Of a stretch of 64,000 nt of DNA, positions 1-64,000 are shown piece by piece (within the stretch, counting starts at the first letter, position 1; every line of letters starts with the position of its first letter). Source of the DNA: Thiomonas sp. X19 (GTDB taxonomy: Bacteria > Pseudomonadota > Gammaproteobacteria > Burkholderiales > Burkholderiaceae_C); the NCBI RefSeq assembly GCF_900089495.1, contig NZ_LT605203.1:1118058-1182057 (forward strand). The letters are read 5' to 3'. The notes beneath the pieces were generated by a model. The model was not told where the DNA came from. It saw only the letters and a program-made list of their open reading frames with translations, and ran no database searches. The position numbers and the translations under genes were made by a program.

Positions 1-96
1 GACTCGAGGAAACTGAACAAGTTATTTCCTAACGCCGCCTTAGCGGTAGATTTCTGCATAACCCATCAGTTGTCGTCTGCTATATGGCTCCTGCCC

Positions 97-666
97 TTAC
101 GACGTCTTCAACAATGCCTTGACGATGCGGTCCAGCGCTGCCAGCGCCGCGTCGGGCGAGCCGTCGAACTGCGCCCGCACGATGGCGCCGTCAATGGCCA
201 GCGCCACAGCCTGTGCCAACTTCGCGCGTTGCCGCGAAGTTGGCAGCACAGCGGCGATTGCCGCGGTCATGTCTGCCTTATGGCTGCGTGCGATCTCGGC
301 GACCTCTGGCAGCGCGCTGCCTAGTTCCCCAACGCTGTTGATGAAGGCGCAGCCGCGGTAACCCGGATCGTGCAACCACTCGCCCACCGCCAGTGAGATA
401 GCCTCCGGCCTGCCGCCGTGGCGCGCCAGCGCCTCGACGAACCAGGCCATCCAGCGTTGGTGCCGGTCGTTCAGATAGGCGCAGACCAGATGGTTCTTGC
501 TCGGATAATGGCGATAGAAGGTGAGCTTGGCCACGCCCGATTCGGCTATGACGCGGTCGATGCCAGTTGCGCGCACGCCGTCGCTGTAGAAGAGATCGTG
601 TGCGGCGCGCAGGATGCGGTCACATGCGGCGGGCTGCCCATCGCCTGAGTCGTTTCGGGTGTTCAC
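97..666 (-). CDS. TetR-family transcriptional regulator
   Basis: A 189-residue TetR-type repressor. An N-terminal helix-turn-helix spans about residues 25-60 (GVRATGIDRVIAESGVAK followed by LTFYRHYPSKNHL), with a variable C-terminal ligand-binding domain. I chose the GTG at 666. The only upstream in-frame ATG (744) would place the start inside the two palindromes at 677-692 and 713-734, which are better read as its operators. It is divergent from the DUF1348 gene at 759, so autoregulation plus control of that gene is the simple inference. The ligand is unknown. Confidence 0.88.
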   Translation of the reverse strand: MNTRNDSGDGQPAACDRILRAAHDLFYSDGVRATGIDRVIAESGVAKLTFYRHYPSKNHLVCAYLNDRHQRWMAWFVEALARHGGRPEAISLAVGEWLHDPGYRGCAFINSVGELGSALPEVAEIARSHKADMTAAIAAVLPTSRQRAKLAQAVALAIDGAIVRAQFDGSPDAALAALDRIVKALLKTS

Positions 667-676
667 ATGGCCATTG

Positions 677-692
677 TAGACAGGTCTGTCTA
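677..692. promoter_or_regulatory. TetR operator, tetR-proximal copy
   Basis: Palindrome TAGACAG-GT-CTGTCTA with 7-bp perfect arms, centred 39 bp from the second copy. It lies 10 bp upstream of the GTG start of the TetR gene, where a bound repressor would block that promoter. Assignment to this regulator is inferred from position. Confidence 0.75.
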
Positions 693-712
693 TGCAGACT
701 AGACTGCGCCTA

Positions 713-734
713 ATGTAGACAGGTCTGTCTACAT
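713..734. promoter_or_regulatory. TetR operator, copy proximal to the DUF1348 gene
   Basis: The same core as 677-692 but with 10-bp perfect arms (ATGTAGACAG, two central bases, CTGTCTACAT). It lies 24 bp before the ATG at 759. Two near-identical operators in one divergent promoter suggest that each faces one gene. Confidence 0.78.
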
Positions 735-758
735 TACCCAGCACGATAAGGAGTCGAC

Positions 759-1226
759 ATGGAAACCAAACCGCCGCTTCCCCCCTTTACCGAAGACACC
801 GCCCGTCGGAAAGTGCGCATGGCCGAGGATGCCTGGAACACGCGCGAACCCGCGCGCGTCGTGCTGGTCTATACGGAGGACACAAGCTGGCGTAACCGCG
901 CTGAATTCCCGGTCGGGCGCGAGGAAGTGCGCCGCTTCCTCGAACGCAAGTGGGCGCGCGAACTCGACTACCGGCTGGTTAAGGAATTGTGGGGCTTTAC
1001 CGGCAACCGCATCGCCGTGCGCTTCGCCTACGAGTGGCACGACGATTCGGGCCAGTGGTACCGCTCGTATGGCAACGAGAACTGGGAATTCAACGAGCAA
1101 GGATTCATGATGCGCCGTTACGCGAGCATCAACGACCTGCCAATCCGGGAGGCTGACCGCAAATTCTTCTGGCCGCTGGGACGTCGCCCGGACGATCACC
1201 CGGGGCTGAGCAATCTGGGGCTTTAA
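759..1226 (+). CDS. DUF1348 / NTF2-like (SnoaL-fold) protein
   Basis: A 155-residue single-domain protein with the DUF1348 pattern: an [14 protein letters not shown] N-terminal helix, [34 protein letters not shown], then [16 protein letters not shown] and a tail rich in Arg and Pro. The family has an NTF2-like cone fold; its biochemical role is not established. An AAGGAG ribosome site lies about 7 bases before the ATG. It is divergent from the TetR gene with operators between, so it is probably the regulated target. Confidence 0.85.
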
Positions 1227-1355
1227 CAGAAGGAACGTAATGACTCTGTTGAAGAGCATGGCAAGTCGAGCACAAACCGAGGCAGCGCACCTCAGCCGGA
1301 GCCTCGTTGGAGGCTATTTATCACCATCAGAATCTGGTGAGTCCTCCATACACGT

Positions 1356-2255
1356 TCATGCCTTTGCGTCCCGATCGACCTCGTGCTCCGGCAACACTTG
1401 GAGCAACCTGGACCAATGCGTACGAAAGTCTTTGCTGGCACAGCTCATCGGTGCTCGCACGGTGTCATGCATCAGGCCTTGTGCCGCCAGCGCCGCCTTC
1501 ACCGGACCGGGGTTCGGTTCGGAAAACAGGGCGCGTATGAAGGGAGCCAAGCCATGAAAATGTTCGCGCGCTTCAGCCAACCGGCCTGCGCTGACGGCTT
1601 GGTGCAAGGCGACGAAGCGCCCGGTGTGCAGGTGCGCGCTGGCAGCGATGGCGCCGCTGCCGCCCAGGCACAGCGTGGAGAAGATTTGCAGATCCTCCCC
1701 GGCGAGGATCTGCAGCCGACCGTCGAGGATGAGCGCCAGGGTTTTGTCGGTCGAGCCGCCGCAGTCCTTCACCGCCCGGATGCGCGGGTGCGCGGCCAAG
1801 GCCAGCATGGTCGCGGTGTCGATCTGCACGCCCGTGCGGTAGGGAATGTCGTAGACGATCAAAGGGTGGTCACTGAGGTCCGCTAGATCGAGGAAATGCC
1901 GGCGTATCCCATCCTGTCCGGGGCGAACGTAATAGGGTGCGGGGACGAGCAGACCAGCCAGCTGCCGGGCATTCATGCGGGGCATGCTGGCGCGCAGATG
2001 AGCCGCGTTGTTTCCGGCAAGGCCGGCGGCGACCGGAGTTTTGCCCGCGGCGGCCAGCACGGTGTCGAGCACGGCGTCCTTCTCGGCGTCGTCCAGCGCC
2101 GAGGGCTCACCTGTGGTGCCCAGGGCCACGAGACCTGACACGCCTGCAGCGCTCAAGTGTTGCACCAAGCGGTGCAGCGCGGCGTGGTCCACCGCAGTAC
2201 CGTCCGTGGTGAATGGGGTGACGAGCGGCACCCAGATTCCAGTGAAAGCAGACAT
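1356..2255 (-). CDS. dapA: 4-hydroxy-tetrahydrodipicolinate synthase (DapA family)
   Basis: A 299-residue class I aldolase of the DapA/NanA superfamily. The catalytic set is visible: GTTGE with Thr47-Thr48, Tyr135 in IVYDIP, Arg140 in YRTG, and Schiff-base Lys163 in RAVKDCGG. These align with Thr44/45, Tyr133, Arg138 and Lys161 of E. coli DapA. The retained Arg favours true DapA (aspartate semialdehyde plus pyruvate) over sugar-acid aldolases, though relatives can be hard to separate. The start at 2255 is set by a GGAG site 6 bases upstream. No lysine genes are adjacent. Confidence 0.8.
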   Translation of the reverse strand: MSAFTGIWVPLVTPFTTDGTAVDHAALHRLVQHLSAAGVSGLVALGTTGEPSALDDAEKDAVLDTVLAAAGKTPVAAGLAGNNAAHLRASMPRMNARQLAGLLVPAPYYVRPGQDGIRRHFLDLADLSDHPLIVYDIPYRTGVQIDTATMLALAAHPRIRAVKDCGGSTDKTLALILDGRLQILAGEDLQIFSTLCLGGSGAIAASAHLHTGRFVALHQAVSAGRLAEAREHFHGLAPFIRALFSEPNPGPVKAALAAQGLMHDTVRAPMSCASKDFRTHWSRLLQVLPEHEVDRDAKA

Positions 2256-2533
2256 GCAGTTCTCCAAGTACAGACCGTTTGGAACCGATCAGTTCTCGGG
2301 AAGGAGATGTGGGTGTTGCCTTGTCGCCGCCCCGTCGTTCTGACGGAACAGCGCTCCGGTCAGATGAGCGGCTGTTTTTTGGATTTGAGGTTTGCGGCGC
2401 GCGTTACGTCGGGGTCGCCGTGCGTGGCGACTGGCGCAAAAAGGACTGCTGAACGGTAGACAGGCATGGGCCCAGTATATCGGCGCAATCACATGCGGCG
2501 GGCAACGTCTTGGCGTCTGGTTTCCGGTTTCGT
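2256..2533. other. Gap upstream of dapA with no recognisable gene
   Basis: I see no coding pattern, RNA gene or clear terminator here. It presumably holds the dapA promoter near 2260-2330 on the minus strand. The sequence then merges into the glycerate kinase remnant. Confidence 0.4.
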
Positions 2534-2680
2534 TCTGATGCTCTTCACTCCGACGTCATTCATTTGGCCCTGCTCGACGCGCACGACGCCTACGGCTTCT
2601 TCCAGGGCACCGGCGACCTGCTGGTCACCGGCCCGACCTACACCAACGTCAACGATTTCCGGGCGGTGCTGGTGGTTTGA
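2534..2680 (+). pseudogene. 3' remnant of a glycerate 2-kinase / hydroxypyruvate reductase (TtuD/GckA) gene
   Basis: Reading the frame that ends at the TGA at 2678 gives [20 protein letters not shown] followed by [12 protein letters not shown]. This is the highly conserved C-terminal MOFRL-domain ending of TtuD/GckA-type glycerate 2-kinases. Only about the last 40 residues are recognisable. There is no start codon or ribosome site, and the other roughly 380 residues are missing. It is a deletion relic, not an expressed gene. Confidence 0.7.
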
Positions 2681-2804
2681 CCTGCACGCGTTTAGGTCGT
2701 GATGTCGCCGGCCGGGGGCGAGCCTCTACGCGTCGGCCTGGCGTTCGATATGCTTGTGCGTTTTGCACGCGCAAGAGCGTGTGCCTGCCTGCATGGAGCC
2801 AAGC

Positions 2805-4031
2805 ATGACCTCGTCACCCCGTCTCGGAACCCCCCTTTCTCCCTCCGCGCTTCGCGTCATGCTGCTCGGCGCGGGTGAACTGGGCAAGGAGGTGATCATC
2901 GCCTTGCAGCGCCTGGGGGTGGAGGTGATCGCGGTGGACCGCTATGCCAACGCTCCGGGGCAGCAGGTGGCGCATCGGGCGCATGTCATCGACATGACCG
3001 ACCCGGCGGCGCTGCGGGCGCTGGTGCTGGCCGAGCGGCCGCATCTGATCGTGCCGGAGATCGAGGCCATCGCCACGGCGGCGTTGTTGGAGATCGAGGC
3101 CGAAGGGCTGGCCGAGGTGATTCCCACGGCGCGCGCGGCGCAGCTCACGATGAACCGCGAAGGCATCCGCCGCCTGGCGGCCGAGGAACTGGGGCTGGCG
3201 ACTTCGCCCTACGCCTTCGCCGACACGGTGCAGCAACTGCAGGCGGCGATCGACGCCGGCATCGGCTACCCCTGCATGGTCAAGCCCGTGATGTCGTCCT
3301 CCGGCAAGGGGCAGTCAGTGCTGCGCGGGCCGGCCGATGTGCAGCGTGCCTGGGACTACGCCATGACCGGCAGCCGGGTGCAACAGGCGCGGGTCATCGT
3401 CGAGGGGTTCATTGACTTCGATTACGAGATCACCCTGCTCACCGTGCGTGCGGTGAACCCGGCCACGGGCCAGGTTGCCACCGCGTTCTGCGAGCCCATC
3501 GGCCATCTGCAGGTGAACGGCGACTATGTCGAATCCTGGCAGCCGCAGCCCATGGCGCCGCTGGCGCTGGAGCGCTCGCGCACCATCGCCGAGCGCGTCA
3601 CCACGGCACTGGGCGGGCGCGGCATTTTCGGCGTGGAGCTGTTCGTGCGCGGCGACGAAGTGTGGTTCTCGGAGGTGAGCCCGCGTCCACACGACACCGG
3701 GCTGGTGACGCTGTGCACGCAGCGCCAGTCCGAGTTCGAACTGCACGCCCGCGCCATCCTCGGCCTGCCGGTGGACACCACGCTGCGCGAGCCGGGAGCC
3801 TCGGCCGTCATCTATGGCGGCGTGGACGCCAAAGCCATCGCCTTCGAGGGCGTGGCCGAAGCCCTGGCCGTGCCGCGCGCCGACCTGCGCCTGTTCGGCA
3901 AGCCCGAGAGCTACACGCGTCGCCGCATGGGCGTGGCGGTGGCCAGCGGGGCCGACATTCACGAAGCGCGCAGCCGCGCCAAACAGTCTGCCAGCCTCGT
4001 GCGGCCGGTCCCTGGGGCCGCGGCGGCGTGA
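2805..4031 (+). CDS. purT: Formate-dependent phosphoribosylglycinamide formyltransferase
   Basis: A 408-residue ATP-grasp enzyme that makes formyl-GAR from GAR, formate and ATP in purine synthesis, without folate. It shows [20 protein letters not shown] at the N-terminus, the grasp segment [17 protein letters not shown], and the C-terminal [13 protein letters not shown] block typical of PurT. E. coli PurT has 392 residues. ATG 2805 is preferred over 2793 because a GGAG site sits 5 bases upstream. It is followed by a hairpin terminator. Confidence 0.95.
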
Positions 4032-4039
4032 GTGCGCGC

Positions 4040-4065
4040 TGCACGCCGCACAAACCCGGCGTGCA
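4040..4065 (+). terminator. Hairpin terminator after purT
   Basis: Perfect 9-bp arms TGCACGCCG and CGGCGTGCA with an 8-base loop, followed on the plus strand by a T-rich stretch (TCATTTCTTCTT). It lies 8 bases past the purT stop and abuts the stop codon of the convergent small gene. Confidence 0.55.
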
Positions 4066-4203
4066 TCATTTCTTCTTGTGCCGGTCCGCCACCACGGTGG
4101 TCACGGCAGGCTTCACCGCCTGGGGCGAAATCGGCTTGGATGGCGATTTGTCCTGCTTGGGTTTTTTCGCTTCCTTGTTGCTGCGTTGCTGACCTTTGAC
4201 CAT
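4066..4203 (-). CDS. Small lysine-rich conserved protein (45 residues)
   Basis: The predicted peptide starts MVKGQQRSNKEAKKPKQDK and ends in HKKK, and is strongly basic and low-complexity. Short proteins with the same GQQRSNKEAKKPK opening are common hypothetical proteins in proteobacteria, which is the main reason to call it real. A GGAGAAG ribosome site sits 3 bases before the ATG at 4203. Its function is unknown; nucleic-acid binding is a guess from charge. It is convergent with purT and divergent from the RIO kinase gene. Confidence 0.68.
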   Translation of the reverse strand: MVKGQQRSNKEAKKPKQDKSPSKPISPQAVKPAVTTVVADRHKKK

Positions 4204-4299
4204 GATCTTCTCCGTTGCCGACCCGCAGCGTGCGGGCGCATGCGGAAAGTGTAAGGGGACCGCAGCGCATGGCGATGCCCTGACGGGCGAGAGCGCAAA

Positions 4300-5160
4300 A
4301 TGGCGTCGATGAAACCACCCGCAAGACTGCAAGCACTCATTGAAGAAGGCCTGATCGACACCGTGGCGCGGCAGTTGATGAGCGGCAAGGAAGCCACGGT
4401 TTACGTGGTGCGCTGTGGCGATGAAACGCGCTGCGCCAAGGTCTACAAAGAGGCCACGCAACGCAGCTTCCGCCAGGCGGTGGACTACACCGAAAACCGC
4501 AAAGTGAAGAACACGCGCCAGGCGCGCGCCATGGCCAAGGGCACCCGTTTTGGTCGCCAGGCGCAGGAAGCGGCGTGGCAGAGTGCCGAGGTGGACGCGC
4601 TCTACCGTCTGGCGGCTGCCGGCGTGCGCGTGCCCAAGCCCTACAACTTCCACGACGGCGTGCTGCTGATGGACCTGGTGGTCGACGCGCAAGGCGATGC
4701 CGCACCGCGGCTCAACGACGTGCAGTTCACGCCCGAAGAGGCGCGCACGCATCACGCCACACTACTGGCCGAGGTGGTGCGCATGCTGAACGCGGGCGTG
4801 GTGCATGGCGATTTGTCGGAATTCAACATCCTGCTGAGCGCCGACGGCCCGGTCATCATCGACCTGCCGCAGGCGGTGGATGCCGCCGGCAACAACCACG
4901 CCCAACGCATGCTGCTGCGCGACGTGGAGAACCTGCGCCATTTCTTCGGCCGCTTCGCGCCGGAGCTGCTGCATACCGACTACGGCCACGAGATCTGGGA
5001 CCTGTACGAGCGCGGCGCACTGCACGGCGATGCCGCGCTCACGGGGCGTTTCGAGCGTGTCAATGGGGTCGTGGATATGACCGGGGTGCTGCGTGAAATC
5101 GACGATGCCCGCGCCGAGGAATCCGCCCGCCGGCTGCGGCTGCAAACCGCCGGTGGCTGA
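4300..5160 (+). CDS. RIO-type serine/threonine protein kinase
   Basis: A 286-residue RIO1-like kinase. Visible elements are the flexible P-loop SGKEATVY (28-35), ATP-anchoring Lys47 in CAKVYK, the catalytic loop HGDLSEFNILL (169-179, Asp171 and Asn176) and the metal-binding IIDLPQAVD with Asp188. Bacterial RIO kinases are single-domain proteins of this size; their substrates are largely unknown, and a ribosome-related role is only by analogy with archaeal/eukaryotic Rio1. ATG 4309 is an alternative start. Confidence 0.9.
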   Translation: MASMKPPARLQALIEEGLIDTVARQLMSGKEATVYVVRCGDETRCAKVYKEATQRSFRQAVDYTENRKVKNTRQARAMAKGTRFGRQAQEAAWQSAEVDALYRLAAAGVRVPKPYNFHDGVLLMDLVVDAQGDAAPRLNDVQFTPEEARTHHATLLAEVVRMLNAGVVHGDLSEFNILLSADGPVIIDLPQAVDAAGNNHAQRMLLRDVENLRHFFGRFAPELLHTDYGHEIWDLYERGALHGDAALTGRFERVNGVVDMTGVLREIDDARAEESARRLRLQTAGG

Positions 5161-5298
5161 GCGCGGCCGGGGCGTCATGCCCTGGCCCGAGGATGTGGCT
5201 GGGGGCAGACACGAGGTGTTGCGCACATCCCGACAGCGCCGACAATGCCAAGTGGTAGCCGCTACGGGGCGCGGCGCCAACTTCAAGGAGATCACCGC

Positions 5299-6294
5299 AT
5301 GCAGATGCTGATGGAGTTTTTGCAGCTTTCGGAGCCCGAAGCCCAGGCCCTGGCGGATTGCGCGCCGGAACTTGCCTTGCGTGCCGAAGCCTTCGCCAGA
5401 TCGTTTCAGTCATCCATCCAGACCCCATCGACCCGCGACGCCATGCTGAGTTCCCTCAGCGATGAGCAATGCCGCCAGCTCGTGTCCATGCAGGCGCGGC
5501 ATTACCGTGAGCTGCTGGAGGCGCAATACACCCTGGAGTTGCAGCACCGCATGGTTGAGGTGGGCAGCCTGTATTACCAGTGGGGGCTGCAGCCCATCTG
5601 GATCATGTCGGCTTCAGCGCTCTTCGCCGCCGATTTCGAGGCCTACGCTGCCGATCTGGCGCTGCAGCAACGCCGTCCGCTGATGGCCGCCCTGTACAAG
5701 CGGCTGCGTCGCGACGAAGCCTGGCAGATGGAGGGCTATCGCCAGGCTGGGGAAAGCGTGCGCCGCCAGCTGGAGCAGCGTCCCCTGCGCGACCCGCTCA
5801 CCGGGCTGCTCAACCGCGCCGCGCTGGACGAGTTGCTGCCCAACGCCCTGGCGCGTGCCCGGCGCCACGGCACCAAAGTCGTCGTCGCGGTGCTCGACCT
5901 GGATGATTTCCGCACCCTGAACCAGGTGCACGGCACGGCGCTGGGCGATCTGGTGCTCGAACAGCTGGCCAGCCGCTTGCGCCGCGCCCTGCGCAAGACC
6001 GATCTGGTGGTGCGGCTCGAGGCCGACACCTTCGCCCTCGTGCTGGAGGACATCCAGCGCATCGCCAACATCGCCCCATTGCTCGAGCGCCTGCAGCTCG
6101 ACCTCGACGTGCCCTACACCCTGTCCGACACCCTGCTGTGGCAATGCCCCTTGAGCATGGGCATCACGCTGTACCCCGACGACAACCAGGATTCTGCTGG
6201 CCTGCTTCGCCACGCCACGCAGACCATGCAGGCAATGAAGGACAACAAGAGCCAGCGCGAGCAGTTCTGGGCGGTGTACACCCCGCCGGCCTAG
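5299..6294 (+). CDS. Globin-coupled-sensor-like protein with degenerate GGDEF domain
   Basis: A 331-residue protein. Residues 1-150 look like a sensor globin (protoglobin), with HYRELL near 68 and VGSLYYQWGLQP (88-99) matching the family's G-x-x-H-x-x-I-G-L-x-P proximal-helix motif. The heme-ligating His is Tyr92 here. A GGDEF domain follows (about 160-325; DPLTGLLNRAALDELLP, LDLDDFRTLN). Its signature is EADTF (241-245), so the catalytic Glu is lost and cyclase activity is not expected. The start is fixed by AAGGAG 8 bases upstream. Its stop overlaps the stop of the convergent xdhC by four bases. Confidence 0.82.
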   Translation: MQMLMEFLQLSEPEAQALADCAPELALRAEAFARSFQSSIQTPSTRDAMLSSLSDEQCRQLVSMQARHYRELLEAQYTLELQHRMVEVGSLYYQWGLQPIWIMSASALFAADFEAYAADLALQQRRPLMAALYKRLRRDEAWQMEGYRQAGESVRRQLEQRPLRDPLTGLLNRAALDELLPNALARARRHGTKVVVAVLDLDDFRTLNQVHGTALGDLVLEQLASRLRRALRKTDLVVRLEADTFALVLEDIQRIANIAPLLERLQLDLDVPYTLSDTLLWQCPLSMGITLYPDDNQDSAGLLRHATQTMQAMKDNKSQREQFWAVYTPPA

Positions 6295-7172
6295 AGCTTT
6301 GCAGGAGTGCTCGCCTCATTGGCCCGGACCGTGGGGTGCGCCGGCAGCGGGACCCGGGGGCTTGTTGGGGAAGGCGGTCTGGTCGCGAGCTGCAGCAACT
6401 GCGCCGCCGCGGCCAGGGCGATGATTTCGGGTTGCTTGCCGCTGATGCCGCCAATGCCGATGGGGCAGACCAGGCGGGCGATGGATGCCTCCGACAGGCC
6501 GCGTGCCTGCAAGCGGTGCGCGAAGCGCTCGTGTTTGCTTTTGGAGCCGATCAGCCCGAGCCAGCCGGCATCGCCGCGCCGCAGCACGGCTTCGCAGATC
6601 TGCTGGTCCAGCGCGTGGCTGTGGGTCATCACCAGGTAGAAGGCGCCGGGCGGGGCTTGCGCCACTTCGGCTTCCGGGCTGTCCACGGCGAGGCGGGTGA
6701 TGCGCGCCGGGCCGTCGTGCCCGGCGGGGTCGGGCGCAGGAAATGCGGCGTCGCGCAGGTCCACCCACTGCACCGCGCAGGGCAGGGTGGCGAGCAGTTT
6801 GATGAGCGCCCGGCCGACATGCCCGGCGCCATGCAATTGCAGGTGGAACAGCGGTTCCGGCCGAGGCAGCTCTGGAGCATGCCAAGGCAGGTAGCGCAGC
6901 GTCACCACGCCGCCGCAGCACTGGCCCAGGCTGGGGCCGAGGGCGTGGGTTTCTTGCTGCTCGCCAGCCAGCGCCGGATCGCCCCGCCACTGCGCCAAAA
7001 GTTTGCGGGCGCGCTGCAGCGCCAGCCATTCCAGGTGTCCGCCGCCGACGCTGCCTTGCGCGTCGTGCGCCCGCACCAGCAGGCGCGCGCCGGCTTCGCG
7101 CGGCGCCGAACCCCGCACCTGCGCGACTTCGACGCAGACGGCTAGCGGCGGAACATGCGGATTCGTCGTCAT
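6291..7172 (-). CDS. xdhC: Xanthine dehydrogenase accessory protein XdhC
   Basis: A 293-residue molybdenum-cofactor insertion/sulfuration chaperone for xanthine dehydrogenase. The N-terminal XdhC/CoxI half has VRGSAPREAGARLLV and GGGHLEWLAL. The C-terminal Rossmann half has LHGAGHVGRALIKLLA and MTHSHALDQ, then GLIGSKSKHERF and CPIGIGGISGKQPEIIA. It is the last gene of xdhA-xdhB-xdhC, 16 bases after xdhB. The C-terminal 25 residues are Pro/Ser-rich and not conserved in type. Confidence 0.93.
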   Translation of the reverse strand: MTTNPHVPPLAVCVEVAQVRGSAPREAGARLLVRAHDAQGSVGGGHLEWLALQRARKLLAQWRGDPALAGEQQETHALGPSLGQCCGGVVTLRYLPWHAPELPRPEPLFHLQLHGAGHVGRALIKLLATLPCAVQWVDLRDAAFPAPDPAGHDGPARITRLAVDSPEAEVAQAPPGAFYLVMTHSHALDQQICEAVLRRGDAGWLGLIGSKSKHERFAHRLQARGLSEASIARLVCPIGIGGISGKQPEIIALAAAAQLLQLATRPPSPTSPRVPLPAHPTVRANEASTPAKL

Positions 7173-7188
7173 GCGGGCGCTCCGGGCT

Positions 7189-9741
7189 TCAGACGGCGGC
7201 CGTGCTGGTGCTGGCGCCGGCGACCGGCTCGAAAGGCTGCGTCGCCGACACTCCGGCGCGCACCGCCTCGATGGCGTCGAGGATGGCTTCGGGCGTGGCC
7301 GGAGCGCGCAGCGGCGGGTCGACGCGGTGGTCGCCCACGGCGGAGACGGCATCGCGGATCGCCAGCAGCACCGAAAACGACAGCAGCAGCGGCGGCTCAC
7401 CCACGGCCTTGGAGCGGTGGATGGTGGGCTGGGCGTTGGGGTTGTCGAACAGCGCGGTGTGCAGCAGCGGCGGGCAGTCGTTGGCGGTGGGAATCTTGTA
7501 GGTGCTGGGGGCGTGGGTGAGCAGCAAGCCAGTCTCAGGAAAACGCCGGGCCGCCCCAAGTTCTCCTGACCCCCGCGTGGGGCCTGACGCCTCAGCGGCA
7601 GGTTTGGGGGCACATTCCTGCCGCCAGACGAGTTCTTCCATCGTCAACCACCCCATGCCCTGGATGAAGGCGCCTTCGATCTGGCCGATGTCGATCGCCG
7701 GGTTCAGCGACTTGCCGGCGTCGTGCAGGATGTCGGCGCGCAGCAGGCGCCATTCGCCGGTGAGCGTGTCCACCAGCACTTCGCTCACGGCCGCGCCGTA
7801 GGCGAAGTAGTAGAACGGGTGGCCGGTCAGGGTTTGCGCATTCCAGTGCAGATCGGGCGTGGTGTAGAAGCCGTCACTCCACAGCTGCACGCGGGCCAGG
7901 TAGGCCTGTTGCACCAGCGTGGCGAAGGGCAGCGTCGTGGCGCCCGCATGCACCTGGCCGCCGCTGAAGCGCACCTGCTCGGCACGGCCGCCGTAGCGGT
8001 CGGCGGCGAACGCGGCGAGGCGCTGACGCAGCGTGGATGCGGCGTCCAGCGCCGCCATGCCGTTGAGGTCGGCCCCGGTGGACGCAGCGGTGGCCGAGGT
8101 ATTGGCCACCTTGTGGGTGTCGGTCGCGCTGCAACGCACGGCGGCGAAGTCCACCCCCAGTTCCTGCGCCACGACCTGCGCCACCTTGGTGTTCAGGCCC
8201 TGGCCCATTTCGGTGCCGCCGTGGTTCACCAGCACGCTGCCGTCGGCGTAGACATGCACCAAGGCGCCCGCCTGGTTCAGATGCGGCACGTTGAAGGAAA
8301 TGCCGAATTTCACCGGCGTCAGCGCCAGCCCTTTTTTCAGCACCGGGCTGCGGCTGTTGAAGGTGGCCACTGCGGCGCGGCGGGCGGCGTAGTTCGCGCT
8401 TGCGGCAAGTTGGTCCACCAGCGGCCCGATGACGTTGTCGGTCACGCCCTGGCCGTAAGGCGTGACATGGCGCTGGCCGACGCCGTAGAAGTTGGCGCGG
8501 CGCACCTCCAGCGGGTCGCGCCCCAGCTTGCGGGCGATGGAGTCGAGCACGAACTCGGTGACCAGCGCGCCCTGCGGGCCGCCGAAGCCGCGAAACGCGG
8601 TGTTGCTCTGGGTGTTGGTCTTGGCCGCATGGCCGTGAATGGCGACGTTGGGCAGCCAGTAGGCGTTGTCCACGTGGCAGATGGCGCGGGTGACGACGGC
8701 GCCCGAGAGGTCGGCCGAGTGCCCGGCGTTGGCGATCAGGGTCACGTCGTAGGCGAGGATGCGCCCGGCGTCGTCGAAGGCCACCTCATGGTCATAGTCG
8801 AAGCCGTGGCGCCGGCCGGTGATGAGAAAGTCGTCGTCGCGGTCCAGGCGCAGCTTCACCGGGCGCTGCAGCTTGTGCGCCGCCAGCGCCGCGCAGCAGG
8901 CGAACTGCGCCGACTGCGACTCCTTGCCGCCGAAGCCCCCGCCCATGCGGCGGCATTCCACCTGCACCTGATGCTGCATCCAGCCCAGCATATGCGCCAC
9001 CACATGCTGCATTTCGCTCGGGTGCTGGGTGGAGCACAGCACGCGCATGCCGGCGTTCTCGGTGGGCATGGCGTAGGCCACCTGGCCCTCCAGATAGAAC
9101 TGTTCCTGCCCGCCCACGCTGAAGCTGCCGCGCAGGCGGTGCGGCGCTGCAGTCATGGCCTGTTGCAGCGCGCCGCGCCGGGCCTCGCGGCGCAAGTGCA
9201 TGGAAGGAAGCACGTAATGGCCTTGCGCGTGCGCCTCGCGGGCCGTCAGCACGGCGGGCAGGGGCTCGGCGCGAATCACCTCGCGTGCTTGGGCCGCGGC
9301 ACGCCGCGCCAGCTCCTGCGATGCAGCCACCACCAGGAACACCGGCTGGCCGAAATAGCGCAAGTCGCCTTCGGCCAGGATGGGGTCGTCGTGCATCACC
9401 GGGCCGCAATCGTTCGTGCCCGGAACATCGTTCGCCGTGTACACCGCCACCACGCCGGGCAGGGCGCGAATGCGGTCCACATCCACCCCCAGCAACCTGC
9501 CGTGCGCCAGCGGCGAAAGCCCCAGCGCCGCATGCAGCGTGCCGGCGAGTTCGGGCGTGTCATCGGTGTAGGTGGCCTGGCCGCTCACATGCAGATGGGC
9601 CGATTCGTGCGGCGGGCTCACACCCACGCGGGCGCCCTCGCGCAGCGCCGGCCACTCGGCCTCGGCCCAGGCGGGGGTGCCGTGGCGGGCAAAGCCCGGG
9701 GTGGCGGGAGGGGCCGGCAGGGGGTCGCGGGGTTTGTTCAT
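7189..9741 (-). CDS. xdhB: Xanthine dehydrogenase, molybdopterin-binding subunit
   Basis: An 850-residue large subunit that oxidises hypoxanthine/xanthine at the Mo centre. It shows the a/b hammerhead region (GQATYTDDTPELAGTLHAAL), GGQEQFYLEGQ, RRMGGGFGGKE, TAFRGFGGPQ and the C-terminal KAVGEPPLLL whose Glu is the catalytic base. The family is usually about 780 residues. The excess lies largely at residues 710-737, where a dispersed repeat (nt 7533-7612) adds a Pro/Gly/Ala/Arg peptide just before THAPSTYKIPT. It is 9 bases after xdhA and forms one operon with it. Confidence 0.95.
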   Translation of the reverse strand: MNKPRDPLPAPPATPGFARHGTPAWAEAEWPALREGARVGVSPPHESAHLHVSGQATYTDDTPELAGTLHAALGLSPLAHGRLLGVDVDRIRALPGVVAVYTANDVPGTNDCGPVMHDDPILAEGDLRYFGQPVFLVVAASQELARRAAAQAREVIRAEPLPAVLTAREAHAQGHYVLPSMHLRREARRGALQQAMTAAPHRLRGSFSVGGQEQFYLEGQVAYAMPTENAGMRVLCSTQHPSEMQHVVAHMLGWMQHQVQVECRRMGGGFGGKESQSAQFACCAALAAHKLQRPVKLRLDRDDDFLITGRRHGFDYDHEVAFDDAGRILAYDVTLIANAGHSADLSGAVVTRAICHVDNAYWLPNVAIHGHAAKTNTQSNTAFRGFGGPQGALVTEFVLDSIARKLGRDPLEVRRANFYGVGQRHVTPYGQGVTDNVIGPLVDQLAASANYAARRAAVATFNSRSPVLKKGLALTPVKFGISFNVPHLNQAGALVHVYADGSVLVNHGGTEMGQGLNTKVAQVVAQELGVDFAAVRCSATDTHKVANTSATAASTGADLNGMAALDAASTLRQRLAAFAADRYGGRAEQVRFSGGQVHAGATTLPFATLVQQAYLARVQLWSDGFYTTPDLHWNAQTLTGHPFYYFAYGAAVSEVLVDTLTGEWRLLRADILHDAGKSLNPAIDIGQIEGAFIQGMGWLTMEELVWRQECAPKPAAEASGPTRGSGELGAARRFPETGLLLTHAPSTYKIPTANDCPPLLHTALFDNPNAQPTIHRSKAVGEPPLLLSFSVLLAIRDAVSAVGDHRVDPPLRAPATPEAILDAIEAVRAGVSATQPFEPVAGASTSTAAV
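7533..7612. repeat. Dispersed GC-rich repeat, copy A, in frame in xdhB
   Basis: About 80 bp with the family landmarks GGGCCGCCCCAAGTT and GACCCCCGCGTGGGGCCTGA, then GCGGCAGGTT. It aligns nearly end to end with the copy at 63385-63466, and both are translated in the same frame on the minus strand. It keeps the xdhB frame open between two conserved blocks. Confidence 0.8.
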
Positions 9742-9750
9742 CTGTCCTCC

Positions 9751-11481
9751 TCAAACCGCGCGCAGGGCTGGCGCCAGGCCGGCCCAGACGCTGGTTTGCG
9801 CTGGGCTCAAAGGCGCGTCGGCCCGGGTCTCCAGCCAGAAGCGCCACAGCAGGTTGCGCGCCACGCGCTGGCGGTGGGCGCTGCTGGCGCGCAGATCGCT
9901 GATGGGTTGGAAGTCGGCGTCCAGCGCCTGCATCGCGGCGCGCACGCTGGCCTCGTTCCAGGGCTGGCCGAGCAGCGCGGCTTCGGCGCTGGCGGCGCGT
10001 TTGACCACTGCCGCCATCCCGCCGAAAGCCAGGCGCACATGGGCCACTTGCTGTTGCGCATCCAGCCGTAGCGCCACGCCGCAACTCAGCGCGGAGATGT
10101 CGCAGTCGTAGCGTTTGGACAGCTTGTAGGCACGAAGCTGCAGCGGTTGAGCTTCATCCGCGTTTGTCGGCAGTGGCAGCTCGATGGCGCGCAGGAACTC
10201 GCCCGGCTGCAGCGCGTTTTTCATGTAGTCGAGATAAAACGCGGCCAGCGGCAGGCGGCGGGTGGCGTTGCCATGTTGCAGCAACAGCACCGCGTCCAGC
10301 GCCAGCAGCACCGGGGCGCCGTCGCCGATGGGCGAGCCGTTCGCCACGTTGCCGCCCAGGGTGCCGGCATGGCGCACCGGGGGGCCTGCGAAGCGCAGCG
10401 CCATTTCGCGCAGCTCCGGCCAGGTTCGCACCAGCGCGGCCCAGGCATCTTCCAGCGGCACGGCAGCGCCGATGCGCAGGGTGTCGCCGGCGCGCTCGAT
10501 GGTCGCGAGTTCGGCGACGCCGCCGATGAAGAGCAGATCGCCGACGTCGCGGAACTGCTTGTTGGTCCACAGGCCGATATCGGTGGCGCCCGCAAGGACG
10601 GTGAGCCTCCGGCCGCTTGCAGCGTCCGCCCGCCGAGGGGGCTGCGGCGTCGCCTTGAGGCGGCTCGGCGCCGACGCCGTGGCTGGCGCCGAATCACCAC
10701 GCGCATTCGCCCGCAGCGAGGCAAAGGCGCGCAAGCTGCGCGGGGCGATGAAGCGGTCGATGCGCGGCCGGCCCTCCGAGTCCGGGAAGGCTGGATGTGG
10801 CGCGGCGTAGATGTAGGGGTCGGGCGTGTCGGCGGCGATGCCTCGCAGCAGCGCGGCGATGGGCTCGGGGTCGAGGCGGGCGGCGGGCAGCGCGAACATG
10901 GCAAGGCCTGCATCCAGGATGGGGCGGTAGCCGGTGCAGCGGCAGAGGTTGCCGGAGAGGTCGTCGGCAAGTTGCTGGCGGCTGGGCCGGGTGCCGGTTT
11001 GCTGGTGGCGTTCGTAGCTTGCGTAGAGCGCCATGACGAAACCGGGCGTGCAGAAGCCGCATTGCGAACCGTGACAATCGACCATGGCCTGCTGCACCGG
11101 GTGCAGCGCGCGGCCGGGTGCCAGCGCCTGCAGGTCTTCCACCGTGAGCAGGGCCTTGCCGTGCAGCGTGGGCAGGTAGCGGATGCAGGCGTTGACCGGG
11201 CGCAGGCGCAGCGGGCCGAGCTGAACGGCGCGGCTGTCGACCCTGGCATCGGCGTTGGCGCAGGTCTCGCCGGACGTGCCGTTGCCCGGCTTGGAGCTCG
11301 CGTGCGCCAGCTCGGCCACCACCACGGTGCAGGCGCCGCAATCGCCTTCGGCGCAGCCTTCCTTGGTGCCGGAGCAGTGGGCATGTTCGCGCAGCCATTG
11401 CAGCACGGTGGTGGTGACGGGCAGGCCGTCCACCTGGGCCAGGCTGCCGCGGTGGACGAAGCGGATGGGTTGGGTGTTCAT
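9751..11481 (-). CDS. xdhA: Xanthine dehydrogenase, FeS/FAD subunit
   Basis: A 576-residue small subunit. The N-terminal plant-type 2Fe-2S domain has GTKEGCAEGDCGAC (38-51). The second 2Fe-2S domain has CGFCTPGF and LCRCTGYRPI. The FAD-binding domain has LTVLAGATDIGLW, GGNVANGSPIGD and the CO-dehydrogenase-type C-terminal domain. Between the FeS and FAD parts (about 259-299) lies a Ser/Ala/Pro/Arg linker that looks repeat-derived. A shorter Gly/Ala-rich loop follows the first cluster. It heads the xdhABC operon, divergent from the LysR gene. Confidence 0.95.
   Translation of the reverse strand: MNTQPIRFVHRGSLAQVDGLPVTTTVLQWLREHAHCSGTKEGCAEGDCGACTVVVAELAHASSKPGNGTSGETCANADARVDSRAVQLGPLRLRPVNACIRYLPTLHGKALLTVEDLQALAPGRALHPVQQAMVDCHGSQCGFCTPGFVMALYASYERHQQTGTRPSRQQLADDLSGNLCRCTGYRPILDAGLAMFALPAARLDPEPIAALLRGIAADTPDPYIYAAPHPAFPDSEGRPRIDRFIAPRSLRAFASLRANARGDSAPATASAPSRLKATPQPPRRADAASGRRLTVLAGATDIGLWTNKQFRDVGDLLFIGGVAELATIERAGDTLRIGAAVPLEDAWAALVRTWPELREMALRFAGPPVRHAGTLGGNVANGSPIGDGAPVLLALDAVLLLQHGNATRRLPLAAFYLDYMKNALQPGEFLRAIELPLPTNADEAQPLQLRAYKLSKRYDCDISALSCGVALRLDAQQQVAHVRLAFGGMAAVVKRAASAEAALLGQPWNEASVRAAMQALDADFQPISDLRASSAHRQRVARNLLWRFWLETRADAPLSPAQTSVWAGLAPALRAV
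10585..10705. repeat. Possible degenerate dispersed repeat in the xdhA linker
   Basis: A GC-rich stretch containing GCCGAGGGGGCTGCGGCG, with inverted GGCGCCGACG/GGCGCCGA elements. It encodes the low-complexity linker between the FeS and FAD domains of XdhA. Resemblance to the better copies is only general, so membership is a weak inference. Confidence 0.35.
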
Positions 11482-11569
11482 CGACGTTTCAGTGCAACAA
11501 GGCGCAGGTGATGTTGCAAGTGGGGTGCCGCAAGTATTGGGCCACGATCCGACAGGGTTGACATATGCT

Positions 11570-11582
11570 GAACTGTATACAA
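11570..11582. promoter_or_regulatory. Candidate purine-regulon operator in the xdhA/lysR intergenic region
   Basis: GAACTGTATACAA, with an 8-bp palindromic core TGTATACA, between the divergent xdhA and lysR genes. The exact reverse complement occurs at 17850-17862 before the BMP gene. A TTGACA hexamer sits 7 bp to its left. The binding protein is unknown: the adjacent LysR is a candidate, but the core also resembles GntR-type sites. Confidence 0.6.
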
Positions 11583-11619
11583 AACATACGTTTCGGCTGA
11601 TGCCGCAAAGGGCTGCACC

Positions 11620-12552
11620 ATGAACAATCCGCTGGACTCCGTCGACCTGCGTCTCATCCGCGTGCTGCATACCGTGCTTGCCGAATCCGGCGTGTCCCGC
11701 GCCGCCATGCGCCTGGGATCGACCCAACCCGCCGTCAGCAGCGCCTTGCGCCGCCTGCGCGCCATCACCGGCGACGAGCTGCTGGTGCGCAGCGGCAACG
11801 CGATGGTGCCCACCGCTTTCGGCGCCAGCCTGATCGAGCCCACCGCCTGCATCCTGCGCGAAGCCCAGCGCCTGGTGGAAGGCGCCGGCCGCTTCGATGC
11901 GGCGCGCAGCACGCGGTTGTTCCGCCTGGCCGCAGCCGACTATATGGACCCGGCCTTCCTGCCGCAGCTCATCGCCACGCTCAAGCGCGAAGCCCCGCAG
12001 TGCGGCGTGGACGTGCTGCCGCTCTCCGCCGCGCTCGACTACCGCCACGCCATGGCCGAGGGCGAGGTGGACGTGGTGCTGGGCAACTGGCTGGAGCCGC
12101 CGCAAGACCTGCATCTCGCGCCGCTGCTGGAGGATGAGATCGTCTGCCTGGTCGCGGCCGAGCATCCGGCGCTGCGCCGCGGTCTCGACCTGCAGCAGTA
12201 CCTGCAGGCCGAGCATGTGGCGCCGTCGCCGCTGCGCGCCGCAGGCGAGGGCGTGATCGACCAGCATCTGCACCATCTTGGACTGCAACGCCGCATCGCG
12301 GTGCATTGCGCCTTTTTCAACCTCATTCCCGGTCTGGTGGCGCGCAGCCTGCTGGTGCTGACCACGGGCCGGCGCTTTTGCCAGCGCTATGTCGAAGCGG
12401 GGCTGGCGGTGCGCATCCTGCCTTGTCCGGTGCCCTTTCCGCCACTGACCTACTACCTGCTGTGGCATGCCCGCGCCCATCACGACACCGCGCACCGCTG
12501 GCTGCGCGAGCAGGTGCGCGAGGCGGCCAGCCGCTCGCCCACGGCCACCTGA
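11620..12552 (+). CDS. LysR-family transcriptional regulator
   Basis: A 310-residue LysR protein. The N-terminal winged HTH spans about residues 5-65 (LRLIRVLHTVLAESGVSRAA, RLGSTQPAVSSALRRLR), followed by the periplasmic-binding-like effector domain. It lies divergent to xdhABC and upstream of guaD and the nucleoside transporter genes. It is therefore the likely local regulator of purine catabolism, with a purine or urate-like co-inducer possible. It resembles the NodD/LeuO-like subgroup with a long linker helix, but no precise subfamily can be named. Confidence 0.88.
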   Translation: MNNPLDSVDLRLIRVLHTVLAESGVSRAAMRLGSTQPAVSSALRRLRAITGDELLVRSGNAMVPTAFGASLIEPTACILREAQRLVEGAGRFDAARSTRLFRLAAADYMDPAFLPQLIATLKREAPQCGVDVLPLSAALDYRHAMAEGEVDVVLGNWLEPPQDLHLAPLLEDEIVCLVAAEHPALRRGLDLQQYLQAEHVAPSPLRAAGEGVIDQHLHHLGLQRRIAVHCAFFNLIPGLVARSLLVLTTGRRFCQRYVEAGLAVRILPCPVPFPPLTYYLLWHARAHHDTAHRWLREQVREAASRSPTAT

Positions 12553-12697
12553 GCCCGCCCCCAGCCCCGGCTTCAACCCTGACAACCCCATCGCAACAAC
12601 CGAACTGCCGCGACCCCGATCGACTTCGTTCCACACGTGCGAAGCACCGAAGTACAAGTGCCATAACCCCAATTCCCTTCCACCGAATTCCATCGCC

Positions 12698-14110
12698 ATG
12701 TCGTCTCCCGCAGCAACTCCTCGCCCGAACCAGCCCCATGCGTCGAACCCGCGCCTCGCGCTGTGCGGCGACATCCTGCACTTCCTGCGCGACCCCGGCT
12801 GGAGCGAGGATGCCGCGGACGCGGTGCAGTTCGAGCCCGACGGCTGGCTGCTGATCGAACACGGCCGGGTGCACGCCGTGCACCCGGCCGACGACCCACC
12901 GGACGCGAGCTGGGCGCGGCAGGACTGGCGCGGCCGTCTCATCATGCCCGGCTTCATCGACCCGCATGTGCACGCGCCGCAGCTCGACGTCATCGCCTCC
13001 TTCGGCGCGGCCCTGCTCGACTGGCTGGAGCGCTACACCTTCCCGGCCGAAGCGCGCTACGCCGACCCCGAGCAAAGCCGCCTCGGCGCCGAGCGCTTCC
13101 TGCATGCCCTGCTGGCGCATGGCACCACCTCGGCGCTGGTCTACGCCACCGTGCACAAGACCAGTGCCGAAGCGCTGTTCGAGGTCGGCCAGCGCCTCGG
13201 CATGCGACTCATCACCGGCAAGGTGCTGATGGACCGCAACTGTCCCGACGACCTGCGCGACGACGTGGAGCAGGCCGAGCGCGACTGCGTCGACCTCATC
13301 GAGCGCTGGCACGGCGTGGACCGCCTGGCCTACGCCGTCACCCCGCGCTTCGCCGCCACCAGCAGCCCGGCGCAGCTGGCCATGGCCGGGCGCCTGCTCG
13401 ACGCCTATCGCGACCGGGACGGCGGGCTGTACATGCAGACCCACGTGGCCGAGAACCGCGACGAGGTGCGCTGGGTCGCCGAGCTGTTTCCCGAAAGCCG
13501 CAGCTATCTCGACGTCTATGCCGCGCATGGCCTGCTCGGCGCGCGCAGCGTGCTGGCCCACGGCATCTGGCTGGACGACGCCGACCGCGCGCTGCTGGCG
13601 CAAACCGGGGCACAGATCGCCTTCTGCCCCTCGTCCAACCTGTTCCTCGGCAGCGGCCTGTTCGACTGGGGCCGGGCGCGCGCCGCAGGGGTGCGCGTGA
13701 CGCCGGCCAGCGACGTGGGCGGCGGCACCAGCCTGTGCGCCCTGCGCACCCTGGCCGACGGCTACAAGGTGCTCGCGCTGCAGGGCCAGCGCCTGCCGGC
13801 CTGGCAAGCGCTGTACGCCGTCACGCTCGGTGCGGCCCAAGCCCTGGGCCTGGCGCACGAGATTGGGCATTTCGCAGCGGGCACGCTGGCCGACGTCGTG
13901 GTCTGGCGCTGGGCCGACGGCCCCGTGCAGCAGCGCCGGCAGGACATGGCACGCAGCTTGCATGAACGCTTGTTCGCGTGGATGAGCCTGGCCGACGAGC
14001 GCAACGTGGCGGCGGTCTATCTGCGCGGATGCAGAATCTCGGCTGCGGTCGCGCACCGGCATGCCGGCGCGGCGCCCGGCCATCTCGGGCCGCAGCCTAT
14101 CGCGCCCTGA
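12698..14110 (+). CDS. guaD: Guanine deaminase
   Basis: A 470-residue amidohydrolase converting guanine to xanthine. Metal-site motifs are PGFIDPHVHAPQLD with His90 and His92, QTHVAENRDEV, the LAHGIWLDD block and SDVGGGTSL, whose Asp is the last metal ligand; the order matches GuaD. The ATG at 12698 has no convincing ribosome site. The start fits the conserved N-terminal LALCGDILHFLRDPG. It lies 14 bases before the ABC transporter ATPase gene and so supplies xanthine for XdhAB. Confidence 0.93.
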   Translation: MSSPAATPRPNQPHASNPRLALCGDILHFLRDPGWSEDAADAVQFEPDGWLLIEHGRVHAVHPADDPPDASWARQDWRGRLIMPGFIDPHVHAPQLDVIASFGAALLDWLERYTFPAEARYADPEQSRLGAERFLHALLAHGTTSALVYATVHKTSAEALFEVGQRLGMRLITGKVLMDRNCPDDLRDDVEQAERDCVDLIERWHGVDRLAYAVTPRFAATSSPAQLAMAGRLLDAYRDRDGGLYMQTHVAENRDEVRWVAELFPESRSYLDVYAAHGLLGARSVLAHGIWLDDADRALLAQTGAQIAFCPSSNLFLGSGLFDWGRARAAGVRVTPASDVGGGTSLCALRTLADGYKVLALQGQRLPAWQALYAVTLGAAQALGLAHEIGHFAAGTLADVVVWRWADGPVQQRRQDMARSLHERLFAWMSLADERNVAAVYLRGCRISAAVAHRHAGAAPGHLGPQPIAP

Positions 14111-14124
14111 ACACGACACCCACC

Positions 14125-15808
<1,684 letters not shown>

Positions 15809-15822
<14 letters not shown>

Positions 15823-16882
15823 ACCCCGCGCCGCGCCCTCGCGCGCCATGTTGTTGCTGTCGCCGCTCGTCGCTTTGGCCGTCACGGTGTTGTTCGGCGC
15901 GGCGATGTTCGCCGTGCTCGGCAAAAACCCGCTGGCTGGCCTGGCGCTGTTTTTCGTCGAGCCGGTGAAAAACCTCTACGGCCTGGCCGAGCTGGGGATG
16001 AAGGCCACGCCGCTGATTCTCTGCGGCCTGGGCCTGGCGGCCTGCTACCGCGCCAATGTCTGGAACATCGGTGCCGAGGGGCAATTCGTGCTCGGTGCCA
16101 TTGCCGCCGGCGGGGTGGCGCTGCAGGCGGGCGACGACACCACGCGCTGGATCCTGCTGCCGATCCTGCTCGCCGGCGTGCTCGGCGGCATGGCGTGGGC
16201 GGCCATCGTCGCCGTGCTGCGCGACCGCTTCAACGCCAACGAAATCCTCACCAGCCTGATGCTGGTGTACGTGGCCCAGTACCTGCTGGACGACCTGGTC
16301 TACGGTCCCTGGAAGGACCCCAACGGCTACAACTTTCCGCAGACCGCGCTGTTCGCCGCGTCCACCACGCTGCCCAAGCTCATCTCCGATACGCGGCTGA
16401 ACATCGGCTTCGCCATCGCCATGGTCGCGGTGGTGGCGATGAGCCTGTTCATGCGCCGCAGCCTGCAGGGCTTTCGCCTCATCGTCGGCGGGCAGGCGCC
16501 GGATGCGGCGCGTTACGCCGGGTTCTCGGCGCGCAAATCGTTGTGGACGGTGCTGCTGCTGTCGGGCGGCATGAGCGGCCTGGCCGGCGCGCTCGAGGCC
16601 GTGGGGCCGCTCGGCCAGCTCACGCCGCACGTGTCGCAGGGCTATGGTTTCGCCGCCATCATCGTGGCCTTCGTCGGCCGGCTCAATGCGGTGGGTATCG
16701 TGTTCTCGGGCCTGCTCATGGCCATGTTCTACATCGGCGGCGAACTGGCGCAGTCGCGCCTGGGCCTGCCCAACGCCATGACCGGGGTGTTCCAGGGCCT
16801 GCTGCTGTTCTGCCTGCTGGCCGCCGACACCCTGGTGACCCATCGCGTACGCCTGGCGCGCAGCGGAGTGCGCCATGCATGA
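15809..16882 (+). CDS. Nucleoside ABC transporter permease 1
   Basis: A 357-residue inner-membrane permease of the BPD_transp_2 family. Hydrophobic helices are clear from residue 14 onward (MLLLSPLVALAVTVLFGAAM and later GIVFSGLLMAMFYIGGEL), with the family blocks WNIGAEGQFVLGAIAA and FNANEILTSLMLVYVAQYLL. The start is set by a GAGGAG site 5 bases before the ATG at 15809. It is translationally coupled to the ATPase by overlap and to permease 2 by an 8-base overlap. Confidence 0.93.
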
Positions 16883-17795
16883 ATTCGCCCTGCTGCTGGC
16901 CTCGGCGCTGTCCGCCGGCACGCCCCTCGCACTGGCCTCGCTGGGCCTGCTGGTCAACGAGAAGTCGGGCGTGGTCAACCTCGGCGCCGAGGGCATGATG
17001 CTGATGGCCGCGATCGCCGGTTTCGCCGTGGCCGTGACCACCGGCAACCAGTGGCTGGCGTTCGGCGCCGGCGCGGTGGTGGGCAGCCTGCTGGCGGCGC
17101 TGGTCGGCCTGCTGGTGCTGTGGCTGGGCACCAACCAGTACGCCACCGGGCTGGCGCTGAGCCTGTTCGGCGCCGGGCTGTCGGCCTTCGTCGGGCTGGA
17201 TTACGTGGGCCGCAACCTGCCGCCGTTCGGCCATGTGCATATTCCGCTGCTGTCGGACCTGCCTTTCGTCGGACCGGCGCTGTTCTCGCACCACCTCATG
17301 GTCTATCTCACCGTGCTGCTGGCGCTGGGCATCCACCTGTTCCTGCACCGCACCCGCGCCGGGCTGGTGCTGCGCGCGGTGGGCGAATCGCCGCAATCGG
17401 CGCATGCGCTGGGCTATCCGGTGCGGCGCATCCGCCTGCTGGCGCTGATGTTCGGCGGCGCGCTGTGCGGCGTGGCAGGCGCCTACCTGTCGGTGATCTA
17501 CACGCCCATGTGGGTGCAGGGCATGACGGCGGGGCGCGGCTGGATCGCGCTGGCGCTGACCACCTTCGCCACCTGGCGGCCAGGCCGCGTGCTGCTCGGC
17601 GCCTACCTGTTCGGCGGCGTGACCATGCTGCAGTTCTACTTCCAGGGCGCGGGCGTGCAGGTGCCGTCGCAGTTGCTGTCGATGCTGCCCTATGTCGCCA
17701 CCATCGTGGTGCTGGCGCTGATGTCGCGCAACCCCGCCTGGATCCGCATCAACATGCCGGCGTCGCTGGGCAAGGTGTTCCGGCCGATGGGGTGA
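16875..17795 (+). CDS. Nucleoside ABC transporter permease 2
   Basis: A 306-residue BPD_transp_2 permease with about eight hydrophobic helices. Conserved segments are LLVNEKSGVVNLGAEGMMLM, GTNQYATGLALSLFGAG, AVGESPQSAHALGYPV and TAGRGWIALALTTFATWRP. The pair of unequal permeases with a double ATPase and a BMP protein is the standard layout of basic-membrane-protein nucleoside importers (NupABC-bmpA). Xanthine, adenine, guanine or their nucleosides are likely substrates, given the deaminases around it. Confidence 0.93.
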   Translation: MHEFALLLASALSAGTPLALASLGLLVNEKSGVVNLGAEGMMLMAAIAGFAVAVTTGNQWLAFGAGAVVGSLLAALVGLLVLWLGTNQYATGLALSLFGAGLSAFVGLDYVGRNLPPFGHVHIPLLSDLPFVGPALFSHHLMVYLTVLLALGIHLFLHRTRAGLVLRAVGESPQSAHALGYPVRRIRLLALMFGGALCGVAGAYLSVIYTPMWVQGMTAGRGWIALALTTFATWRPGRVLLGAYLFGGVTMLQFYFQGAGVQVPSQLLSMLPYVATIVVLALMSRNPAWIRINMPASLGKVFRPMG

Positions 17796-17849
17796 GCCGG
17801 GCCGGGTAGTGCTTTGGGCGCATGGTCCTGTCACACCTTGGCACGAAAA

Positions 17850-17862
17850 TTGTATACAGTTC
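17850..17862. promoter_or_regulatory. Candidate purine-regulon operator upstream of the BMP gene
   Basis: TTGTATACAGTTC is the exact reverse complement of the site at 11570-11582. It lies 28 bases before the BMP start codon, in the only sizeable gap between the transporter genes and the binding-protein gene. It suggests a separate promoter here under the same control as xdh/lysR. Confidence 0.6.
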
Positions 17863-17890
17863 ATGTCACACCATCACTCGGAGAGCGCAG

Positions 17891-18979
17891 ATGCAGAACA
17901 GGGATCGGATTCGTTTATTGGGCGCCTCGCTGGCGCTGGGCGCTGCGGGCCTGCCGCGGCTGGCGCAGGCCGCAGCGCCGCTGAAGGTGGGCTTCATCTA
18001 CGTCGGCCCGGTGGGCGACGCCGGCTGGAGCTATGCCCACGACCAGGCGCGCCAGGCGCTGCAGGCGCACTTTGGTGCGCGCATCAGCACCCAGTTCGTG
18101 GAAAACGTGCCCGAAGGCCCGGACGCCGCGCGCGTGCTGCGCGACCTGTGCCAGCAGGGCGACGGCCTTGTTTACGCCACCAGTTTCGGCTTCATGGAAT
18201 CGGTGCTGCGCGTGGCGCGCGACTTCCCCAAGGTCAAGTTCGAGCACGCCACCGGCTACAAGACGGCGGCCAACGTCGGCACCTACGACGCCCGCACCTA
18301 CGAGGGCGCCTACATGGCCGGCATCATCGCCGGCGGCATGACCAGGACCGGCACCCTCGGCGTGGTCGGCTCGGTGCCCATTCCCGAGGTGATCCGCAAC
18401 ATCGATTCCTTCACCCTGGGAGCGCAGTCGGTCAACCCCAGGGTGAAGGTCAAGGTGGTGTGGGTGAACAAGTGGTTCGATCCGCCCAAGGAGACCGAGG
18501 CCGCCACCTCGCTGGTCAACCAGGGCGCCGACGTGCTGTTCCAGAACACCGATTCCCCCGCCGTGCTGCAGACCGCCGAGAAGCTGGGCAAGTACGCCTT
18601 CGGCTGGGACAGCGACATGGCCAAGTTCGGCCCCAAGGCGCATCTGGCCTCGGCCATCATCGACTGGACTCCCATCTATATTTTCGAGACCGGCAAGGTG
18701 CTCGACAACAGTTGGAAGCCGGCGCAAATCTGGTGGGGCGTGGAGCATGGCGCCATCGACCTGGTGTCCGTCTCCAGCGTGGTGCCGGAAAAAATTCGCA
18801 GCCGCGTCGCGCAGGTCAAGGCCGGGTTGAAGGACGGCAGCTTCAGCATCTGGAGCGGCCCCATCCTCGGCCAGAACGGCGCCACCGTCCTGGCCGCCGG
18901 AGCCAAGGCCGACGACAAGTTCCTGCATGGCATCGACTTCTACGTCAAGGGCGTGGAAGGCCACGTGCCGGGCAAGTAA
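17891..18979 (+). CDS. BMP-family purine/nucleoside-binding periplasmic protein
   Basis: A 362-residue substrate-binding protein of the basic membrane protein (PnrA/Bmp) family. A Sec signal (IRLLGASLALGAAGLPRLAQA, cleavage after AQA near residue 27) has no lipobox Cys. Conserved parts are VGFIYVGPVGDAGWSYAHDQ, YATSFGFMESVLRVARD, TGYKTAANVGTYDARTYEGA and SVPIPEVIRNIDSFTLGA. It delivers ligand to the permeases immediately upstream. It also serves as the uninserted reference for the broken paralogue at 22559-23817. Confidence 0.93.
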   Translation: MQNRDRIRLLGASLALGAAGLPRLAQAAAPLKVGFIYVGPVGDAGWSYAHDQARQALQAHFGARISTQFVENVPEGPDAARVLRDLCQQGDGLVYATSFGFMESVLRVARDFPKVKFEHATGYKTAANVGTYDARTYEGAYMAGIIAGGMTRTGTLGVVGSVPIPEVIRNIDSFTLGAQSVNPRVKVKVVWVNKWFDPPKETEAATSLVNQGADVLFQNTDSPAVLQTAEKLGKYAFGWDSDMAKFGPKAHLASAIIDWTPIYIFETGKVLDNSWKPAQIWWGVEHGAIDLVSVSSVVPEKIRSRVAQVKAGLKDGSFSIWSGPILGQNGATVLAAGAKADDKFLHGIDFYVKGVEGHVPGK

Positions 18980-19022
18980 GCGGCGGGGCCAGGGTCGGAC
19001 GAGGCGCGGTTCAGGGGCCAAT

Positions 19023-20087
19023 ATGGGAGCTGCAGACGTGGATATGGCGAGCCAGCGGCTGGCGCTGCTGGACGCCGTGTGCGCCGCGCCCAAGGCCGAA
19101 TTGCATGTGCACATCGAAGGCACGCTCGAACCCGAGCTGGCCTTCGCGCTGGCGCGGCGCAACGGCGTGACGCTGCGTTGGCGCAGCAGCGCGGAGCTGC
19201 GCGCCGCCTACGCCTTCGACAGCCTGCAGTCCTTCCTCGACCTGTACTACGCCGGCTGCGACGTGCTGCGCACCGAGCAGGATTTCTTCGACCTGGCCTG
19301 GGCCTACTTCCAGCGCGCAGCCAGCGACCGCGTGGTGCGGGCCGAGGTGTTCTTCGACCCGCAGAGCCACACCGCGCGCGGCGTCGGCTTCGACGTGTTC
19401 ATGCCCGGCCTGCTGCGCGCCGTCGCACGCGCGCAGCAGCAGCTGGGTCTGAGCGCGGCCTACATCCTCTGCCTGCTGCGGCATCTGAGCGAGGACGATG
19501 GCATCGCCACGCTGCAGGCGGCGCAACCCTGGGCGCAGCACTTCATCGGCCTCGGGCTCGACTCGTCCGAGCGCGGCAATCCGCCGGAAAAATTCGCGCG
19601 GCTCTACGCCCAGGCCCGCGCGCAGGGCCTGCGGCTGGTGGCGCACGCCGGCGAGGAGGGGCCGGCGGCCTATGTGCGCGACGCGCTCGACCTGCTCGGC
19701 GCCGAGCGCATCGACCACGGCGTGCATGCGGCCGACGACCCCGCGCTGGTGCGGCGGCTGGCCGGCCAAGGCATTGCGCTCACCGTCTGCCCGCTGTCGA
19801 ACGTGAAGCTGTGCGTGTTCCCCGACATGGCGGCGCACAACCTGCCCGCACTGTTGCACGCGGGGGTGAAGGTCATGGTGAATTCCGACGACCCGGCCTA
19901 TTTCGGCGGCTACGTCAACGCCAACTACCAGGCCCTGCTCGCCGCGCATCCCGAGCTGGACAGCGCCGACGCCTACCGCCTGCTGCGCAACAGCCTGGAG
20001 GCGAGCTTCGCGCCGGCCGGCCGGATTGCAGCCTGGGTCGGGAAGCTTGACGCCCATTGGCGTGCGCAGGGACTCGACGCGGGGTGA
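19023..20087 (+). CDS. Adenine deaminase (adenosine deaminase superfamily, type 2)
   Basis: A 354-residue zinc amidohydrolase. Metal ligands are ELHVHIEGTLEPEL (His28, His30), HAGEEG with the catalytic Glu region, IDHGVHAADD and NSDDPAYFGGY. The NSDDPAYFGGY form marks the adenine deaminase (ADE) branch rather than adenosine deaminase, so adenine to hypoxanthine is the likely reaction, feeding XdhAB. ATG 19044 is an alternative start. It closes the purine island and is followed by a hairpin-rich gap. Confidence 0.86.
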   Translation: MGAADVDMASQRLALLDAVCAAPKAELHVHIEGTLEPELAFALARRNGVTLRWRSSAELRAAYAFDSLQSFLDLYYAGCDVLRTEQDFFDLAWAYFQRAASDRVVRAEVFFDPQSHTARGVGFDVFMPGLLRAVARAQQQLGLSAAYILCLLRHLSEDDGIATLQAAQPWAQHFIGLGLDSSERGNPPEKFARLYAQARAQGLRLVAHAGEEGPAAYVRDALDLLGAERIDHGVHAADDPALVRRLAGQGIALTVCPLSNVKLCVFPDMAAHNLPALLHAGVKVMVNSDDPAYFGGYVNANYQALLAAHPELDSADAYRLLRNSLEASFAPAGRIAAWVGKLDAHWRAQGLDAG

Positions 20088-20096
20088 TGGCGTCGA

Positions 20097-20184
20097 TTGC
20101 GTAGCCGGATGCAGCGCAGCGCAATCGGCGGATGCCGCGCGATGCATCGGCCATCCGGGCTGCCCTGACTGCGCGCAGTTCAGG
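20097..20184. repeat. REP-like palindromes in the convergent gap; possible terminator
   Basis: A GC-rich set of hairpins: GTAGCCGGATGCAGCGCAGC with related GCGCAGC-type repeats, then CCTGACTGC/GCAGTTCAGG at 20164-20184. It lies between the convergent adenine deaminase and membrane protein genes, where REP elements or a bidirectional terminator would sit. No clear T-run follows. Confidence 0.4.
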
Positions 20185-20256
20185 CAAGTCGTTGCGCTCG
20201 ATGTTGGAGGCCGCCGCAGAAAACCGTGGGCTGTCCCCATGCTGTTCTGCAACGAT

Positions 20257-20940
20257 TCATGGATTCGCGGGCGTCGCTTGCCGGTCCGCCTGAGCGCCTT
20301 GTTGGGTGCGCCTGAAACTCGGCTTATAAATAGCGAGAAGAAAAGCGACCGCAAGCATGAGAAAGTTGGCTATTCCATACAGGTCTTCTTGGGTCTTGAG
20401 CGGCATGTAAGTCGGCAGAAGCTGACCCTGCGCTGCGCTTTGCCCGGCAATGCTGGTCACTTGACTGACCAACGGAGCGAGGATGAAGGTGCCGTTTATG
20501 AGGATCAAAGTGGCCAGCACGAGCTTGGCGATGAGCCATCGATGTTCAACAAGACGGTACTTTCCTGCGAGCGCTGTCAGGCCACCTGCGATGATCAGAA
20601 CCCACATGCCGGGAATCGTCAGCGCCCGAGTGATCGCCGACACAAACAGCCGCTGATGATCGATAAGCACCACGTCGGTGCTCGTCCCAACCTCTGAGAG
20701 GGTGTGAACAAATCCGCCATGCCCGCTCATCCCGCCCAAACGGCCCCACTCGGCGTTGCCAATGCGCGCCGTGCCGTCAGGCACGGCCGTGCTTGGCGCC
20801 TTGATTGGAACCGTTTGGGCGCCCTGCTCCGCCACGCCGGATTCATTCACACCCTCTGAGTTCATGACGATCGACGGTAGGATGCCTCCCAAAAACATGG
20901 CGAGGCCAATGAGGTGCAGCAATTTTGCGGTCTTTTTCAC
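20257..20940 (-). CDS. DUF2269-like integral membrane protein with in-frame MITE insertion
   Basis: A 227-residue protein. Helix 1 (LLHLIGLAMFLGGILPSIVM) is followed by a hydrophilic loop, then helices around ITRALTIPGMWVLIIAGGL, LIAKLVLATLILINGTFILA and YGIANFLMLAVAFLLAIY. The layout resembles DUF2269 proteins; function is unknown. The GTG start has a strong AGGAG site. About 54 residues of the first loop are encoded by a 162-bp insertion; removing it restores MNSE-VGTSTDVVLIDHQRLF. It probably belongs to the MarR operon. Confidence 0.72.
   Translation of the reverse strand: MKKTAKLLHLIGLAMFLGGILPSIVMNSEGVNESGVAEQGAQTVPIKAPSTAVPDGTARIGNAEWGRLGGMSGHGGFVHTLSEVGTSTDVVLIDHQRLFVSAITRALTIPGMWVLIIAGGLTALAGKYRLVEHRWLIAKLVLATLILINGTFILAPLVSQVTSIAGQSAAQGQLLPTYMPLKTQEDLYGIANFLMLAVAFLLAIYKPSFRRTQQGAQADRQATPANP
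20691..20860. mobile_element. MITE-like 162-bp insertion with terminal inverted repeats
   Basis: Ends 20694-20718 and 20836-20860 are inverted repeats with 21 of 25 positions matching (AGGGTGTGAACAAATCC against GGTGTGAATGAATCC). CCTCTGAG occurs in direct orientation at 20691 and 20853, as an 8-bp target duplication would. Net insertion is 162 bp, exactly 54 codons, so the host frame is preserved. There is no internal transposase. An inner hairpin CGTGCC/GGCACG lies near 20769-20784. Confidence 0.7.
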
Positions 20941-21021
20941 AAGCCTCTCCTGATTTGAAGCGCAGCTATCAGTTGGCTCGCGGGCGTAGCCTGCCGGCCA
21001 GCTTGAGCCCGTCGCGGAAGT

Positions 21022-21417
21022 TCATGCCCAGGAGGATGAGAGTTGCACGACGCCGACGGTCAGTTCCACAATCTGTACGGCATAGAACGCCGCGTCGAAC
21101 TCGCCGGCTGCGGCCTTGCCGTTGAGAAAAATCGCCGCTGGAATCATCACGAGCAAGCCGTTGGCGCCGATGATCGCCATGCGCTTTTTCTTCCGGTCGA
21201 GTAGCCATCCTTTGCGCGTTTTGCCGAGCGCGAAGCCGGAGCCGCCGGCGGCGGCCATGAACGGCACCAGCAGGAAGAGGCCGTCAACAATGGCGTGCTT
21301 GACTGCGGCCACAGCCGCATGGTCCAGAAACACCTCCGAGACCAGGGTGGAAGTCCAGAAGCCGGCGATGATGAGCATCGCTGTGCTGCCGGCGATGGCA
21401 TGGACGACGGGTTTCAT
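21022..21417 (-). CDS. Small membrane protein, probably C-terminally frameshifted
   Basis: A 131-residue protein with four hydrophobic segments (AGSTAMLIIAGFWTSTLVSE, AIVDGLFLLVPFMAAAGGSG, IIGANGLLVMIPAAIFL, FYAVQIVELTVGVVQL). After VVQL the frame ends in SSSWA. In another frame the sequence continues LILLGMNFRDGLKLAGRLRP to a stop at 20969, which looks like the natural C-terminus. A single-base indel near 21037-21046 is inferred. The ATG overlaps the MarR stop by 4 bases (ATGA) and has a GGAG site. Function unknown. Confidence 0.65.
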   Translation of the reverse strand: MKPVVHAIAGSTAMLIIAGFWTSTLVSEVFLDHAAVAAVKHAIVDGLFLLVPFMAAAGGSGFALGKTRKGWLLDRKKKRMAIIGANGLLVMIPAAIFLNGKAAAGEFDAAFYAVQIVELTVGVVQLSSSWA

Positions 21418-21887
21418 GGTCGGGCTCCTTTCTTCGGAACGGGGGAATCGAGCCGTTCATGGATGGCGTTCAGGGTTTGCAGTGTCTTCTTGAGGTCTTG
21501 CAGAGGAAGACCGGCAACGAGACCGTTAGCCCAGGCCGCTTCCAGGGCCATCGCCTTGGCAAAGGCGCGGCTGCCCAGTCCGGTCAGGGCGTAGAGAGGC
21601 GAGCGTTCATGGCGCGGGTTGTGGCGCTGCTCGAAGAAGCCGTCCTTCTCCAGCTTGTTGAGCTGCTTCTGCACCCCCTGCCGGGTGATGCCCATCGCTT
21701 CGGCGATCTGCGGCGCAGAGAGGGGCTTGCCGGCGAGTGCCACGGCCCCCAGCACTTGCCAGCGGGCGCTGGTGAGATTGAGGGGCTCGACCAGCTGGTC
21801 GCCTTTCTCCAGCAGGCGGCCATTCACGCGGAAGACCGCGAGCATGATGTCGGTCAGGATGGCGGCGGGGTTGGGCTGGGTTGTCAC
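21414..21887 (-). CDS. MarR-family transcriptional regulator
   Basis: A 157-residue winged-helix repressor. The core is LTSARWQVLGAVALAGKPLS, then APQIAEAMGITRQGVQKQLN, with a wing at FEQRHNPRHERSPLYALT. The GTG at 21887 is chosen because a GGAG site lies 6 bases upstream; the upstream in-frame ATG (21959) would fall inside the palindrome at 21955-21988. It is first in an operon with two membrane proteins, so ligand-responsive autoregulation is likely. Confidence 0.88.
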   Translation of the reverse strand: MTTQPNPAAILTDIMLAVFRVNGRLLEKGDQLVEPLNLTSARWQVLGAVALAGKPLSAPQIAEAMGITRQGVQKQLNKLEKDGFFEQRHNPRHERSPLYALTGLGSRAFAKAMALEAAWANGLVAGLPLQDLKKTLQTLNAIHERLDSPVPKKGARP

Positions 21888-21954
21888 AGTGGACTCCTTG
21901 ATCACCTGTTGGATTTCACGGCCGTCCGTTTGATGACCGCCCGGCTCACATAGC

Positions 21955-21988
21955 GACAACCAGTTTCCATCATCGGAAACTGGTTGTC
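21955..21988. promoter_or_regulatory. MarR operator (perfect inverted repeat)
   Basis: Perfect 14-bp arms GACAACCAGTTTCC and GGAAACTGGTTGTC with a 6-base spacer, 68 bp upstream of the MarR start. A TTGACA hexamer overlaps the distal arm on the minus strand. Size and symmetry fit a MarR dimer site; identity is inferred from position. Confidence 0.72.
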
Positions 21989-22120
21989 AATACTGCAAAG
22001 CAGCATCGGAGGCCAGCGGCGGTTCTCGGGCCTCCGGCAGGCCGGGCGCGGACTGCAGCGGCGGTGAGCGTTATCCGCCTGTCCGTGAGGCGCGCCACGC
22101 AGCTGTTGCATCATTCGCCC

Positions 22121-22450
22121 ATGCACTGGACCTATCTCGCCATCGCCATCGTCACCGAGGTCATCGCCACCTCGGCGCTCAAGGCCACCGCCGGCTTCAC
22201 CCGCTTCGCCCCCGCCATCGTCGTGGCGTTGGGCTATGGCGTGTCGTTCTACTTCCTGGCGCTGGTCCTGCGCACCATTCCCGTGGGTCTCACCTATGCC
22301 ATCTGGTCGGGCGTGGGCATGGTGCTGATTTCCCTGATCGGCTTCGTGGTGTACCGCCAGACCCTGGATGCGGCGGCCATCGCCGGCATCGCGCTGATCG
22401 TCGCCGGCGTGCTGGTGATCAACCTGTTCTCGCGTTCCATGCCGCACTGA
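22121..22450 (+). CDS. Small multidrug resistance (SMR) efflux protein
   Basis: A 109-residue, four-helix SMR transporter of the EmrE/SugE type. It has the membrane-embedded Glu in IAIVTEVIATSALKA (Glu13), the GYGVSFYFLALVLRTIPVGL block, and YAIWSGVGMVLISLIGF. Length and the conserved Gly/Trp residues fit functional proton-coupled drug or guanidinium exporters. The chosen ATG gives the standard SMR length. It is transcribed away from the MarR gene, with part of the operator region between. Confidence 0.92.
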   Translation: MHWTYLAIAIVTEVIATSALKATAGFTRFAPAIVVALGYGVSFYFLALVLRTIPVGLTYAIWSGVGMVLISLIGFVVYRQTLDAAAIAGIALIVAGVLVINLFSRSMPH

Positions 22451-22558
22451 GCGCGAGCCTCCGACACGCGCGCTTCCTACAATCCCACGCGTTCCACCGC
22501 GGCGGAGCTGCTCCCGGCCGCAGCGGTGTTCATGTCGGGAGCCATGTCGAGGCCAACC

Positions 22559-23817
22559 ATGTCACAAAACCTCAGTCGCAGGCGGCTGCTCGCCGGCCTC
22601 GCGTCTGCCGGCGCCGCGGCGCCCCTCGCCCGGGCGCAAAACCACCCACCCGGTTCGCCGGCAGCGATTCGCGAGCCGCTGCGCGTGGCCTTCGTCTACG
22701 TCAGCCGATCGGCGCCACGGGCTGGACGGCGCAGCACGAAAAGGGCCGGCTGCACATGCAGCGGGCGCTGGGCGATGCCGTGCGCAGCCGCCACGTGGCC
22801 AACGTGCCCGAGGGGCCGGACGCCGAGCGCGTGGTGCGCGAGCTGGCGCGCCAGGGCGAGCAGCTTATCTTCACCACCAGCTTCGGCTATATGGAGTCCG
22901 TGCTGCGCGTCGCGCGCGACTACCCTGGCACCCGCTTCGAGCAATGCTCAGGCTACAAGCTCGCCGCCAACGTCGGCGCCTACAACGGCCGCTTCTACCA
23001 GGGCCGCTACCTGGCAGGCATGGTGGCCGGGCACATGAGCCTGCAGGGCCGCCCCAAAGGCGAATTCCCTCCAGGAGGGACGGCGCGCAGCGCCCAGGGA
23101 GTCGAGTCCGTCCTGCAGGGCCGCCCCAAAGGCGAATTCCCTCCAGGAGGGACGGCGCGCAGCGCCCAGGGAGTCGAGTCCAGCAGGCGCGGCGTGGCCG
23201 GCATGGTGGCGTCGTTTCCCATTCCCGAAGTCATCCAGGGCATCAACGCCTTCACGCTGGGCATGCGCGCCGTCAACCCCGAGGCGCGCATGAAGGTGGT
23301 GTGGGCGAACACCTGGTACGACCCCGGCCGCGAGGCCGACGCGGCGCGCGCGCTGATCGCCCAGGGCGCGGAGGTGCTGACCCACCACACCAACTCCCCG
23401 GCCGCCGTGCAGGTGGCGCAGGAGGAGGGCCGCTGGGCGGTGGGCTATTGCAGCGACGAGGCGCAGTTCGGCCCGCGCGCCCAGCTCACCGCCGTCACCC
23501 TGCACTGGGGCGACTTCTACGTGGGCACGGTGCGCGAGGCGCTGGCGGGGCGCTGGAAGCCGGACAACGTCTGGGGCGGGATGGGCCAGGGCTTCGTGCG
23601 CCTGGCGCCGTTCCTTCCGGCAGTGCCCGAGGCCGTGCGGCGGCAGGTGCTGGCACGCCAGCGCGACATCGCCCAGGGCCGCTTCCAGCCCTTCTCGGGC
23701 CGCATCCTGGACAACCGCGGCGGCGTGATGCTCGACGGCGGAGCCATGAGCGATGCGCAGATCCAGGCGATGAACCGCTACGTGATGGGCGTGGACGGCG
23801 AGCTTCCGCGCGCCTGA
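22559..23817 (+). pseudogene. Second BMP-family binding protein gene, frameshifted and carrying a tandem repeat insertion
   Basis: The N-terminus has a twin-arginine-like signal (LSRRRLLAGLASAGAAAPLA) and then VAFVYVS. The frame is lost at about 22704: one extra base would restore PIGATGWTAQHEKGRLHMQRAL, after which the BMP protein continues to 23817. Compared with the intact paralogue (17891-18979), two 69-bp repeats add about 48 residues between AGHMS and GVAGMVASFPIPEV. With the frameshift it is probably non-functional unless the base is a sequencing error. It has no transporter genes beside it. Confidence 0.8.
23041..23181. repeat. Tandem pair of 69-bp in-frame repeats (period 72 bp)
   Basis: Copies 23041-23109 and 23113-23181 are identical, each starting CTGCAGGGCCGCCCCAAAGG and ending GTCGAGTCC, separated by three bases, so the period is 24 codons. 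The opening matches the GGGCCGCCCCAAG landmark of the dispersed family, and the encoded QGRP matches the copy in the DUF934 gene. Confidence 0.85.
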
Positions 23818-23854
23818 GGTTGCAACCTTGGGGCGCTGAAAGCGCGGGCAGGCC

Positions 23855-24283
23855 CTAGCCGCGCGTGGCGCGGCGGCGCACGCAGTCCACATAGGCCTCG
23901 CCATCGGGCGGCAGGCCGCTGCGCTGCGCCGTCCACAGCATTTCGCCCAGGCATTCCATCACCGCATGCTGGGCCTCGTGTTCGCCCAGCTTGACGGCAA
24001 GCAGCTGAAAGGCCTGCTTGATGCCAGGCGGCTGGTCGATGGACACCTGCTCGGTGATCGACAGATGCATCGACAAATGCAGGAAGGGGTTGGTTCGACC
24101 CTGCTCCACCGCGTAGTCGCGTTCCTGCGCGTCGGGCGCGGCCAGATCGTCGTGGTATTCGGGGTGCTGCCCCATCCATTGCGCGGCGATGAGTTCCAGC
24201 GGCGTGAGCACGCTGCCCTCGCGGTGGCGGCGCCAGGCATCGGTGAAAAACAGGCGGACCTCGTCCTTGCTGGGGTTGAACAT
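23855..24283 (-). CDS. DUF1841 family protein
   Basis: A 142-residue cytoplasmic protein with the DUF1841 pattern: MFNPSKDEVRLFFTDAWRRH near the start, then PLELIAAQWMGQHPEYH, NPFLHLSMHLSITEQVSIDQ and the C-terminal ECLGEMLWTAQRSGLPPDGE. The family is widespread in beta- and gammaproteobacteria and has no known function. The ATG at 24283 matches the usual MFNPS start. It is divergent from the RutE-like gene. Confidence 0.92.
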   Translation of the reverse strand: MFNPSKDEVRLFFTDAWRRHREGSVLTPLELIAAQWMGQHPEYHDDLAAPDAQERDYAVEQGRTNPFLHLSMHLSITEQVSIDQPPGIKQAFQLLAVKLGEHEAQHAVMECLGEMLWTAQRSGLPPDGEAYVDCVRRRATRG

Positions 24284-24369
24284 GGCAGGGTGTGGCTGAA
24301 GGGGTGCGCTGCGAAAATGCGGCTGTTGTTGCAACATAGCAGCGTGTTCCAAGCCAACGAGAAAAACCC

Positions 24370-24960
24370 ATGCGTACCCTGAATGATGAAGCCCAGCGCC
24401 TGCTGTTCACCGAGGCGCGCACCCACAACCGCTTCACCGCCGAGCCGGTTCCAGACGCCTTGTTGCGCCAGCTCTACGACCTGATGAAATGGGGTCCGAC
24501 CTCGGCCAACTGCAGTCCCGCGCGCATCGTGTTCGTCAAGTCGCCGCAGGCCAAGGCCAGGCTCGCGCCCTGCATGAGCGAAGGCAACCGCGACAAAACC
24601 TTGCAGGCGCCGGTCAACGTCATCGTCGGCATGGACATGGCGTTCTACGACAAGCTGCCCGAGCTGTTTCCGCACAACCTCACGGCCAAGAGCTGGTTCG
24701 AGGGCAAGCCCGAATTCATCGCCGCCACGGCCCTGCGCAACTCCAGCCTGCAGGGCGGCTACCTCATCCTCGCCGCGCGCGCCCTCGGGCTGGACTGCGG
24801 GCCGATGAGCGGGTTCGATGCCGACGCGGTCAACGCCGCCTTTTTCGCCGGCGCCGCAGTGAAGGCCAACTTCATCTGCAACCTCGGCCACGGCGACCCG
24901 GCCGGCCTGTTCCCGCGCAGCCCGCGCCTGGCCTTCGAGCAGGCTTGCCGCATCGCCTGA
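24370..24960 (+). CDS. RutE-like nitroreductase (malonic semialdehyde reductase type)
   Basis: A 196-residue FMN-dependent nitroreductase-fold protein matching Rut[61 protein letters not shown] and [21 protein letters not shown], then [10 protein letters not shown]. RutE reduces malonic semialdehyde to 3-hydroxypropionate in uracil breakdown, but no rutABCD genes are nearby. The substrate here is therefore uncertain; related proteins act as general quinone/nitro reductases. Confidence 0.88.
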
Positions 24961-25153
24961 TTGCCCGCGCCCACGGGCCGCGCATGCTCTGCGCGGCGGA
25001 TGCGCGATCTTCGGGCGGCCGTGTGTTGCCCAGAAACCTGGCGCTTGAAGTGCGCTTGGGGCCTGCAACCGGGGGGCTCGGCTTGTTCCCCTGCATGGGC
25101 ATGGCTTAAGCTGCTGGCTGAATGCAGTCCGCAGCTTTTGGGGGGAAGAAACC

Positions 25154-25774
25154 ATGCCGGTCGTCGTCATTGCCAATCCCAAGGGGGGCGTGGGCAAATC
25201 CACGCTATCGACCCAGCTCGCGGGGTATTGGGCCACCCAGGGCCACAAGACCATGCTGGGCGATGCCGACCGGCAGCAGTCGTCCAGGCTGTGGCTGTCG
25301 CTGCGGCCGCAGCAGGCTGCGCCGATTGGCACCTGGAAGCTGGGGCCGGACTGCATCGCCCGCCCGCCCGAAGGCACCAGCCATGTGGTGATCGACACCC
25401 CGGCAGGCCTGCATGGCTGGCGTTCCAACGACGTGCTGCGCATGGCCAACAAGCTCATCGTGCCGGTGCTGGCGTCCATTTTCGACATCTACGCCGCGCA
25501 GGACTTTCTCGCCAAGCTGCAGGAAGACCGCAAGTTGAAGGATTTGGACGTGGGCCTGGTGGGCGTGCGGGTGGATGAGCGCACCCGTGCGGCCGAGCAG
25601 CTGCGCGAGTTTTTTTCACGTTTGCCCTATCCCTTGCTGGGCATGCTTCGGTCCACCACGACCTACGCCCATATGGCCGCCCACGGCCTCACGCTATGGG
25701 ACGTGAATCCCCATCAGGTGGAGAAAGATCTGAACCAGTGGGCCGGCATCGTCCGCTGGGTGGACGCACGCTGA
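25154..25774 (+). CDS. Orphan ParA/MinD-family ATPase
   Basis: A 206-residue deviant Walker ATPase: IANPKGGVGKSTLSTQLAGY (P-loop near residues 9-17), DADRQQSSRLW and VVIDTPAGLHGW, then IVPVLASIFDIYAAQDFL. Length fits small soluble ParA-like proteins (as in chemosensory ParC/PpfA or orphan forms) rather than chromosomal Soj, and no ParB or centromere-like repeats are adjacent. It could position some cellular cargo; this is inference from the family. Confidence 0.87.
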   Translation: MPVVVIANPKGGVGKSTLSTQLAGYWATQGHKTMLGDADRQQSSRLWLSLRPQQAAPIGTWKLGPDCIARPPEGTSHVVIDTPAGLHGWRSNDVLRMANKLIVPVLASIFDIYAAQDFLAKLQEDRKLKDLDVGLVGVRVDERTRAAEQLREFFSRLPYPLLGMLRSTTTYAHMAAHGLTLWDVNPHQVEKDLNQWAGIVRWVDAR

Positions 25775-25792
25775 ACCACCCTTTCGGGTTCC

Positions 25793-26593
25793 TCAAGCCG
25801 TCACTTTGCTCGGCCTGATCAGGCCCAACAAGGCCGAGCGGTTGATGCGGAACAGGCGGGGGCCGACATGCTCCACCATGCCGTCGCGCTCGAACTGCGC
25901 AATCACGCGGCTGGCCGTTTCCAGCGCCACGCCGAGCATGGCGCCCAGGTCGCTGCGTTTCGGTAAGGTGATGGTGTCGTTCAGTTCCGGCTCCGCCAGT
26001 TTGAGCAGCAGCCGCGCCATGCGCGAAGGGATGGTGCCCGAGCCCAGCAGCAGCGCCCATTCGTCGGTTTCGCGCAGCGCATGGTGCCAGCGCTCCAAGA
26101 ACTCCTGGCGCAGATTGGGCACATGCTCTTCCAGCCTGCGAATCACGTCCACCGGAATGCGGCAAACGCGCACGGCGCCAATGGCCGAAGCGTGGTGCAT
26201 ATAGGGCTGCTGGATGAAGCATTCCAGGCCCACCAGGTCGCCGCGCTTGGCCACGCGGGTGATGCGGCGGGTGCCGTCGGGCAGCACGCGCTCCAGTTTC
26301 ACGAAGCCGGTCTTGATGGTGTAGAGCCACTCGCCGCGCGTGCCTTCGCTGAACAGCAACTGGCCGGCGGAGAACTGCATATCGTCGATGACCTGGTGAA
26401 TTTCGTCGAAATCCTCCATCCCCAGGGCGCCGAACAGGGCAATGCGCCGCACTCCGCAATTGCGGCAGTCGGCGGCACCGCGCCAGGCGCTCACCACTTC
26501 GCTATGCGCAACGCGCTTGCCTGGCGGCATGGCCGGGTTGCCCTTGCGCAAGGCATCAACGGAAATTCGGGCGAAGTCGACAGCTGTATCCAT
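25793..26593 (-). CDS. CRP/FNR-family transcriptional regulator
   Basis: A 266-residue protein. The cyclic-nucleotide-like beta-roll spans about residues 60-150 (LFSEGTRGEWLYTIKTGFVK) with a C-terminal HTH (KRSDLGAMLGVALETASRVI, then AQFERDGMVE). The N-terminus has CRNC, and a third Cys sits in GLECF. FNR proper has a C-x2-C-x5-C pattern plus a distant Cys, so one expected ligand is missing and an oxygen-sensing FeS cluster is doubtful. An AAGGA site sets the ATG at 26593. Confidence 0.88.
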   Translation of the reverse strand: MDTAVDFARISVDALRKGNPAMPPGKRVAHSEVVSAWRGAADCRNCGVRRIALFGALGMEDFDEIHQVIDDMQFSAGQLLFSEGTRGEWLYTIKTGFVKLERVLPDGTRRITRVAKRGDLVGLECFIQQPYMHHASAIGAVRVCRIPVDVIRRLEEHVPNLRQEFLERWHHALRETDEWALLLGSGTIPSRMARLLLKLAEPELNDTITLPKRSDLGAMLGVALETASRVIAQFERDGMVEHVGPRLFRINRSALLGLIRPSKVTA

Positions 26594-26881
26594 GGCATTT
26601 CCTTGAGGATGCGCAATATTAGCGTTCGCTGATATATAGTTGTCAATACGGGGTTTTCGTGGAAATGATCCGTATAAACCCGAATATTTGTGGCCGGACT
26701 CGGTGCATTGTCGAAATACCGTCTGAATTGAGATCAAATTGCATGTCGTTGGTCCTTAACAATGTCACAAAATGTCGCAACTGCAGCGCATCTCCCATGC
26801 CATGTTCGGGGCCATGCCAGCATCGCGCATGCGTCGGCCCCTCGCCCTACACTGCCCCTTTTCTCACCAAGTTCACAACCC

Positions 26882-27742
26882 ATGAACGTTTTGCCTGCCT
26901 CGGGTATGAATCTCCAGCAACTGGCGGGGCGTGACGCGCAGCGCGCCTTGAGTGAGGACGTGGGCACGGGCGATCTCACCGCCGCGCTGATCGACCCGCG
27001 TGTCCAGGCCGCCGCCCGCGTCATCGCGCGCGAGCGCGCCGTGCTCTGCGGTCAACCCTGGGCCGAGGCCGCCGCGCGCCAGGTGGACGCCTCGATTCAG
27101 CTGCGCTGGCTGGTGGCCGAAGGCGGCACGATGGAGCCCGGCCAGACCGTTCTCGAACTGCAGGGGCCAGCCCGCGCCTTGCTCACCGCCGAGCGCACCC
27201 TGCTCAACTTCCTGCAATTGCTCTCGGGCGTGGCCAGCCACACCGCCGAATACGTGCGCGCAGTCGCCGGCACGCGGGCGAAAATCGTGGACACCCGCAA
27301 AACCCTGCCCGGTCTGCGTGAGGCGCAGAAATACGCGGTGCGCGTGGGCGGCGGCCACAACCACCGCATGGGGCTGTACGACGGCATCCTCATCAAGGAA
27401 AACCACATCGCCGCAGTCGGCGGCGTCACACCCGCGCTGCAGCAGGCGCACAAGCTGGCGCCGCCCGGCGTGTTCGTGCAGGTGGAGGTGGAAACCTTGG
27501 CCCAACTGCGCGAAGCCCTGGCCGCCGATGCGCGCATGGTGCTGCTCGACAACATGAACCTGGAGCAACTGCGCGAGGCCGTGGCCATCAACACCGGCCG
27601 TGCCGAACTGGAAGTGTCCGGCGGGGTCGAACTTTCAACCGTGCGAGCACTTGCAGAAACCGGGGTGGACCGCATCTCCATCGGCAAGCTGACCAAAGAC
27701 GTCTTGGCGGTGGATTTTTCCATGCGCTTTGCCGGGGTGTGA
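26882..27742 (+). CDS. nadC: Nicotinate-nucleotide pyrophosphorylase (carboxylating)
   Basis: A 286-residue quinolinate phosphoribosyltransferase. Characteristic parts are ALSEDVGTGDLTAALIDP, ERTLLNFLQLLSGVASHT, KIVDTRKTLPGLREAQKYAV, GGGHNHRMGLYDGILIKENH and the C-terminal SGGVELSTVRALAETGVDRI. It converts quinolinate and PRPP to nicotinate mononucleotide. The chosen ATG removes an unrelated upstream extension. It is followed 97 bases later by nadA on the same strand; nadB lies 3.8 kb further and is inverted. Confidence 0.95.
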   Translation: MNVLPASGMNLQQLAGRDAQRALSEDVGTGDLTAALIDPRVQAAARVIARERAVLCGQPWAEAAARQVDASIQLRWLVAEGGTMEPGQTVLELQGPARALLTAERTLLNFLQLLSGVASHTAEYVRAVAGTRAKIVDTRKTLPGLREAQKYAVRVGGGHNHRMGLYDGILIKENHIAAVGGVTPALQQAHKLAPPGVFVQVEVETLAQLREALAADARMVLLDNMNLEQLREAVAINTGRAELEVSGGVELSTVRALAETGVDRISIGKLTKDVLAVDFSMRFAGV

Positions 27743-27838
27743 ACGGCATGGGCTTCAGCCTCGCCGCGTGGATTTGCTTTTGCAGCATTGTTCAGTCAGC
27801 CATTTCTCGCCTTTGGCATCCAAACGACCCGATTCTCC

Positions 27839-28939
27839 ATGTCAGCCATCTTCCCCATTGCCGTTGAAAGCCCCGTGTGCGGCACCCAGTCCGCCTGGGC
27901 GCGGGTGCCGCAAGAGCCAAGCCAGGAACGCCGCTCCAAGCTGCAAGAGCGGTGCCGCGAACTGCTCGCACGTGAAAACGCCATGCTCGTGGCGCACTAC
28001 TACGTCCACCCCGACCTGCAGGACTTGGCGCTGGATACCGGCGGCTGCGTCTCTGACTCCCTTGAAATGGCGCGCTTCGGCCGTGATCATCCGGCAAAAA
28101 CGCTCATCGTCGCCGGCGTGCGCTTCATGGGCGAGACTGCCAAGATGCTGTCGATGGACAAGCGCGTACTCATGCCCGAGCTCGACGCCACCTGCTCGCT
28201 CGACATCGGCTGCCCGGCCGACGCCTTCACCGCCTGGTGCGACGCCCACCCCGGCCACACCGCCGTGGTCTATGCCAACACCAGCGCCGCCGTGAAAGCA
28301 CGGGCCGACTGGGTCGTCACCTCCAGTTGCGCCGTCGACATCGTGCGGCACTTGAACGAGCGTGGCGAAAAAATCCTCTGGGCGCCCGACCGCCACCTGG
28401 GCAGCTACATCCAGCGCGAAACCGGTGCCGACATGCTGCTATGGCAGGGCTCCTGCATCGTGCACGACGAATTCAAGGCGTTGGAACTGGAACTGCTCAA
28501 ACGCGATCATCCCGAGGCCAGGGTGCTGGTGCACCCCGAATCCCCCGCCGCCGTCATCGCCCTGGCCGACGCCGTGGGCTCGACATCCCAGATTCTCAAA
28601 GCCGCGCGCGAGATGCAAGCGCCTACTTACATCGTGGCCACCGACAACGGCATGTTCCACGCCCTGCGCCAGCAAAACCCCGGGACAATCTTCCTCGAAG
28701 CCCCCACCGCCGGCAACAGCGCCACCTGCAAAAGCTGCGCCCACTGCCCCTGGATGGCCATGAACGGCCTCGAAGGTCTGGCCCATGCCTTGAAAACGGG
28801 CAGCGGCGAGATCACTTTGGATGCCGGCCTGGCCGCGCGGGCGCGTCGCAGCGTCGCAAGAATGCTGGATTTCACGGCGGAACAGAAACGCGCCAGTGCT
28901 GCGCAAGGCGCGCTGGTGCCCGGAATCGGCGCCGCCTGA
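27839..28939 (+). CDS. nadA: Quinolinate synthase
   Basis: A 366-residue 4Fe-4S enzyme condensing iminoaspartate with dihydroxyacetone phosphate. Motifs are [88 protein letters not shown] and the C-terminal [18 protein letters not shown]. The three cluster Cys residues of NadA type fall in the TSSC region, an upstream Cys and the CKSCAHC region. The start follows conserved family length. It forms a pathway pair with nadC. Confidence 0.95.
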
Positions 28940-28998
28940 AGTCGGACAAGACTACAGCCAGCCGGGACTGATAACGTTTGCCTTGCCGCAGCACGGTC

Positions 28999-29742
28999 AT
29001 GCGCCTCGCCATCGTCACCGATATTCATGGAAATCTGCCTGCACTCGAAGCCGTCGTCGACGACATCGAGCGCCGCGGAGTCGATGCGGTCATCAACCTC
29101 GGGGACAGTCTGTCCGGTCCGCTGCTACCGCTGGAGACGGCGCAGTTTCTCATGGCACAGCACTGGGTTCATCTCGCTGGAAACCATGAACGGCAGATCC
29201 TCGCGCAGGACTCGATCCCAAGGAGTGCAGAGGACGAGTTTGCACACGCGCAGCTCGGCGCGAAAGAGCTCGAATGGATCGCGGGCCTGAAGCCAAGCCT
29301 GCAGTACACCCCTGAAATCTTTTTGTGTCATGGCACACCGCGGAGCGATACGGAGTACTTTCTCGAAACCGTCGAAGCTACCGGACTGCGCGCTGCGACG
29401 TCAGCCGAAATCGATGCGCGTTTGGGACGGGTGCAAGCGGAACTGATTTTGTGCGGACACACCCACCTTCCAAGGGCCGTGCGAGCTTCAAGCGGGCAAC
29501 TCATCGTCAATCCCGGAAGCGTCGGCTTGCCGGCTTATGACGACACGCATCCCTTCGCGCATCTCGTTGAAACGGGCTCGCCTGACGCGCGCTACGCGAT
29601 TGTCGAGCGGCGGCCAAACGGATGGATTGCCGGTCTGATGAGCGTGCCTTACGCCCACCGGGCCATGGCCGAGCTGGCCCAATCCCGCCAAATGGCGGAT
29701 TGGGCGCATGCTCTTGCTACCGGGTTGATGCCAAGACGCTGA
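28999..29742 (+). CDS. Metallophosphoesterase (YfcE/MJ0936-like)
   Basis: A 247-residue calcineurin-like phosphoesterase: MRLAIVTDIHGNLPALEAVV (Asp8, His10), NLGDSLSGP, LAGNHERQ, FLCHGTPRSD, ILCGHTHLPRAV and the NPGSVGLP turn. All binuclear metal ligands of the family are present. Bacterial members include YfcE-type phosphodiesterases, but the natural substrate is unknown. Codon use looks less GC-biased than its neighbours, which may indicate later acquisition. Confidence 0.88.
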   Translation: MRLAIVTDIHGNLPALEAVVDDIERRGVDAVINLGDSLSGPLLPLETAQFLMAQHWVHLAGNHERQILAQDSIPRSAEDEFAHAQLGAKELEWIAGLKPSLQYTPEIFLCHGTPRSDTEYFLETVEATGLRAATSAEIDARLGRVQAELILCGHTHLPRAVRASSGQLIVNPGSVGLPAYDDTHPFAHLVETGSPDARYAIVERRPNGWIAGLMSVPYAHRAMAELAQSRQMADWAHALATGLMPRR

Positions 29743-29851
29743 GCAGACTCGTAGCCTGCATCGGTCGATCGAGCGTGCTCGGTGAAGAGCTCCGGCAGCT
29801 CGGATACAAGCCCCATTCGCCAGGCGAGTTCGATGCGCATGGTCGTGCGAT
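29743..29851. other. Short gap between convergent genes
   Basis: Contains an open stretch on either strand without recognisable similarity. I see no RNA gene and no convincing terminator. Confidence 0.3.
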
Positions 29852-30679
29852 TCAGGCCGCGCCCTGCGCTACCCAAGCCGCCCATTGCTCGAACAGCCCC
29901 GCATCCCCCGCGCACAGCGCCGAGCGTTTGTCCAGAGTGTTGTTGAACACCGGTTCGCCCGCCAGCGTCTGGCCATGGCCGCCGGCCTCGGACAGGATGA
30001 GGCTGCCGGCGGCGTAGTCCCACAGGCCTTGGCTGCCGTGGAGGTAGAGGTGGAAGCGGCCGGCGGCGACCCAGCACCAGTCGAGTGCGACGGAGCCGAT
30101 GGAGCGTTGCGAGCTGTAGGGCGGGTGGCTGGCCAGGCGGGTGGCGAGCGCGGTGGGCAGGCGTTTGAAGTCGACGCAGGCGATGGTCTTGGCCAGGGGA
30201 ATTTGTGTGGTGGGGCCGGGCAGGGGCTGGCCGTTGAGTTGGGCGCCTTGGCCTTCGGTGGCGCTGAAAGTTTCGTCGCGCATCACGTCCACCACCACGC
30301 CCAGGCGCACGCGGCCGCCCTGCACCCAGGCGAGCGAGGGACCGAAACAGGGCAGGCCGGCGGCGAAGTTGCTGGTGCCGTCCAGCGGGTCGAGCACCCA
30401 GAGACCGGGGCCGTTCGGTGATGCAGCCTCCTCAGACATGAGGCGCTGCTGTTCCTCGGCGGACATTTCCTCGCCCAGCAGGGGGATGTGCGGCCAGAGC
30501 GCGGCCAGTTCGCGCTGCAGGCGGTGCTGCATGGCGAGGTCGGCGTCGGTGATCCAGGTGCCATCGGCCTTGAGGCGGGCGGCGGGGTTTTGGGCACGGG
30601 GCAAAATTTCGCTGCGCGCTGCAGTGCGCACCAGTGCGGCGACGGTGGCGATGTCCGGGGTGGGGGCTGGTGTGGGCAT
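29852..30679 (-). CDS. Inositol monophosphatase-family phosphatase
   Basis: A 275-residue protein with the lithium-sensitive phosphatase signature: GTWITDADLAMQHRLQREL, PLLGEEMSAEEQ (metal Glu), WVLDPLDGTSNFAAGLPCFG (Asp-Pro-Leu-Asp-Gly-Thr) and WDYAAGSLILSEAGGHGQT (C-terminal metal Asp). Substrates in the family range from inositol phosphate and histidinol phosphate to 3'-phosphoadenosine 5'-phosphate (CysQ). The context does not decide; the sulfate genes are 23 kb away. Confidence 0.88.
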   Translation of the reverse strand: MPTPAPTPDIATVAALVRTAARSEILPRAQNPAARLKADGTWITDADLAMQHRLQRELAALWPHIPLLGEEMSAEEQQRLMSEEAASPNGPGLWVLDPLDGTSNFAAGLPCFGPSLAWVQGGRVRLGVVVDVMRDETFSATEGQGAQLNGQPLPGPTTQIPLAKTIACVDFKRLPTALATRLASHPPYSSQRSIGSVALDWCWVAAGRFHLYLHGSQGLWDYAAGSLILSEAGGHGQTLAGEPVFNNTLDKRSALCAGDAGLFEQWAAWVAQGAA

Positions 30680-30720
30680 CGGGATGCAAAAAACGGTTTT
30701 TCTGGGAACCTTATGGGGAT

Positions 30721-30882
30721 TAGGGCCTGTTCACGCTATTTCTTCACCTGCGACGGGGGACTGGGCAGCGCATTGCGGCGTTGTCGGTCTTGGCAAGGGT
30801 TCACCCTTGCCGGCGCCCTCCGCCTTGCAGCCATCCCCGTCTGGGGGCAACGCAGGTGGAGAAATGGCGTGAACAGGCCCTA
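30721..30882. mobile_element. 162-bp MITE with 32-bp terminal inverted repeats
   Basis: Left end TAGGGCCTGTTCACGC... (30721-30752) and right end ...GCGTGAACAGGCCCTA (30851-30882) match as inverted repeats at 30 of 32 positions. An inner hairpin GGCAAGGGT/ACCCTTGCC lies at 30791-30810. GAT flanks both sides, and the ends are TA...TA, so a short 2-3 bp target duplication is possible. No transposase gene lies inside. The end sequence recurs at 37594-37610. Confidence 0.8.
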
Positions 30883-31084
30883 GATCGGTGACTGATCCTA
30901 CCGCTATCCCTCTGGTGTGGGACCGCTCGGATTCGTGTGTGGGAGTCCGCGGACAATCTCCTGCGGGCGGCAGGCCGCCTTCTTGCCGACGCTGCGGCGG
31001 AAGCCGCCACAATGTTCAATCTTGTGGTGTGGTCTCGTTGTGACGCCAATTCGCTATGGCGTCGACAGACGCAGGAGGACAGCC

Positions 31085-31222
31085 ATGAGCACCGCAGATA
31101 CCTATGCAGGCTATCGCGATTGTCACGTCAAACCCGATCTGCTCCCGATCTATCGAAAGGCCGATGGCGACACCCTGCGGTTGGCCAGGCTTGGCTCGCG
31201 CAGCGAGCTTTTCGGCTCGTGA
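31085..31222 (+). pseudogene. 3' remnant of a YafQ-type toxin gene
   Basis: A 45-residue reading frame from ATG 31085 with an AGGAGG site upstream. From YRDCHVKPDLLPIYRK to ARLGSRSELF it matches the C-terminal half of YafQ-family mRNA interferases. The N-terminal half is absent (the family is about 90 residues), and the catalytic His of the final GSHSELF-type motif is Arg. No dinJ-like antitoxin is seen. It is probably an inactive relic next to the MITE. Confidence 0.65.
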
Positions 31223-31276
31223 CGAGCGCCGCATCGCTGCAGATCACTTGACCCGCCCGGCCTCCTGGTTGGCCAA

Positions 31277-31512
31277 TCAATCCGCGAGCTTCTCGAGGTC
31301 AATGCCCCAGTCATGGTGCGGCGCTCGGACGCCTTCTCGACAACATCGCGTTGCGGCAGTCCGCTTGGCATCGCGAACTCCATGTAGCCGCTTCCGGGAC
31401 GGACGCTGGCCATCTTGCGCCGGATTGCGCGGTAGCTGGTGATGATGCCTTGCTTCTTCGGCGCCAGGAGCAGCTTCACCCGCAGCGCGTCGAAGCTGTA
31501 GCCTCGCCCCAT
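31277..31512 (-). pseudogene. Decayed small gene, frameshifted, unrecognised
   Basis: One minus-strand frame opens MGRGYSFDALRVKLLLAPKK and runs through RAIRRKMASVRPGSG, YMEFAMPSGLPQRDVVEKAS. A neighbouring frame then ends HHDWGIDLEKLAD before a stop at 31277. The two parts together read like one roughly 80-residue protein split by an indel near 31320-31335. I do not recognise the family. Confidence 0.4.
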
Positions 31513-31548
31513 GCACGCGATCGCCCGCGTGAGCCGAAAAAACCGGGT

Positions 31549-33114
31549 TCAGGGCACGAGGATGGTGGGCGCGGCCGGGGCGGCGGTTTGTGGCCAGTCG
31601 AGGCTGTAATGCAGGCCGCGGCTTTCGTGGCGCAGCTGGGCGGAGCGAACAATGAGTTCGGCCACCTGCAGCAGGTTGCGCAGCTCCAGCAGGTCGCGCG
31701 TGACGCGGAAGTTGGCGTAGAACTCGTCCACCTCCGACTGCAGCAGGTCGATGCGGTGGGCGGCGCGCTCCAGCCGCTTGTCGGTGCGGACGATGCCGAC
31801 GTAGTTCCACATGAGGCGGCGCAGTTCGTCCCAGTTGTGGGCGATGACGACCAGCTCGTCGGCGTCGCTCACGCGGCTTTCGTCCCACGGCCGCGGGGCA
31901 AGCATGGGGGGCTGCTCGGCCTCGCCGATGGCCTGCGCCGCCGCGGTGCCGAACACCACGCATTCCAGCAGCGAGTTGCTGGCCAGACGGTTGGCGCCAT
32001 GCAGGCCGGTGTAGGCCACTTCGCCGACGGCGTAGAGGCCGGGCAGGTCGGTGCGGCCAGCCAGGTCGGTGAGCACGCCGCCACAGGTGAAGTGCACCGC
32101 CGGCACCACGGGAATGGGCTCGCGCGCGATGTCGATGCCGAGGTCCAGGCAGCGTTGATGGATGGTGGGGAAGTGCTGGCGAATGAAGGCTTCCCCCTTG
32201 TGGGTGATGTCGAGATAGACGCAGTCGAGCCCATGCTTTTTCATCTCGAAGTCGATGGCGCGGGCCACCACGTCGCGTGGCGCGAGTTCGGCGCGTGCGT
32301 CGTGCGCCGGCATGAAGCGGGTGCCGTCGGGCAGCTTGAGCAGCCCGCCTTCGCCGCGCAGCGCCTCGGAGATGAGGAAGCTCTTGGCCTTGGGGTGGTA
32401 CAGGCAGGTGGGGTGGAACTGGATGAACTCCATGTTCGCCACGCGGCAGCCGGCGCGCCAGGCCATGGCAAGGCCGTCGCCGCTGGCGGTGTCGGGGTTG
32501 GTGGTGTAGCGGTACACCTTGCCCGCGCCGCCCGTGGCCAGCACGGTATGCGCGGCGGGGTAGGTTTCCACGCGGTTGCTGCTGGTGTTGAGGGCGTAGG
32601 CGCCCCAGCAGCGGCGCGGGCCGACCATGTCCATGTGGCGGTCGGTGATGAGGTCCACCGCCACGTGGTTTTCCAGCAGGGTGATGCGCGGATGCGCCCG
32701 TGCCCGCGCCAGCAGGGTGCGCTGGATGGCGGCGCCGGTGGCGTCGGCCACGTGGGCAATGCGGCGCTGGCTGTGGCCGCCCTCGCGCGTGAGGTGCAGA
32801 TCGCCGTGCTCGGTGTCGAAGGGCACGCCTTGCTCGCGCAGCCAGGCGATGGCGGCCGGGCCGTGTTCCACCACGAAGCGCGTGGCCGGCAGGTCGTTCA
32901 GCAAGGCGCCGGCCACCAGGGTGTCGTGCACATGGGCGTCGAAGCTGTCGCCATCGGCCAGCACCGCGGCAATGCCGCCTTGCGCCCATTGGCTGGACGA
33001 AACCTCCAGCTCGCGTTTGGCCAGAACCGTGACCTGGAAACGCTCGGCCAGGTGCAGGGCGGTGCTCAGGCCGGCGAGGCCGCCGCCCAAAATGAGAACG
33101 TCGCAATGTTGCAT
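31549..33114 (-). CDS. nadB: L-aspartate oxidase
   Basis: A 521-residue flavoenzyme oxidising aspartate to iminoaspartate, the substrate of NadA. The FAD site is [19 protein letters not shown] at the N-terminus; further blocks are [61 protein letters not shown] and [19 protein letters not shown]. Length fits NadB (about 530). The start at 33114 matches the family N-terminus, though the ribosome site is weak. It is inverted and separated from nadC-nadA by the decayed region. Confidence 0.95.
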
Positions 33115-33324
33115 GGAAATAGGAGTCGCATGGAAGAAGGCCGCGCGGGTGACGACCAAGCCACGATTGTCCACGGGAACGCCAACGCGCTGGCATCCAC
33201 GGCACGAGACCCGCCGCGCGATGGGGTGGCCCTGGCGGGGTCGAGCAACAATCGCCACCCGACTGACAAAGCCCCGCAAGGCGTGGAAAATAGGCGGCAC
33301 AACACAACCATCGGGAGACAAGCC

Positions 33325-34104
33325 ATGAACATCCCATCGCTGCAACAAGTCGTGAGCGCCGAAGAATGGGCGCTGCGCTGCGACCTCGCCGCCTGCTACC
33401 GCCTGGCGGCGCTGCATGGCTGGAGCGACCTCGTCTTCACCCACATCAGCGCCAAGCTGCCGGCGTCCGCCACCGGCGGCGAGCACCATTTCCTCATCAA
33501 CCCCTACGGCCTGATGTTCGAGGAGATCACCGCCTCCAGCCTGGTGAAGGTGGACATGCAATGCAACAAACTGCACGACAGCCCCTTCCCGGTCAACCCG
33601 GCCGGGTTCGTCATTCACAGCGCGGTGCACGAGGTGCGCCCCGAGGCCGGTTGCGTGCTGCACACCCACACCCGCGCGGGCGTGGCGGTCAGCGCGCAAA
33701 AGCAGGGCGTGCTGGCCATCAGCCAGCAAAGCACGTTCGTGCTGGCCTCGCTGGCTTATCACGACTACGAAGGCGTGGCCTTCCGCCCGGACGAAAAGCC
33801 GCGCCTGCAGGCCGACCTGGGCAAGGCGAATTTCCTCGTGCTGCGCAACCACGGCCTGCTCACCGTGGGCCCGACCATCGCCGACGCCTTCCTCAGCATG
33901 TACGTGCTGGAAAGCACCTGCCAGATTCAGGTCGCGGCGCTTGCCGGGCAGAACGGCGCCGAGGGCTTGACAGCCGTGCACCCACAAATCGTCGCCGGCG
34001 TGGCCGAAGCCATGCGCGTGCAAACGGGTGGAATGGGCGGCGCCTTCGTCTGGCCGGCGCTGCTGCGCAAGCTGGAGCGCACCGACCCGGGCTACAAGGT
34101 TTGA
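33325..34104 (+). CDS. Class II aldolase/adducin-domain protein
   Basis: A 259-residue protein with the zinc aldolase/adducin head: [47 protein letters not shown], then [15 protein letters not shown] (metal His pair) and [17 protein letters not shown]. Members include fuculose/ribulose phosphate aldolases, but many bacterial paralogues of this length have no assigned substrate. A GGGAGA site precedes the ATG. It is divergent from nadB. Confidence 0.85.
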
Positions 34105-34132
34105 GCTTCGCCGCGCGGGGCGGGGCTGCGCC

Positions 34133-34978
34133 TCAAGCTTCCAGGTTGTCGATCAAACGCGTGCCCCCCAGACGTGCGGCACCGAGAACAACCAGTGGGG
34201 CGTGGCTTTGCACATCGCCCGTGCTTGGTGCTGACAGATCGCTGCGGCGGCGGATGGTGAGGTAGTCGGGCGCCCAGCCTTGCGCGGCCAGCGCCTGCAT
34301 GGCCTGGGCTTCGTGGGCGTGCAGTCCGGCAGGCGTCGTGATGGCGCGCAGTTGCTCGGCCAACTGGCGCAAGGCGGCCTGCAGTTGTGGCGCCCGGGCG
34401 CGCTGCTCGGGCGTGAGATAGCCGTTGCGCGAGGACAGCGCGAGGCCGTCGGTGTCGCGCACGGTGTCGAGCCCGATGATGGCGATGGGCAGGGCGAACT
34501 GTTCCACCATGCGGCGGATGACGAGCAGTTGCTGGTAGTCCTTCTTGCCGAACACGGCGTGGGCTGGCTGCACCATCTGGAACAGCTTCATCACCACCGT
34601 GGCCACGCCTTCGAAATGACCGAGGCGAGAGGCGCCATCGAGGATGTCGGCCAGGGCCGGGTCGGGCCGCACGCGGAAGGTTTGCGGCTGCGGGTACATC
34701 GTGGCCTCAAGGGGCGCGAACAGCAGGTCGCAGCCGGCCTCGGCCAGCAATTGCGCGTCGCGCTGCAGGGTGCGCGGGTAGCGGTCGAAGTCCTCGTGCG
34801 GCGCGAACTGCAGGCGGTTGACGAAGATGCTGGCCACCACGGGCACACGCAATTCACGCGCCCGCGCCACCAGGGCGAGATGCCCGGCGTGCAGATTGCC
34901 CATGGTGGGCACCAGGGCACGGTCGGGCAGATCGCGCAGGGCGGTGCGCAGTTCAGCGAGGGTGTGGACGGTTTGCAT
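34133..34978 (-). CDS. panC: Pantothenate synthetase
   Basis: A 281-residue enzyme joining pantoate and beta-alanine with ATP. The adenylation site is [15 protein letters not shown] (HxGH motif), followed by [37 protein letters not shown] and the conserved [10 protein letters not shown]. The start removes an upstream extension. It lies 70 bases downstream of panB on the same strand, giving a pantothenate operon. Confidence 0.95.
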
Positions 34979-35048
34979 GGAATGAAGCGTTGTCGCGCTC
35001 ACGCCGGCGAGGGAGGGACGGGGGCGCGCGGGAAAGCGGATCAGGGGA

Positions 35049-35900
35049 TCAGGCGTAGCCGTGCTGCGCTTCATCGGGAAAGTGGCCGGCTTTGACCTCG
35101 CGCACATAGCTGCGAATGGCGTCGGAAATGCTGCCGGCGCCCGGCATGAAGTTGCGCACGAAACGGGGCTTGAGGCCGGCGGTGATGTCGAGCATGTCGT
35201 GCAGCACCAGCACCTGGCCGTGGGTGCGGGCGCCGGCGCCGATGCCGATGGTGATGCCCGGGTAATCGGCGCTGATTTGCGCGGCCAGGTCGGAGGGCAC
35301 GAGTTCGAGCACCAGCATGGCAGCGCCCGCAGCGCCGAGTTCCGCGGCGTGCTGGCGCAAGGTGTCGGCGGCTTGCGCGCCGCGGCCCTGAATGCGGTAG
35401 CCGCCGAGCGCGTGCACGCTTTGCGGCGTGAGGCCCAGATGCGCGCACACCGGAATGCCGCGCGTCACCAGCGCGGTGACCACGGGCGTGGTCCAGCCGC
35501 CGCCTTCGAGCTTGATCATCTGCGCGCCGGCCTGCATCAGCGTCACGCTGCTGGCCACGGCCTGTTCGACACTGCCCTGGTAGCTGCCGAAGGGCAGGTC
35601 GGCAATGAGCCAGGCGGTGCGGTTGCCGCGCGCCACACAGGCGGTGTGATAGGCCAGTTGCTCCAGCGTCACCGGCAGGGTGGAGGCGTGGCCCTGCATC
35701 ACCATGCCGAGCGAGTCGCCCACCAGCAGGCAGTCGACGCCTGCGGCGTCGAGCAGGCTGGCGCTGGCGGCGTCGTAAGCGGTGAGCATGGACACTTTCT
35801 CACCGGTTTCGCGCATGGCGCGCAAGCGGTGCAGGGTGATGGCTTTGCGCCCGGCCGCAGGGGCGGGGCTGCCGCCATAGGCGGGCGTGTCAGCGGTCAT
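35049..35900 (-). CDS. panB: 3-methyl-2-oxobutanoate hydroxymethyltransferase
   Basis: A 283-residue TIM-barrel enzyme that forms ketopantoate. Visible are [85 protein letters not shown] and the C-terminal [15 protein letters not shown] block ([16 protein letters not shown]). Metal-ligand Asp and Glu residues are in place. It is first in panB-panC and downstream of scpA on the same strand. Confidence 0.95.
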
Positions 35901-36036
35901 GGAATGTGGTTCTCTGGACTGCCCGCCGCGTGGCGGCGGGCCGGGGCGGCCATTATGCCGATTTTGGCGCACCGCAGGAGGGCGCGACGCACAAGGTCTG
36001 GGCCTTCGGGCCGGAGCTGCGGGGCACGACGCGTCC

Positions 36037-36945
36037 TCAACTGGGCGTGTAGGCCAGGCGCACATAGAGCGGCGCATAGGCCTCCGCCTGGGTCATCTGC
36101 ACCAGACCTTCACGCGCGAGTTCCAGCAGGGCGATGAAGCTGACCACGGCGTAGGCCAGGCCGCGCGCGGGCTCGAACAGGTCCTGAAATTCGAGAAAGC
36201 GGCGGTCCTGCAGCCGGCGCAACACGTGGCTCATGACCTCGCGCACCGAAATCTGCTCGCGGCTGATGGTGTGATGCGCGTTGAGCCGGGCGCGCTTGAG
36301 CACCTCGGCCCAGGCGGCGCGCAACTCGTCGACGCTGACTTCGGGCAGCAGCAGCCGGGCCGATTTTTCCACCACCACCTGCACGCGCCAGAAGTCGCGC
36401 CCAGCCTGGGGCAGGGTTTCGATCTGCTGCGCGGCCAGCTTCATGCGCTCGTACTCCAGCAGCCGGCGCACCAGCTCGGCGCGCGGGTCTTCCGCCTCCT
36501 GGCCCTCGGCCGCGGGCGGGCGCGGCAGCAGCATGCGCGACTTGATCTCGATCAGCATGGCCGCCATCAACAGGTACTCGGCGGCCAGTTCCAGGTTGTG
36601 CTGGCGGATCTGCTCGACGTAGTCGAGATACTGGCGCGTGACTTGCGCCATCGGGATGTCGAGGATGTTGAAGTTCTGGCGCCGGATCATGTAGAGCAAC
36701 AGATCCAGCGGCCCCTCGAAGGCTTCGAGAAACACCTCCAGCGCATCGGGCGGGATGTAGAGGTCTTGCGGCAGCTCGAACAAGGGTTGGCCGTACAGCC
36801 GCGCCACCGCCAGGCCGTCCACCGTGGCGGGCGTGGAATCGGCGATCGGGGTGGCCAGTTCGGCTGCGTCCAGGCGCGACATGGGCTGGGCGTGGGGAAT
36901 GCGTCGGGGGTGAGCGGGCAGCGGCGGCGCCGCCGCTGGGCTCAC
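36037..36945 (-). CDS. scpA: Segregation and condensation protein A
   Basis: A 302-residue kleisin of the SMC-ScpAB chromosome condensation complex. It contains [38 protein letters not shown] and [20 protein letters not shown], then MLLPRPP and the C-terminal winged-helix [23 protein letters not shown] 36882 is an alternative start. It overlaps the DUF3460 gene by 4 bases (ATGA), so translation is coupled. No scpB is in the window. Confidence 0.93.
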
Positions 36946-37139
36946 TCGCTGCCGTAGACGTAAGGCTTTTGCGGCACCTCCGCGGCGTCGAAAGCTTCAC
37001 GCAGTTGGGGGTCTTGCGGCTTGTCCCACAGCAAGGCGCGGCCCTGCTTCTGTTGGGCTTCGAGTTCAGGGTTCTGCACCTTCAGGCTCTGAATGAAGCG
37101 GGTGGCTTCGGACACATAAGGTTTGACGACGAAGGGCAT
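36942..37139 (-). CDS. DUF3460 family protein
   Basis: A 65-residue protein, MPFVVKPYVSEATRFIQSLK at the start and DKPQDPQLREAFDAAEVPQK near the end. DUF3460 is a short betaproteobacterial family encoded just ahead of scpA; its function is unknown. ATG 37139 gives the usual length. First gene of DUF3460-scpA. Confidence 0.88.
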   Translation of the reverse strand: MPFVVKPYVSEATRFIQSLKVQNPELEAQQKQGRALLWDKPQDPQLREAFDAAEVPQKPYVYGSE

Positions 37140-37181
37140 GGCGCAATCCTGCTGGATGGAGAAGCATGATTTTAGGGGGGC

Positions 37182-37612
37182 GTGTTGCGCATCGCCCACG
37201 CCGCCTTGATTGCGCTTGAGGATGCGTCACTCCACGACGCCGCAGCATCCCCGCACCTGCCATCCGCCGCCGTCGTAGCCGCCACGCTCGCCTCCAACGC
37301 CTTGCTCGCCGCCTGCGGCAGCGCGCCTGCCGGCAGCACACCACGGCGAAACTGCCGCCACCCTCCCAGGCCCAGGCGGCGCGCTTTCTTGGCCAAGCTT
37401 TGCAACGAGACCATGGTGGCGGGCTATCTCGACTTCATGCAGGGCGTGATTCAAAGCGGCATCGGCAAGCTCAAGCCCGACTACCCTCCCCGAGTTGCCC
37501 CAGGCCGACGCCGCCGCGGCGTTGGTGGCGCGCTACAACCTGCTGCTCGCGGGCGGACGCTTGGATGCCGACACGCTGGCGACCATCACCGGCGGCGTGA
37601 ACAGGCCCTAAC
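37182..37612 (+). pseudogene. Remnant of a DUF1800-family gene
   Basis: In one frame CNETMVAGYLDFMQGVIQSG, then IGKLKPDY, and in a shifted frame ADAAAALVARYNLLLAGGRL, then DADTLATITGGVNRP: this is the C-terminal pattern of DUF1800 proteins, broken by at least one frame change. An N-terminal-like piece (ALIALEDASLHDAAASPH) precedes it. The last 17 bases coincide with a MITE end. No intact gene remains. Confidence 0.55.
37594..37610. repeat. Solo end of the 162-bp MITE family
   Basis: GGCGTGAACAGGCCCTA is identical over 17 bp to the right terminus of the MITE at 30866-30882. No second end is nearby. It marks the junction between the DUF1800 and DUF1501 fragments, as if element-associated deletion had fused them. 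Confidence 0.6.
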
Positions 37613-37760
37613 AAGTCCGACCCGCCTGCTGCCGACCACCAGCGTCGATCAACTCGCCGCCACCCTGGCCAGTTGGATGGGCGTGGCCGACAGCGAAATG
37701 CCGCTGGTGGTGCCACAGGTCGGCGACCACACGACGCGCAATCCGGGGCTGCTGGCCTGA
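37613..37760 (+). pseudogene. 3' remnant of a DUF1501-family gene
   Basis: LLPTTSVDQLAATLASWMGV followed by ADSEMPLVVPQVGDH and a stop at 37758-37760. This resembles the C-terminal end of DUF1501 (twin-arginine secreted, sulfatase-like) proteins, which are normally encoded right after DUF1800 genes. Only about 45 residues remain and no start is present. Confidence 0.55.
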
Positions 37761-37796
37761 TCTTGCGCGACGCCGCTGGGACCCAAAGCGAGGAGG

Positions 37797-38819
37797 TTAA
37801 ACCAGCAGTTCGTGCGCGGCATTCCACGCGGCGTCGACGCTGGGCGTGACGCTGTTCCCGCCCAGGGCGCGGGCGATGGCAGGGGACGTGGGGGTGAACA
37901 GCTCCGGCCCGGTGCTGACGAATAGCCCGACCACCGGCCGGCGCAGCGCGGCGGCCATGTGGGTGAAGCCGGTGTCCACGCCGATGACCAGACGGCATTG
38001 CGCGATGATGTGCAGCATGTCGAGCAGGCCGCGGCGGTCGAGAATTTGTGCCGCGCCGGTGGGAAGGCCCTCGATGATGCGCTGCGCACGTTCCCGTTCG
38101 GCGGCATTGCCCCAGGCCACTTGCAGACGCAATCCCTGTTCCACCAGCCGCGCCGCCAGTTGCTGCCAATGGCCCAGCGGCCAGAGCTTTTCTGGTTTGG
38201 AGGCGCCATGGGCCAGGAACACGGTGGGTGGCGCGGCAGGGTCGTGTTGATACGGAAAGCGTTGGTCGATGGCGTAATCGATGGGCCGCGCCAAATCGGT
38301 GTCGAGCACGGCCTGCGCGAACACGCGCCGTCCTTCCGTGCCATGCATGCTGAGCGGCCGAGCGAAGTGCAGGCGATAAGCGAGCGCGGCCAGCGGTTCG
38401 CCGCCGCAGTCTTGCGCGCGGTAGCCCACGCGCAGCGGGCTCTTGGCCAGGCGGGCGACGATGGCGCTCTTGAGCACGCTGTGCGGGTCCCACACCAGGT
38501 CGTAGGTCTGTGCGCGCAGGGCGCGGAGCTGCGCCAGCAGGCGGCGCCATGCGGCGGCGCTGGCGGGGGCGTTCTGCACGGCTTTGAGGGGCAGCGCGAA
38601 CACCCGGCGCACGGCGGGGTGCAGGCGGGGGATGTCGGCGAAGCGGGCGTCCACCGCCCAGTCGATGGCGATGCCGGGCCAGCGCGCGGCGATGTCGGAC
38701 ACGGCCGGCAGGGTCTGCACCTGATCGCCCATCGCGGAAATCTGCACCAGCAGCAGGCTGCGCGGCGCCTGCGGCAGGCTGGCTTCGCCCCAGCGCAGGG
38801 GCAGCTGCGCGCGCGTCAT
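37797..38819 (-). CDS. waaC: LPS heptosyltransferase I-like glycosyltransferase (GT9)
   Basis: A 340-residue GT9 enzyme: LLVQISAMGDQVQTLPAVSD (acceptor-side Asp), WDPHSVLKSAIVARLAKS, FLAHGASKPEKLWPLGHWQQ, GVDTGFTHMAAALRRPVVGL and the terminal FTPTSPAIARALGGN. Proteins of this kind add the first heptose to Kdo2-lipid A. It overlaps the Kdo hydroxylase gene by 4 bases, which supports an inner-core LPS role. WaaC versus another GT9 heptosyltransferase is inferred. Confidence 0.85.
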   Translation of the reverse strand: MTRAQLPLRWGEASLPQAPRSLLLVQISAMGDQVQTLPAVSDIAARWPGIAIDWAVDARFADIPRLHPAVRRVFALPLKAVQNAPASAAAWRRLLAQLRALRAQTYDLVWDPHSVLKSAIVARLAKSPLRVGYRAQDCGGEPLAALAYRLHFARPLSMHGTEGRRVFAQAVLDTDLARPIDYAIDQRFPYQHDPAAPPTVFLAHGASKPEKLWPLGHWQQLAARLVEQGLRLQVAWGNAAERERAQRIIEGLPTGAAQILDRRGLLDMLHIIAQCRLVIGVDTGFTHMAAALRRPVVGLFVSTGPELFTPTSPAIARALGGNSVTPSVDAAWNAAHELLV

Positions 38820-39712
38820 GCCGCGCGCGGTGCCAGAGGCCGGCCCAGTTTGCGTTCGAGCACGCGCAGCGGCGCGGTGTCGGGCACGAGCTGGTCGTCC
38901 ACGTCCAGATAGAAGGTCTGCTCCATCATGTGCTGGCCGGCCATCACGGCGTGCAGCACCTGGTCGGAGAACACCACCCAGGTGGCGCCCGGCGCGAAGT
39001 CCACGGTTTGCTGCGGGGACTGGCTTTGGAATGACGCATCGGCCTTGGCCAGGTCGTGCAGCTGCAGCATGGCGTGGTCGTAGGGTGTGCGGCGCGACTT
39101 GGTGACATGCAGCGCCTGCAGCAGCCAGGCCGAGCCGGGCAGGGCCGCACGCAGGCGCCGGGCGTAGCGGTCGGCCAGATCGGCGAAGGGCTCGCCCACG
39201 CGCCAGACGCGCGGCTTGCCGTCGCGGTTGAGGTTGGTGAACACGCGCAGCAGGCGCACCCCTTGCGTGGGATTGGAGGGAAAGGCGTCGACATGCAGCC
39301 GGGTGTCGTCTTTGCGCCAGGAGCTTTCGCGCCCTTCGACGGCGAAGGGGCGCAGCGAGGCGTTGCCGGCGCGCAGCTTGCCGCGGTAGTGCGGGAACAG
39401 CCGGTCGACGAGCTGCTGCGCCTGCGCCGCGAAGCGCCGGATCATGGCCTGCAGCGCCGCCAGATCATCGGCCGACCCTTGCGCGCCGCGCAGCTCGTTC
39501 TGCCCGCGCAGGCTGATGTTCTTGGATCTGCCGTCGCTCCAGGCCGGGTCGAGGAAACGCGCCTCGCCGGGCAGCAGGGCGAAGGCGAGATGCGGGAAGT
39601 GCAGCACATGTCCGCCCTCGACCAGATGCTCGACGTGGCGCGTGGGTCCGGTGTCATCCCAGGCGGAGTCGGGCAGGGTGCGCAGCGCATCGGCGGGGGC
39701 CGGGGTGGTCAT
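38816..39712 (-). CDS. kdoO: Kdo hydroxylase (Fe/2-oxoglutarate dependent)
   Basis: A 298-residue protein of the Kdo hydroxylase family that hydroxylates the C3 of Kdo in lipid A core (known from Burkholderia and Yersinia). Motifs are GGHVLHFPHLAFALLPGE, SKNISLRGQNELRGAQGS, the metal His-x-Asp in TRLHVDAFPSNPTQGVRLLR and the distal FSDQVLHAVMAGQHMMEQTF with the third His. Coupled by ATGA overlap to waaC. Confidence 0.88.
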   Translation of the reverse strand: MTTPAPADALRTLPDSAWDDTGPTRHVEHLVEGGHVLHFPHLAFALLPGEARFLDPAWSDGRSKNISLRGQNELRGAQGSADDLAALQAMIRRFAAQAQQLVDRLFPHYRGKLRAGNASLRPFAVEGRESSWRKDDTRLHVDAFPSNPTQGVRLLRVFTNLNRDGKPRVWRVGEPFADLADRYARRLRAALPGSAWLLQALHVTKSRRTPYDHAMLQLHDLAKADASFQSQSPQQTVDFAPGATWVVFSDQVLHAVMAGQHMMEQTFYLDVDDQLVPDTAPLRVLERKLGRPLAPRAA

Positions 39713-39743
39713 GGCGAGTCTCCTTGCGGCGGTTGGGCCCGGC

Positions 39744-41891
39744 TCAGCGCACGCGCATGCCGGGCTGGGCGCCGGGGTGGGGGTCGAGCAGGTAGAGACC
39801 GGGCTGGTTTTTTTCGTCGGCGCCGCTGGCGGCCAGCACCATGCCTTCGCTGAGGCCGAACTTCATCTTGCGCGGCGCCAGATTGGCCACCATCACAGTG
39901 AGTTTACCGATGAGGTCCTCGGGCTTGTAGGCGCTCTGGATGCCGGAGAACACGTTGCGCGTGCGGGGCAGCCCGTCGTCGCCGGTTTCGCCCACGTCTA
40001 GCGTGAGGCGTAGCAGCTTGGTCGAGCCTTCCACGGCCTCGGCATGGACGATGCGAGCGATGCGCAGGTCGATCCTGGCGAAGTCGTCGATGGTGATGAC
40101 GTCGTCTTGCGCGATGGCGGCAGCGCGCATGGTCTTGCCGTTGGTGGCAGGGGCGGCTGCCGTTGCGGGCGCGTTGACTTCGAACAGCTTGTCGAGCAGC
40201 TTGGGGTCGATGCGCTGCATCAGGTGCTGGTAGGGCGCGGCGTGCTCGGGCAAGGTGGCGGCGTCGGCCCAGAGGAAGTCGCGTTCCAGGCCGAAGAGTT
40301 CGCGCGCCACGCGGGCGGTGAGCGCCGGCAGCACCGGGCTCAGCATCACCGACAGCAACCAGAACCCCGCCAGCGCCCACGAGCAGGCGTCCTGCAGTTC
40401 GGCGCGGCGGGCCTCGTTCTTGGCCAGCAGCCAGGGCTGGGCGGCGTCGAAGGCGGTGTTGATGCGGTCGGCGTAAGCCATGACTTCGCGCAGGGCGCGG
40501 GCGTATTCGCGCGCCTCGTAGGCGGCGGCCACGTCGTCGGCCAGAGCGCGGGCTGCATCGACCATCTCGCCCGTTGCCCCGTGGTAGCCCAACCGGCCGT
40601 CGAAAGACTGGCTGATGAATTTGGCGGCGCGGCTGGCGATGTTGACGTACTTGCCGATGAGGTCGCTGTTCACCCGGGCGACGAAATCCTCCGGCGTGAA
40701 GTCCACGTCTTCCACCCGCGACGACAGCTTGGCCGCCAGGTAGTAGCGCAGCCATTCGGGGTTGAGGCCGATGTCGAGATACTTCAGCGGCGAAATGCCG
40801 GTGCCGCGGCTCTTGCTCATCTTCTCGCCGCCCACGGTGACGAAGCCGTGCACGTTGATCTGGCTCGGTGTTTTGCGGCCCGAGAACTTGAGCATGGCCG
40901 GCCAGAACAGGGTGTGGAAGTAGACGATGTCCTTGCCGATGAAGTGCACCTGCTCCACCGCCGGATCGGCCATGAAGGTGTCGAAATCCTGCGTCGTGCG
41001 CGAAGCCGCGTGCCAGTGGGCGGCGGCCTGGCCCTTGTCGAAGTGGTTCTTCAGGCTGGCGAGGTAGCCGACGGGGGCATCGAGCCAGACATAGAAATAC
41101 TTGCCCGGCGCGTCGGGAATCTCGATGCCGAAGTAGGGCGCGTCGCGCGAAATGTCCCAGTCGGCCAGGCCGCCGTGGCCGTTCTCATCGACCGCGAACC
41201 ATTCGCGCACCTTGTTCAGCACCTCGGTCTGCAAATGCGGCTGGCCGTGGGCGTTGCTGGCTTGCGCCCACTCGCGCAGAAAGTCGGCGCAGCGGTCGGA
41301 CGAGAGCTGGAAGAAGTAATGCTCGCTCTTGCGCAGCTCGGGCGTGGCGCCCGACAACGTGGAATACGGGTTCTTGAGTTCGGTGGGGGCATACACCGCG
41401 CCGCACACCTCGCAGGCGTCGCCGTACTGGTCGGCGGCGCCGCATTTGGGGCACTGCCCCTTGATGTAGCGGTCGGGCAGGAACATGCCCTTGACCGGGT
41501 CGTAGAACTGCTCGATGTCGCGCATCGCGATCAGCCCGCTCTTGCGCAGCGCGCGATAAACGTCCTGCGCCAGCTGGTGGTTCTCGGCACCATCGGTGTT
41601 GTGCCAGTTGTCGAAGCGGATGTGAAAGCCGTCGAGATATTGCTGGCGCCCGGCGGCGATGTCGGCGACGAACTGCTGCGGCGTCTTGCCCGCTTTTTCG
41701 GCGGCGATCATGATGGGCGCGCCGTGGGCGTCGTCGGCGCCGACGAAGTGCACCTCGTTGCCGCCCATGCGCTGAAAGCGCACCCAGGTGTCGGCCTGGA
41801 TGTATTCCATGATGTGGCCGATGTGGAACGGCCCGTTGGCGTAGGGCAGCGCGGTGGTGACGAACAGGCGGCGCTTGGGGCTGGAATTCAT
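39744..41891 (-). CDS. metG: Methionyl-tRNA synthetase
   Basis: A 715-residue class I synthetase. HIGH motif at 23-26 ([12 protein letters not shown]), a zinc knuckle [23 protein letters not shown] in [12 protein letters not shown] near residue 355, the anticodon-binding helices ([20 protein letters not shown]) and the C-terminal tRNA-binding domain ([18 protein letters not shown]). Length is that of the dimeric E. coli-type enzyme. A 196-bp gap separates it from divergent apbC. Confidence 0.97.
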
Positions 41892-42087
41892 GCGGCGGTG
41901 TGGCGGTGGGGCGCTCTGGATGGCGGCGCGGGGTGAAATTCGGGCGCTGGATTCGCGGCGGGCGGCGGCTGCCGGCCGCTTGGCAGGCAGGCTGGAATTG
42001 TAGGCAGCCGTCGGCCGCGCCGTGTGTAGGCGCTTGCAGGGAGAACTAGACTGCGCTCATTCCTCGTTTCGATCTCCACCCCCCACC

Positions 42088-43173
42088 ATGCCCACGGAAC
42101 AGCAGATTCTCGACGCCCTCGCCAACATTCCCGACCCCAACACCGCGCAGAGTCTGGTGGCGGCCAAGGCCATCAAAAATCTGCGCGTCGATGGCGGCGA
42201 GGTGTCCCTGGAGGTCCAGCTCGGCTACCCGGCGCAAAGCCAGCATGCCGAGCTGCGGCGCCAGGTGATTGCCGCCGTGCGCAGCGTGGCCGGCGTGGCC
42301 AACGTCTCGGTGCAGGTGGGCATGAAGGTCGCCGCCCATGCGGTGCAGCGCGGCGTGAAAACCCTGCCGGGGGTGAAGAACATCATCGCCGTGGCGTCGG
42401 GCAAGGGTGGCGTGGGCAAGAGCACCACGGCCGCCAATCTGGCGCTGGCGCTGGCCGCCGAGGGTGCCCGCGTCGGCCTGCTCGACGCCGACATTTACGG
42501 CCCTTCGCAGCAGATGATGATGGGCTTGTCGGGCCGCCCGGAAAGCAGCGACGGCCAGACCATGGAGCCGCTGGAAAACTACGGCCTGCAGGTCATGTCC
42601 ATCGGTCTGCTGATGGATGCCGACAGCCCGATGATCTGGCGCGGCCCGATGGCCACGCAGGCGCTGGAGCAACTGCTGCGCCAGACCCATTGGCAGGACC
42701 TCGACTACCTCATCGTCGACATGCCGCCCGGCACCGGCGACATCCAGCTCACCCTGAGCCAGCGCGTGCCGCTGACCGGCGCGGTCATCGTCACCACGCC
42801 GCAGGACATCGCCCTGCTCGACGCGCGCAAGGGCCTGAAGATGTTCGAGAAGGTGCAGGTGCCGGTGCTCGGCATCGTCGAGAACATGGCGGTGTACGTC
42901 TGCCCGAACTGCGGCCACAGCTCGCACATCTTTGGCGAAGGCGGCGGCGCGAAAATGGCGGGCGATTACGACGTGGACCTGCTCGGCAGCCTGCCGCTGG
43001 ACCTGCGCATCCGCGAGCAGGCCGACAGCGGCCGCCCCAGCGTGGTGGCCGACCCCGAAGGCGCGGCGGCACTGGAATACAAGGCCATCGCCCGCAAGGT
43101 GGCGGTGAAAGTGGCGCAACGGGCGAAGGACTACTCCACCATGTTCCCCACCATCACCATTTCCGAGACCTGA
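42088..43173 (+). CDS. apbC: Iron-sulfur cluster carrier ATPase (Mrp/ApbC)
   Basis: A 361-residue protein: N-terminal MIP18-like domain (1-85), deviant Walker A GKGGVGKST (105-113), DADIYGPSQQMMMGLS, WRGPMATQALEQLL, DYLIVDMPPGTGDIQLTLSQ and the FeS-bridging CPNC (272-275). It carries and transfers 4Fe-4S clusters to apoproteins. It is divergent from metG, an arrangement common in betaproteobacteria. Confidence 0.95.
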   Translation: MPTEQQILDALANIPDPNTAQSLVAAKAIKNLRVDGGEVSLEVQLGYPAQSQHAELRRQVIAAVRSVAGVANVSVQVGMKVAAHAVQRGVKTLPGVKNIIAVASGKGGVGKSTTAANLALALAAEGARVGLLDADIYGPSQQMMMGLSGRPESSDGQTMEPLENYGLQVMSIGLLMDADSPMIWRGPMATQALEQLLRQTHWQDLDYLIVDMPPGTGDIQLTLSQRVPLTGAVIVTTPQDIALLDARKGLKMFEKVQVPVLGIVENMAVYVCPNCGHSSHIFGEGGGAKMAGDYDVDLLGSLPLDLRIREQADSGRPSVVADPEGAAALEYKAIARKVAVKVAQRAKDYSTMFPTITISET

Positions 43174-43313
43174 GCGGCGGCAGGGGGCCGCTGGCGCGGC
43201 GGCTCTCCACGGGTTCGGCGTTTCGGCCACCTGCGCCGATCTGCGGCGCGTTGGCGGACTGACTCGGACTGGTCAAAAATCCAGCCTCGCGCTATTCTCT
43301 TGCGGGAAATTTA

Positions 43314-43325
43314 GAACGGTCGTTC
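43314..43325. promoter_or_regulatory. TetR-like operator upstream of fadD
   Basis: GAACG-GT-CGTTC, a 5-bp-arm palindrome followed by GTTTT, 62 bp before the fadD start. Short GAACG/CGTTC palindromes are typical of TetR-type fatty-acid-degradation regulators. The regulator itself is not in the window. Confidence 0.5.
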
Positions 43326-43387
43326 GTTTTTTCGTGGGGTCTCCCGCCGACCCGAACCGAGCGCCCGCACGCACAAAAGGAGACAGC

Positions 43388-45121
43388 ATGATGGATCGCC
43401 CCTGGCTTGCGCATTACCCCGCGGGTGTGCCCGCCGACATCGACCCCGGCGCCTACGGCTCGCTGGCGAAGCTGCTGGAACACAGCTTTGCCGCAAACGC
43501 CGACCGGCCCGCATTCGCCTTCATGGGCAAGCGCACCAGCTATGCGCAGTGGGAGGCGTATTCCACCGCCTTTGCCGCCTGGCTGCAGACCCAGGGGCTG
43601 AAGCCGGGCGACCGCGTCGCGGTGATGATGCCCAATGTGCCGCAATACCCGGTGGCCGTGGCCGCCATCCTGCGCGCCGGCCTGGTGGTGGTCAACGTCA
43701 ATCCGCTCTACACCCCGCGCGAACTGGAACACCAGTTGCGCGACAGCGGCGCGGTGGCCATGGTGATTCTGGAGAATTTCGCGCACACGCTGGAGCAGGT
43801 CGGCGACCGTGGCGCCTTGCGTCTGGTGGTCGTGGCCAACATGGGCGAGATGCTGGGCTTTGCGCTTGGGCTCGTCGTCAACTATGTGGTGCGGCACAAG
43901 AAGAAGCTGGTGCCGCGTTGGAGCCTGCCCGGCCATGTGAAGTTCAGCAAGGCCCTGGCGGCAGGAGGCAGGCTGCACTTTGCGGCGCCGGCGATTCAGG
44001 CCGAAGACGTGGCCGTGCTGCAGTACACCGGCGGCACCACCGGGGTGTCCAAGGGGGCCGCGCTCACGCATCGCAATCTCATCGCCAATGTGTTGCAGTC
44101 GGTCGCCTGGAACCAGCCGGCGCTGCGCAAGCACCCGGGCCTGACCCAGATCAACACGGTCTGTGCGCTGCCGCTCTATCACATCTTCGCCTTCACGGTG
44201 GTGATGCTCCTCTCGGTGGAGCAGGGCGGCATGATGATCCTCATTCCCAACCCGCGCGATCTCCCCGGCACGCTGAAGGAGCTGGCGCGCTACGACATTC
44301 ATTCCTTCCCGGCGGTCAACACCCTGTTCAACGCCCTGGTCCATCACCCGGACTTCGACAAGGTGAACTGGAAGCACCTGGTCACCTCGCTGGGCGGCGG
44401 CATGGCGGTGCAGGAAGCGGTGGCGCGCAAGTGGCTGGAGCGCACCGGCTGCGCCATCTGCGAGGGCTACGGCTTGTCCGAAACCTCGCCTTCGGTGTCC
44501 TGCAACCCGACCGACACCGATCGCTTCACCGGCACCATCGGCATGCCGATTCCATCCACGGAAATCATCATCCTCGACGACGACGGCAGGCCGCAGCCCT
44601 CCGGCCAGCCGGGCGAGATCGCGGTGCGCGGGCCTCAGGTCATGCGCGGCTACTGGGGGCGCGACGACGAAACCGCCAAGGCCTTCACCGCCGACAGTTT
44701 TTTCAAGACGGGCGATATCGGCATCATGAATGACGAGGGCTTCATCAAGATCGTCGACCGCAAGAAAGACATGATCCTGGTCTCCGGCTTCAACGTCTAC
44801 CCCAACGAGGTGGAAGACGTGGCGGTGATGCATCCCGGCGTGCTCGAAGCCGCCGCGGTCGGCATGCCGGATGAGAACTCCGGTGAAGCGGTGCGGCTGT
44901 TCATCGTCCGCAAAGATCCGGGCCTGACCGAAGATGCACTCAAGGCGTTCATGGCCGAGCGCCTCACCGGCTACAAGCGGCCCAAGACCATCGTGTTCCG
45001 CGACGAATTGCCCAAGACCCCGGTGGGGAAAATTCTGCGACGCGCCTTGCGCGACGAGGCGGTTCCGACGGCCTCCGCGGTGGCGCCTGCGCCAGCCCAG
45101 GCATCGTCCCCGGTGCACTGA
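43388..45121 (+). CDS. fadD: Long-chain acyl-CoA synthetase
   Basis: A 577-residue ANL-superfamily adenylating enzyme. The AMP motif is LQYTGGTTGVSKGAALTHRN, with the later blocks GYGLSETSPSVSCNPTD and GEIAVRGPQVMRGYW, FKTGDIGIMNDEGFIKIVDR (hinge) and the catalytic Lys in KTPVGKILRRALRD. It activates fatty acids at the inner membrane. An AAGGAG site precedes tandem ATG codons at 43388 and 43391. The last 20 residues are an Ala/Pro tail. Confidence 0.93.
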   Translation: MMDRPWLAHYPAGVPADIDPGAYGSLAKLLEHSFAANADRPAFAFMGKRTSYAQWEAYSTAFAAWLQTQGLKPGDRVAVMMPNVPQYPVAVAAILRAGLVVVNVNPLYTPRELEHQLRDSGAVAMVILENFAHTLEQVGDRGALRLVVVANMGEMLGFALGLVVNYVVRHKKKLVPRWSLPGHVKFSKALAAGGRLHFAAPAIQAEDVAVLQYTGGTTGVSKGAALTHRNLIANVLQSVAWNQPALRKHPGLTQINTVCALPLYHIFAFTVVMLLSVEQGGMMILIPNPRDLPGTLKELARYDIHSFPAVNTLFNALVHHPDFDKVNWKHLVTSLGGGMAVQEAVARKWLERTGCAICEGYGLSETSPSVSCNPTDTDRFTGTIGMPIPSTEIIILDDDGRPQPSGQPGEIAVRGPQVMRGYWGRDDETAKAFTADSFFKTGDIGIMNDEGFIKIVDRKKDMILVSGFNVYPNEVEDVAVMHPGVLEAAAVGMPDENSGEAVRLFIVRKDPGLTEDALKAFMAERLTGYKRPKTIVFRDELPKTPVGKILRRALRDEAVPTASAVAPAPAQASSPVH

Positions 45122-45191
45122 AACCACGGCCAGCCCTCCAGGGGGTTGCGTCAGCGCAGGGACACTTTCGCTGAGCCGACCGGGCCGGCGC

Positions 45192-47834
45192 TTACGGCCC
45201 GCTGCGCGTGGCCTGCAACAAGGCGCAGGCGGCGTCCAGGTCCATCGCCGGCCACAGAGCCAACCCCTGCACCTGGCTGCAGCCGGCCTGCTCGATCCAG
45301 CGCAGATCGGCGGCATCTTGCACGCCTTCGGCGACTGCGTCCATGCCGAGAGACGCCGCCATCGCCAGGGTCGCGGTGACGACCGCCGCCTTGTAGCGGT
45401 CTTGCGCCACGCCGTGGGTGAAGGTGCGGTCGATCTTGAGTTGCGTCGCCGGCAGGCGGGTGATGTATTCCAGGTTGGAGAAGCCGACGCCGAAATCGTC
45501 CAGCGAAACGCGCACGCCCATGGCGCGTATGGTGTCGAGCGTGAGCAGGCAGTCGGGGCAGGACATGACCTGCTGGTTCTCGGTGATTTCGATGGTGAGC
45601 GCGGCGGGTTCGATGCCGGCTGCGGCGAGTTCGTCACGCAGGCATTCGACGCAGCCGCTTTTCAGCTGGGCGGGCGAGACATTCACCGACATGTGCCCGG
45701 TGTAGCCGCAGTCGTCGCGCAGGCGCCGCAGGGCTTGCAGGCTCAGGCGGATGATCAGAAAGCCGAAGGCGGAGATCAGCCCCAGATCCTGGATCATGGG
45801 AATGAATTCCGTCGGACCGATTTCCTCGCCATTGGGCCGCGTCCAGCGCGCCAGGGCCTCGAAGCCGACGACGCCGTAGCGCCGCTGCGCCGGCAGGTGT
45901 TCGGGTGCGTGCCGCTGCAGCCGGGCGATGGGCTGCAGCGCGATACGAAAGCTCTGCTGCTCGAGCGCCGCGTGCAGTTCGGTTTCCAGTTGGGTGCGCC
46001 GCTGCAGCTTGGCCAGGAGTTGCGGCGTGAAGGCCTGCACGCGGTTGCGCCCCTGGGTCTTGGCCTCGTGCAGGGCGGTATCGGCATGGCTGAGCAATTC
46101 GGCGATGGTGCGGCCATCGCGCGGGAACTGCGCCACGCCGACGCTCACCGTGGTGTGCAGGATGCGGCCGTCGAGGTCGTAGGGCCGCGCCAGGTCGGCG
46201 CGCAGGCGCTCGGCGAGGGCCTCGCTCGCGGGTTCGTTCGCGGCAGCATCGACGTGGCGGGAATACACCAGGAACTCGTCGCCGCCGAAGCGGCCGATCA
46301 AGTCGCCCGTGCGGCGCGTGGCGTAGATGCGTTGCGCCGCCTCGGCCAGCACGCGGTCGCCCATGCTGTGGCCCAGGCTGTCGTTGATCTGCTTGAACTG
46401 GTCCAGATCGATGAACAGCAAGGCACCACCGACGACCGACGGAGGACCGGACGCGGCTTCGGCGGCGCCGTCTCGCTGCGGCCCGCTGCGCGCGGTGCTT
46501 ATGGTGCTTGTGGCGGCCTGCGGGCGACCCCGGACCTCCTGCAGCGCGGCTTCCAGCAGGCGCTCGAAGCCGGTGCGATTCGACAGGCCGGTGAGCGCAT
46601 CGGTGTAGGCGGTGGAATAGAGCTTGTCTTCGGCTTCGCGCTGCTCGGTGATGTCGCTGGCCACGCCACGCCAGCCGCTCAACAGGCTTTGCGCATCCCA
46701 CACCGGCGCGCCGTTCAGGCGCCACCAGCGGGTGTTGGTGCCCGCGCTGCGAAAGGGCAGCACCAGGTCGTGGAATGGAAGCTGGCGCTGCATCAGCGCG
46801 GCGAGCGCTTTCCATTGCGGCAGCGCGGCCAGCGCGGGGTTGAGGCTTTGCCACTGGCGCCCGAGCACGGCCTCGCGCACCTGCTGCACATGGCGGTTGC
46901 GCAGCGCGCTGGCGCTCAGGTTGGTGAAGCGGCCTGCGGCATCGAGCTCCCAGAACCAGTCGGACGACAGCTCGGCGAAGGTGCGAAAACGCAGCTCGCT
47001 GTCGCGCAGATCGTCCAGCGCCTTTTTGGTGGCGCTGATGTCCACACTGATGCCCATGAGTTCCAGCGGCTCGCCGCTTGCCGATCTGCGGCTCACCAGG
47101 CCCTGGCTGCGGGTCCAGATGGTGCTGCCGTCGGTGCGGCAGATCCGGGCTTCCACGCTGGGGCTGACCGGGCCGGATTGCATCACGGCCTGCAGGCCTT
47201 TGAGCACGCCATCGCGGTCGGTCTCGGGCACCAGTGCCAGCAGTTCGGCCAGGGTGAGATGGACCGGCTCCTCGCGCAAGCTGGGGTTGGTCCAATTTTG
47301 TTCGCTGTGCAAAACACCCTGCTGCAGGTCCAGGGTCCAGAAGGTCGCGCCGGAGGCGTGGCGCAGCAGGCTGGCGCGATCCTGTTGCAGCTTGTTGGCG
47401 GAGCGGTCGAGTTCCAGGCAGTAAAAGCCCACCACCTGCGGCGGCAGGTCCGGTTCGCGCGATTCCCAGGCGGGCTGCAGACGCACTTCCATCCAGCGCG
47501 CTTCGCGCTCCTGCCTTTGCTCGCGGGCATACAGCACGGTTCTGCCAGCCAGGGCTTCCTGAACATGGGGGCTGATGACGGCCATGGCGTCGGCGTCCAT
47601 CAGCGTGTCGAGCGGCATGCCGAGAATGTCCAGCACCGGCCGGCCCAGCCAGTTGGCGTAGGCGGCGTTGCATTGGCGCAGCCGGCAGTCGGTGTCGAAA
47701 TAGGAGAACAGCGCGGGCAGCGCATCCAGCCACTGCGGCGTGAACTCGGGCCCCACGGATGGACCGCTGTAACGGCCTCCTGCCTCGGCCACGCCGGATG
47801 CGGGCTGGTCGGGTCGGGAGGGGTCGATGGGCAT
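45192..47834 (-). CDS. PAS-GGDEF-EAL cyclic-di-GMP signalling protein
   Basis: An 880-residue protein with two to three PAS-like sensor domains (about 35-170, 160-290 and 300-420), a GGDEF domain with intact GRFGGDEF (517-521) and an EAL domain starting GFEALARW (659-661). The EAL catalytic set looks present: NVSP, EITEN, DDFGVGFSNL, KIDRTF and AEGVQ. Both synthesis and hydrolysis are possible. A 30-residue insertion lies in the GGDEF domain (about 433-466), probably repeat-derived. No transmembrane segment. It is divergent from cca. Confidence 0.9.
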   Translation of the reverse strand: MPIDPSRPDQPASGVAEAGGRYSGPSVGPEFTPQWLDALPALFSYFDTDCRLRQCNAAYANWLGRPVLDILGMPLDTLMDADAMAVISPHVQEALAGRTVLYAREQRQEREARWMEVRLQPAWESREPDLPPQVVGFYCLELDRSANKLQQDRASLLRHASGATFWTLDLQQGVLHSEQNWTNPSLREEPVHLTLAELLALVPETDRDGVLKGLQAVMQSGPVSPSVEARICRTDGSTIWTRSQGLVSRRSASGEPLELMGISVDISATKKALDDLRDSELRFRTFAELSSDWFWELDAAGRFTNLSASALRNRHVQQVREAVLGRQWQSLNPALAALPQWKALAALMQRQLPFHDLVLPFRSAGTNTRWWRLNGAPVWDAQSLLSGWRGVASDITEQREAEDKLYSTAYTDALTGLSNRTGFERLLEAALQEVRGRPQAATSTISTARSGPQRDGAAEAASGPPSVVGGALLFIDLDQFKQINDSLGHSMGDRVLAEAAQRIYATRRTGDLIGRFGGDEFLVYSRHVDAAANEPASEALAERLRADLARPYDLDGRILHTTVSVGVAQFPRDGRTIAELLSHADTALHEAKTQGRNRVQAFTPQLLAKLQRRTQLETELHAALEQQSFRIALQPIARLQRHAPEHLPAQRRYGVVGFEALARWTRPNGEEIGPTEFIPMIQDLGLISAFGFLIIRLSLQALRRLRDDCGYTGHMSVNVSPAQLKSGCVECLRDELAAAGIEPAALTIEITENQQVMSCPDCLLTLDTIRAMGVRVSLDDFGVGFSNLEYITRLPATQLKIDRTFTHGVAQDRYKAAVVTATLAMAASLGMDAVAEGVQDAADLRWIEQAGCSQVQGLALWPAMDLDAACALLQATRSGP
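46436..46535. repeat. Possible degenerate repeat in the GGDEF domain
   Basis: A GC-rich stretch encoding Arg/Pro/Ser/Ala residues between QEVR and GGALLFIDLDQFK, where GGDEF domains have a short turn. The opening RGRPQ resembles the GRPQ of the DUF934 copy. Nucleotide similarity is partial only. Confidence 0.35.
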
Positions 47835-47927
47835 GCCGGGACTATAGCCCAGCGCCGCCCCTGCGCCTACCGCCGCAACGCCTCGATCCGGGGGGTTTTT
47901 CAAGCCTTCTTGCCCTATGCTCGCGGC

Positions 47928-49202
47928 ATGCAGAACACACCCGCAACGCTGACCGAGACTCCCCCCATTCCGGGCACGGCCTATGTCGTCGGCGGCGCCG
48001 TGCGCGACGCCCTGCTCGGCCTGCCGGCCGGAGACCGCGACTGGGTGGTGGTCGGTGCCACGCCGCAGCAAATGCTGGACGCCGGCTTCCTGCCGGTGGG
48101 GCGCGATTTTCCGGTGTTCCTGCATCCGCGCACGCATGACGAATATGCCCTGGCGCGCACCGAGCGCAAGACCGCGCCGGGTTACCGCGGCTTTTCCGTG
48201 CAGGCCGAACCGGGCGTCACGCTGGAAGACGATCTGCTGCGCCGCGACCTCACCATCAACGCCATGGCGCAGGACGCCGCCGGCGCCGTCATCGACCCCT
48301 GCGGTGGGCAGCGCGACTTGCGCGACCAGGTGCTGCGCCATGTTTCCCCGGCATTCGCCGAAGACCCGGTGCGCATCCTGCGTCTGGCGCGTTTCGCCGC
48401 GCGCTTCGGCAGTTTCACGGTGGCGCCCGAAACCCTGGCGCTGATGCGCGGCATGGTGGCTGCCGGCGAGGTGGACGCGCTGGTGCCCGAACGCGTCTGG
48501 CAGGAACTGGCGCGCGGGCTGATGGAAAACCATCCCCGCCGCATGTTCGAGGTGCTGCGCGACTGCGGCGCCCTGGCGCGCATCCTGCCCGAGGTCGATG
48601 CCCTGTGGGGCGTGCCGCAGCGCGCCGACGACCACCCCGAGGTGGACTGCGGCGAACACCAGATGCTGGTGCTGCAGGCCGCAGCAGCGCTGCGTGCCGA
48701 CCTGGCCACGCGCTGGGCCTGCCTGATGCACGACCTGGGCAAGGCCACCACCCCGGCCGAGGTGCTGCCCCGGCATATCGGCCACGAGGCGCGCAGCGTG
48801 GCGCTGGGGCGCGCGGTGGCGCAGCGCCTGCGGGTCCCTGCCGACTGCGCCGAGCTTGCCGCCATGGTCGCGGCCGAGCACGGCAATATCCACAGATGCA
48901 TGGAGTTCGGCGCCGAAGCGCTGCTGCGGCTGCTGGGCCGCTGCGACGCCGTGCGCCGGCCGGCGCGTTTCGCCCAGGCGCTGCTCGCCTGCGAGGCCGA
49001 CCACCGTGGCCGTGGCGGCGAGTTTGCGCACCAGCCCTATCCCCAGCGCATGCGCCTGCAAGCCGCGCTGGACGCGGCGCTGGCGGTGGACGCCGGGGCC
49101 ATTGCCCGGCGCGTGCAGCAAGCTGGCGGCAAGGCCACGGCCATCGCCCAGGCGCTGCAGGCGGCGCGGGAAGCGGCCATCGCCCGGCACCTCGGTGTTT
49201 GA
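47928..49202 (+). CDS. cca: Multifunctional CCA-adding tRNA nucleotidyltransferase
   Basis: A 424-residue enzyme that builds or repairs tRNA 3' CCA ends. The nucleotidyltransferase head has YVVGGAVRDALLGLPAGDRD and LRRDLTINAMAQD, then EDPVRILRLARFAARF (tRNA-binding neck). The C-terminal HD phosphohydrolase has CLMHDLGKATTP and AEHGNIHR, as in betaproteobacterial multifunctional Cca. It is followed by a palindromic repeat. Confidence 0.95.
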   Translation: MQNTPATLTETPPIPGTAYVVGGAVRDALLGLPAGDRDWVVVGATPQQMLDAGFLPVGRDFPVFLHPRTHDEYALARTERKTAPGYRGFSVQAEPGVTLEDDLLRRDLTINAMAQDAAGAVIDPCGGQRDLRDQVLRHVSPAFAEDPVRILRLARFAARFGSFTVAPETLALMRGMVAAGEVDALVPERVWQELARGLMENHPRRMFEVLRDCGALARILPEVDALWGVPQRADDHPEVDCGEHQMLVLQAAAALRADLATRWACLMHDLGKATTPAEVLPRHIGHEARSVALGRAVAQRLRVPADCAELAAMVAAEHGNIHRCMEFGAEALLRLLGRCDAVRRPARFAQALLACEADHRGRGGEFAHQPYPQRMRLQAALDAALAVDAGAIARRVQQAGGKATAIAQALQAAREAAIARHLGV

Positions 49203-49257
49203 ACGCTGGCCGCGGCGTGAGAAACGCGATGGATGTTTCCCCAACCCGTGGCCGTCC

Positions 49258-49342
49258 GGCTCCCTCCCCACCCCAACCCTTCCCACGCATGGGGAGGGGG
49301 CCGGAGCCTCCCTCGCCCTGTGGGGGAGGCTGGGGGCGCTTC
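49258..49342. repeat. Palindromic GC repeat (CCTCCCC/GGGGAGG type) after cca
   Basis: Nested hairpins: CTCCCTCCCCACCCC with GGGGAGGGGGCCGGAG, then GCCTCCC with GGGGGAGGCTGGGGGCGC. It lies between the convergent cca and LysR genes and runs into the LysR stop. It resembles the repeat at 15641-15690 and may double as a terminator. Confidence 0.6.
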
Positions 49343-50261
49343 AGGCCTCAGGCTTCAGGCCAGCGCCGAGGGCGTTGCCGTGCGCCGCGGCGAGCTGCAG
49401 AAAATTGCGCAGTGTGACCGAGGGGTTGTCGCGTTTCCACGCCAGCAGAATGTCGCTGTGCGCACCGGCGTCGTCCAGGGCGACATGGCGCACATAGGGC
49501 ATCTGCGCCCGTTGCATCGACTCCGCCACCAGCCCCACGCCCATGCCGGCCGCCACCAGGCTGATGAGGGTGGGCATCTCATGCACTTCCTGGGCGATGC
49601 GCGGGCTGAAGCCGGCCTTGAGGCAGAGCGCCAGGGTCTGCTCGCGCAGGCCCGAGCCCAGCGTGGAGCTGTAGAGAATGAAGGGTTCGTCGCGCAACTG
49701 GCGCAGCCTCAGGCTGGCGTTTCCGGCCAGCGGATGGCTGGTGTGCAGCGCCGCCAGCAAGGGCTCGCGCAGCAGCAGCCGGGTGTCCAGCGCGGCCAGC
49801 TCGGCGTGCTGTGTCGGGCGAATCAGGCCGACGTCCAGGCGCCGTGCCACCAAATCGTCGAGTTGGTCGCGCGAGGGCTGCTCGCGCAATTGCAATTCCA
49901 CCCCGGGCCAGGCGGCGTGGAAGGCGTGCAACAACTGTGGCATCACGGCCGAAAACGGCATGGAGCCGGCAAAGCCCACCGCCAGGCTGCCGCTCTCGCC
50001 CTGGCCGGCGCGGCGCGCCTGCTCCGCGGCGCGTTGCAACTGATCGAGGATGCCCAGGGCCTGGGGCAGCAGCGCCTGCCCGGCGGCGGTGAGGCTGACG
50101 CCGCTGCGCCCGCGCTCGAACAGGCGCACGCCGAGTTCGGCCTCGAGCGCCTGAATCTGCTGCGACAGCGGCGGCTGGGAGAGATGCAGGCGCTGTGCAG
50201 CGCGGGTGAAATGGCGCTCTTCAGCCACGGCGATGAAGGCGCGCAGATGCCGGATTTCCAT
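49341..50261 (-). CDS. LysR-family regulator (BenM/CatM/YnfL-like)
   Basis: A 306-residue LysR protein with a textbook N-terminus MEIRHLRAFIAVAEERHFTR, AAQRLHLSQPPLSQQIQALE, followed by GSLAVGFAGSMPFSAVMPQL. It is divergent from an MFS exporter, the same layout as ynfL-ynfM. It most likely controls that transporter through the inverted repeat at 50289-50309. Confidence 0.92.
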   Translation of the reverse strand: MEIRHLRAFIAVAEERHFTRAAQRLHLSQPPLSQQIQALEAELGVRLFERGRSGVSLTAAGQALLPQALGILDQLQRAAEQARRAGQGESGSLAVGFAGSMPFSAVMPQLLHAFHAAWPGVELQLREQPSRDQLDDLVARRLDVGLIRPTQHAELAALDTRLLLREPLLAALHTSHPLAGNASLRLRQLRDEPFILYSSTLGSGLREQTLALCLKAGFSPRIAQEVHEMPTLISLVAAGMGVGLVAESMQRAQMPYVRHVALDDAGAHSDILLAWKRDNPSVTLRNFLQLAAAHGNALGAGLKPEA

Positions 50262-50288
50262 TCGAAAATCATATCAAAAACAACGAAT

Positions 50289-50309
50289 ATTCAATTTCAC
50301 AGATTGAAT
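50289..50309. promoter_or_regulatory. LysR-type inverted repeat between divergent lysR and MFS genes
   Basis: ATTCAAT, 7-base spacer, ATTGAAT, containing a T-N11-A core typical of LysR sites. It lies 27 bp from the LysR start and 42 bp from the MFS start, the right position for dual control. Confidence 0.65.
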
Positions 50310-50351
50310 GGCAAGGGCTAGTCTTGCAGACTCTGGCTTCACGACAAAAAC

Positions 50352-51728
50352 ATGAACTCAACAAGCCTTGCGACGACCGTTGTCGAGCCCCTGTCGATCG
50401 GTGCCCCCGAGCCCGCCATCGGCACGACGACCCCGCCAAGCCTCGATGCGCGGCCGGTGATCGACCGCATCGGCGCTGGCGCGCCGCGGCATGCCGCAAC
50501 GTCCGGCGCCGACGCTTCGGCCGCGCCCACGCCGGGCTGGCGCGCCCGCGTCGCGGTGGTGGCGGCCGGCATGTGCGCGTTTTTCACCATGTATGTCACG
50601 CAGGGCCTGCTGCCGACGTTGCAGGGCGTGTTCCATGCCAGCGTGGCCGAACTCAGCCTCACCATCACCTTCACCACCCTGGCGGTGGCGCTGGCCGCGC
50701 CGTTTTCCGGCAGCCTGTCGGACCGCTACGGGCGCAAGCCGGTGCTGCTGTTCTCGCTGGCCGGGCTGAGCTTGACCACGGCCCTCGCCGCCACCGCCGG
50801 CAGCCTGCATGCCTTGCTCGCCTGGCGCCTGCTCGAAGGCTTGTTCATTCCCGGCGTGTTCACCGCCACCGTGGCCTACATCGGTGAGGAATGGCCGGCG
50901 CGTGCGGTGCCGGCGGTGACGGCGCTGTACATCTCGGGCTCGGTGGCCGGCGGCTTTCTCGGGCGCTTCATTGCCGGCATGGTCACGGCGCACTGGGACT
51001 GGCAGGCGGCCTTTGTCGTGCTGGGGGCGATCAACACCATCTTCCTGCTGCTCATCGCCCGCGGCTTGCCGCCGTCGCGCCGCTTTCGCCCCAGTGCCAA
51101 CCTGCGCGCCTCGCTCGCCGGACTGCGGCCGCATGTGCGCAACCCGAAATTGCTGGGCACGTATGCCATCGGCTTCGGCATCCTGTTCTCGCAGGTGTGC
51201 ACCTTCACGTATGTGAGCTTCCACCTCGCGGCTGCCCCGTACCGCCTGGACCTGCGGCAACTGAGCCTGCTGTTCACGGTGTATCTGGTGGGCATGCTGG
51301 TCACGCCGCTGGCCGGGCGGCTGGCCTGGCGTTTCGGCCAGCGCCGGGTGTTCGTCGCCGCCATGGCGATGTCCAGCACGGGCATGCTGCTCACCTTGCT
51401 GCCGACGCTGCCCGACATCGTGCTCGGCTTGACCATGAGTTCGGCCGGCGTGTTCGTCGCCCAGGCCATGGCCACCTCGCAGGTGCCCGCGCTGGCGCGC
51501 CAGGCGCGTTCATCGGCGGTGGGGCTGTATGTCATGTGCTACTACCTGGGCGGCAGCATCGGCGCCTTCGCCCCCAGCCTGGTCTGGGAGCATGCGGGCT
51601 GGGCGGGTTGCGTCGCCGTGGTGCTGGTGATGCAAGGGCTCATTGCCCTGGCCGCGTGGACGGTGTGGCGCCCAGCGGCGGGAGATGCCGGGCGCAGCGC
51701 AACGGTGCGAGCGTCCGGCGGTTCGTGA
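50352..51728 (+). CDS. MFS transporter (YnfM-like)
   Basis: A 458-residue, 12-helix major facilitator. A cytoplasmic N-terminal extension of about 65 Pro/Ala-rich residues precedes helix 1 (VAVVAAGMCAFFTMYVTQGL). The MFS signature is GSLSDRYGRKPVLLFSLAGL; later parts are GSVAGGFLGRFIAGMV and VGLYVMCYYLGGSIGAFAPS. YnfM-type proteins export arabinose or small metabolites; the substrate here is unknown. The long N-terminus could mean a later true start near 50574. Confidence 0.88.
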   Translation: MNSTSLATTVVEPLSIGAPEPAIGTTTPPSLDARPVIDRIGAGAPRHAATSGADASAAPTPGWRARVAVVAAGMCAFFTMYVTQGLLPTLQGVFHASVAELSLTITFTTLAVALAAPFSGSLSDRYGRKPVLLFSLAGLSLTTALAATAGSLHALLAWRLLEGLFIPGVFTATVAYIGEEWPARAVPAVTALYISGSVAGGFLGRFIAGMVTAHWDWQAAFVVLGAINTIFLLLIARGLPPSRRFRPSANLRASLAGLRPHVRNPKLLGTYAIGFGILFSQVCTFTYVSFHLAAAPYRLDLRQLSLLFTVYLVGMLVTPLAGRLAWRFGQRRVFVAAMAMSSTGMLLTLLPTLPDIVLGLTMSSAGVFVAQAMATSQVPALARQARSSAVGLYVMCYYLGGSIGAFAPSLVWEHAGWAGCVAVVLVMQGLIALAAWTVWRPAAGDAGRSATVRASGGS

Positions 51729-51768
51729 CGCCTGCGGCCTTGCCGCTGCCTGTGAACTCCGCGCCGGC

Positions 51769-53012
51769 TCAGGCCGTCTGCACCACGGCCTGCATCGCGG
51801 CTTCGACGCGCAAGCTGTCGAGGTCGCGGCCCAGGCTGGCGACGGCCAGCAAGCGCCCGCCCTGGAAGTAGCGGCAGAGGTAGCTGCCGGAGGCCGGATC
51901 GCCTTCCTCCTCGACGCGGTCCCACTGCTGCGCGTGGCCAACGTAGTTGAGCGCCGCCTCGCCGTGCTGGCTCCAGAAAAACGGCACGCTGCGGAAGGGT
52001 TTGGCGTAGCCCAGGATATTGCGCGCGGCCTGCCGCCCCTGGGCCTGCGCCACGGCCCAGTGCTCGATGCGCAGGCGCCCGCCGCCAGCCGCGTCGGGCC
52101 AGTTGGCGACGTCGCCGGCGGCGTACACATCGGGCGCGCTGGTGGCGAGAAATGCATCGACCACGATGCCGTTGTCCGGCCGCAAGCCGGCCTGCTGCGC
52201 CAGCGTCACATCCGGCCGCACGCCGATGCCGAACACCACCAGATCGGCGCCCACCTGCGTGCCGTCGTCCAGTTCCACCGAGGCGGCATGGATGGCCACC
52301 GGTTTGCGCCCGAGGTGAAACACCGTGCCCATGGCGTCGTGCACACTGCGCACATGGTCCGCCAGACGCGGGCCGAACACGCGCGCCAGCGGCTGCGCCT
52401 CGGGGGCGACGACATGCGCCTCCACGCCGCGTGCGCGCAGCGAGGCGGCGGCTTCCAGGCCGATGAAGCTGGCGCCCACCACCACCGCGCGCCGCGCCCC
52501 GGCATCGATGCCGGCAATGATGGCGCGCACATCGGCCAGGGTGCGCAGGGTGTGCACATGAGTTCGGCCGGCGCCGGGCAGGGCGGGTTGCACCGGCTGC
52601 GCGCCGGTGGCCAGCAGCAGCGCGCCGTAGCCCAGGCTGCGGCTGTCGGCGCAGCCCAGGCGGTGAGCGGCGGTGTCGAGCGCGACGGCGCGACGGCCGG
52701 TGAGCAGGGCGATGTCGCGCTCGCGCCAATAGTCCTCAGGGCGCAGCGGCAGCCAGTCGTCCGGCGCATGGCCGGCGAGGTAGTCCTTCGACAAATTGGG
52801 CCGGTCCAGCGGCGTGCTGGCCTCGGCGCCCAACAGGGTGACGGGCCCGGTGTAGCCGAACTCGCGCAGGCCGCTGGCCGCCGCTTCGCCCGCCGCACCA
52901 GCATCGCCGCCTGCCCATCCATCCGGCCGAGCAGGGGCTCGCCATCGCGCAAGGCGGAGAGTTCCACACCTTGCGACAAATCGGGGCCGGTCAGTTCGTG
53001 GTCGCCGCTCAT
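51769..53012 (-). pseudogene. Rieske-FAD pyridine nucleotide-disulphide oxidoreductase with internal deletion
   Basis: The N-terminal 40 codons (from MSGDHELTGPDLSQGVELSA to DGQAAMLVRR) are the start of a Rieske domain. The reading frame then jumps at about 52895-52915 into AAGEAAASGLREFGYTGPVT, inside the FAD domain, and runs to a normal C-terminus (PNLSKDYLAG, VVVGASFIGLEAAASL, YAAGDVANWPD, FFWSQHGEAALNYVG). The Rieske CxH/CxxH centre and most of the FAD GxGxxG strand are missing, and the frame changes. Related proteins are about 500 residues. Probably inactive. Confidence 0.75.
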
Positions 53013-53230
53013 GCTCGTCTCCTTGCTTGCGCAATGCCAGTGGGGCGGGAATCGGCGCATCCGGTCGACTTCAAGCCCAACCCTGCGCCGCCGGGCCCGC
53101 CTGGAGGGCAGGAACCGACGCTCGGCGCCGCGGCCTTATATCGTCTGGCATCTAACGGTATGAGAAGACTGTACTTCGGTTTGGCGTGATCCATCCCTAG
53201 GATGTTTGCAACCTTTGCCACAACGTTGCC

Positions 53231-53998
53231 ATGCAGATCCAAGCCACCTTCTTCGGCCTCGCCGCGGGCGCCCTGATCGGCGCCACGGGGGTTGGCGCGG
53301 GGTCGTTGATGACGCCGTTGCTGCTCGGCGTGTTCCGGCTCGACCTGCCCGTGGCGATCGGCACCGATCTGTGGTTCGCCGCGCTCACCAAGCTTTCCGG
53401 GGCCGTGGCGCACCACCGCCATGGGCATGTCGATCGCGTCATTGCCGGGCTGATGCTCGCCGGCAGCCTGCCCGCGGCGCTCGCCACCCTCGTGGCGATG
53501 CACGCCGCGGGCGCGGACAAGGCCTGGTTCGGCGTGCTCAGCCTGGCCCTCGGCGCCGCCTTGCTGCTCACCGCCGCCGCGGTGATGTCACGCGGGTTCT
53601 GGCAGCGGCTGGCGCTGCGGCTCGAAGCGCGCTTGCCGCCGTCGCGCAAGCCGGGCGTGACCATCGCCCTCGGTGCGTTGCTGGGGGTGCTGGTCACGCT
53701 GAGTTCGGTCGGCTCCGGGGCCATCGGCTCGCTCTGCATCCTCCTGCTCTATCCGCGTTTGACGACGCGGCAACTGGTCGGCACCGACATCGCCCATGCG
53801 GTGCCGCTGACCCTGGTGGCGGGCATCGGCCATGCGGCGCTGGGCCATGTCGATTGGCCGCTGGTGCTGGCGCTGCTGCTGGGCTCGGTTCCAGGCATCT
53901 GGCTCGGCGCCCAACTCACCCGTTTCCTTCCCGAGCGCATGACCCGTGTGCTGCTCTCGGCCACGCTGGCGTTCGCCGGCTTCAAGATCATCGCCTGA
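53231..53998 (+). CDS. TauE/SafE-family sulfite/sulfonate permease
   Basis: A 255-residue membrane protein with about eight helices and the two family repeats: GLAAGALIGATGVGAGSLMT, PLLLGVFRLDLPVAIGTDLW and GVLVTLSSVGSGAIGSLCIL, with RQLVGTDIAHAVPLTLVAGI. TauE/SafE proteins move sulfite, sulfoacetate or other sulfur oxyanions. Here it starts the sulfate assimilation operon, 5 bases before cysI, so sulfate import or sulfite release is likely; direction is not shown by sequence. Confidence 0.9.
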   Translation: MQIQATFFGLAAGALIGATGVGAGSLMTPLLLGVFRLDLPVAIGTDLWFAALTKLSGAVAHHRHGHVDRVIAGLMLAGSLPAALATLVAMHAAGADKAWFGVLSLALGAALLLTAAAVMSRGFWQRLALRLEARLPPSRKPGVTIALGALLGVLVTLSSVGSGAIGSLCILLLYPRLTTRQLVGTDIAHAVPLTLVAGIGHAALGHVDWPLVLALLLGSVPGIWLGAQLTRFLPERMTRVLLSATLAFAGFKIIA

Positions 53999-54003
53999 GC
54001 GCC

Positions 54004-55872
54004 ATGTACCAGTACACCGATTTCGACCGCCGCTTCATCCGCGCCCGCGCCGCCCAATACCGCGACCAGCTCGAACGCCATCTCGCCGGCAGCCTGGGCG
54101 GCGAGGAGTTCAAACCGCTGCGCCTGCAAAACGGCTGGTACATCCAGCGCCATGCGCCCATGCTGCGCGTGGCCATTCCCTACGGTGCGCTGGCGAGCCA
54201 GCAACTGCGCGCCCTGGCCGACATCGCCGAGGAGTTCGACCGTGGCTACGGCCACTTCACCACGCGCCAGAACCTGCAGTACAACTGGATCGCCCTGGCC
54301 GACAGCGCCGACGTCATGGACCGCCTCGCCGCGGTGGACATGCACGGCATCCAGACCAGCGGCAACTGCGTGCGCAACATCAGCAGCGATGTGTTCGCCG
54401 GCATCGCGCCGGATGAAATCGTCGATCCGCGGCCGTTCTGCGAGATCCTGCGCCAGTGGAGCACCCTGCACCCCGAGTTCGCCTACCTGCCGCGCAAGTT
54501 CAAGATCGCCGTGAGCGGCGCGCGCGAAGACCGCGTCGCCGCCGGCTGGTACGACATCGGCCTGCAGGCGCTGAGCGACGACGACGGCCAGATCGGCTTT
54601 CGCGTGCAGGTGGGCGGCGGCATGGGGCGCACGCCGATGATCGGCGCCGTCATTCGCGACTTTCTGCCCTGGCAGCAGTTGCTGGTGTACGTCGAGGCCA
54701 TCCTGCGCGTCTACAACGGCTATGGGCGGCGCGACAACATCTGGAAGGCGCGCATCAAGATGCTGGTGAAGGCCGAAGGCGCGCGCTTCACCGAGGCCGT
54801 CGAGCGCGAGTTCGCCGACATTCTGCAGCGCGATCCGGGCGGCGCCGCGCACCTCATCACCCTGCATGAATTCAACCGCGTGGCTTCGCAGTTTGCGCCG
54901 CCGCACGGTGTGGGGCCGGATGCGTCGGATGCTCCGGACGCGTCCGCTGCCCTTGCCACCGGGCCCGCGCACGAGCCGGCGTACCTGCGTTGGCTGCAGC
55001 GCAACGTGCACACGCACCGTGTCCCCGGCTTGCGCGCCGCGACCCTGTCGCTCAAGCGCGCGGGCCAGGCGCCCGGCGACGTCACGGCGCAGCAGATGCG
55101 CGCCGCCGCCGACCTCGCCGAGCGCTACAGCCACGGCGAACTGCGCGTGAGCCACGAGCAGAACCTGGTGCTGCCCTGGGTCAGCGCTGCCGCCCTGCAT
55201 GCGCTGTGGCGGGATGCGCGGGAAGCCGGCTTCGCCACGCCCAACATCGGCCTGCTGACCGACATGATCGCCTGCCCCGGCGGCGATTTCTGCTCCCTGG
55301 CGAATGCCCGCTCCATTCCCATCGCGGCCGCCATCACCGAGCGCTACACCGACCTCGACGAGCTGTTCGACATCGGCGACATCGACCTCAACATCAGCGG
55401 CTGCATCAATTCCTGCGGCCATCACCACAGCGGCCACATCGGCATCCTCGGTGTCGACAAGGACGGCGCCGAGTGGTACCAGATCACCGTCGGCGGCGGC
55501 GATGGCTCGGAGGTTGGTGGCGCAGCCTCGCCCGGCAAGATCATCGGCCCCTCGTTCGCGGCCGAGGAAGTGCCGGATGTGGTCGAGGCGCTGATCGCCC
55601 TGTATCTGCGGCAGCGCCAGCCCGGCGAGCTGTTCGTGGCCTTCGCCCGCCGCGTCGGTGCGCAGCCGTTCAAGGCTGCGGCCGATGCCGTGCGCCGCGC
55701 GACCGCGACACCGGAACACCCCCAGGCCGCTGCCTCGCAGTTAACCGCCGCCGAAGATGATGCGAAGGTTGCGGGCGGCGGCTCGGTTTCGCATGAGCGC
55801 CCCCAAGGTCGGCTCGCCGACCCGCCCCCCGTGGGGGTCGAGTCAACTTGGGGCGGCCCCGCCTTTCCTTGA
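54004..55872 (+). CDS. cysI: Assimilatory sulfite reductase hemoprotein subunit
   Basis: A 622-residue siroheme/4Fe-4S reductase. Blocks are RGYGHFTTRQNLQYNWIALA, TSGNCVRNISSDVFAGI and VQVGGGMGRTPMIGAVIRDF, then the cluster ligands CPGGDFCSLANARS and NISGCINSCGHHHSGHIGIL. An Ala/Asp-rich insert sits near residue 305. The last 26 residues (from about 597) are encoded by a dispersed repeat that also supplies the TGA stop. It reduces sulfite to sulfide, with electrons probably from the FNR-type reductase downstream. Confidence 0.93.
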   Translation: MYQYTDFDRRFIRARAAQYRDQLERHLAGSLGGEEFKPLRLQNGWYIQRHAPMLRVAIPYGALASQQLRALADIAEEFDRGYGHFTTRQNLQYNWIALADSADVMDRLAAVDMHGIQTSGNCVRNISSDVFAGIAPDEIVDPRPFCEILRQWSTLHPEFAYLPRKFKIAVSGAREDRVAAGWYDIGLQALSDDDGQIGFRVQVGGGMGRTPMIGAVIRDFLPWQQLLVYVEAILRVYNGYGRRDNIWKARIKMLVKAEGARFTEAVEREFADILQRDPGGAAHLITLHEFNRVASQFAPPHGVGPDASDAPDASAALATGPAHEPAYLRWLQRNVHTHRVPGLRAATLSLKRAGQAPGDVTAQQMRAAADLAERYSHGELRVSHEQNLVLPWVSAAALHALWRDAREAGFATPNIGLLTDMIACPGGDFCSLANARSIPIAAAITERYTDLDELFDIGDIDLNISGCINSCGHHHSGHIGILGVDKDGAEWYQITVGGGDGSEVGGAASPGKIIGPSFAAEEVPDVVEALIALYLRQRQPGELFVAFARRVGAQPFKAAADAVRRATATPEHPQAAASQLTAAEDDAKVAGGGSVSHERPQGRLADPPPVGVESTWGGPAFP

Positions 55873-55875
55873 GGA
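55792..55875. repeat. Dispersed GC-rich repeat, copy D, forming the 3' end of cysI
   Basis: On the minus strand it reads TCAAGGAAAGGCGGGGCCGC, CCCAAGTTGACTCGACCCCC and ends TTGGGGGCGCTC, matching the copies in the DUF934 gene. The TGA within CCTTGAGGA at its edge is the cysI stop codon. Confidence 0.8.
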
Positions 55876-55884
55876 GTTCCGCGC

Positions 55885-56652
55885 ATGAAATTCATCACTT
55901 CCGAAGACGGCGCCCGCGCCGCCACAGACCCGGCGCCGGGCGCAGGCGGGCATCACGTGTTCACGCCCGGGCAGTGGCAAACGGCCGCCACGACCTGGCC
56001 GACGCATGAGCCCGCCGGACTGGTGCTTCCCAACGACCTCGACGTGCGCGCACTCGCCATCGATCTGTCGCGCTTCGCCAGCGTCGACCTGCAGTTCCCG
56101 AAATGGACCGATGGCCGCGCCTATTCCCAGGCCCGGTTGTTGCGAGTGCGCCTGGGCTACCGCGGCGAGCTGCGCGCCACCGGCGATGTGCTGGTGGACA
56201 TGGCGCTGCCGCTGGCGCGCACCGGGTTCGACACCGCGGTGCTGCGCCCCGGCCAGAGCCTGCAGGCCGCGCAGCGGGCACTGCGGTTTTTCGAGGGGCT
56301 GTTGCCGGAGTTCGACGGCGCTCTCAAGGAAGCGCAAGCGCAGGGCCGTCCCCAAGTTGACTCGACCCCCACGGGGGGCGGGGCGGCGCGCCGCCCCTGG
56401 GGCGCTCATGAGGAAGCGCAGGGCCGCTCCCCAGTTTCCTCGACCCCCTCGGGGGGAGTCCGCTTGCGGACTGATGGGGGCGCTCCGAGGCAACCGAGCC
56501 CGCATCCGCAGCCCGCCTACTACCAGGGCGACGTGCTCGATCCGCATCCGCTGTTTCTGAAACGGCCCCCGGGAGCGGCCAGCCGGCCTGTCCCGCGCAA
56601 GGGTGAAGCAAACCCGGGGTGGCCTGGCGTTGTCCTGGAAGCCGCCGCATGA
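55885..56652 (+). CDS. DUF934 protein enlarged by repeat insertions
   Basis: A 255-residue member of DUF934, a family of about 170 residues found with cysI/cysH and thought to assist sulfite reductase. Conserved parts: LVLPNDLDVRALAIDLSRFA, FPKWTDGRAYSQARLLRVRL, YRGELRATGDVLVDMALPLA and, far downstream, YYQGDVLDPHPLF. Between FEGLLPEFDGAL and AYYQGDV two repeat copies add about 56 residues, and a third fragment builds the C-terminal tail. It overlaps cysH by 4 bases. Confidence 0.88.
   Translation: MKFITSEDGARAATDPAPGAGGHHVFTPGQWQTAATTWPTHEPAGLVLPNDLDVRALAIDLSRFASVDLQFPKWTDGRAYSQARLLRVRLGYRGELRATGDVLVDMALPLARTGFDTAVLRPGQSLQAAQRALRFFEGLLPEFDGALKEAQAQGRPQVDSTPTGGGAARRPWGAHEEAQGRSPVSSTPSGGVRLRTDGGAPRQPSPHPQPAYYQGDVLDPHPLFLKRPPGAASRPVPRKGEANPGWPGVVLEAAA
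56322..56410. repeat. Dispersed GC-rich repeat, copy C1, in the DUF934 gene
   Basis: TCAAGGAAGCGC, a short duplication, GGGCCGTCCCCAAGTTGAC, CGACCCCCACGGGGGGCGGG, a GGCGCGCC-centred palindrome, then TGGGGCGCTCATGAG. Best complete match to copy D on the opposite strand. Read here in the plus frame as QGRPQVDSTPTGGG. Confidence 0.82.
56411..56490. repeat. Dispersed GC-rich repeat, copy C2, directly after C1
   Basis: AGGAAGCGCAGGGCCGCTCC, CCAGTTTCCTCGACCCCCTC, GGGGGGAGTCCGCTTGCGGA, then GATGGGGGCGCTCCGAGG. Same orientation and same reading frame as C1, so the pair is a tandem array. Confidence 0.82.
56600..56640. repeat. Dispersed repeat fragment, copy C3, opposite orientation
   Basis: Read on the minus strand it gives CCAGGACAACGCCAGGCCAC and CCCGGGTTTGCTTC, a diverged half of the element as seen in copy A. 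It encodes the final residues of the DUF934 protein. Confidence 0.5.
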
Positions 56653-57509
56653 ACCGCGCCATCCCCATCGCTGCGCCGCCCGGCTCGGCGCCTGCCCTGT
56701 ACGCCAAACCCAGTGCCGGCTTCGACCAGCGCGTGCAAGACGCGCTCGCCACGCTGCGCGCGGCAGCACGGGAATTCGCCGGCCGCATCGTGCAGGCGAC
56801 CAGTCTGGGGGCGGAGGACATGGTCCTGACCGACCTGATCGCGCGGCATGCGCTGCCCATCGCCATCGCCACGCTGGACACCGGCATGCTGCACGGCGAG
56901 ACGCTGGAACTGCTCGGCCGCGCGCAGCGGCACTACGGTCTGGAGATCGAAACCTGGCGTCCCGACGCGGTTGCGGCGCGCGGCTTCGTCGCCCGCCATG
57001 GTCCGCGGGCCATGGTTGCCAGCGTCGATTTGCGCCATGCCTGCTGCGCCTTGCGCAAGCTCGAACCCCTGTCCCGCATGCTGCAAGGCCGTGCGGCCTG
57101 GGTGACGGGGCTGCGCCACGAACAGTCGCCCGCGCGCGGCCAGACCGCACGGCGCGAGAGTGACGCGCAAGGCCACGCCAAGCTCAGCCCGCTGCTCGAC
57201 TGGACGCAGGGCGACGTGTGGCACTACATCGCGCTGCACGCCGTTCCCTACAACCCGCTGCACGACCAATTCTTTCCCAGCATCGGCTGCGCCCCATGCA
57301 CCCGCGCCGTCGCGCTGGGCGAGGACATCCGCGCCGGGCGCTGGTGGTGGGAGCGGGAGGGGGCGAAGGAATGCGGCTTGCATGTCGAGCAACGCCCCGT
57401 TGCCCGCGATGCACGCGGCGAGCCGCATGGAGTCGCTGCAGACGCCGTCGCGAAAGAACCGATCGCCAAACCAACCATCGCCACGGGACCGGCCGGAGTC
57501 CACGCATGA
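56649..57509 (+). CDS. cysH: Assimilatory adenylylsulfate (APS) reductase
   Basis: A 286-residue CysH protein. Cys132-Cys133 (HACCALRKLEPL) with Cys214 and Cys217 (SIGCAPCTRAV) form the 4Fe-4S ligand set that marks APS reductases rather than PAPS reductases, and ECGLH carries the catalytic Cys242. The substrate loop ATSLGAEDMVLTDLI and TGLRHEQSPARG are present. The 35-residue C-terminal tail after VEQRP is non-conserved. Overlaps its neighbours by ATGA on both sides. Confidence 0.93.
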   Translation: MNRAIPIAAPPGSAPALYAKPSAGFDQRVQDALATLRAAAREFAGRIVQATSLGAEDMVLTDLIARHALPIAIATLDTGMLHGETLELLGRAQRHYGLEIETWRPDAVAARGFVARHGPRAMVASVDLRHACCALRKLEPLSRMLQGRAAWVTGLRHEQSPARGQTARRESDAQGHAKLSPLLDWTQGDVWHYIALHAVPYNPLHDQFFPSIGCAPCTRAVALGEDIRAGRWWWEREGAKECGLHVEQRPVARDARGEPHGVAADAVAKEPIAKPTIATGPAGVHA

Positions 57510-58465
57510 ACGCACCCCTGGATCTCGAACGCCTGTTGCCGCAGATCGACCACCGTCATCTCGACGCCCTCGAAGAGGAGGCCATCTACATCCTGCGCGA
57601 AGTGGCCGGTGGCTTCGAGCGCCCGGCCTTGCTGTTCTCGGGCGGCAAGGACTCCTGCGTCGTGCTGCGCCTGGCGGAGAAGGCGTTCAAGCAGCGCCAG
57701 GCCAGCGGGGCTTACGCCGGCCGGCTGCCGTTTGCCTTGCTGCATGTCGATACCGGGCACAACTTTCCCGAGGTCATCGCCTTCCGCGACGCCCTCGCCG
57801 AGGCCTCGGGCGACGCGCTGATCGTCGCGCACCTGGACGAATCCATCCGCCGCGGCACGGTGCGCCTGGGCCATGCGCTGGAATCCCGCAACCCGCACCA
57901 GAGCGTGGCCCTGCTCGAAGCCATCGAGCAGCACCGCTTCGACTGCCTCATCGGCGGCGCGCGGCGCGACGAGGAGAAAGCGCGCGCCAAGGAACGCATC
58001 TTCAGCCACCGCGACCACTTCGGCCAGTGGCAGCCCAAGGAGCAGCGCCCCGAGCTGTGGTCGCTGTTCAACACCCGCTTGCGCCCGGGCGAGCATTTCC
58101 GCGCCTTCCCCATCAGCAACTGGACCGAGCTGGACGTGTGGCTGTACATCGCGCGCGAGAACATCGCGCTGCCCAAGCTGTACTACAGCCATCCGCGCCG
58201 GGTGCTGCGCCGCAAGGGTCTGCTGGTGCCGCTGACCGCCGTGACGCCGCCGCAGCCTGGCGAGGCGGTGGAGACGGTCCAGGTGCGGTTTCGCACCGTG
58301 GGCGACATGACCTGCACCTGCCCGGTGGAAAGCGCGGCGGCCAGCGCGACGGAAGTCGTCGCCGAGACCCTGACCGCGACCCTGAGCGAGCGCGGCGCCA
58401 CGCGCATGGACGACCGCACCTCAGACGCTTCGATGGAGCGGCGCAAGAAGGAAGGCTATTTCTGA
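57506..58465 (+). CDS. cysD: Sulfate adenylyltransferase subunit 2
   Basis: A 319-residue ATP-sulfurylase small subunit of the PP-loop family: SGGKDS (45-50), LLHVDTGHNFPEVIAFRD, CLIGGARRDEEKARAKERIF, SLFNTRLRPGEHFRAFPISN, WTELDVWLYIARENI and the C-terminal RMDDRTSDASMERRKKEGYF. Forms the CysDN complex with the next gene to make APS. The start overlaps the cysH stop and its stop overlaps the cysN start. Confidence 0.96.
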   Translation: MNAPLDLERLLPQIDHRHLDALEEEAIYILREVAGGFERPALLFSGGKDSCVVLRLAEKAFKQRQASGAYAGRLPFALLHVDTGHNFPEVIAFRDALAEASGDALIVAHLDESIRRGTVRLGHALESRNPHQSVALLEAIEQHRFDCLIGGARRDEEKARAKERIFSHRDHFGQWQPKEQRPELWSLFNTRLRPGEHFRAFPISNWTELDVWLYIARENIALPKLYYSHPRRVLRRKGLLVPLTAVTPPQPGEAVETVQVRFRTVGDMTCTCPVESAAASATEVVAETLTATLSERGATRMDDRTSDASMERRKKEGYF

Positions 58466-59868
58466 TGAACACGCCCAACGACGCCAGCAGCGAACACCGC
58501 CACAAAGCGCTGCGCTTTCTCACCGCCGGCAGCGTGGACGACGGCAAGAGCACGCTGATCGGCCGCCTGCTGCTCGACAGCCGCGCCATCCTGGCCGACC
58601 AGCTCGACGCCCTGCAACGCCGGGCCGCGGGCGGCAGCATCGACCTGTCCCAACTCACCGACGGGCTGGAGGCCGAACGCGAGCAGGGCATTACCATCGA
58701 CGTGGCCTACCGCTACTTCGCCACGCCGCGGCGCAAGTTCATCATCGCCGATGCCCCGGGGCACGAGCAGTACACGCGCAATATGGTGACGGCCGCCGCC
58801 GGCAGCGATGCCGCGGTGGTGCTGATCGACATCACCAAGCTCGACTGGCGCGCCGCTCCCCTGCGCCTGCTGCCGCAAACCCGGCGCCACACCTTGCTGG
58901 CGCGCTTGCTGCGCTTGCCGTCCATCGTTTTCGCCGTGAACAAGCTCGACGCCGTGGACGATGCCGAGGCCGCGTTCGCGGCGGTGCGCGATGCGCTGCT
59001 GGACTTCGCCGCCGAGGCCGGCATCGCGCCCGCCGGCATCGTGCCGGTGTCGGCGCTGCGTGGCGACAACATCGCCATCGCCTCGACGTCCTGGCCTTGG
59101 TATGCCGGGCCGACCCTGTTGCAATGGCTCGAAGCCCTGCCCGCCGCCGAGGAGCCGCAGACCGGCGCCCTGTTGCTGCCGGTGCAATACGTGGCGCGCG
59201 AGGGCGACGGCCTGGGCCACCAGCCGCGCACGGTCTGGGGCCGCATCGCCAGGGGCCGGGTCCAGTCCGGCGACAAGATCCGCATCCACCCCAGCGGCGA
59301 GAGCGCCGAGGTCGTCGCGGTGCGGCGTGCGGGAGTCGCCGTCGATGGCTGCGCCGCCGGCCAGTCGGCCGGACTGGTGCTCGACCGCCAGGTTGATGTC
59401 TCGCGCGGTGACTGGGTCACGGGCTTGGAGCCGGTGCAGGCTGGTGAAGCGGCCGTCAAACCCGGGGACGCGCAGCGCCACCAGCCGCCAGAGTCGGCCG
59501 CGACTCCCCAGGCCGAAGTTTCCTCGGCCCCATCGCGGACTTCCGGGGGCACGCAGGAGTTCGGCGCCACCCTGGCGTGGCTGGATACCGAGCCTGCGGC
59601 CATCGGCCGCAAGTACTGGCTGCGCCACGGCCACCGTTGGGTGGCGGGGCGCATCACGGCCATCTCCAGCCGCCTGGACATCCACACCCTGGCGGACGTC
59701 GACGCGCAGACGCTCGCGGTCAACGACATCGGCTGCGTGCGCCTGCAGGTGCAGTCGCCGCTGCCGCTGGAGATCTACGCCGACAACCGCGTGGCCGGGG
59801 CGATGATCGTCGTCGACCCCGCCACCCACCGCACCAGCGGCGCGCTGATGGTCGAGGCGCTGGCATGA
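58465..59868 (+). CDS. cysN: Sulfate adenylyltransferase subunit 1 (GTPase)
   Basis: A 467-residue translational-GTPase-fold subunit. P-loop AGSVDDGKST (21-30), switch I region EREQGITIDVAYRYF, G3 DAPGHEQYTRNM, and NKLD (VFAVNKLDAVD). It lacks a fused CysC kinase, as fits APS reductase use. A Pro/Ser/Ala insert of about 35 residues (331-365) lies between LEPVQAGEAA and FGATLAWLDTEP, possibly repeat-derived. Starts on the cysD TGA (TGATG). Confidence 0.94.
   Translation: MNTPNDASSEHRHKALRFLTAGSVDDGKSTLIGRLLLDSRAILADQLDALQRRAAGGSIDLSQLTDGLEAEREQGITIDVAYRYFATPRRKFIIADAPGHEQYTRNMVTAAAGSDAAVVLIDITKLDWRAAPLRLLPQTRRHTLLARLLRLPSIVFAVNKLDAVDDAEAAFAAVRDALLDFAAEAGIAPAGIVPVSALRGDNIAIASTSWPWYAGPTLLQWLEALPAAEEPQTGALLLPVQYVAREGDGLGHQPRTVWGRIARGRVQSGDKIRIHPSGESAEVVAVRRAGVAVDGCAAGQSAGLVLDRQVDVSRGDWVTGLEPVQAGEAAVKPGDAQRHQPPESAATPQAEVSSAPSRTSGGTQEFGATLAWLDTEPAAIGRKYWLRHGHRWVAGRITAISSRLDIHTLADVDAQTLAVNDIGCVRLQVQSPLPLEIYADNRVAGAMIVVDPATHRTSGALMVEALA
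59455..59560. repeat. Possible diverged dispersed repeat in cysN
   Basis: Contains GACTCCCCAGGCCGAAGTTT, then CCTCGGCCCCATCGCGGACT and CCGGGGGCACG. The order of landmarks follows the family (GGGCC, AAGTTTCCTCG, CCCC, GGGGGC), but divergence is high. It encodes a non-conserved insert. Confidence 0.45.
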
Positions 59869-59902
59869 CGCGCGCCACGCCGCGAGCACGCGGAGCGCAC
59901 TG

Positions 59903-60841
59903 ATGGGTCGCATCGCCTTCATCGGTGCCGGCCCGGGCGCTGCCGATCTGATCACCCTGCGCGGTGCCCGCCTGCTGGGCCAGGCCGACGTGGTCTTGAG
60001 CGACGCCCTGGTCGATCCGGCCCTGCGCGACCTGGCGCCGCAGGCGAGGTGGATCGACGTTGGCAAGCGCGGCTTTCGCGGTGGCGCGACGCAAGCCATG
60101 ATCAACGCCCTGCTGCTGCGCCATGGTCGGGCGCAGGCCCTGGTGGTGCGGCTCAAAGGCGGCGACCCCAGCATCTTCGGCCGGCTGGAAGAGGAGTTGC
60201 AGGCCGTTGCCGCCGCCGGCCTACAGGCCGAGGTCGTGCCCGGAGTCACCGCCGCGCTGGCCGCGGCCGCAGATACGCGGCTGCCGCTCACGCGGCGCGG
60301 GCATGGACGCAGCATCAGCCTGAGCACGGCCATGACCGCTGAGCGCCCCCAGGCCGCCGCTGTGCCGCGGCCGTCCCCCGAGGGGAATGAGCATGGACCA
60401 GCGAACAGGCGTGTGCCCGTTCGCGCGCCAGGCGAATGGCCTCGACGCATGCTCTGCGCCGAGCCTCCCGAGAAAACTTGGGGCGGCCCGGCGTGTTCTC
60501 ATGACGGCGCGGCACCCGCCAGCCGCAGCGCCGACACCGAAGTGTTCTACATGGCCGGGCGGCAACTCGCCACCTTGGCGCGCCAGCTCATGGCGGCCGG
60601 CTGGCCGGCCGCGACGCCAGCCAGCGTCGTGTCGCGCGCGGGCTGCGCCGACAGCCTGCACAGCGCCCACCTGCTGGCCGAACTCGGACAGGCGGCGATG
60701 CTGCACCAGGGCCGCCCCACGGTGGTCATCGTCGGCGCCGGCGCCGGCCATCCGGACCCGCTGGGCCCATGCGGCGCGGCGCGGCCTGCAGCTCAAACAG
60801 AACCCCACCAACCCCACACCAACCCACTTCAAAACGACTGA
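59903..60841 (+). CDS. cobA: Uroporphyrinogen-III C-methyltransferase (SUMT) with repeat insertion
   Basis: A 312-residue methyltransferase for siroheme, the cofactor of CysI. The family blocks are [38 protein letters not shown] and [20 protein letters not shown], then [14 protein letters not shown] and, downstream, [36 protein letters not shown] is usually about 260 residues. A repeat adds about 56 residues (145-200) between STAMT and [11 protein letters not shown]. The CysG oxidase/ferrochelatase part is not in the window. Confidence 0.92.
60335..60503. repeat. Dispersed GC-rich repeat, copy E, with a nested palindrome
   Basis: On the minus strand: TGAGAACACGCCGGGCCGCC, CCAAGTTTTCTCGG at one end and GGCCTGGGGGCGCTCAG at the other, matching copies A and D. 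The centre is replaced by about 70 bp of nested inverted repeats (GAGCATG/CATGCTC outer arms near 60388-60455; GCGAACAGGC/GCCCGTTCGC inner arms). All in frame in the SUMT gene. Confidence 0.75.
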
Positions 60842-60845
60842 CACC

Positions 60846-61970
60846 ATGGACATGCATGTCGACCCAGCCATTGCGCATCTCAGCCAACAGCACGCCAACC
60901 ACGACGCCAACCACCGCACCCCTCCCATCGAGACCGACGCCGTCATCATTGGAGCCGGCCCGGTGGGCCTGTTCCAGGTGTTCGAGCTGGGGCTGCTGGA
61001 GATCAAGGCCCATGTCATCGACAGCCTGCCGCACCTGGGCGGCCAGTGCGTCGAGCTCTACCCCGACAAGCCCATCTACGACATCCCCGCCGTGCCCATG
61101 TGCACCGGCCAGCAGCTCACCGACAGCCTGCTGCAGCAGATCGCCCCCTTTCACCCCACGTTTCATCTCGGCCAGGACGTCACCGAGCTGCAGCGCCAGC
61201 ACGACGGCCGCTTCCTGGTGCGCACCTCCAAGGACACCACCTTGCGCACCAAGACCGTGTTCATCGCCGCCGGCGTCGGCTCGTTCCAGCCCCGCCCCCT
61301 GAAGGTCGAGGGGATCGAGCCCTTCGAGGGCACGCAGCTGTTCTACCGGGTGAAGAGCCCGGGCGCCTTCGCCGGCCAGCATCTGGTGGTGGTGGGCGGC
61401 GGCGACTCGGCGCTGGACTGGGCCCTGCACTTCGCCCAGAGCGAGGAGCACCGCGCCCAGAGCGTGGTGCTGATCCATCGCCGCGACGGCTTTCGCGCCG
61501 CCCCGGCCTCGGTGGCGAAGATGCACGCGCTGTGCGAGCAGCATGCCATGCAATGCGTCGTCGGCCAGATCAGCGGCTTCGAGCAGCGCCAGGGGCGGCT
61601 CACCGAGATCAAGCTCACGGGCAACGACGGCATCACCCGGCGCCTGCCGCTGGATGTGCTGCTGGTGTTCTTCGGCCTGTCCCCCAAGCTCGGCCCCATT
61701 GCCCACTGGGGGCTGGAGCTGGAGCGCAAGCAGCTGAAGGTGGACACGGAGAAGTTCGAGACCAATGTGCCGGGCATCTTCGCCGTGGGCGACATCAACA
61801 CCTATCCGGGCAAGAAAAAGCTCATCCTCTCGGGCTTTCACGAGGCGGCGCTGGCGGCGTTCGGCGCCGCGCACACCATCTTCCCGGAGAAGAAGATCCA
61901 TCTGCAGTACACCACCACCAGCCCCAAGCTGCATCAGGTGCTGGGGGTCGAGTCGCCGGTCTTCGACTAG
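60846..61970 (+). CDS. Ferredoxin-NADP reductase (thioredoxin-reductase-like)
   Basis: A 374-residue flavoprotein: [20 protein letters not shown] (FAD, GAGPVG at 36-41), [40 protein letters not shown] (NADPH), [20 protein letters not shown] and [20 protein letters not shown]. Redox-active CxxC of thioredoxin reductase is absent, as in the TrxR-like FNR class. As the last gene of the sulfur cluster it is the natural electron donor chain to CysI, by inference. Confidence 0.92.
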
Positions 61971-61981
61971 GTCGTGCTCCG

Positions 61982-62015
61982 AAGGAAGCGCAGGGCAGCG
62001 GCAAGCTTGGCCGCT
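61982..62015. repeat. Truncated dispersed repeat / possible terminator between convergent genes
   Basis: AAGGAAGCGCAGGGC resembles the family opening, followed by the imperfect palindrome AGCGGCAAGCTTGGCCGCT (61997-62015). Lies between the convergent reductase and DUF488 genes. Confidence 0.45.
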
Positions 62016-62031
62016 CCTGGCGCGCGCCTCG

Positions 62032-62385
62032 TCAAGGCTTGCGCAGGTAGTCGGCCAGGACGATGGCGTGATTGTGGGCCTCGTCCTTGGCGGCGTACAG
62101 CAGCGTGACCTGCTTGTGCTCCTGGAGCAGGCGGCGCATCAGTCCCACGGTTTCGGGCATGGCGTCCAGCTCGGCGACGTAGCGGCGCCGGAATTCGTCC
62201 CACCTCGCGGCGTCGTGGCCGAACCACTGTCGCAACGCCGGGCTCGGCGCGATCTCGCGCACCCAGCGGTCCGCCGCGGCCTCGTCCTTGCCCAGTCCTC
62301 GCGGCCACAGCCGGTCGACCAAAAGGCGCAGGCCGTCGGCTGCCGTCGCGGGCTCGTAGACCCGCTTGATGTCGATTCGTGTCAT
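62032..62385 (-). CDS. DUF488 family protein
   Basis: A 117-residue YeaO-like DUF488 protein: IKRVYEPATAADGLRLLVDR, LWPRGLGKDEAAADRWVREI, APSPALRQWFGHDAARWDEF and a final LLYAAKDEAHNHAIVLADYL. The family is very common, of unknown biochemical role. The start follows conserved length. Confidence 0.92.
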   Translation of the reverse strand: MTRIDIKRVYEPATAADGLRLLVDRLWPRGLGKDEAAADRWVREIAPSPALRQWFGHDAARWDEFRRRYVAELDAMPETVGLMRRLLQEHKQVTLLYAAKDEAHNHAIVLADYLRKP

Positions 62386-62424
62386 CGTCCCTCTCCCATG
62401 CTTGGAGTGTTCGATGTCCGCATG

Positions 62425-62553
62425 CTAAGACGCCATCGGATCGCCGTGTTGGGTCGGTGCGGCGATGGCCGTGCGCGGATCAGGGTCGGCTTCCGGCACG
62501 AGTTCTTCCTCCAGGCGCTGCAGCGTGTCGTGGCCCTCGGCTGGAGCGTCCAT
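62425..62553 (-). CDS. Possible 42-residue small protein
   Basis: MDAPAEGHDTLQRLEEELVP then EADPDPRTAIAAPTQ, acidic. It begins 5 bases after the DUF2905 stop, so translational coupling is conceivable. No ribosome site or known family is visible; it may be chance. Confidence 0.25.
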   Translation of the reverse strand: MDAPAEGHDTLQRLEEELVPEADPDPRTAIAAPTQHGDPMAS

Positions 62554-62558
62554 GCGTT

Positions 62559-62750
62559 TCAGCGCAGCAAGCGCGCCATCACCCAGGCGAAGATGGACAG
62601 CAGCAGGGCGGAGCCGAGGGGGAACAGCCATTCGCGGCCGAAGGCCTGAAAGCGCAGGTCCAGCGGCAGGCGGCCGAAGCCGAAACGTTCCAGGTAAGGC
62701 AGCAGCGCCGAGACCACGATGGACGCGAGGATGAAGACGAACAGCCACAT
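62559..62750 (-). CDS. DUF2905 small membrane protein
   Basis: A 63-residue protein with two hydrophobic helices (MWLFVFILASIVVSALLPYL at the N-terminus, FPLGSALLLSIFAWVMARLL at the C-terminus) flanking GRLPLDLRFQAFGREW, the DUF2905 signature. Function unknown. Its ATG overlaps the methyltransferase stop (TGATG), giving coupled translation. Confidence 0.88.
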   Translation of the reverse strand: MWLFVFILASIVVSALLPYLERFGFGRLPLDLRFQAFGREWLFPLGSALLLSIFAWVMARLLR

Positions 62751-64000
62751 CAAGGTGGCCCCTCGGCTGCGTCGTGCAGGGCGAGCGCGGCGCGGCGGTC
62801 TCCTTGATCAAAGCCCATGAGCGGTGCGTGCAGGCCGCGCCCGAGGGCGATGACCTTGAACAACTCGCCCATTTCGGCCTCCGACAGCAGCTTTTGCACT
62901 GCCGCGGTCTGGGCCAGGCCGGCGCGGCTGCGGGGCGCCCCGCTCTCGCCTTGCTGCCCGGCGGCAACGGCGGCGCCGAGCAGGTCCAGCAGGCCGCAGT
63001 TGAGCAGGAAGCGCGCCTGCGAGGTGTAGCCCAGCAGCTCCAGCCCCGCTTGCGCGGCGATTTGGGCGATGCCGCTGAAGTTCACATGCGCGGTGATGTC
63101 GGAGGCGCCCGGCTGCCACAGCGGATCGTCGTGGGCGCGGTGGGCGCGGTGGCAGCGCAGGGTGCCGCCACTGCGCTGCGGGTGGTCGTACTCGTGGGCG
63201 GGAAAACCGTAGTCGATGAACAGCAGCAGGCCACGGCCGAGGTGTTCGGCCAGCGTGCTGATGAAGGCTTCGGCGGCCTGGTGGATTTCGGTGACGGCCC
63301 CCAGCGGCAGCGCCCGCATGCTCGGACGCGGCGCGACGCCGGTCGCGCGCTCGGCCCAGGCGAGGGGTTGTTCCGTATCGTTGTTCTCAAGGAAACGCTG
63401 GGCCGCTCCCGAGTTTCCTTGACCCCCTCGGGGGGCCTGACGCGAAGCGGCAGGTTCGGGGGCGGTCACAACGACGCCACGCTCGATCCAACCCTGCTGC
63501 GTGCGCAGCGCGAGTTTCACCGGCATGGCGTCCAGCACCTCGTTGCCGATGACCACGGCGTCGAAGCATGCGGGCAGGGCGTCCCACCAGACGACGCGCT
63601 CGCGCAAGGTCGCGGGCAGCGTGGCCACGGCTTCCTGCTGGCGCGCACGCATGGCGGCGGAGACTTCGACGATGGCGTACTGCGCCGGCAGCCAGCCCTC
63701 GGCGTGGAGTGCAGCCAGCAGGTCGCAGGCCAGGCGGCCGCTGCCGGCGCCGAATTCCACCACGGTGGCGAGCCCCTCGACCTGCGCCGCCGCCGCCACC
63801 TGTCGGGCGAGTGTCGCGGCGAACAGCGGCGTGAGTTCGGGGGCGGTGACGAAGTCGCTGCTGCCGCCCCAGGCGCCCAGCACCCCGGGCGCGGCGGCGT
63901 AATAGCCCAGGCCCGGGGCATACAAGGCCAGTTCCATGTAGCGGTCGAAAGGCAGCCAGCCGCCGGCTTCGGCAATGGCTTGCTTGATGCATGCGAGCAA
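62750..64000 (-). CDS. MidA/NDUFAF7-type SAM-dependent methyltransferase (5' end outside the window)
   Basis: At least 416 residues, running off the window's right edge; its true start is not visible. Blocks: ELALYAPGLGYYAA, DFVTAPELTPLFAATLARQV, VVEFGAGSGRLACDLLAALH (SAM site), VVIGNEVLDAMPV, LLLFIDYGFPAHEYDHPQRS and GTLRCHRAHRAHDDPLWQPG, then DITAHVNFSGIAQ. Members methylate protein arginine in complex I assembly in mitochondria. About 27 residues (178-205 from the window edge) come from a dispersed repeat. Confidence 0.9.
   Translation of the reverse strand: MLACIKQAIAEAGGWLPFDRYMELALYAPGLGYYAAAPGVLGAWGGSSDFVTAPELTPLFAATLARQVAAAAQVEGLATVVEFGAGSGRLACDLLAALHAEGWLPAQYAIVEVSAAMRARQQEAVATLPATLRERVVWWDALPACFDAVVIGNEVLDAMPVKLALRTQQGWIERGVVVTAPEPAASRQAPRGGQGNSGAAQRFLENNDTEQPLAWAERATGVAPRPSMRALPLGAVTEIHQAAEAFISTLAEHLGRGLLLFIDYGFPAHEYDHPQRSGGTLRCHRAHRAHDDPLWQPGASDITAHVNFSGIAQIAAQAGLELLGYTSQARFLLNCGLLDLLGAAVAAGQQGESGAPRSRAGLAQTAAVQKLLSEAEMGELFKVIALGRGLHAPLMGFDQGDRRAALALHDAAEGPP
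63385..63466. repeat. Dispersed GC-rich repeat, copy B, in frame in the methyltransferase gene
   Basis: TCTCAAGGAAACGCTGGGCC, GCTCCCGAGTTTCCTTGACC, CCCTCGGGGGGCCTGACGCG, AAGCGGCAGGTTCGGGGGCG. Nearly colinear with copy A in xdhB and translated in the identical frame, giving RxAPRGGQGNSGAAQRFLE-like residues. Confidence 0.82.

Follow-up and report, generated by a model that had tools for sequence, protein, structure and literature searches.

Mobile DNA inserted in frame within protein genes is known chiefly from Rickettsia, which are obligate intracellular bacteria with reduced genomes. In one review, Rickettsia palindromic elements (RPEs) are dispersed palindromic repeats found in frame inside unrelated genes, with 44 insertions of elements of about 150 bp in R. 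conorii, and miniature inverted-repeat transposable elements (MITEs) are short repeats that cannot move by themselves and in some cases lie within genes (PMC10969869). REP sequences are described as mostly intergenic with a minority within open reading frames (ORFs), and both GTAG and CGTC REPs occur inside genes (PMC3733652). PARCELs are given as repeats of about 25 residues, encoded by DNA with dyad symmetry and arranged in tandem within ORFs (PMC2996958). Here we compare these systems with a family of repeats in the betaproteobacterium Thiomonas sp. X19.

The window analysed is a stretch of 64,000 nucleotides (contig NZ_LT605203.1, positions 1,118,058 to 1,182,057). A first-pass annotation had proposed that it holds six copies, A to F, of a dispersed repeat inserted in frame into conserved genes, together with a variant pair in a BMP gene. 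A covariance model places copies A, B, C, D and F in one family at about the positions first proposed:

Copy A, 7534..7615, plus strand: 66.3 bits, 81-bp type, in frame in xdhB (gene 7189–9741, minus strand); amino acids 712–739 of ORF 7192–9750, inside a Pfam MoCoBD_2 match (448–760).
BMP pair, 23040..23181, plus strand: two identical 70-bp blocks at 72-bp spacing, in frame in the second BMP gene.
Copy B, 55795..55873, minus strand: 70.8 bits; the cysI frame stops within it, at 55872.
Copy C, 56323..56407, plus strand: in the DUF934 gene (55885–56652), directly upstream of copy D.
Copy D, 56407..56485, plus strand: 97.1 bits, 78-bp type, in the DUF934 gene.
Copy E, 60341..60503, minus strand: decayed dimer, in frame in the SUMT gene (59903–60841).
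Copy F, 63386..63467, plus strand: 76.4 bits, in frame in midA (62750–64000, minus strand); amino acids 178–205 of ORF 62753–64000, inside a Pfam Methyltransf_28 match (64–326).

As first described, copies A, E and F lie in frame within their genes and C and D within the DUF934 gene; the segment contributed by copy F is a low-confidence loop in the predicted model of MidA. Copy E is indeed an insert in the SUMT gene, although it reads as a dimer in decay rather than an intact unit, with two partial matches (27.2 and 26.4 bits) and 162 bp (2 × 81) of net extra sequence. Copy B had been placed inside cysI; because the frame ends within it, B instead forms the end of the gene plus the spacer before the next gene start at 55885. 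The assignment of the BMP pair to the family is unsupported (17.0 bits, E 0.72): it has a core of 15–16 bases common to many copies, is different in the rest and represents a second, distinct repeat. Copy C (genome match C3:1174386–1174464, 53.7 bits) differs in its centre from copy D, so that the two are unlike copies side by side. Among relatives, G011 has D alone and G001 has neither, and copy B is present in both.

The family extends well beyond the window. In the 4.67-Mb genome the covariance model returned at least 149 matches at E ≤ 1 and at least 143 at E < 1e-3, and copy D as a blastn query returned 62 at E ≤ 1, a copy number well above chance; the genome-wide search thus found the further copies that a dispersed family implies. 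Units are mostly 78–84 bp long, with the consensus (14 copies) CTCAAGGAAACG...GGGGGCGCTC. For classification, 133 entries were reduced to 120 sites by merging neighbours, with an array in mdcG taken as one entry; the sites include the BMP pair and leave out matches scoring below about 27 bits in the scan of individual loci, shadows on the reverse strand and four weak matches from the genome scan. Two of the sites (L021 and L022) are one copy inside an identical duplicated segment of at least 1,650 bp, and some copies have therefore spread by ordinary duplication. We detected no strand or replichore bias between the two chromosome halves (38 plus and 39 minus in one, 22 and 21 in the other, with position 1 assumed to lie near the origin). 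The inserted segments are poorly conserved between homologues, as would be expected if they were ordinary fast-evolving linkers of unrelated origin, but more than 140 related DNA matches, mostly outside called genes and with common letters and structure, together with the covariation described below, rule this out.

Each unit is modelled as three hairpins, with two-sided changes at all 23 modelled pairs. The loop of hairpin 1 is nearly fixed (GGGCCGC(T)CCC type), hairpin 2 is C-rich/G-rich, hairpin 3 is variable, and the 3′ tail, GGGGGCGCTC, is again nearly fixed. In an alignment fitted to the covariance model, 91.3% of cells are paired and 439 are compensated, whereas shuffling left 122 ± 7.5 compensated cells and sliding the pairs as a control left no more than 67; intragenic units keep 90.9% of their pairs, compared with 71.7% with shuffled partners. 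When copies were folded singly as RNA, copy B had a z-score of −3.05 and the remaining six ranged from −1.56 to 0.88, and the structure claim therefore rests on covariation. A candidate pseudoknot between CGC.CCC in the loop and GGGGGCG in the tail involves nearly invariant columns, and position 180 varies without its partner changing.

Strong covariation is also a point in favour of a cis-acting RNA element that duplication spreads and that selection on the host retains for 3′-end stability or for control of translation. In addition, 17 of the 20 copies at co-directional intergenic sites are oriented against the genes, and the edge of copy B supplies both the stop codon of cysI and part of a GAGGAG ahead of the following start codon. 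We nevertheless consider this explanation improbable, given that intragenic copies occur in both orientations relative to the gene (18 opposite, 14 same) and in several frames, that copies are missing from relatives at several compared sites, and that Rfam (release 15) has no match in the window at gathering scores or in three element-bearing loci at E ≤ 1. The covariation might instead be unselected. In quasipalindrome correction, one hairpin arm is copied onto its partner by template switching during replication, and such a process would fit stems that are paired equally well inside genes (0.909) and at other sites (0.913) although their sequences differ widely. It leaves the nearly fixed loop and tail unexplained, however, and we give it some chance, though a minor one, of being the source of the pattern.

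A strict test placed 33 of the 120 sites in frame inside genes, counting in the mdcG array (32 of 119 without the BMP pair). The gene caller put 48 of 120 in genes, compared with 3,986 of 5,000 random positions, so the earlier picture of copies belonging mainly to genes gives way to one of depletion from them. Because the strict classifier is insensitive (it called 1,557 of 3,000 random positions intragenic), the true genic share is uncertain, at about 27–40% by the two methods. Insertion in frame into conserved genes was nevertheless confirmed: 30 of the 32 distinct host ORFs match a Pfam family at E ≤ 1e-3, with hosts that include GlyQ, biotin ligase, OMP decarboxylase, UvrA, PriA, MetE, urease alpha and MidA (the host ORFs of L029 and L116 were searched against Pfam and left out of the intragenic count). 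The proposed openness in several frames on both strands is likewise apparent from a frame table, used here in words only as it holds a few shadow or non-genic matches. Subtracting one from the model span gives a multiple of three for 20 of 25 single copies inside genes and for 32 of 77 elsewhere (Fisher p 0.001). This excess, confined to intragenic copies and accompanied by mixed frames, fits filtering after insertion; the suggestion that the element was selected for being tolerated in proteins is unsupported. Outside genes, the lengths do not support the idea that the element was itself selected to be a multiple of three.

Insertion in frame into unrelated conserved genes is what links the element to RPEs, and the parallel drawn earlier holds as a functional one. 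The two differ in that the host here is a GC-rich betaproteobacterium, the unit is shorter, has three hairpins and keeps its loop and tail nearly fixed, and 20 units stand in tandem at one site. PARCELs are reported as a single protein motif, found in ORFs without assigned functions (PMC2996958), whereas the element hits conserved enzymes and is read in several frames on both strands, not as one motif in one frame.

Comparison with empty orthologous sites gave net inserts of 78, 81, 162 and 246 bp. An ABC-transporter gene has a net 78 bp relative to all four relatives compared. In an acyl-CoA dehydrogenase gene with a net 81 bp, 23 of 25 same-genus relatives have a net 0, G023 has 81 and G001 has 39. 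The site of copy E (net 162 bp) is occupied in G001 and empty in five relatives (G011, G020, G021, G336 and G017). A nasA-type gene shows a net 246 bp, or three units, against G023 and G001, and 201–255 bp against G011, G336 and G018 because the flanks diverge. At several sites, then, the segment is missing from orthologues rather than being an ordinary conserved part of the protein. Unit number also varies, from 0 to 3 in midA homologues to 20 in tandem at the single mdcG site. The acyl-CoA dehydrogenase site is occupied in another genus (G088) as well, so some copies may be old or may have moved with their gene.

Of 141 genera sampled in one taxonomic family, 51 have the repeat, and six genomes of other families carry it in an order-wide sample. 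In G088, which has 45 matches, 42 sites were fetched and classified, and 7 of these are intragenic and in frame, which replicates the in-frame insertion of the own genome. Plasmid and phage collections gave no match to one 157-base query.

Small hairpin units, high copy number and depletion from genes recall REP-type elements, which a Y1 transposase of the RAYT or IS200/IS605 kind would mobilise by way of hairpins in single-stranded DNA, and the published description of REPs as mostly intergenic with an intragenic minority agrees with this (PMC3733652). The genome has one Y1_Tnp gene. That gene is flanked, however, by its own, different repeats of type GGGGTCTGTCCCC, and its 3,336-base locus (L068) contains no model match at E ≤ 1. 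The unit is longer than REPs, and the consensus of 14 copies contains neither GTAG nor CGTC, one of which tags an end of the palindrome in REPs. Among 299 genomes, Y1 genes occur in 56 of 86 element carriers and 166 of 213 non-carriers (Fisher p 0.03), an association in the opposite direction, and the element-rich G088, G203, G281 and G092 have no Y1 match at E ≤ 0.001. Movement by a Y1 transposase is thus unlikely as a general account, although, since 56 of the 86 carriers do own such a gene, one may act in some lineages or have acted formerly. The element also resembles MITEs in being short and non-autonomous with some intragenic copies (PMC10969869). Its ends, CTCAAGG and GGCGCTC in the consensus and end profiles, do not form terminal inverted repeats by eye, and words of 2–6 bases at many offsets around 116 copies gave no convincing signal of target-site duplication. 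No mobiliser was found.

We propose, with a probability of roughly 0.75, that the family is a structured, non-autonomous mobile DNA repeat that inserts independently of frame. New copies, arising at the level of DNA or of an RNA copy, would land both elsewhere in the chromosome and beside copies already in place, regardless of reading frame. Selection would remove those that break genes, leaving survivors between genes, at the ends of genes or, where a loop tolerates it, in frame within a protein. The number of units at a site would afterwards grow or shrink in tandem; the genic cases observed differ by in-frame amounts. What we infer from these patterns, rather than observe, is that transposition is active, the machinery behind it, and selection as the filter. 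The covarying stems with their nearly fixed loop and tail suggest what a mobiliser may recognise. More tentatively, the repeat could represent a new kind of mobile element whose machinery is neither a Y1 nor a classical terminal-repeat transposase. Covarying stems would then display the fixed loop and tail for recognition, and the element would seed, expand and delete new disordered loops in core enzymes across a Betaproteobacteria family.

Thiomonas is, to our knowledge, not a genus known as intracellular, and this 4.7-Mb genome carries the element in frame in genes such as those for glycyl-tRNA synthetase alpha, biotin ligase and OMP decarboxylase. It is a new case of mobile-looking DNA adding pieces, as extra loops, to proteins, and with empty and multi-unit alleles in relatives, it becomes possible to test what new protein segments cost and where they come from.

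We conclude that the hairpin repeats form a new family of structured repeats, dispersed and mostly 78–84 bp long, with three hairpins and many copies in frame inside genes. Further copies had been expected from a genome-wide profile search, and a covariance model built from 14 of them gave at least 149 matches at E ≤ 1, at least 143 of them below 1e-3, in the 4.67-Mb, three-contig genome that contains the window; these are lower bounds, from the best 150 of 4,006 candidates. With copy D as query, blastn gave 62 matches at E ≤ 1 in the same genome. In hairpin 1, a GGGCCGC(T)CCC loop is enclosed by approximately TCAAGGAAAC paired with GTTTYCTTGA; hairpin 2 pairs CCCCC with GGGGG, hairpin 3 is variable and the tail is GGGGGCGCTC. 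Each of the 23 modelled pairs carries at least one two-sided change among the 150 matches (141 distinct), and 91.3% of cells pair, with far lower values in shuffles and slid controls; this alignment was fitted to the model, and is hence biased towards structure, and related copies are not independent. In a MAFFT alignment of the 14 copies, 7 of the 23 pairs show two-sided changes; shuffling gives 2.8 and sliding no more than 3. Copies folded singly mostly gave ordinary folding energies. Stem pairing is 0.909 at intragenic units and 0.913 elsewhere, compared with 0.717 when partners are shuffled.

Among the window sequences that the first-pass annotation had grouped together, A (xdhB), B (end of cysI), C and D (both in the DUF934 gene) and F (midA) are clear members when read, aligned and modelled. 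E (SUMT gene) belongs to the family but is not intact, reading as a decayed dimer. The pair in the BMP gene, previously taken for a variant, is a different repeat that has a 15–16-base core in common with the family. Nor is B inserted in cysI, as had been proposed: the cysI frame terminates within B, and the next gene starts 12 bases past that stop.

Window 55861-55880: edge of B, supplying the cysI stop codon and part of the GAGGAG before the next start codon
Window 23040-23181: BMP pair, member of a second repeat
L078:1822-1868 and L146:3942-4003 (loci elsewhere): partial relatives of the second repeat; those in L078 and in the relative G011 adjoin a family copy
Window 20694-20860 and 30721-30882: two more long inverted repeats (arms of 58 and 32 bp), perhaps IS ends or terminators

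Across the taxonomic family, matches at E ≤ 1e-6 occur in at least 86 of 299 genomes and at least 51 of 141 genera (best 15 candidates per genome). In a sample of the whole order (best 11 candidates each), at least 8 of 399 genomes match, namely our own, one of the same family and six of other families; both surveys miss weak matches, so the counts are lower bounds. With blastn, 16 of 41 genomes matched, our own included, all within the genus. A pattern scan of named genomes found 37 stretches, in records including Ideonella azotifigens, Rubrivivax, Aquabacterium, Rhizobacter and Vitreoscilla, and no plasmid or phage record matched one repeat query.

From empty sites and unlike copies lying side by side we infer that the repeats are mobile. 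The ABC gene has a net insert of 78 bp, with relatives G023, G001, G016 and G011 all empty, and the nasA-type gene one of 246 bp against G023 and G001 (201 bp against G011 and 255 bp against G336 and G018, with diverging flanks). C and D together give a net 162 bp against G001 and 81 bp against G011, which has D only. E gives 162 bp against G011, G020, G021, G336 and G017 and is also present in G001; B is common to our genome, G001 and G011. At the acyl-CoA dehydrogenase site the net insert is 0 in 23 of 25 same-genus relatives, 81 bp in G023 and 39 bp in G001, and the more distant relatives compared are 73–76% identical, matched by similarity with orthology assumed. The insert at this site in two genera could reflect shared ancestry, gene transfer or repeated insertion. 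Of the homologues chosen for comparison (11 among 120 matches listed), some are occupied, some partial and some empty, and one of the empty ones is 98% identical to our protein; MidA homologues (19 among 120 matches listed) carry no unit, a remnant, or one, two or three units. The mdcG gene (ORF of 759 aa) encodes a tandem array in which 19 units of 26 residues are nearly identical and one is degenerate, with joints that alternate GAGAGC and GTGAGC across much of the array; G023 has two clear units and one degenerate, and G001 one of each within the sequence examined.

L096:1859-1939 and L170:5928-6008: acyl-CoA dehydrogenase site, occupied in two genera (81 bp in G088, of another genus)
L133:2432-4711 (G000:C3, about 2928931-2931210): mdcG array, malonate decarboxylase operon
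L021:1-1650 and L022:1428-3077 (G000:C3, about 585 and 385 kb): two identical segments in inverted orientation, 1,650 bp or longer; close to one end of the segment, a family copy sits where a 486-aa ORF has its 3' end
L068:1128-1177 and 1928-1987: GGGGTCTGTCCCC-type repeats around the RAYT-like gene

Our genome has a single Y1_Tnp gene, bracketed by its own repeats. Y1 genes occur in 56 of 86 repeat carriers versus 166 of 213 non-carriers, and no target-site duplication was seen at repeat copies.

In-frame placement in conserved genes, already claimed for the window, extends across the genome. The 32 intragenic sites and the mdcG array together occupy 32 distinct host ORFs. A Pfam family at E ≤ 1e-3 was found in 30 of these, those at L099 and L028 having none; the epimerase match scores under its curated cut-off, and host names past the Pfam label are our inference. 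The hosts include:

MidA, XdhB, SUMT-type methylase, ABC ATPase
Molybdopterin oxidoreductase: three units
DUF2126: two separate copies
AhpF-like reductase, asparagine synthase, YjeF/carbohydrate-kinase protein, biotin ligase
Two acyl-CoA dehydrogenase-type proteins, PutA-like protein, urease alpha, OMP decarboxylase
PriA, UvrA, GlyQ, Ham1, RND pump
MetE: two units
MdcG: tandem array

In several hosts the insert lies inside a single Pfam match (for example MidA, XdhB, AhpF-like, urease alpha, OMP decarboxylase and PutA-like). When MidA was modelled with AlphaFold on 20 input sequences (mean pLDDT 74.1), four segments fell below a pLDDT of 50. One of them, 181-207, is flanked by strands 168-176 and 211-217 and covers most of the insert (residues 176-203, model numbering), which is thus predicted to be a disordered loop. 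Low confidence at 27-52, 274-295 and 407-414 as well shows that disorder by itself is not special to the insert.

Measured against random positions, copies are about two-fold depleted from genes yet still common there. A simple gene caller placed 48 of 120 sites inside genes, versus 3,986 of 5,000 random positions, and 24 of the 72 sites outside called genes overlap the end of one. A test of codon scores on the two flanks put 32 of the 120 sites in frame within one ORF, whereas it called 1,557 of 3,000 random positions intragenic; one more site is at an ORF edge. Between genes lie 20 co-directional, 8 convergent and 4 divergent sites; 37 have coding support on one flank only and 18 on neither, among them the mdcG array, which adds an intragenic site. 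At 15 co-directional sites the frames differ on the two sides, with a stop or start at or near the copy, as between neighbouring genes. At sites other than the 37 one-sided ones, ORF geometry showed no gene clearly broken by a copy. Co-directional intergenic copies in our genome are mostly oriented against the flanking genes (17 of 20). G088 has 45 matches at E ≤ 0.01, and 7 of its 42 classified sites are intragenic and in frame versus 941 of 1,500 random positions.

The suggestion that the element is open in several frames on both strands holds: 18 intragenic copies are oriented opposite to the gene and 14 in the same direction (BMP pair included). The commonest same-strand translation resembles QGNAGPPQVSLTP, three frames occur on the opposite strand, and the copy at L117 is read in the frame with the consensus stop, which is altered in that copy. 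For 20 of the 25 single copies inside genes, and for 32 of the 77 elsewhere, subtracting one from the model span leaves a multiple of three. This excess of multiples of three points to a filter acting after insertion, rather than to a unit built for proteins.

A published description of the family was not found in the open-access literature, a weak negative, as subscription papers mostly fell outside the scope. We place the family provisionally beside, and not within, the Rickettsia palindromic elements (RPEs), REP/RAYT, MITEs and PARCELs; background on REP/RAYT, MITE, PARCEL and related elements was drawn from PMC3733652, PMC10969869, PMC4589449, PMC12306157 and PMC2996958. Functionally, the hairpin repeats parallel the RPEs.
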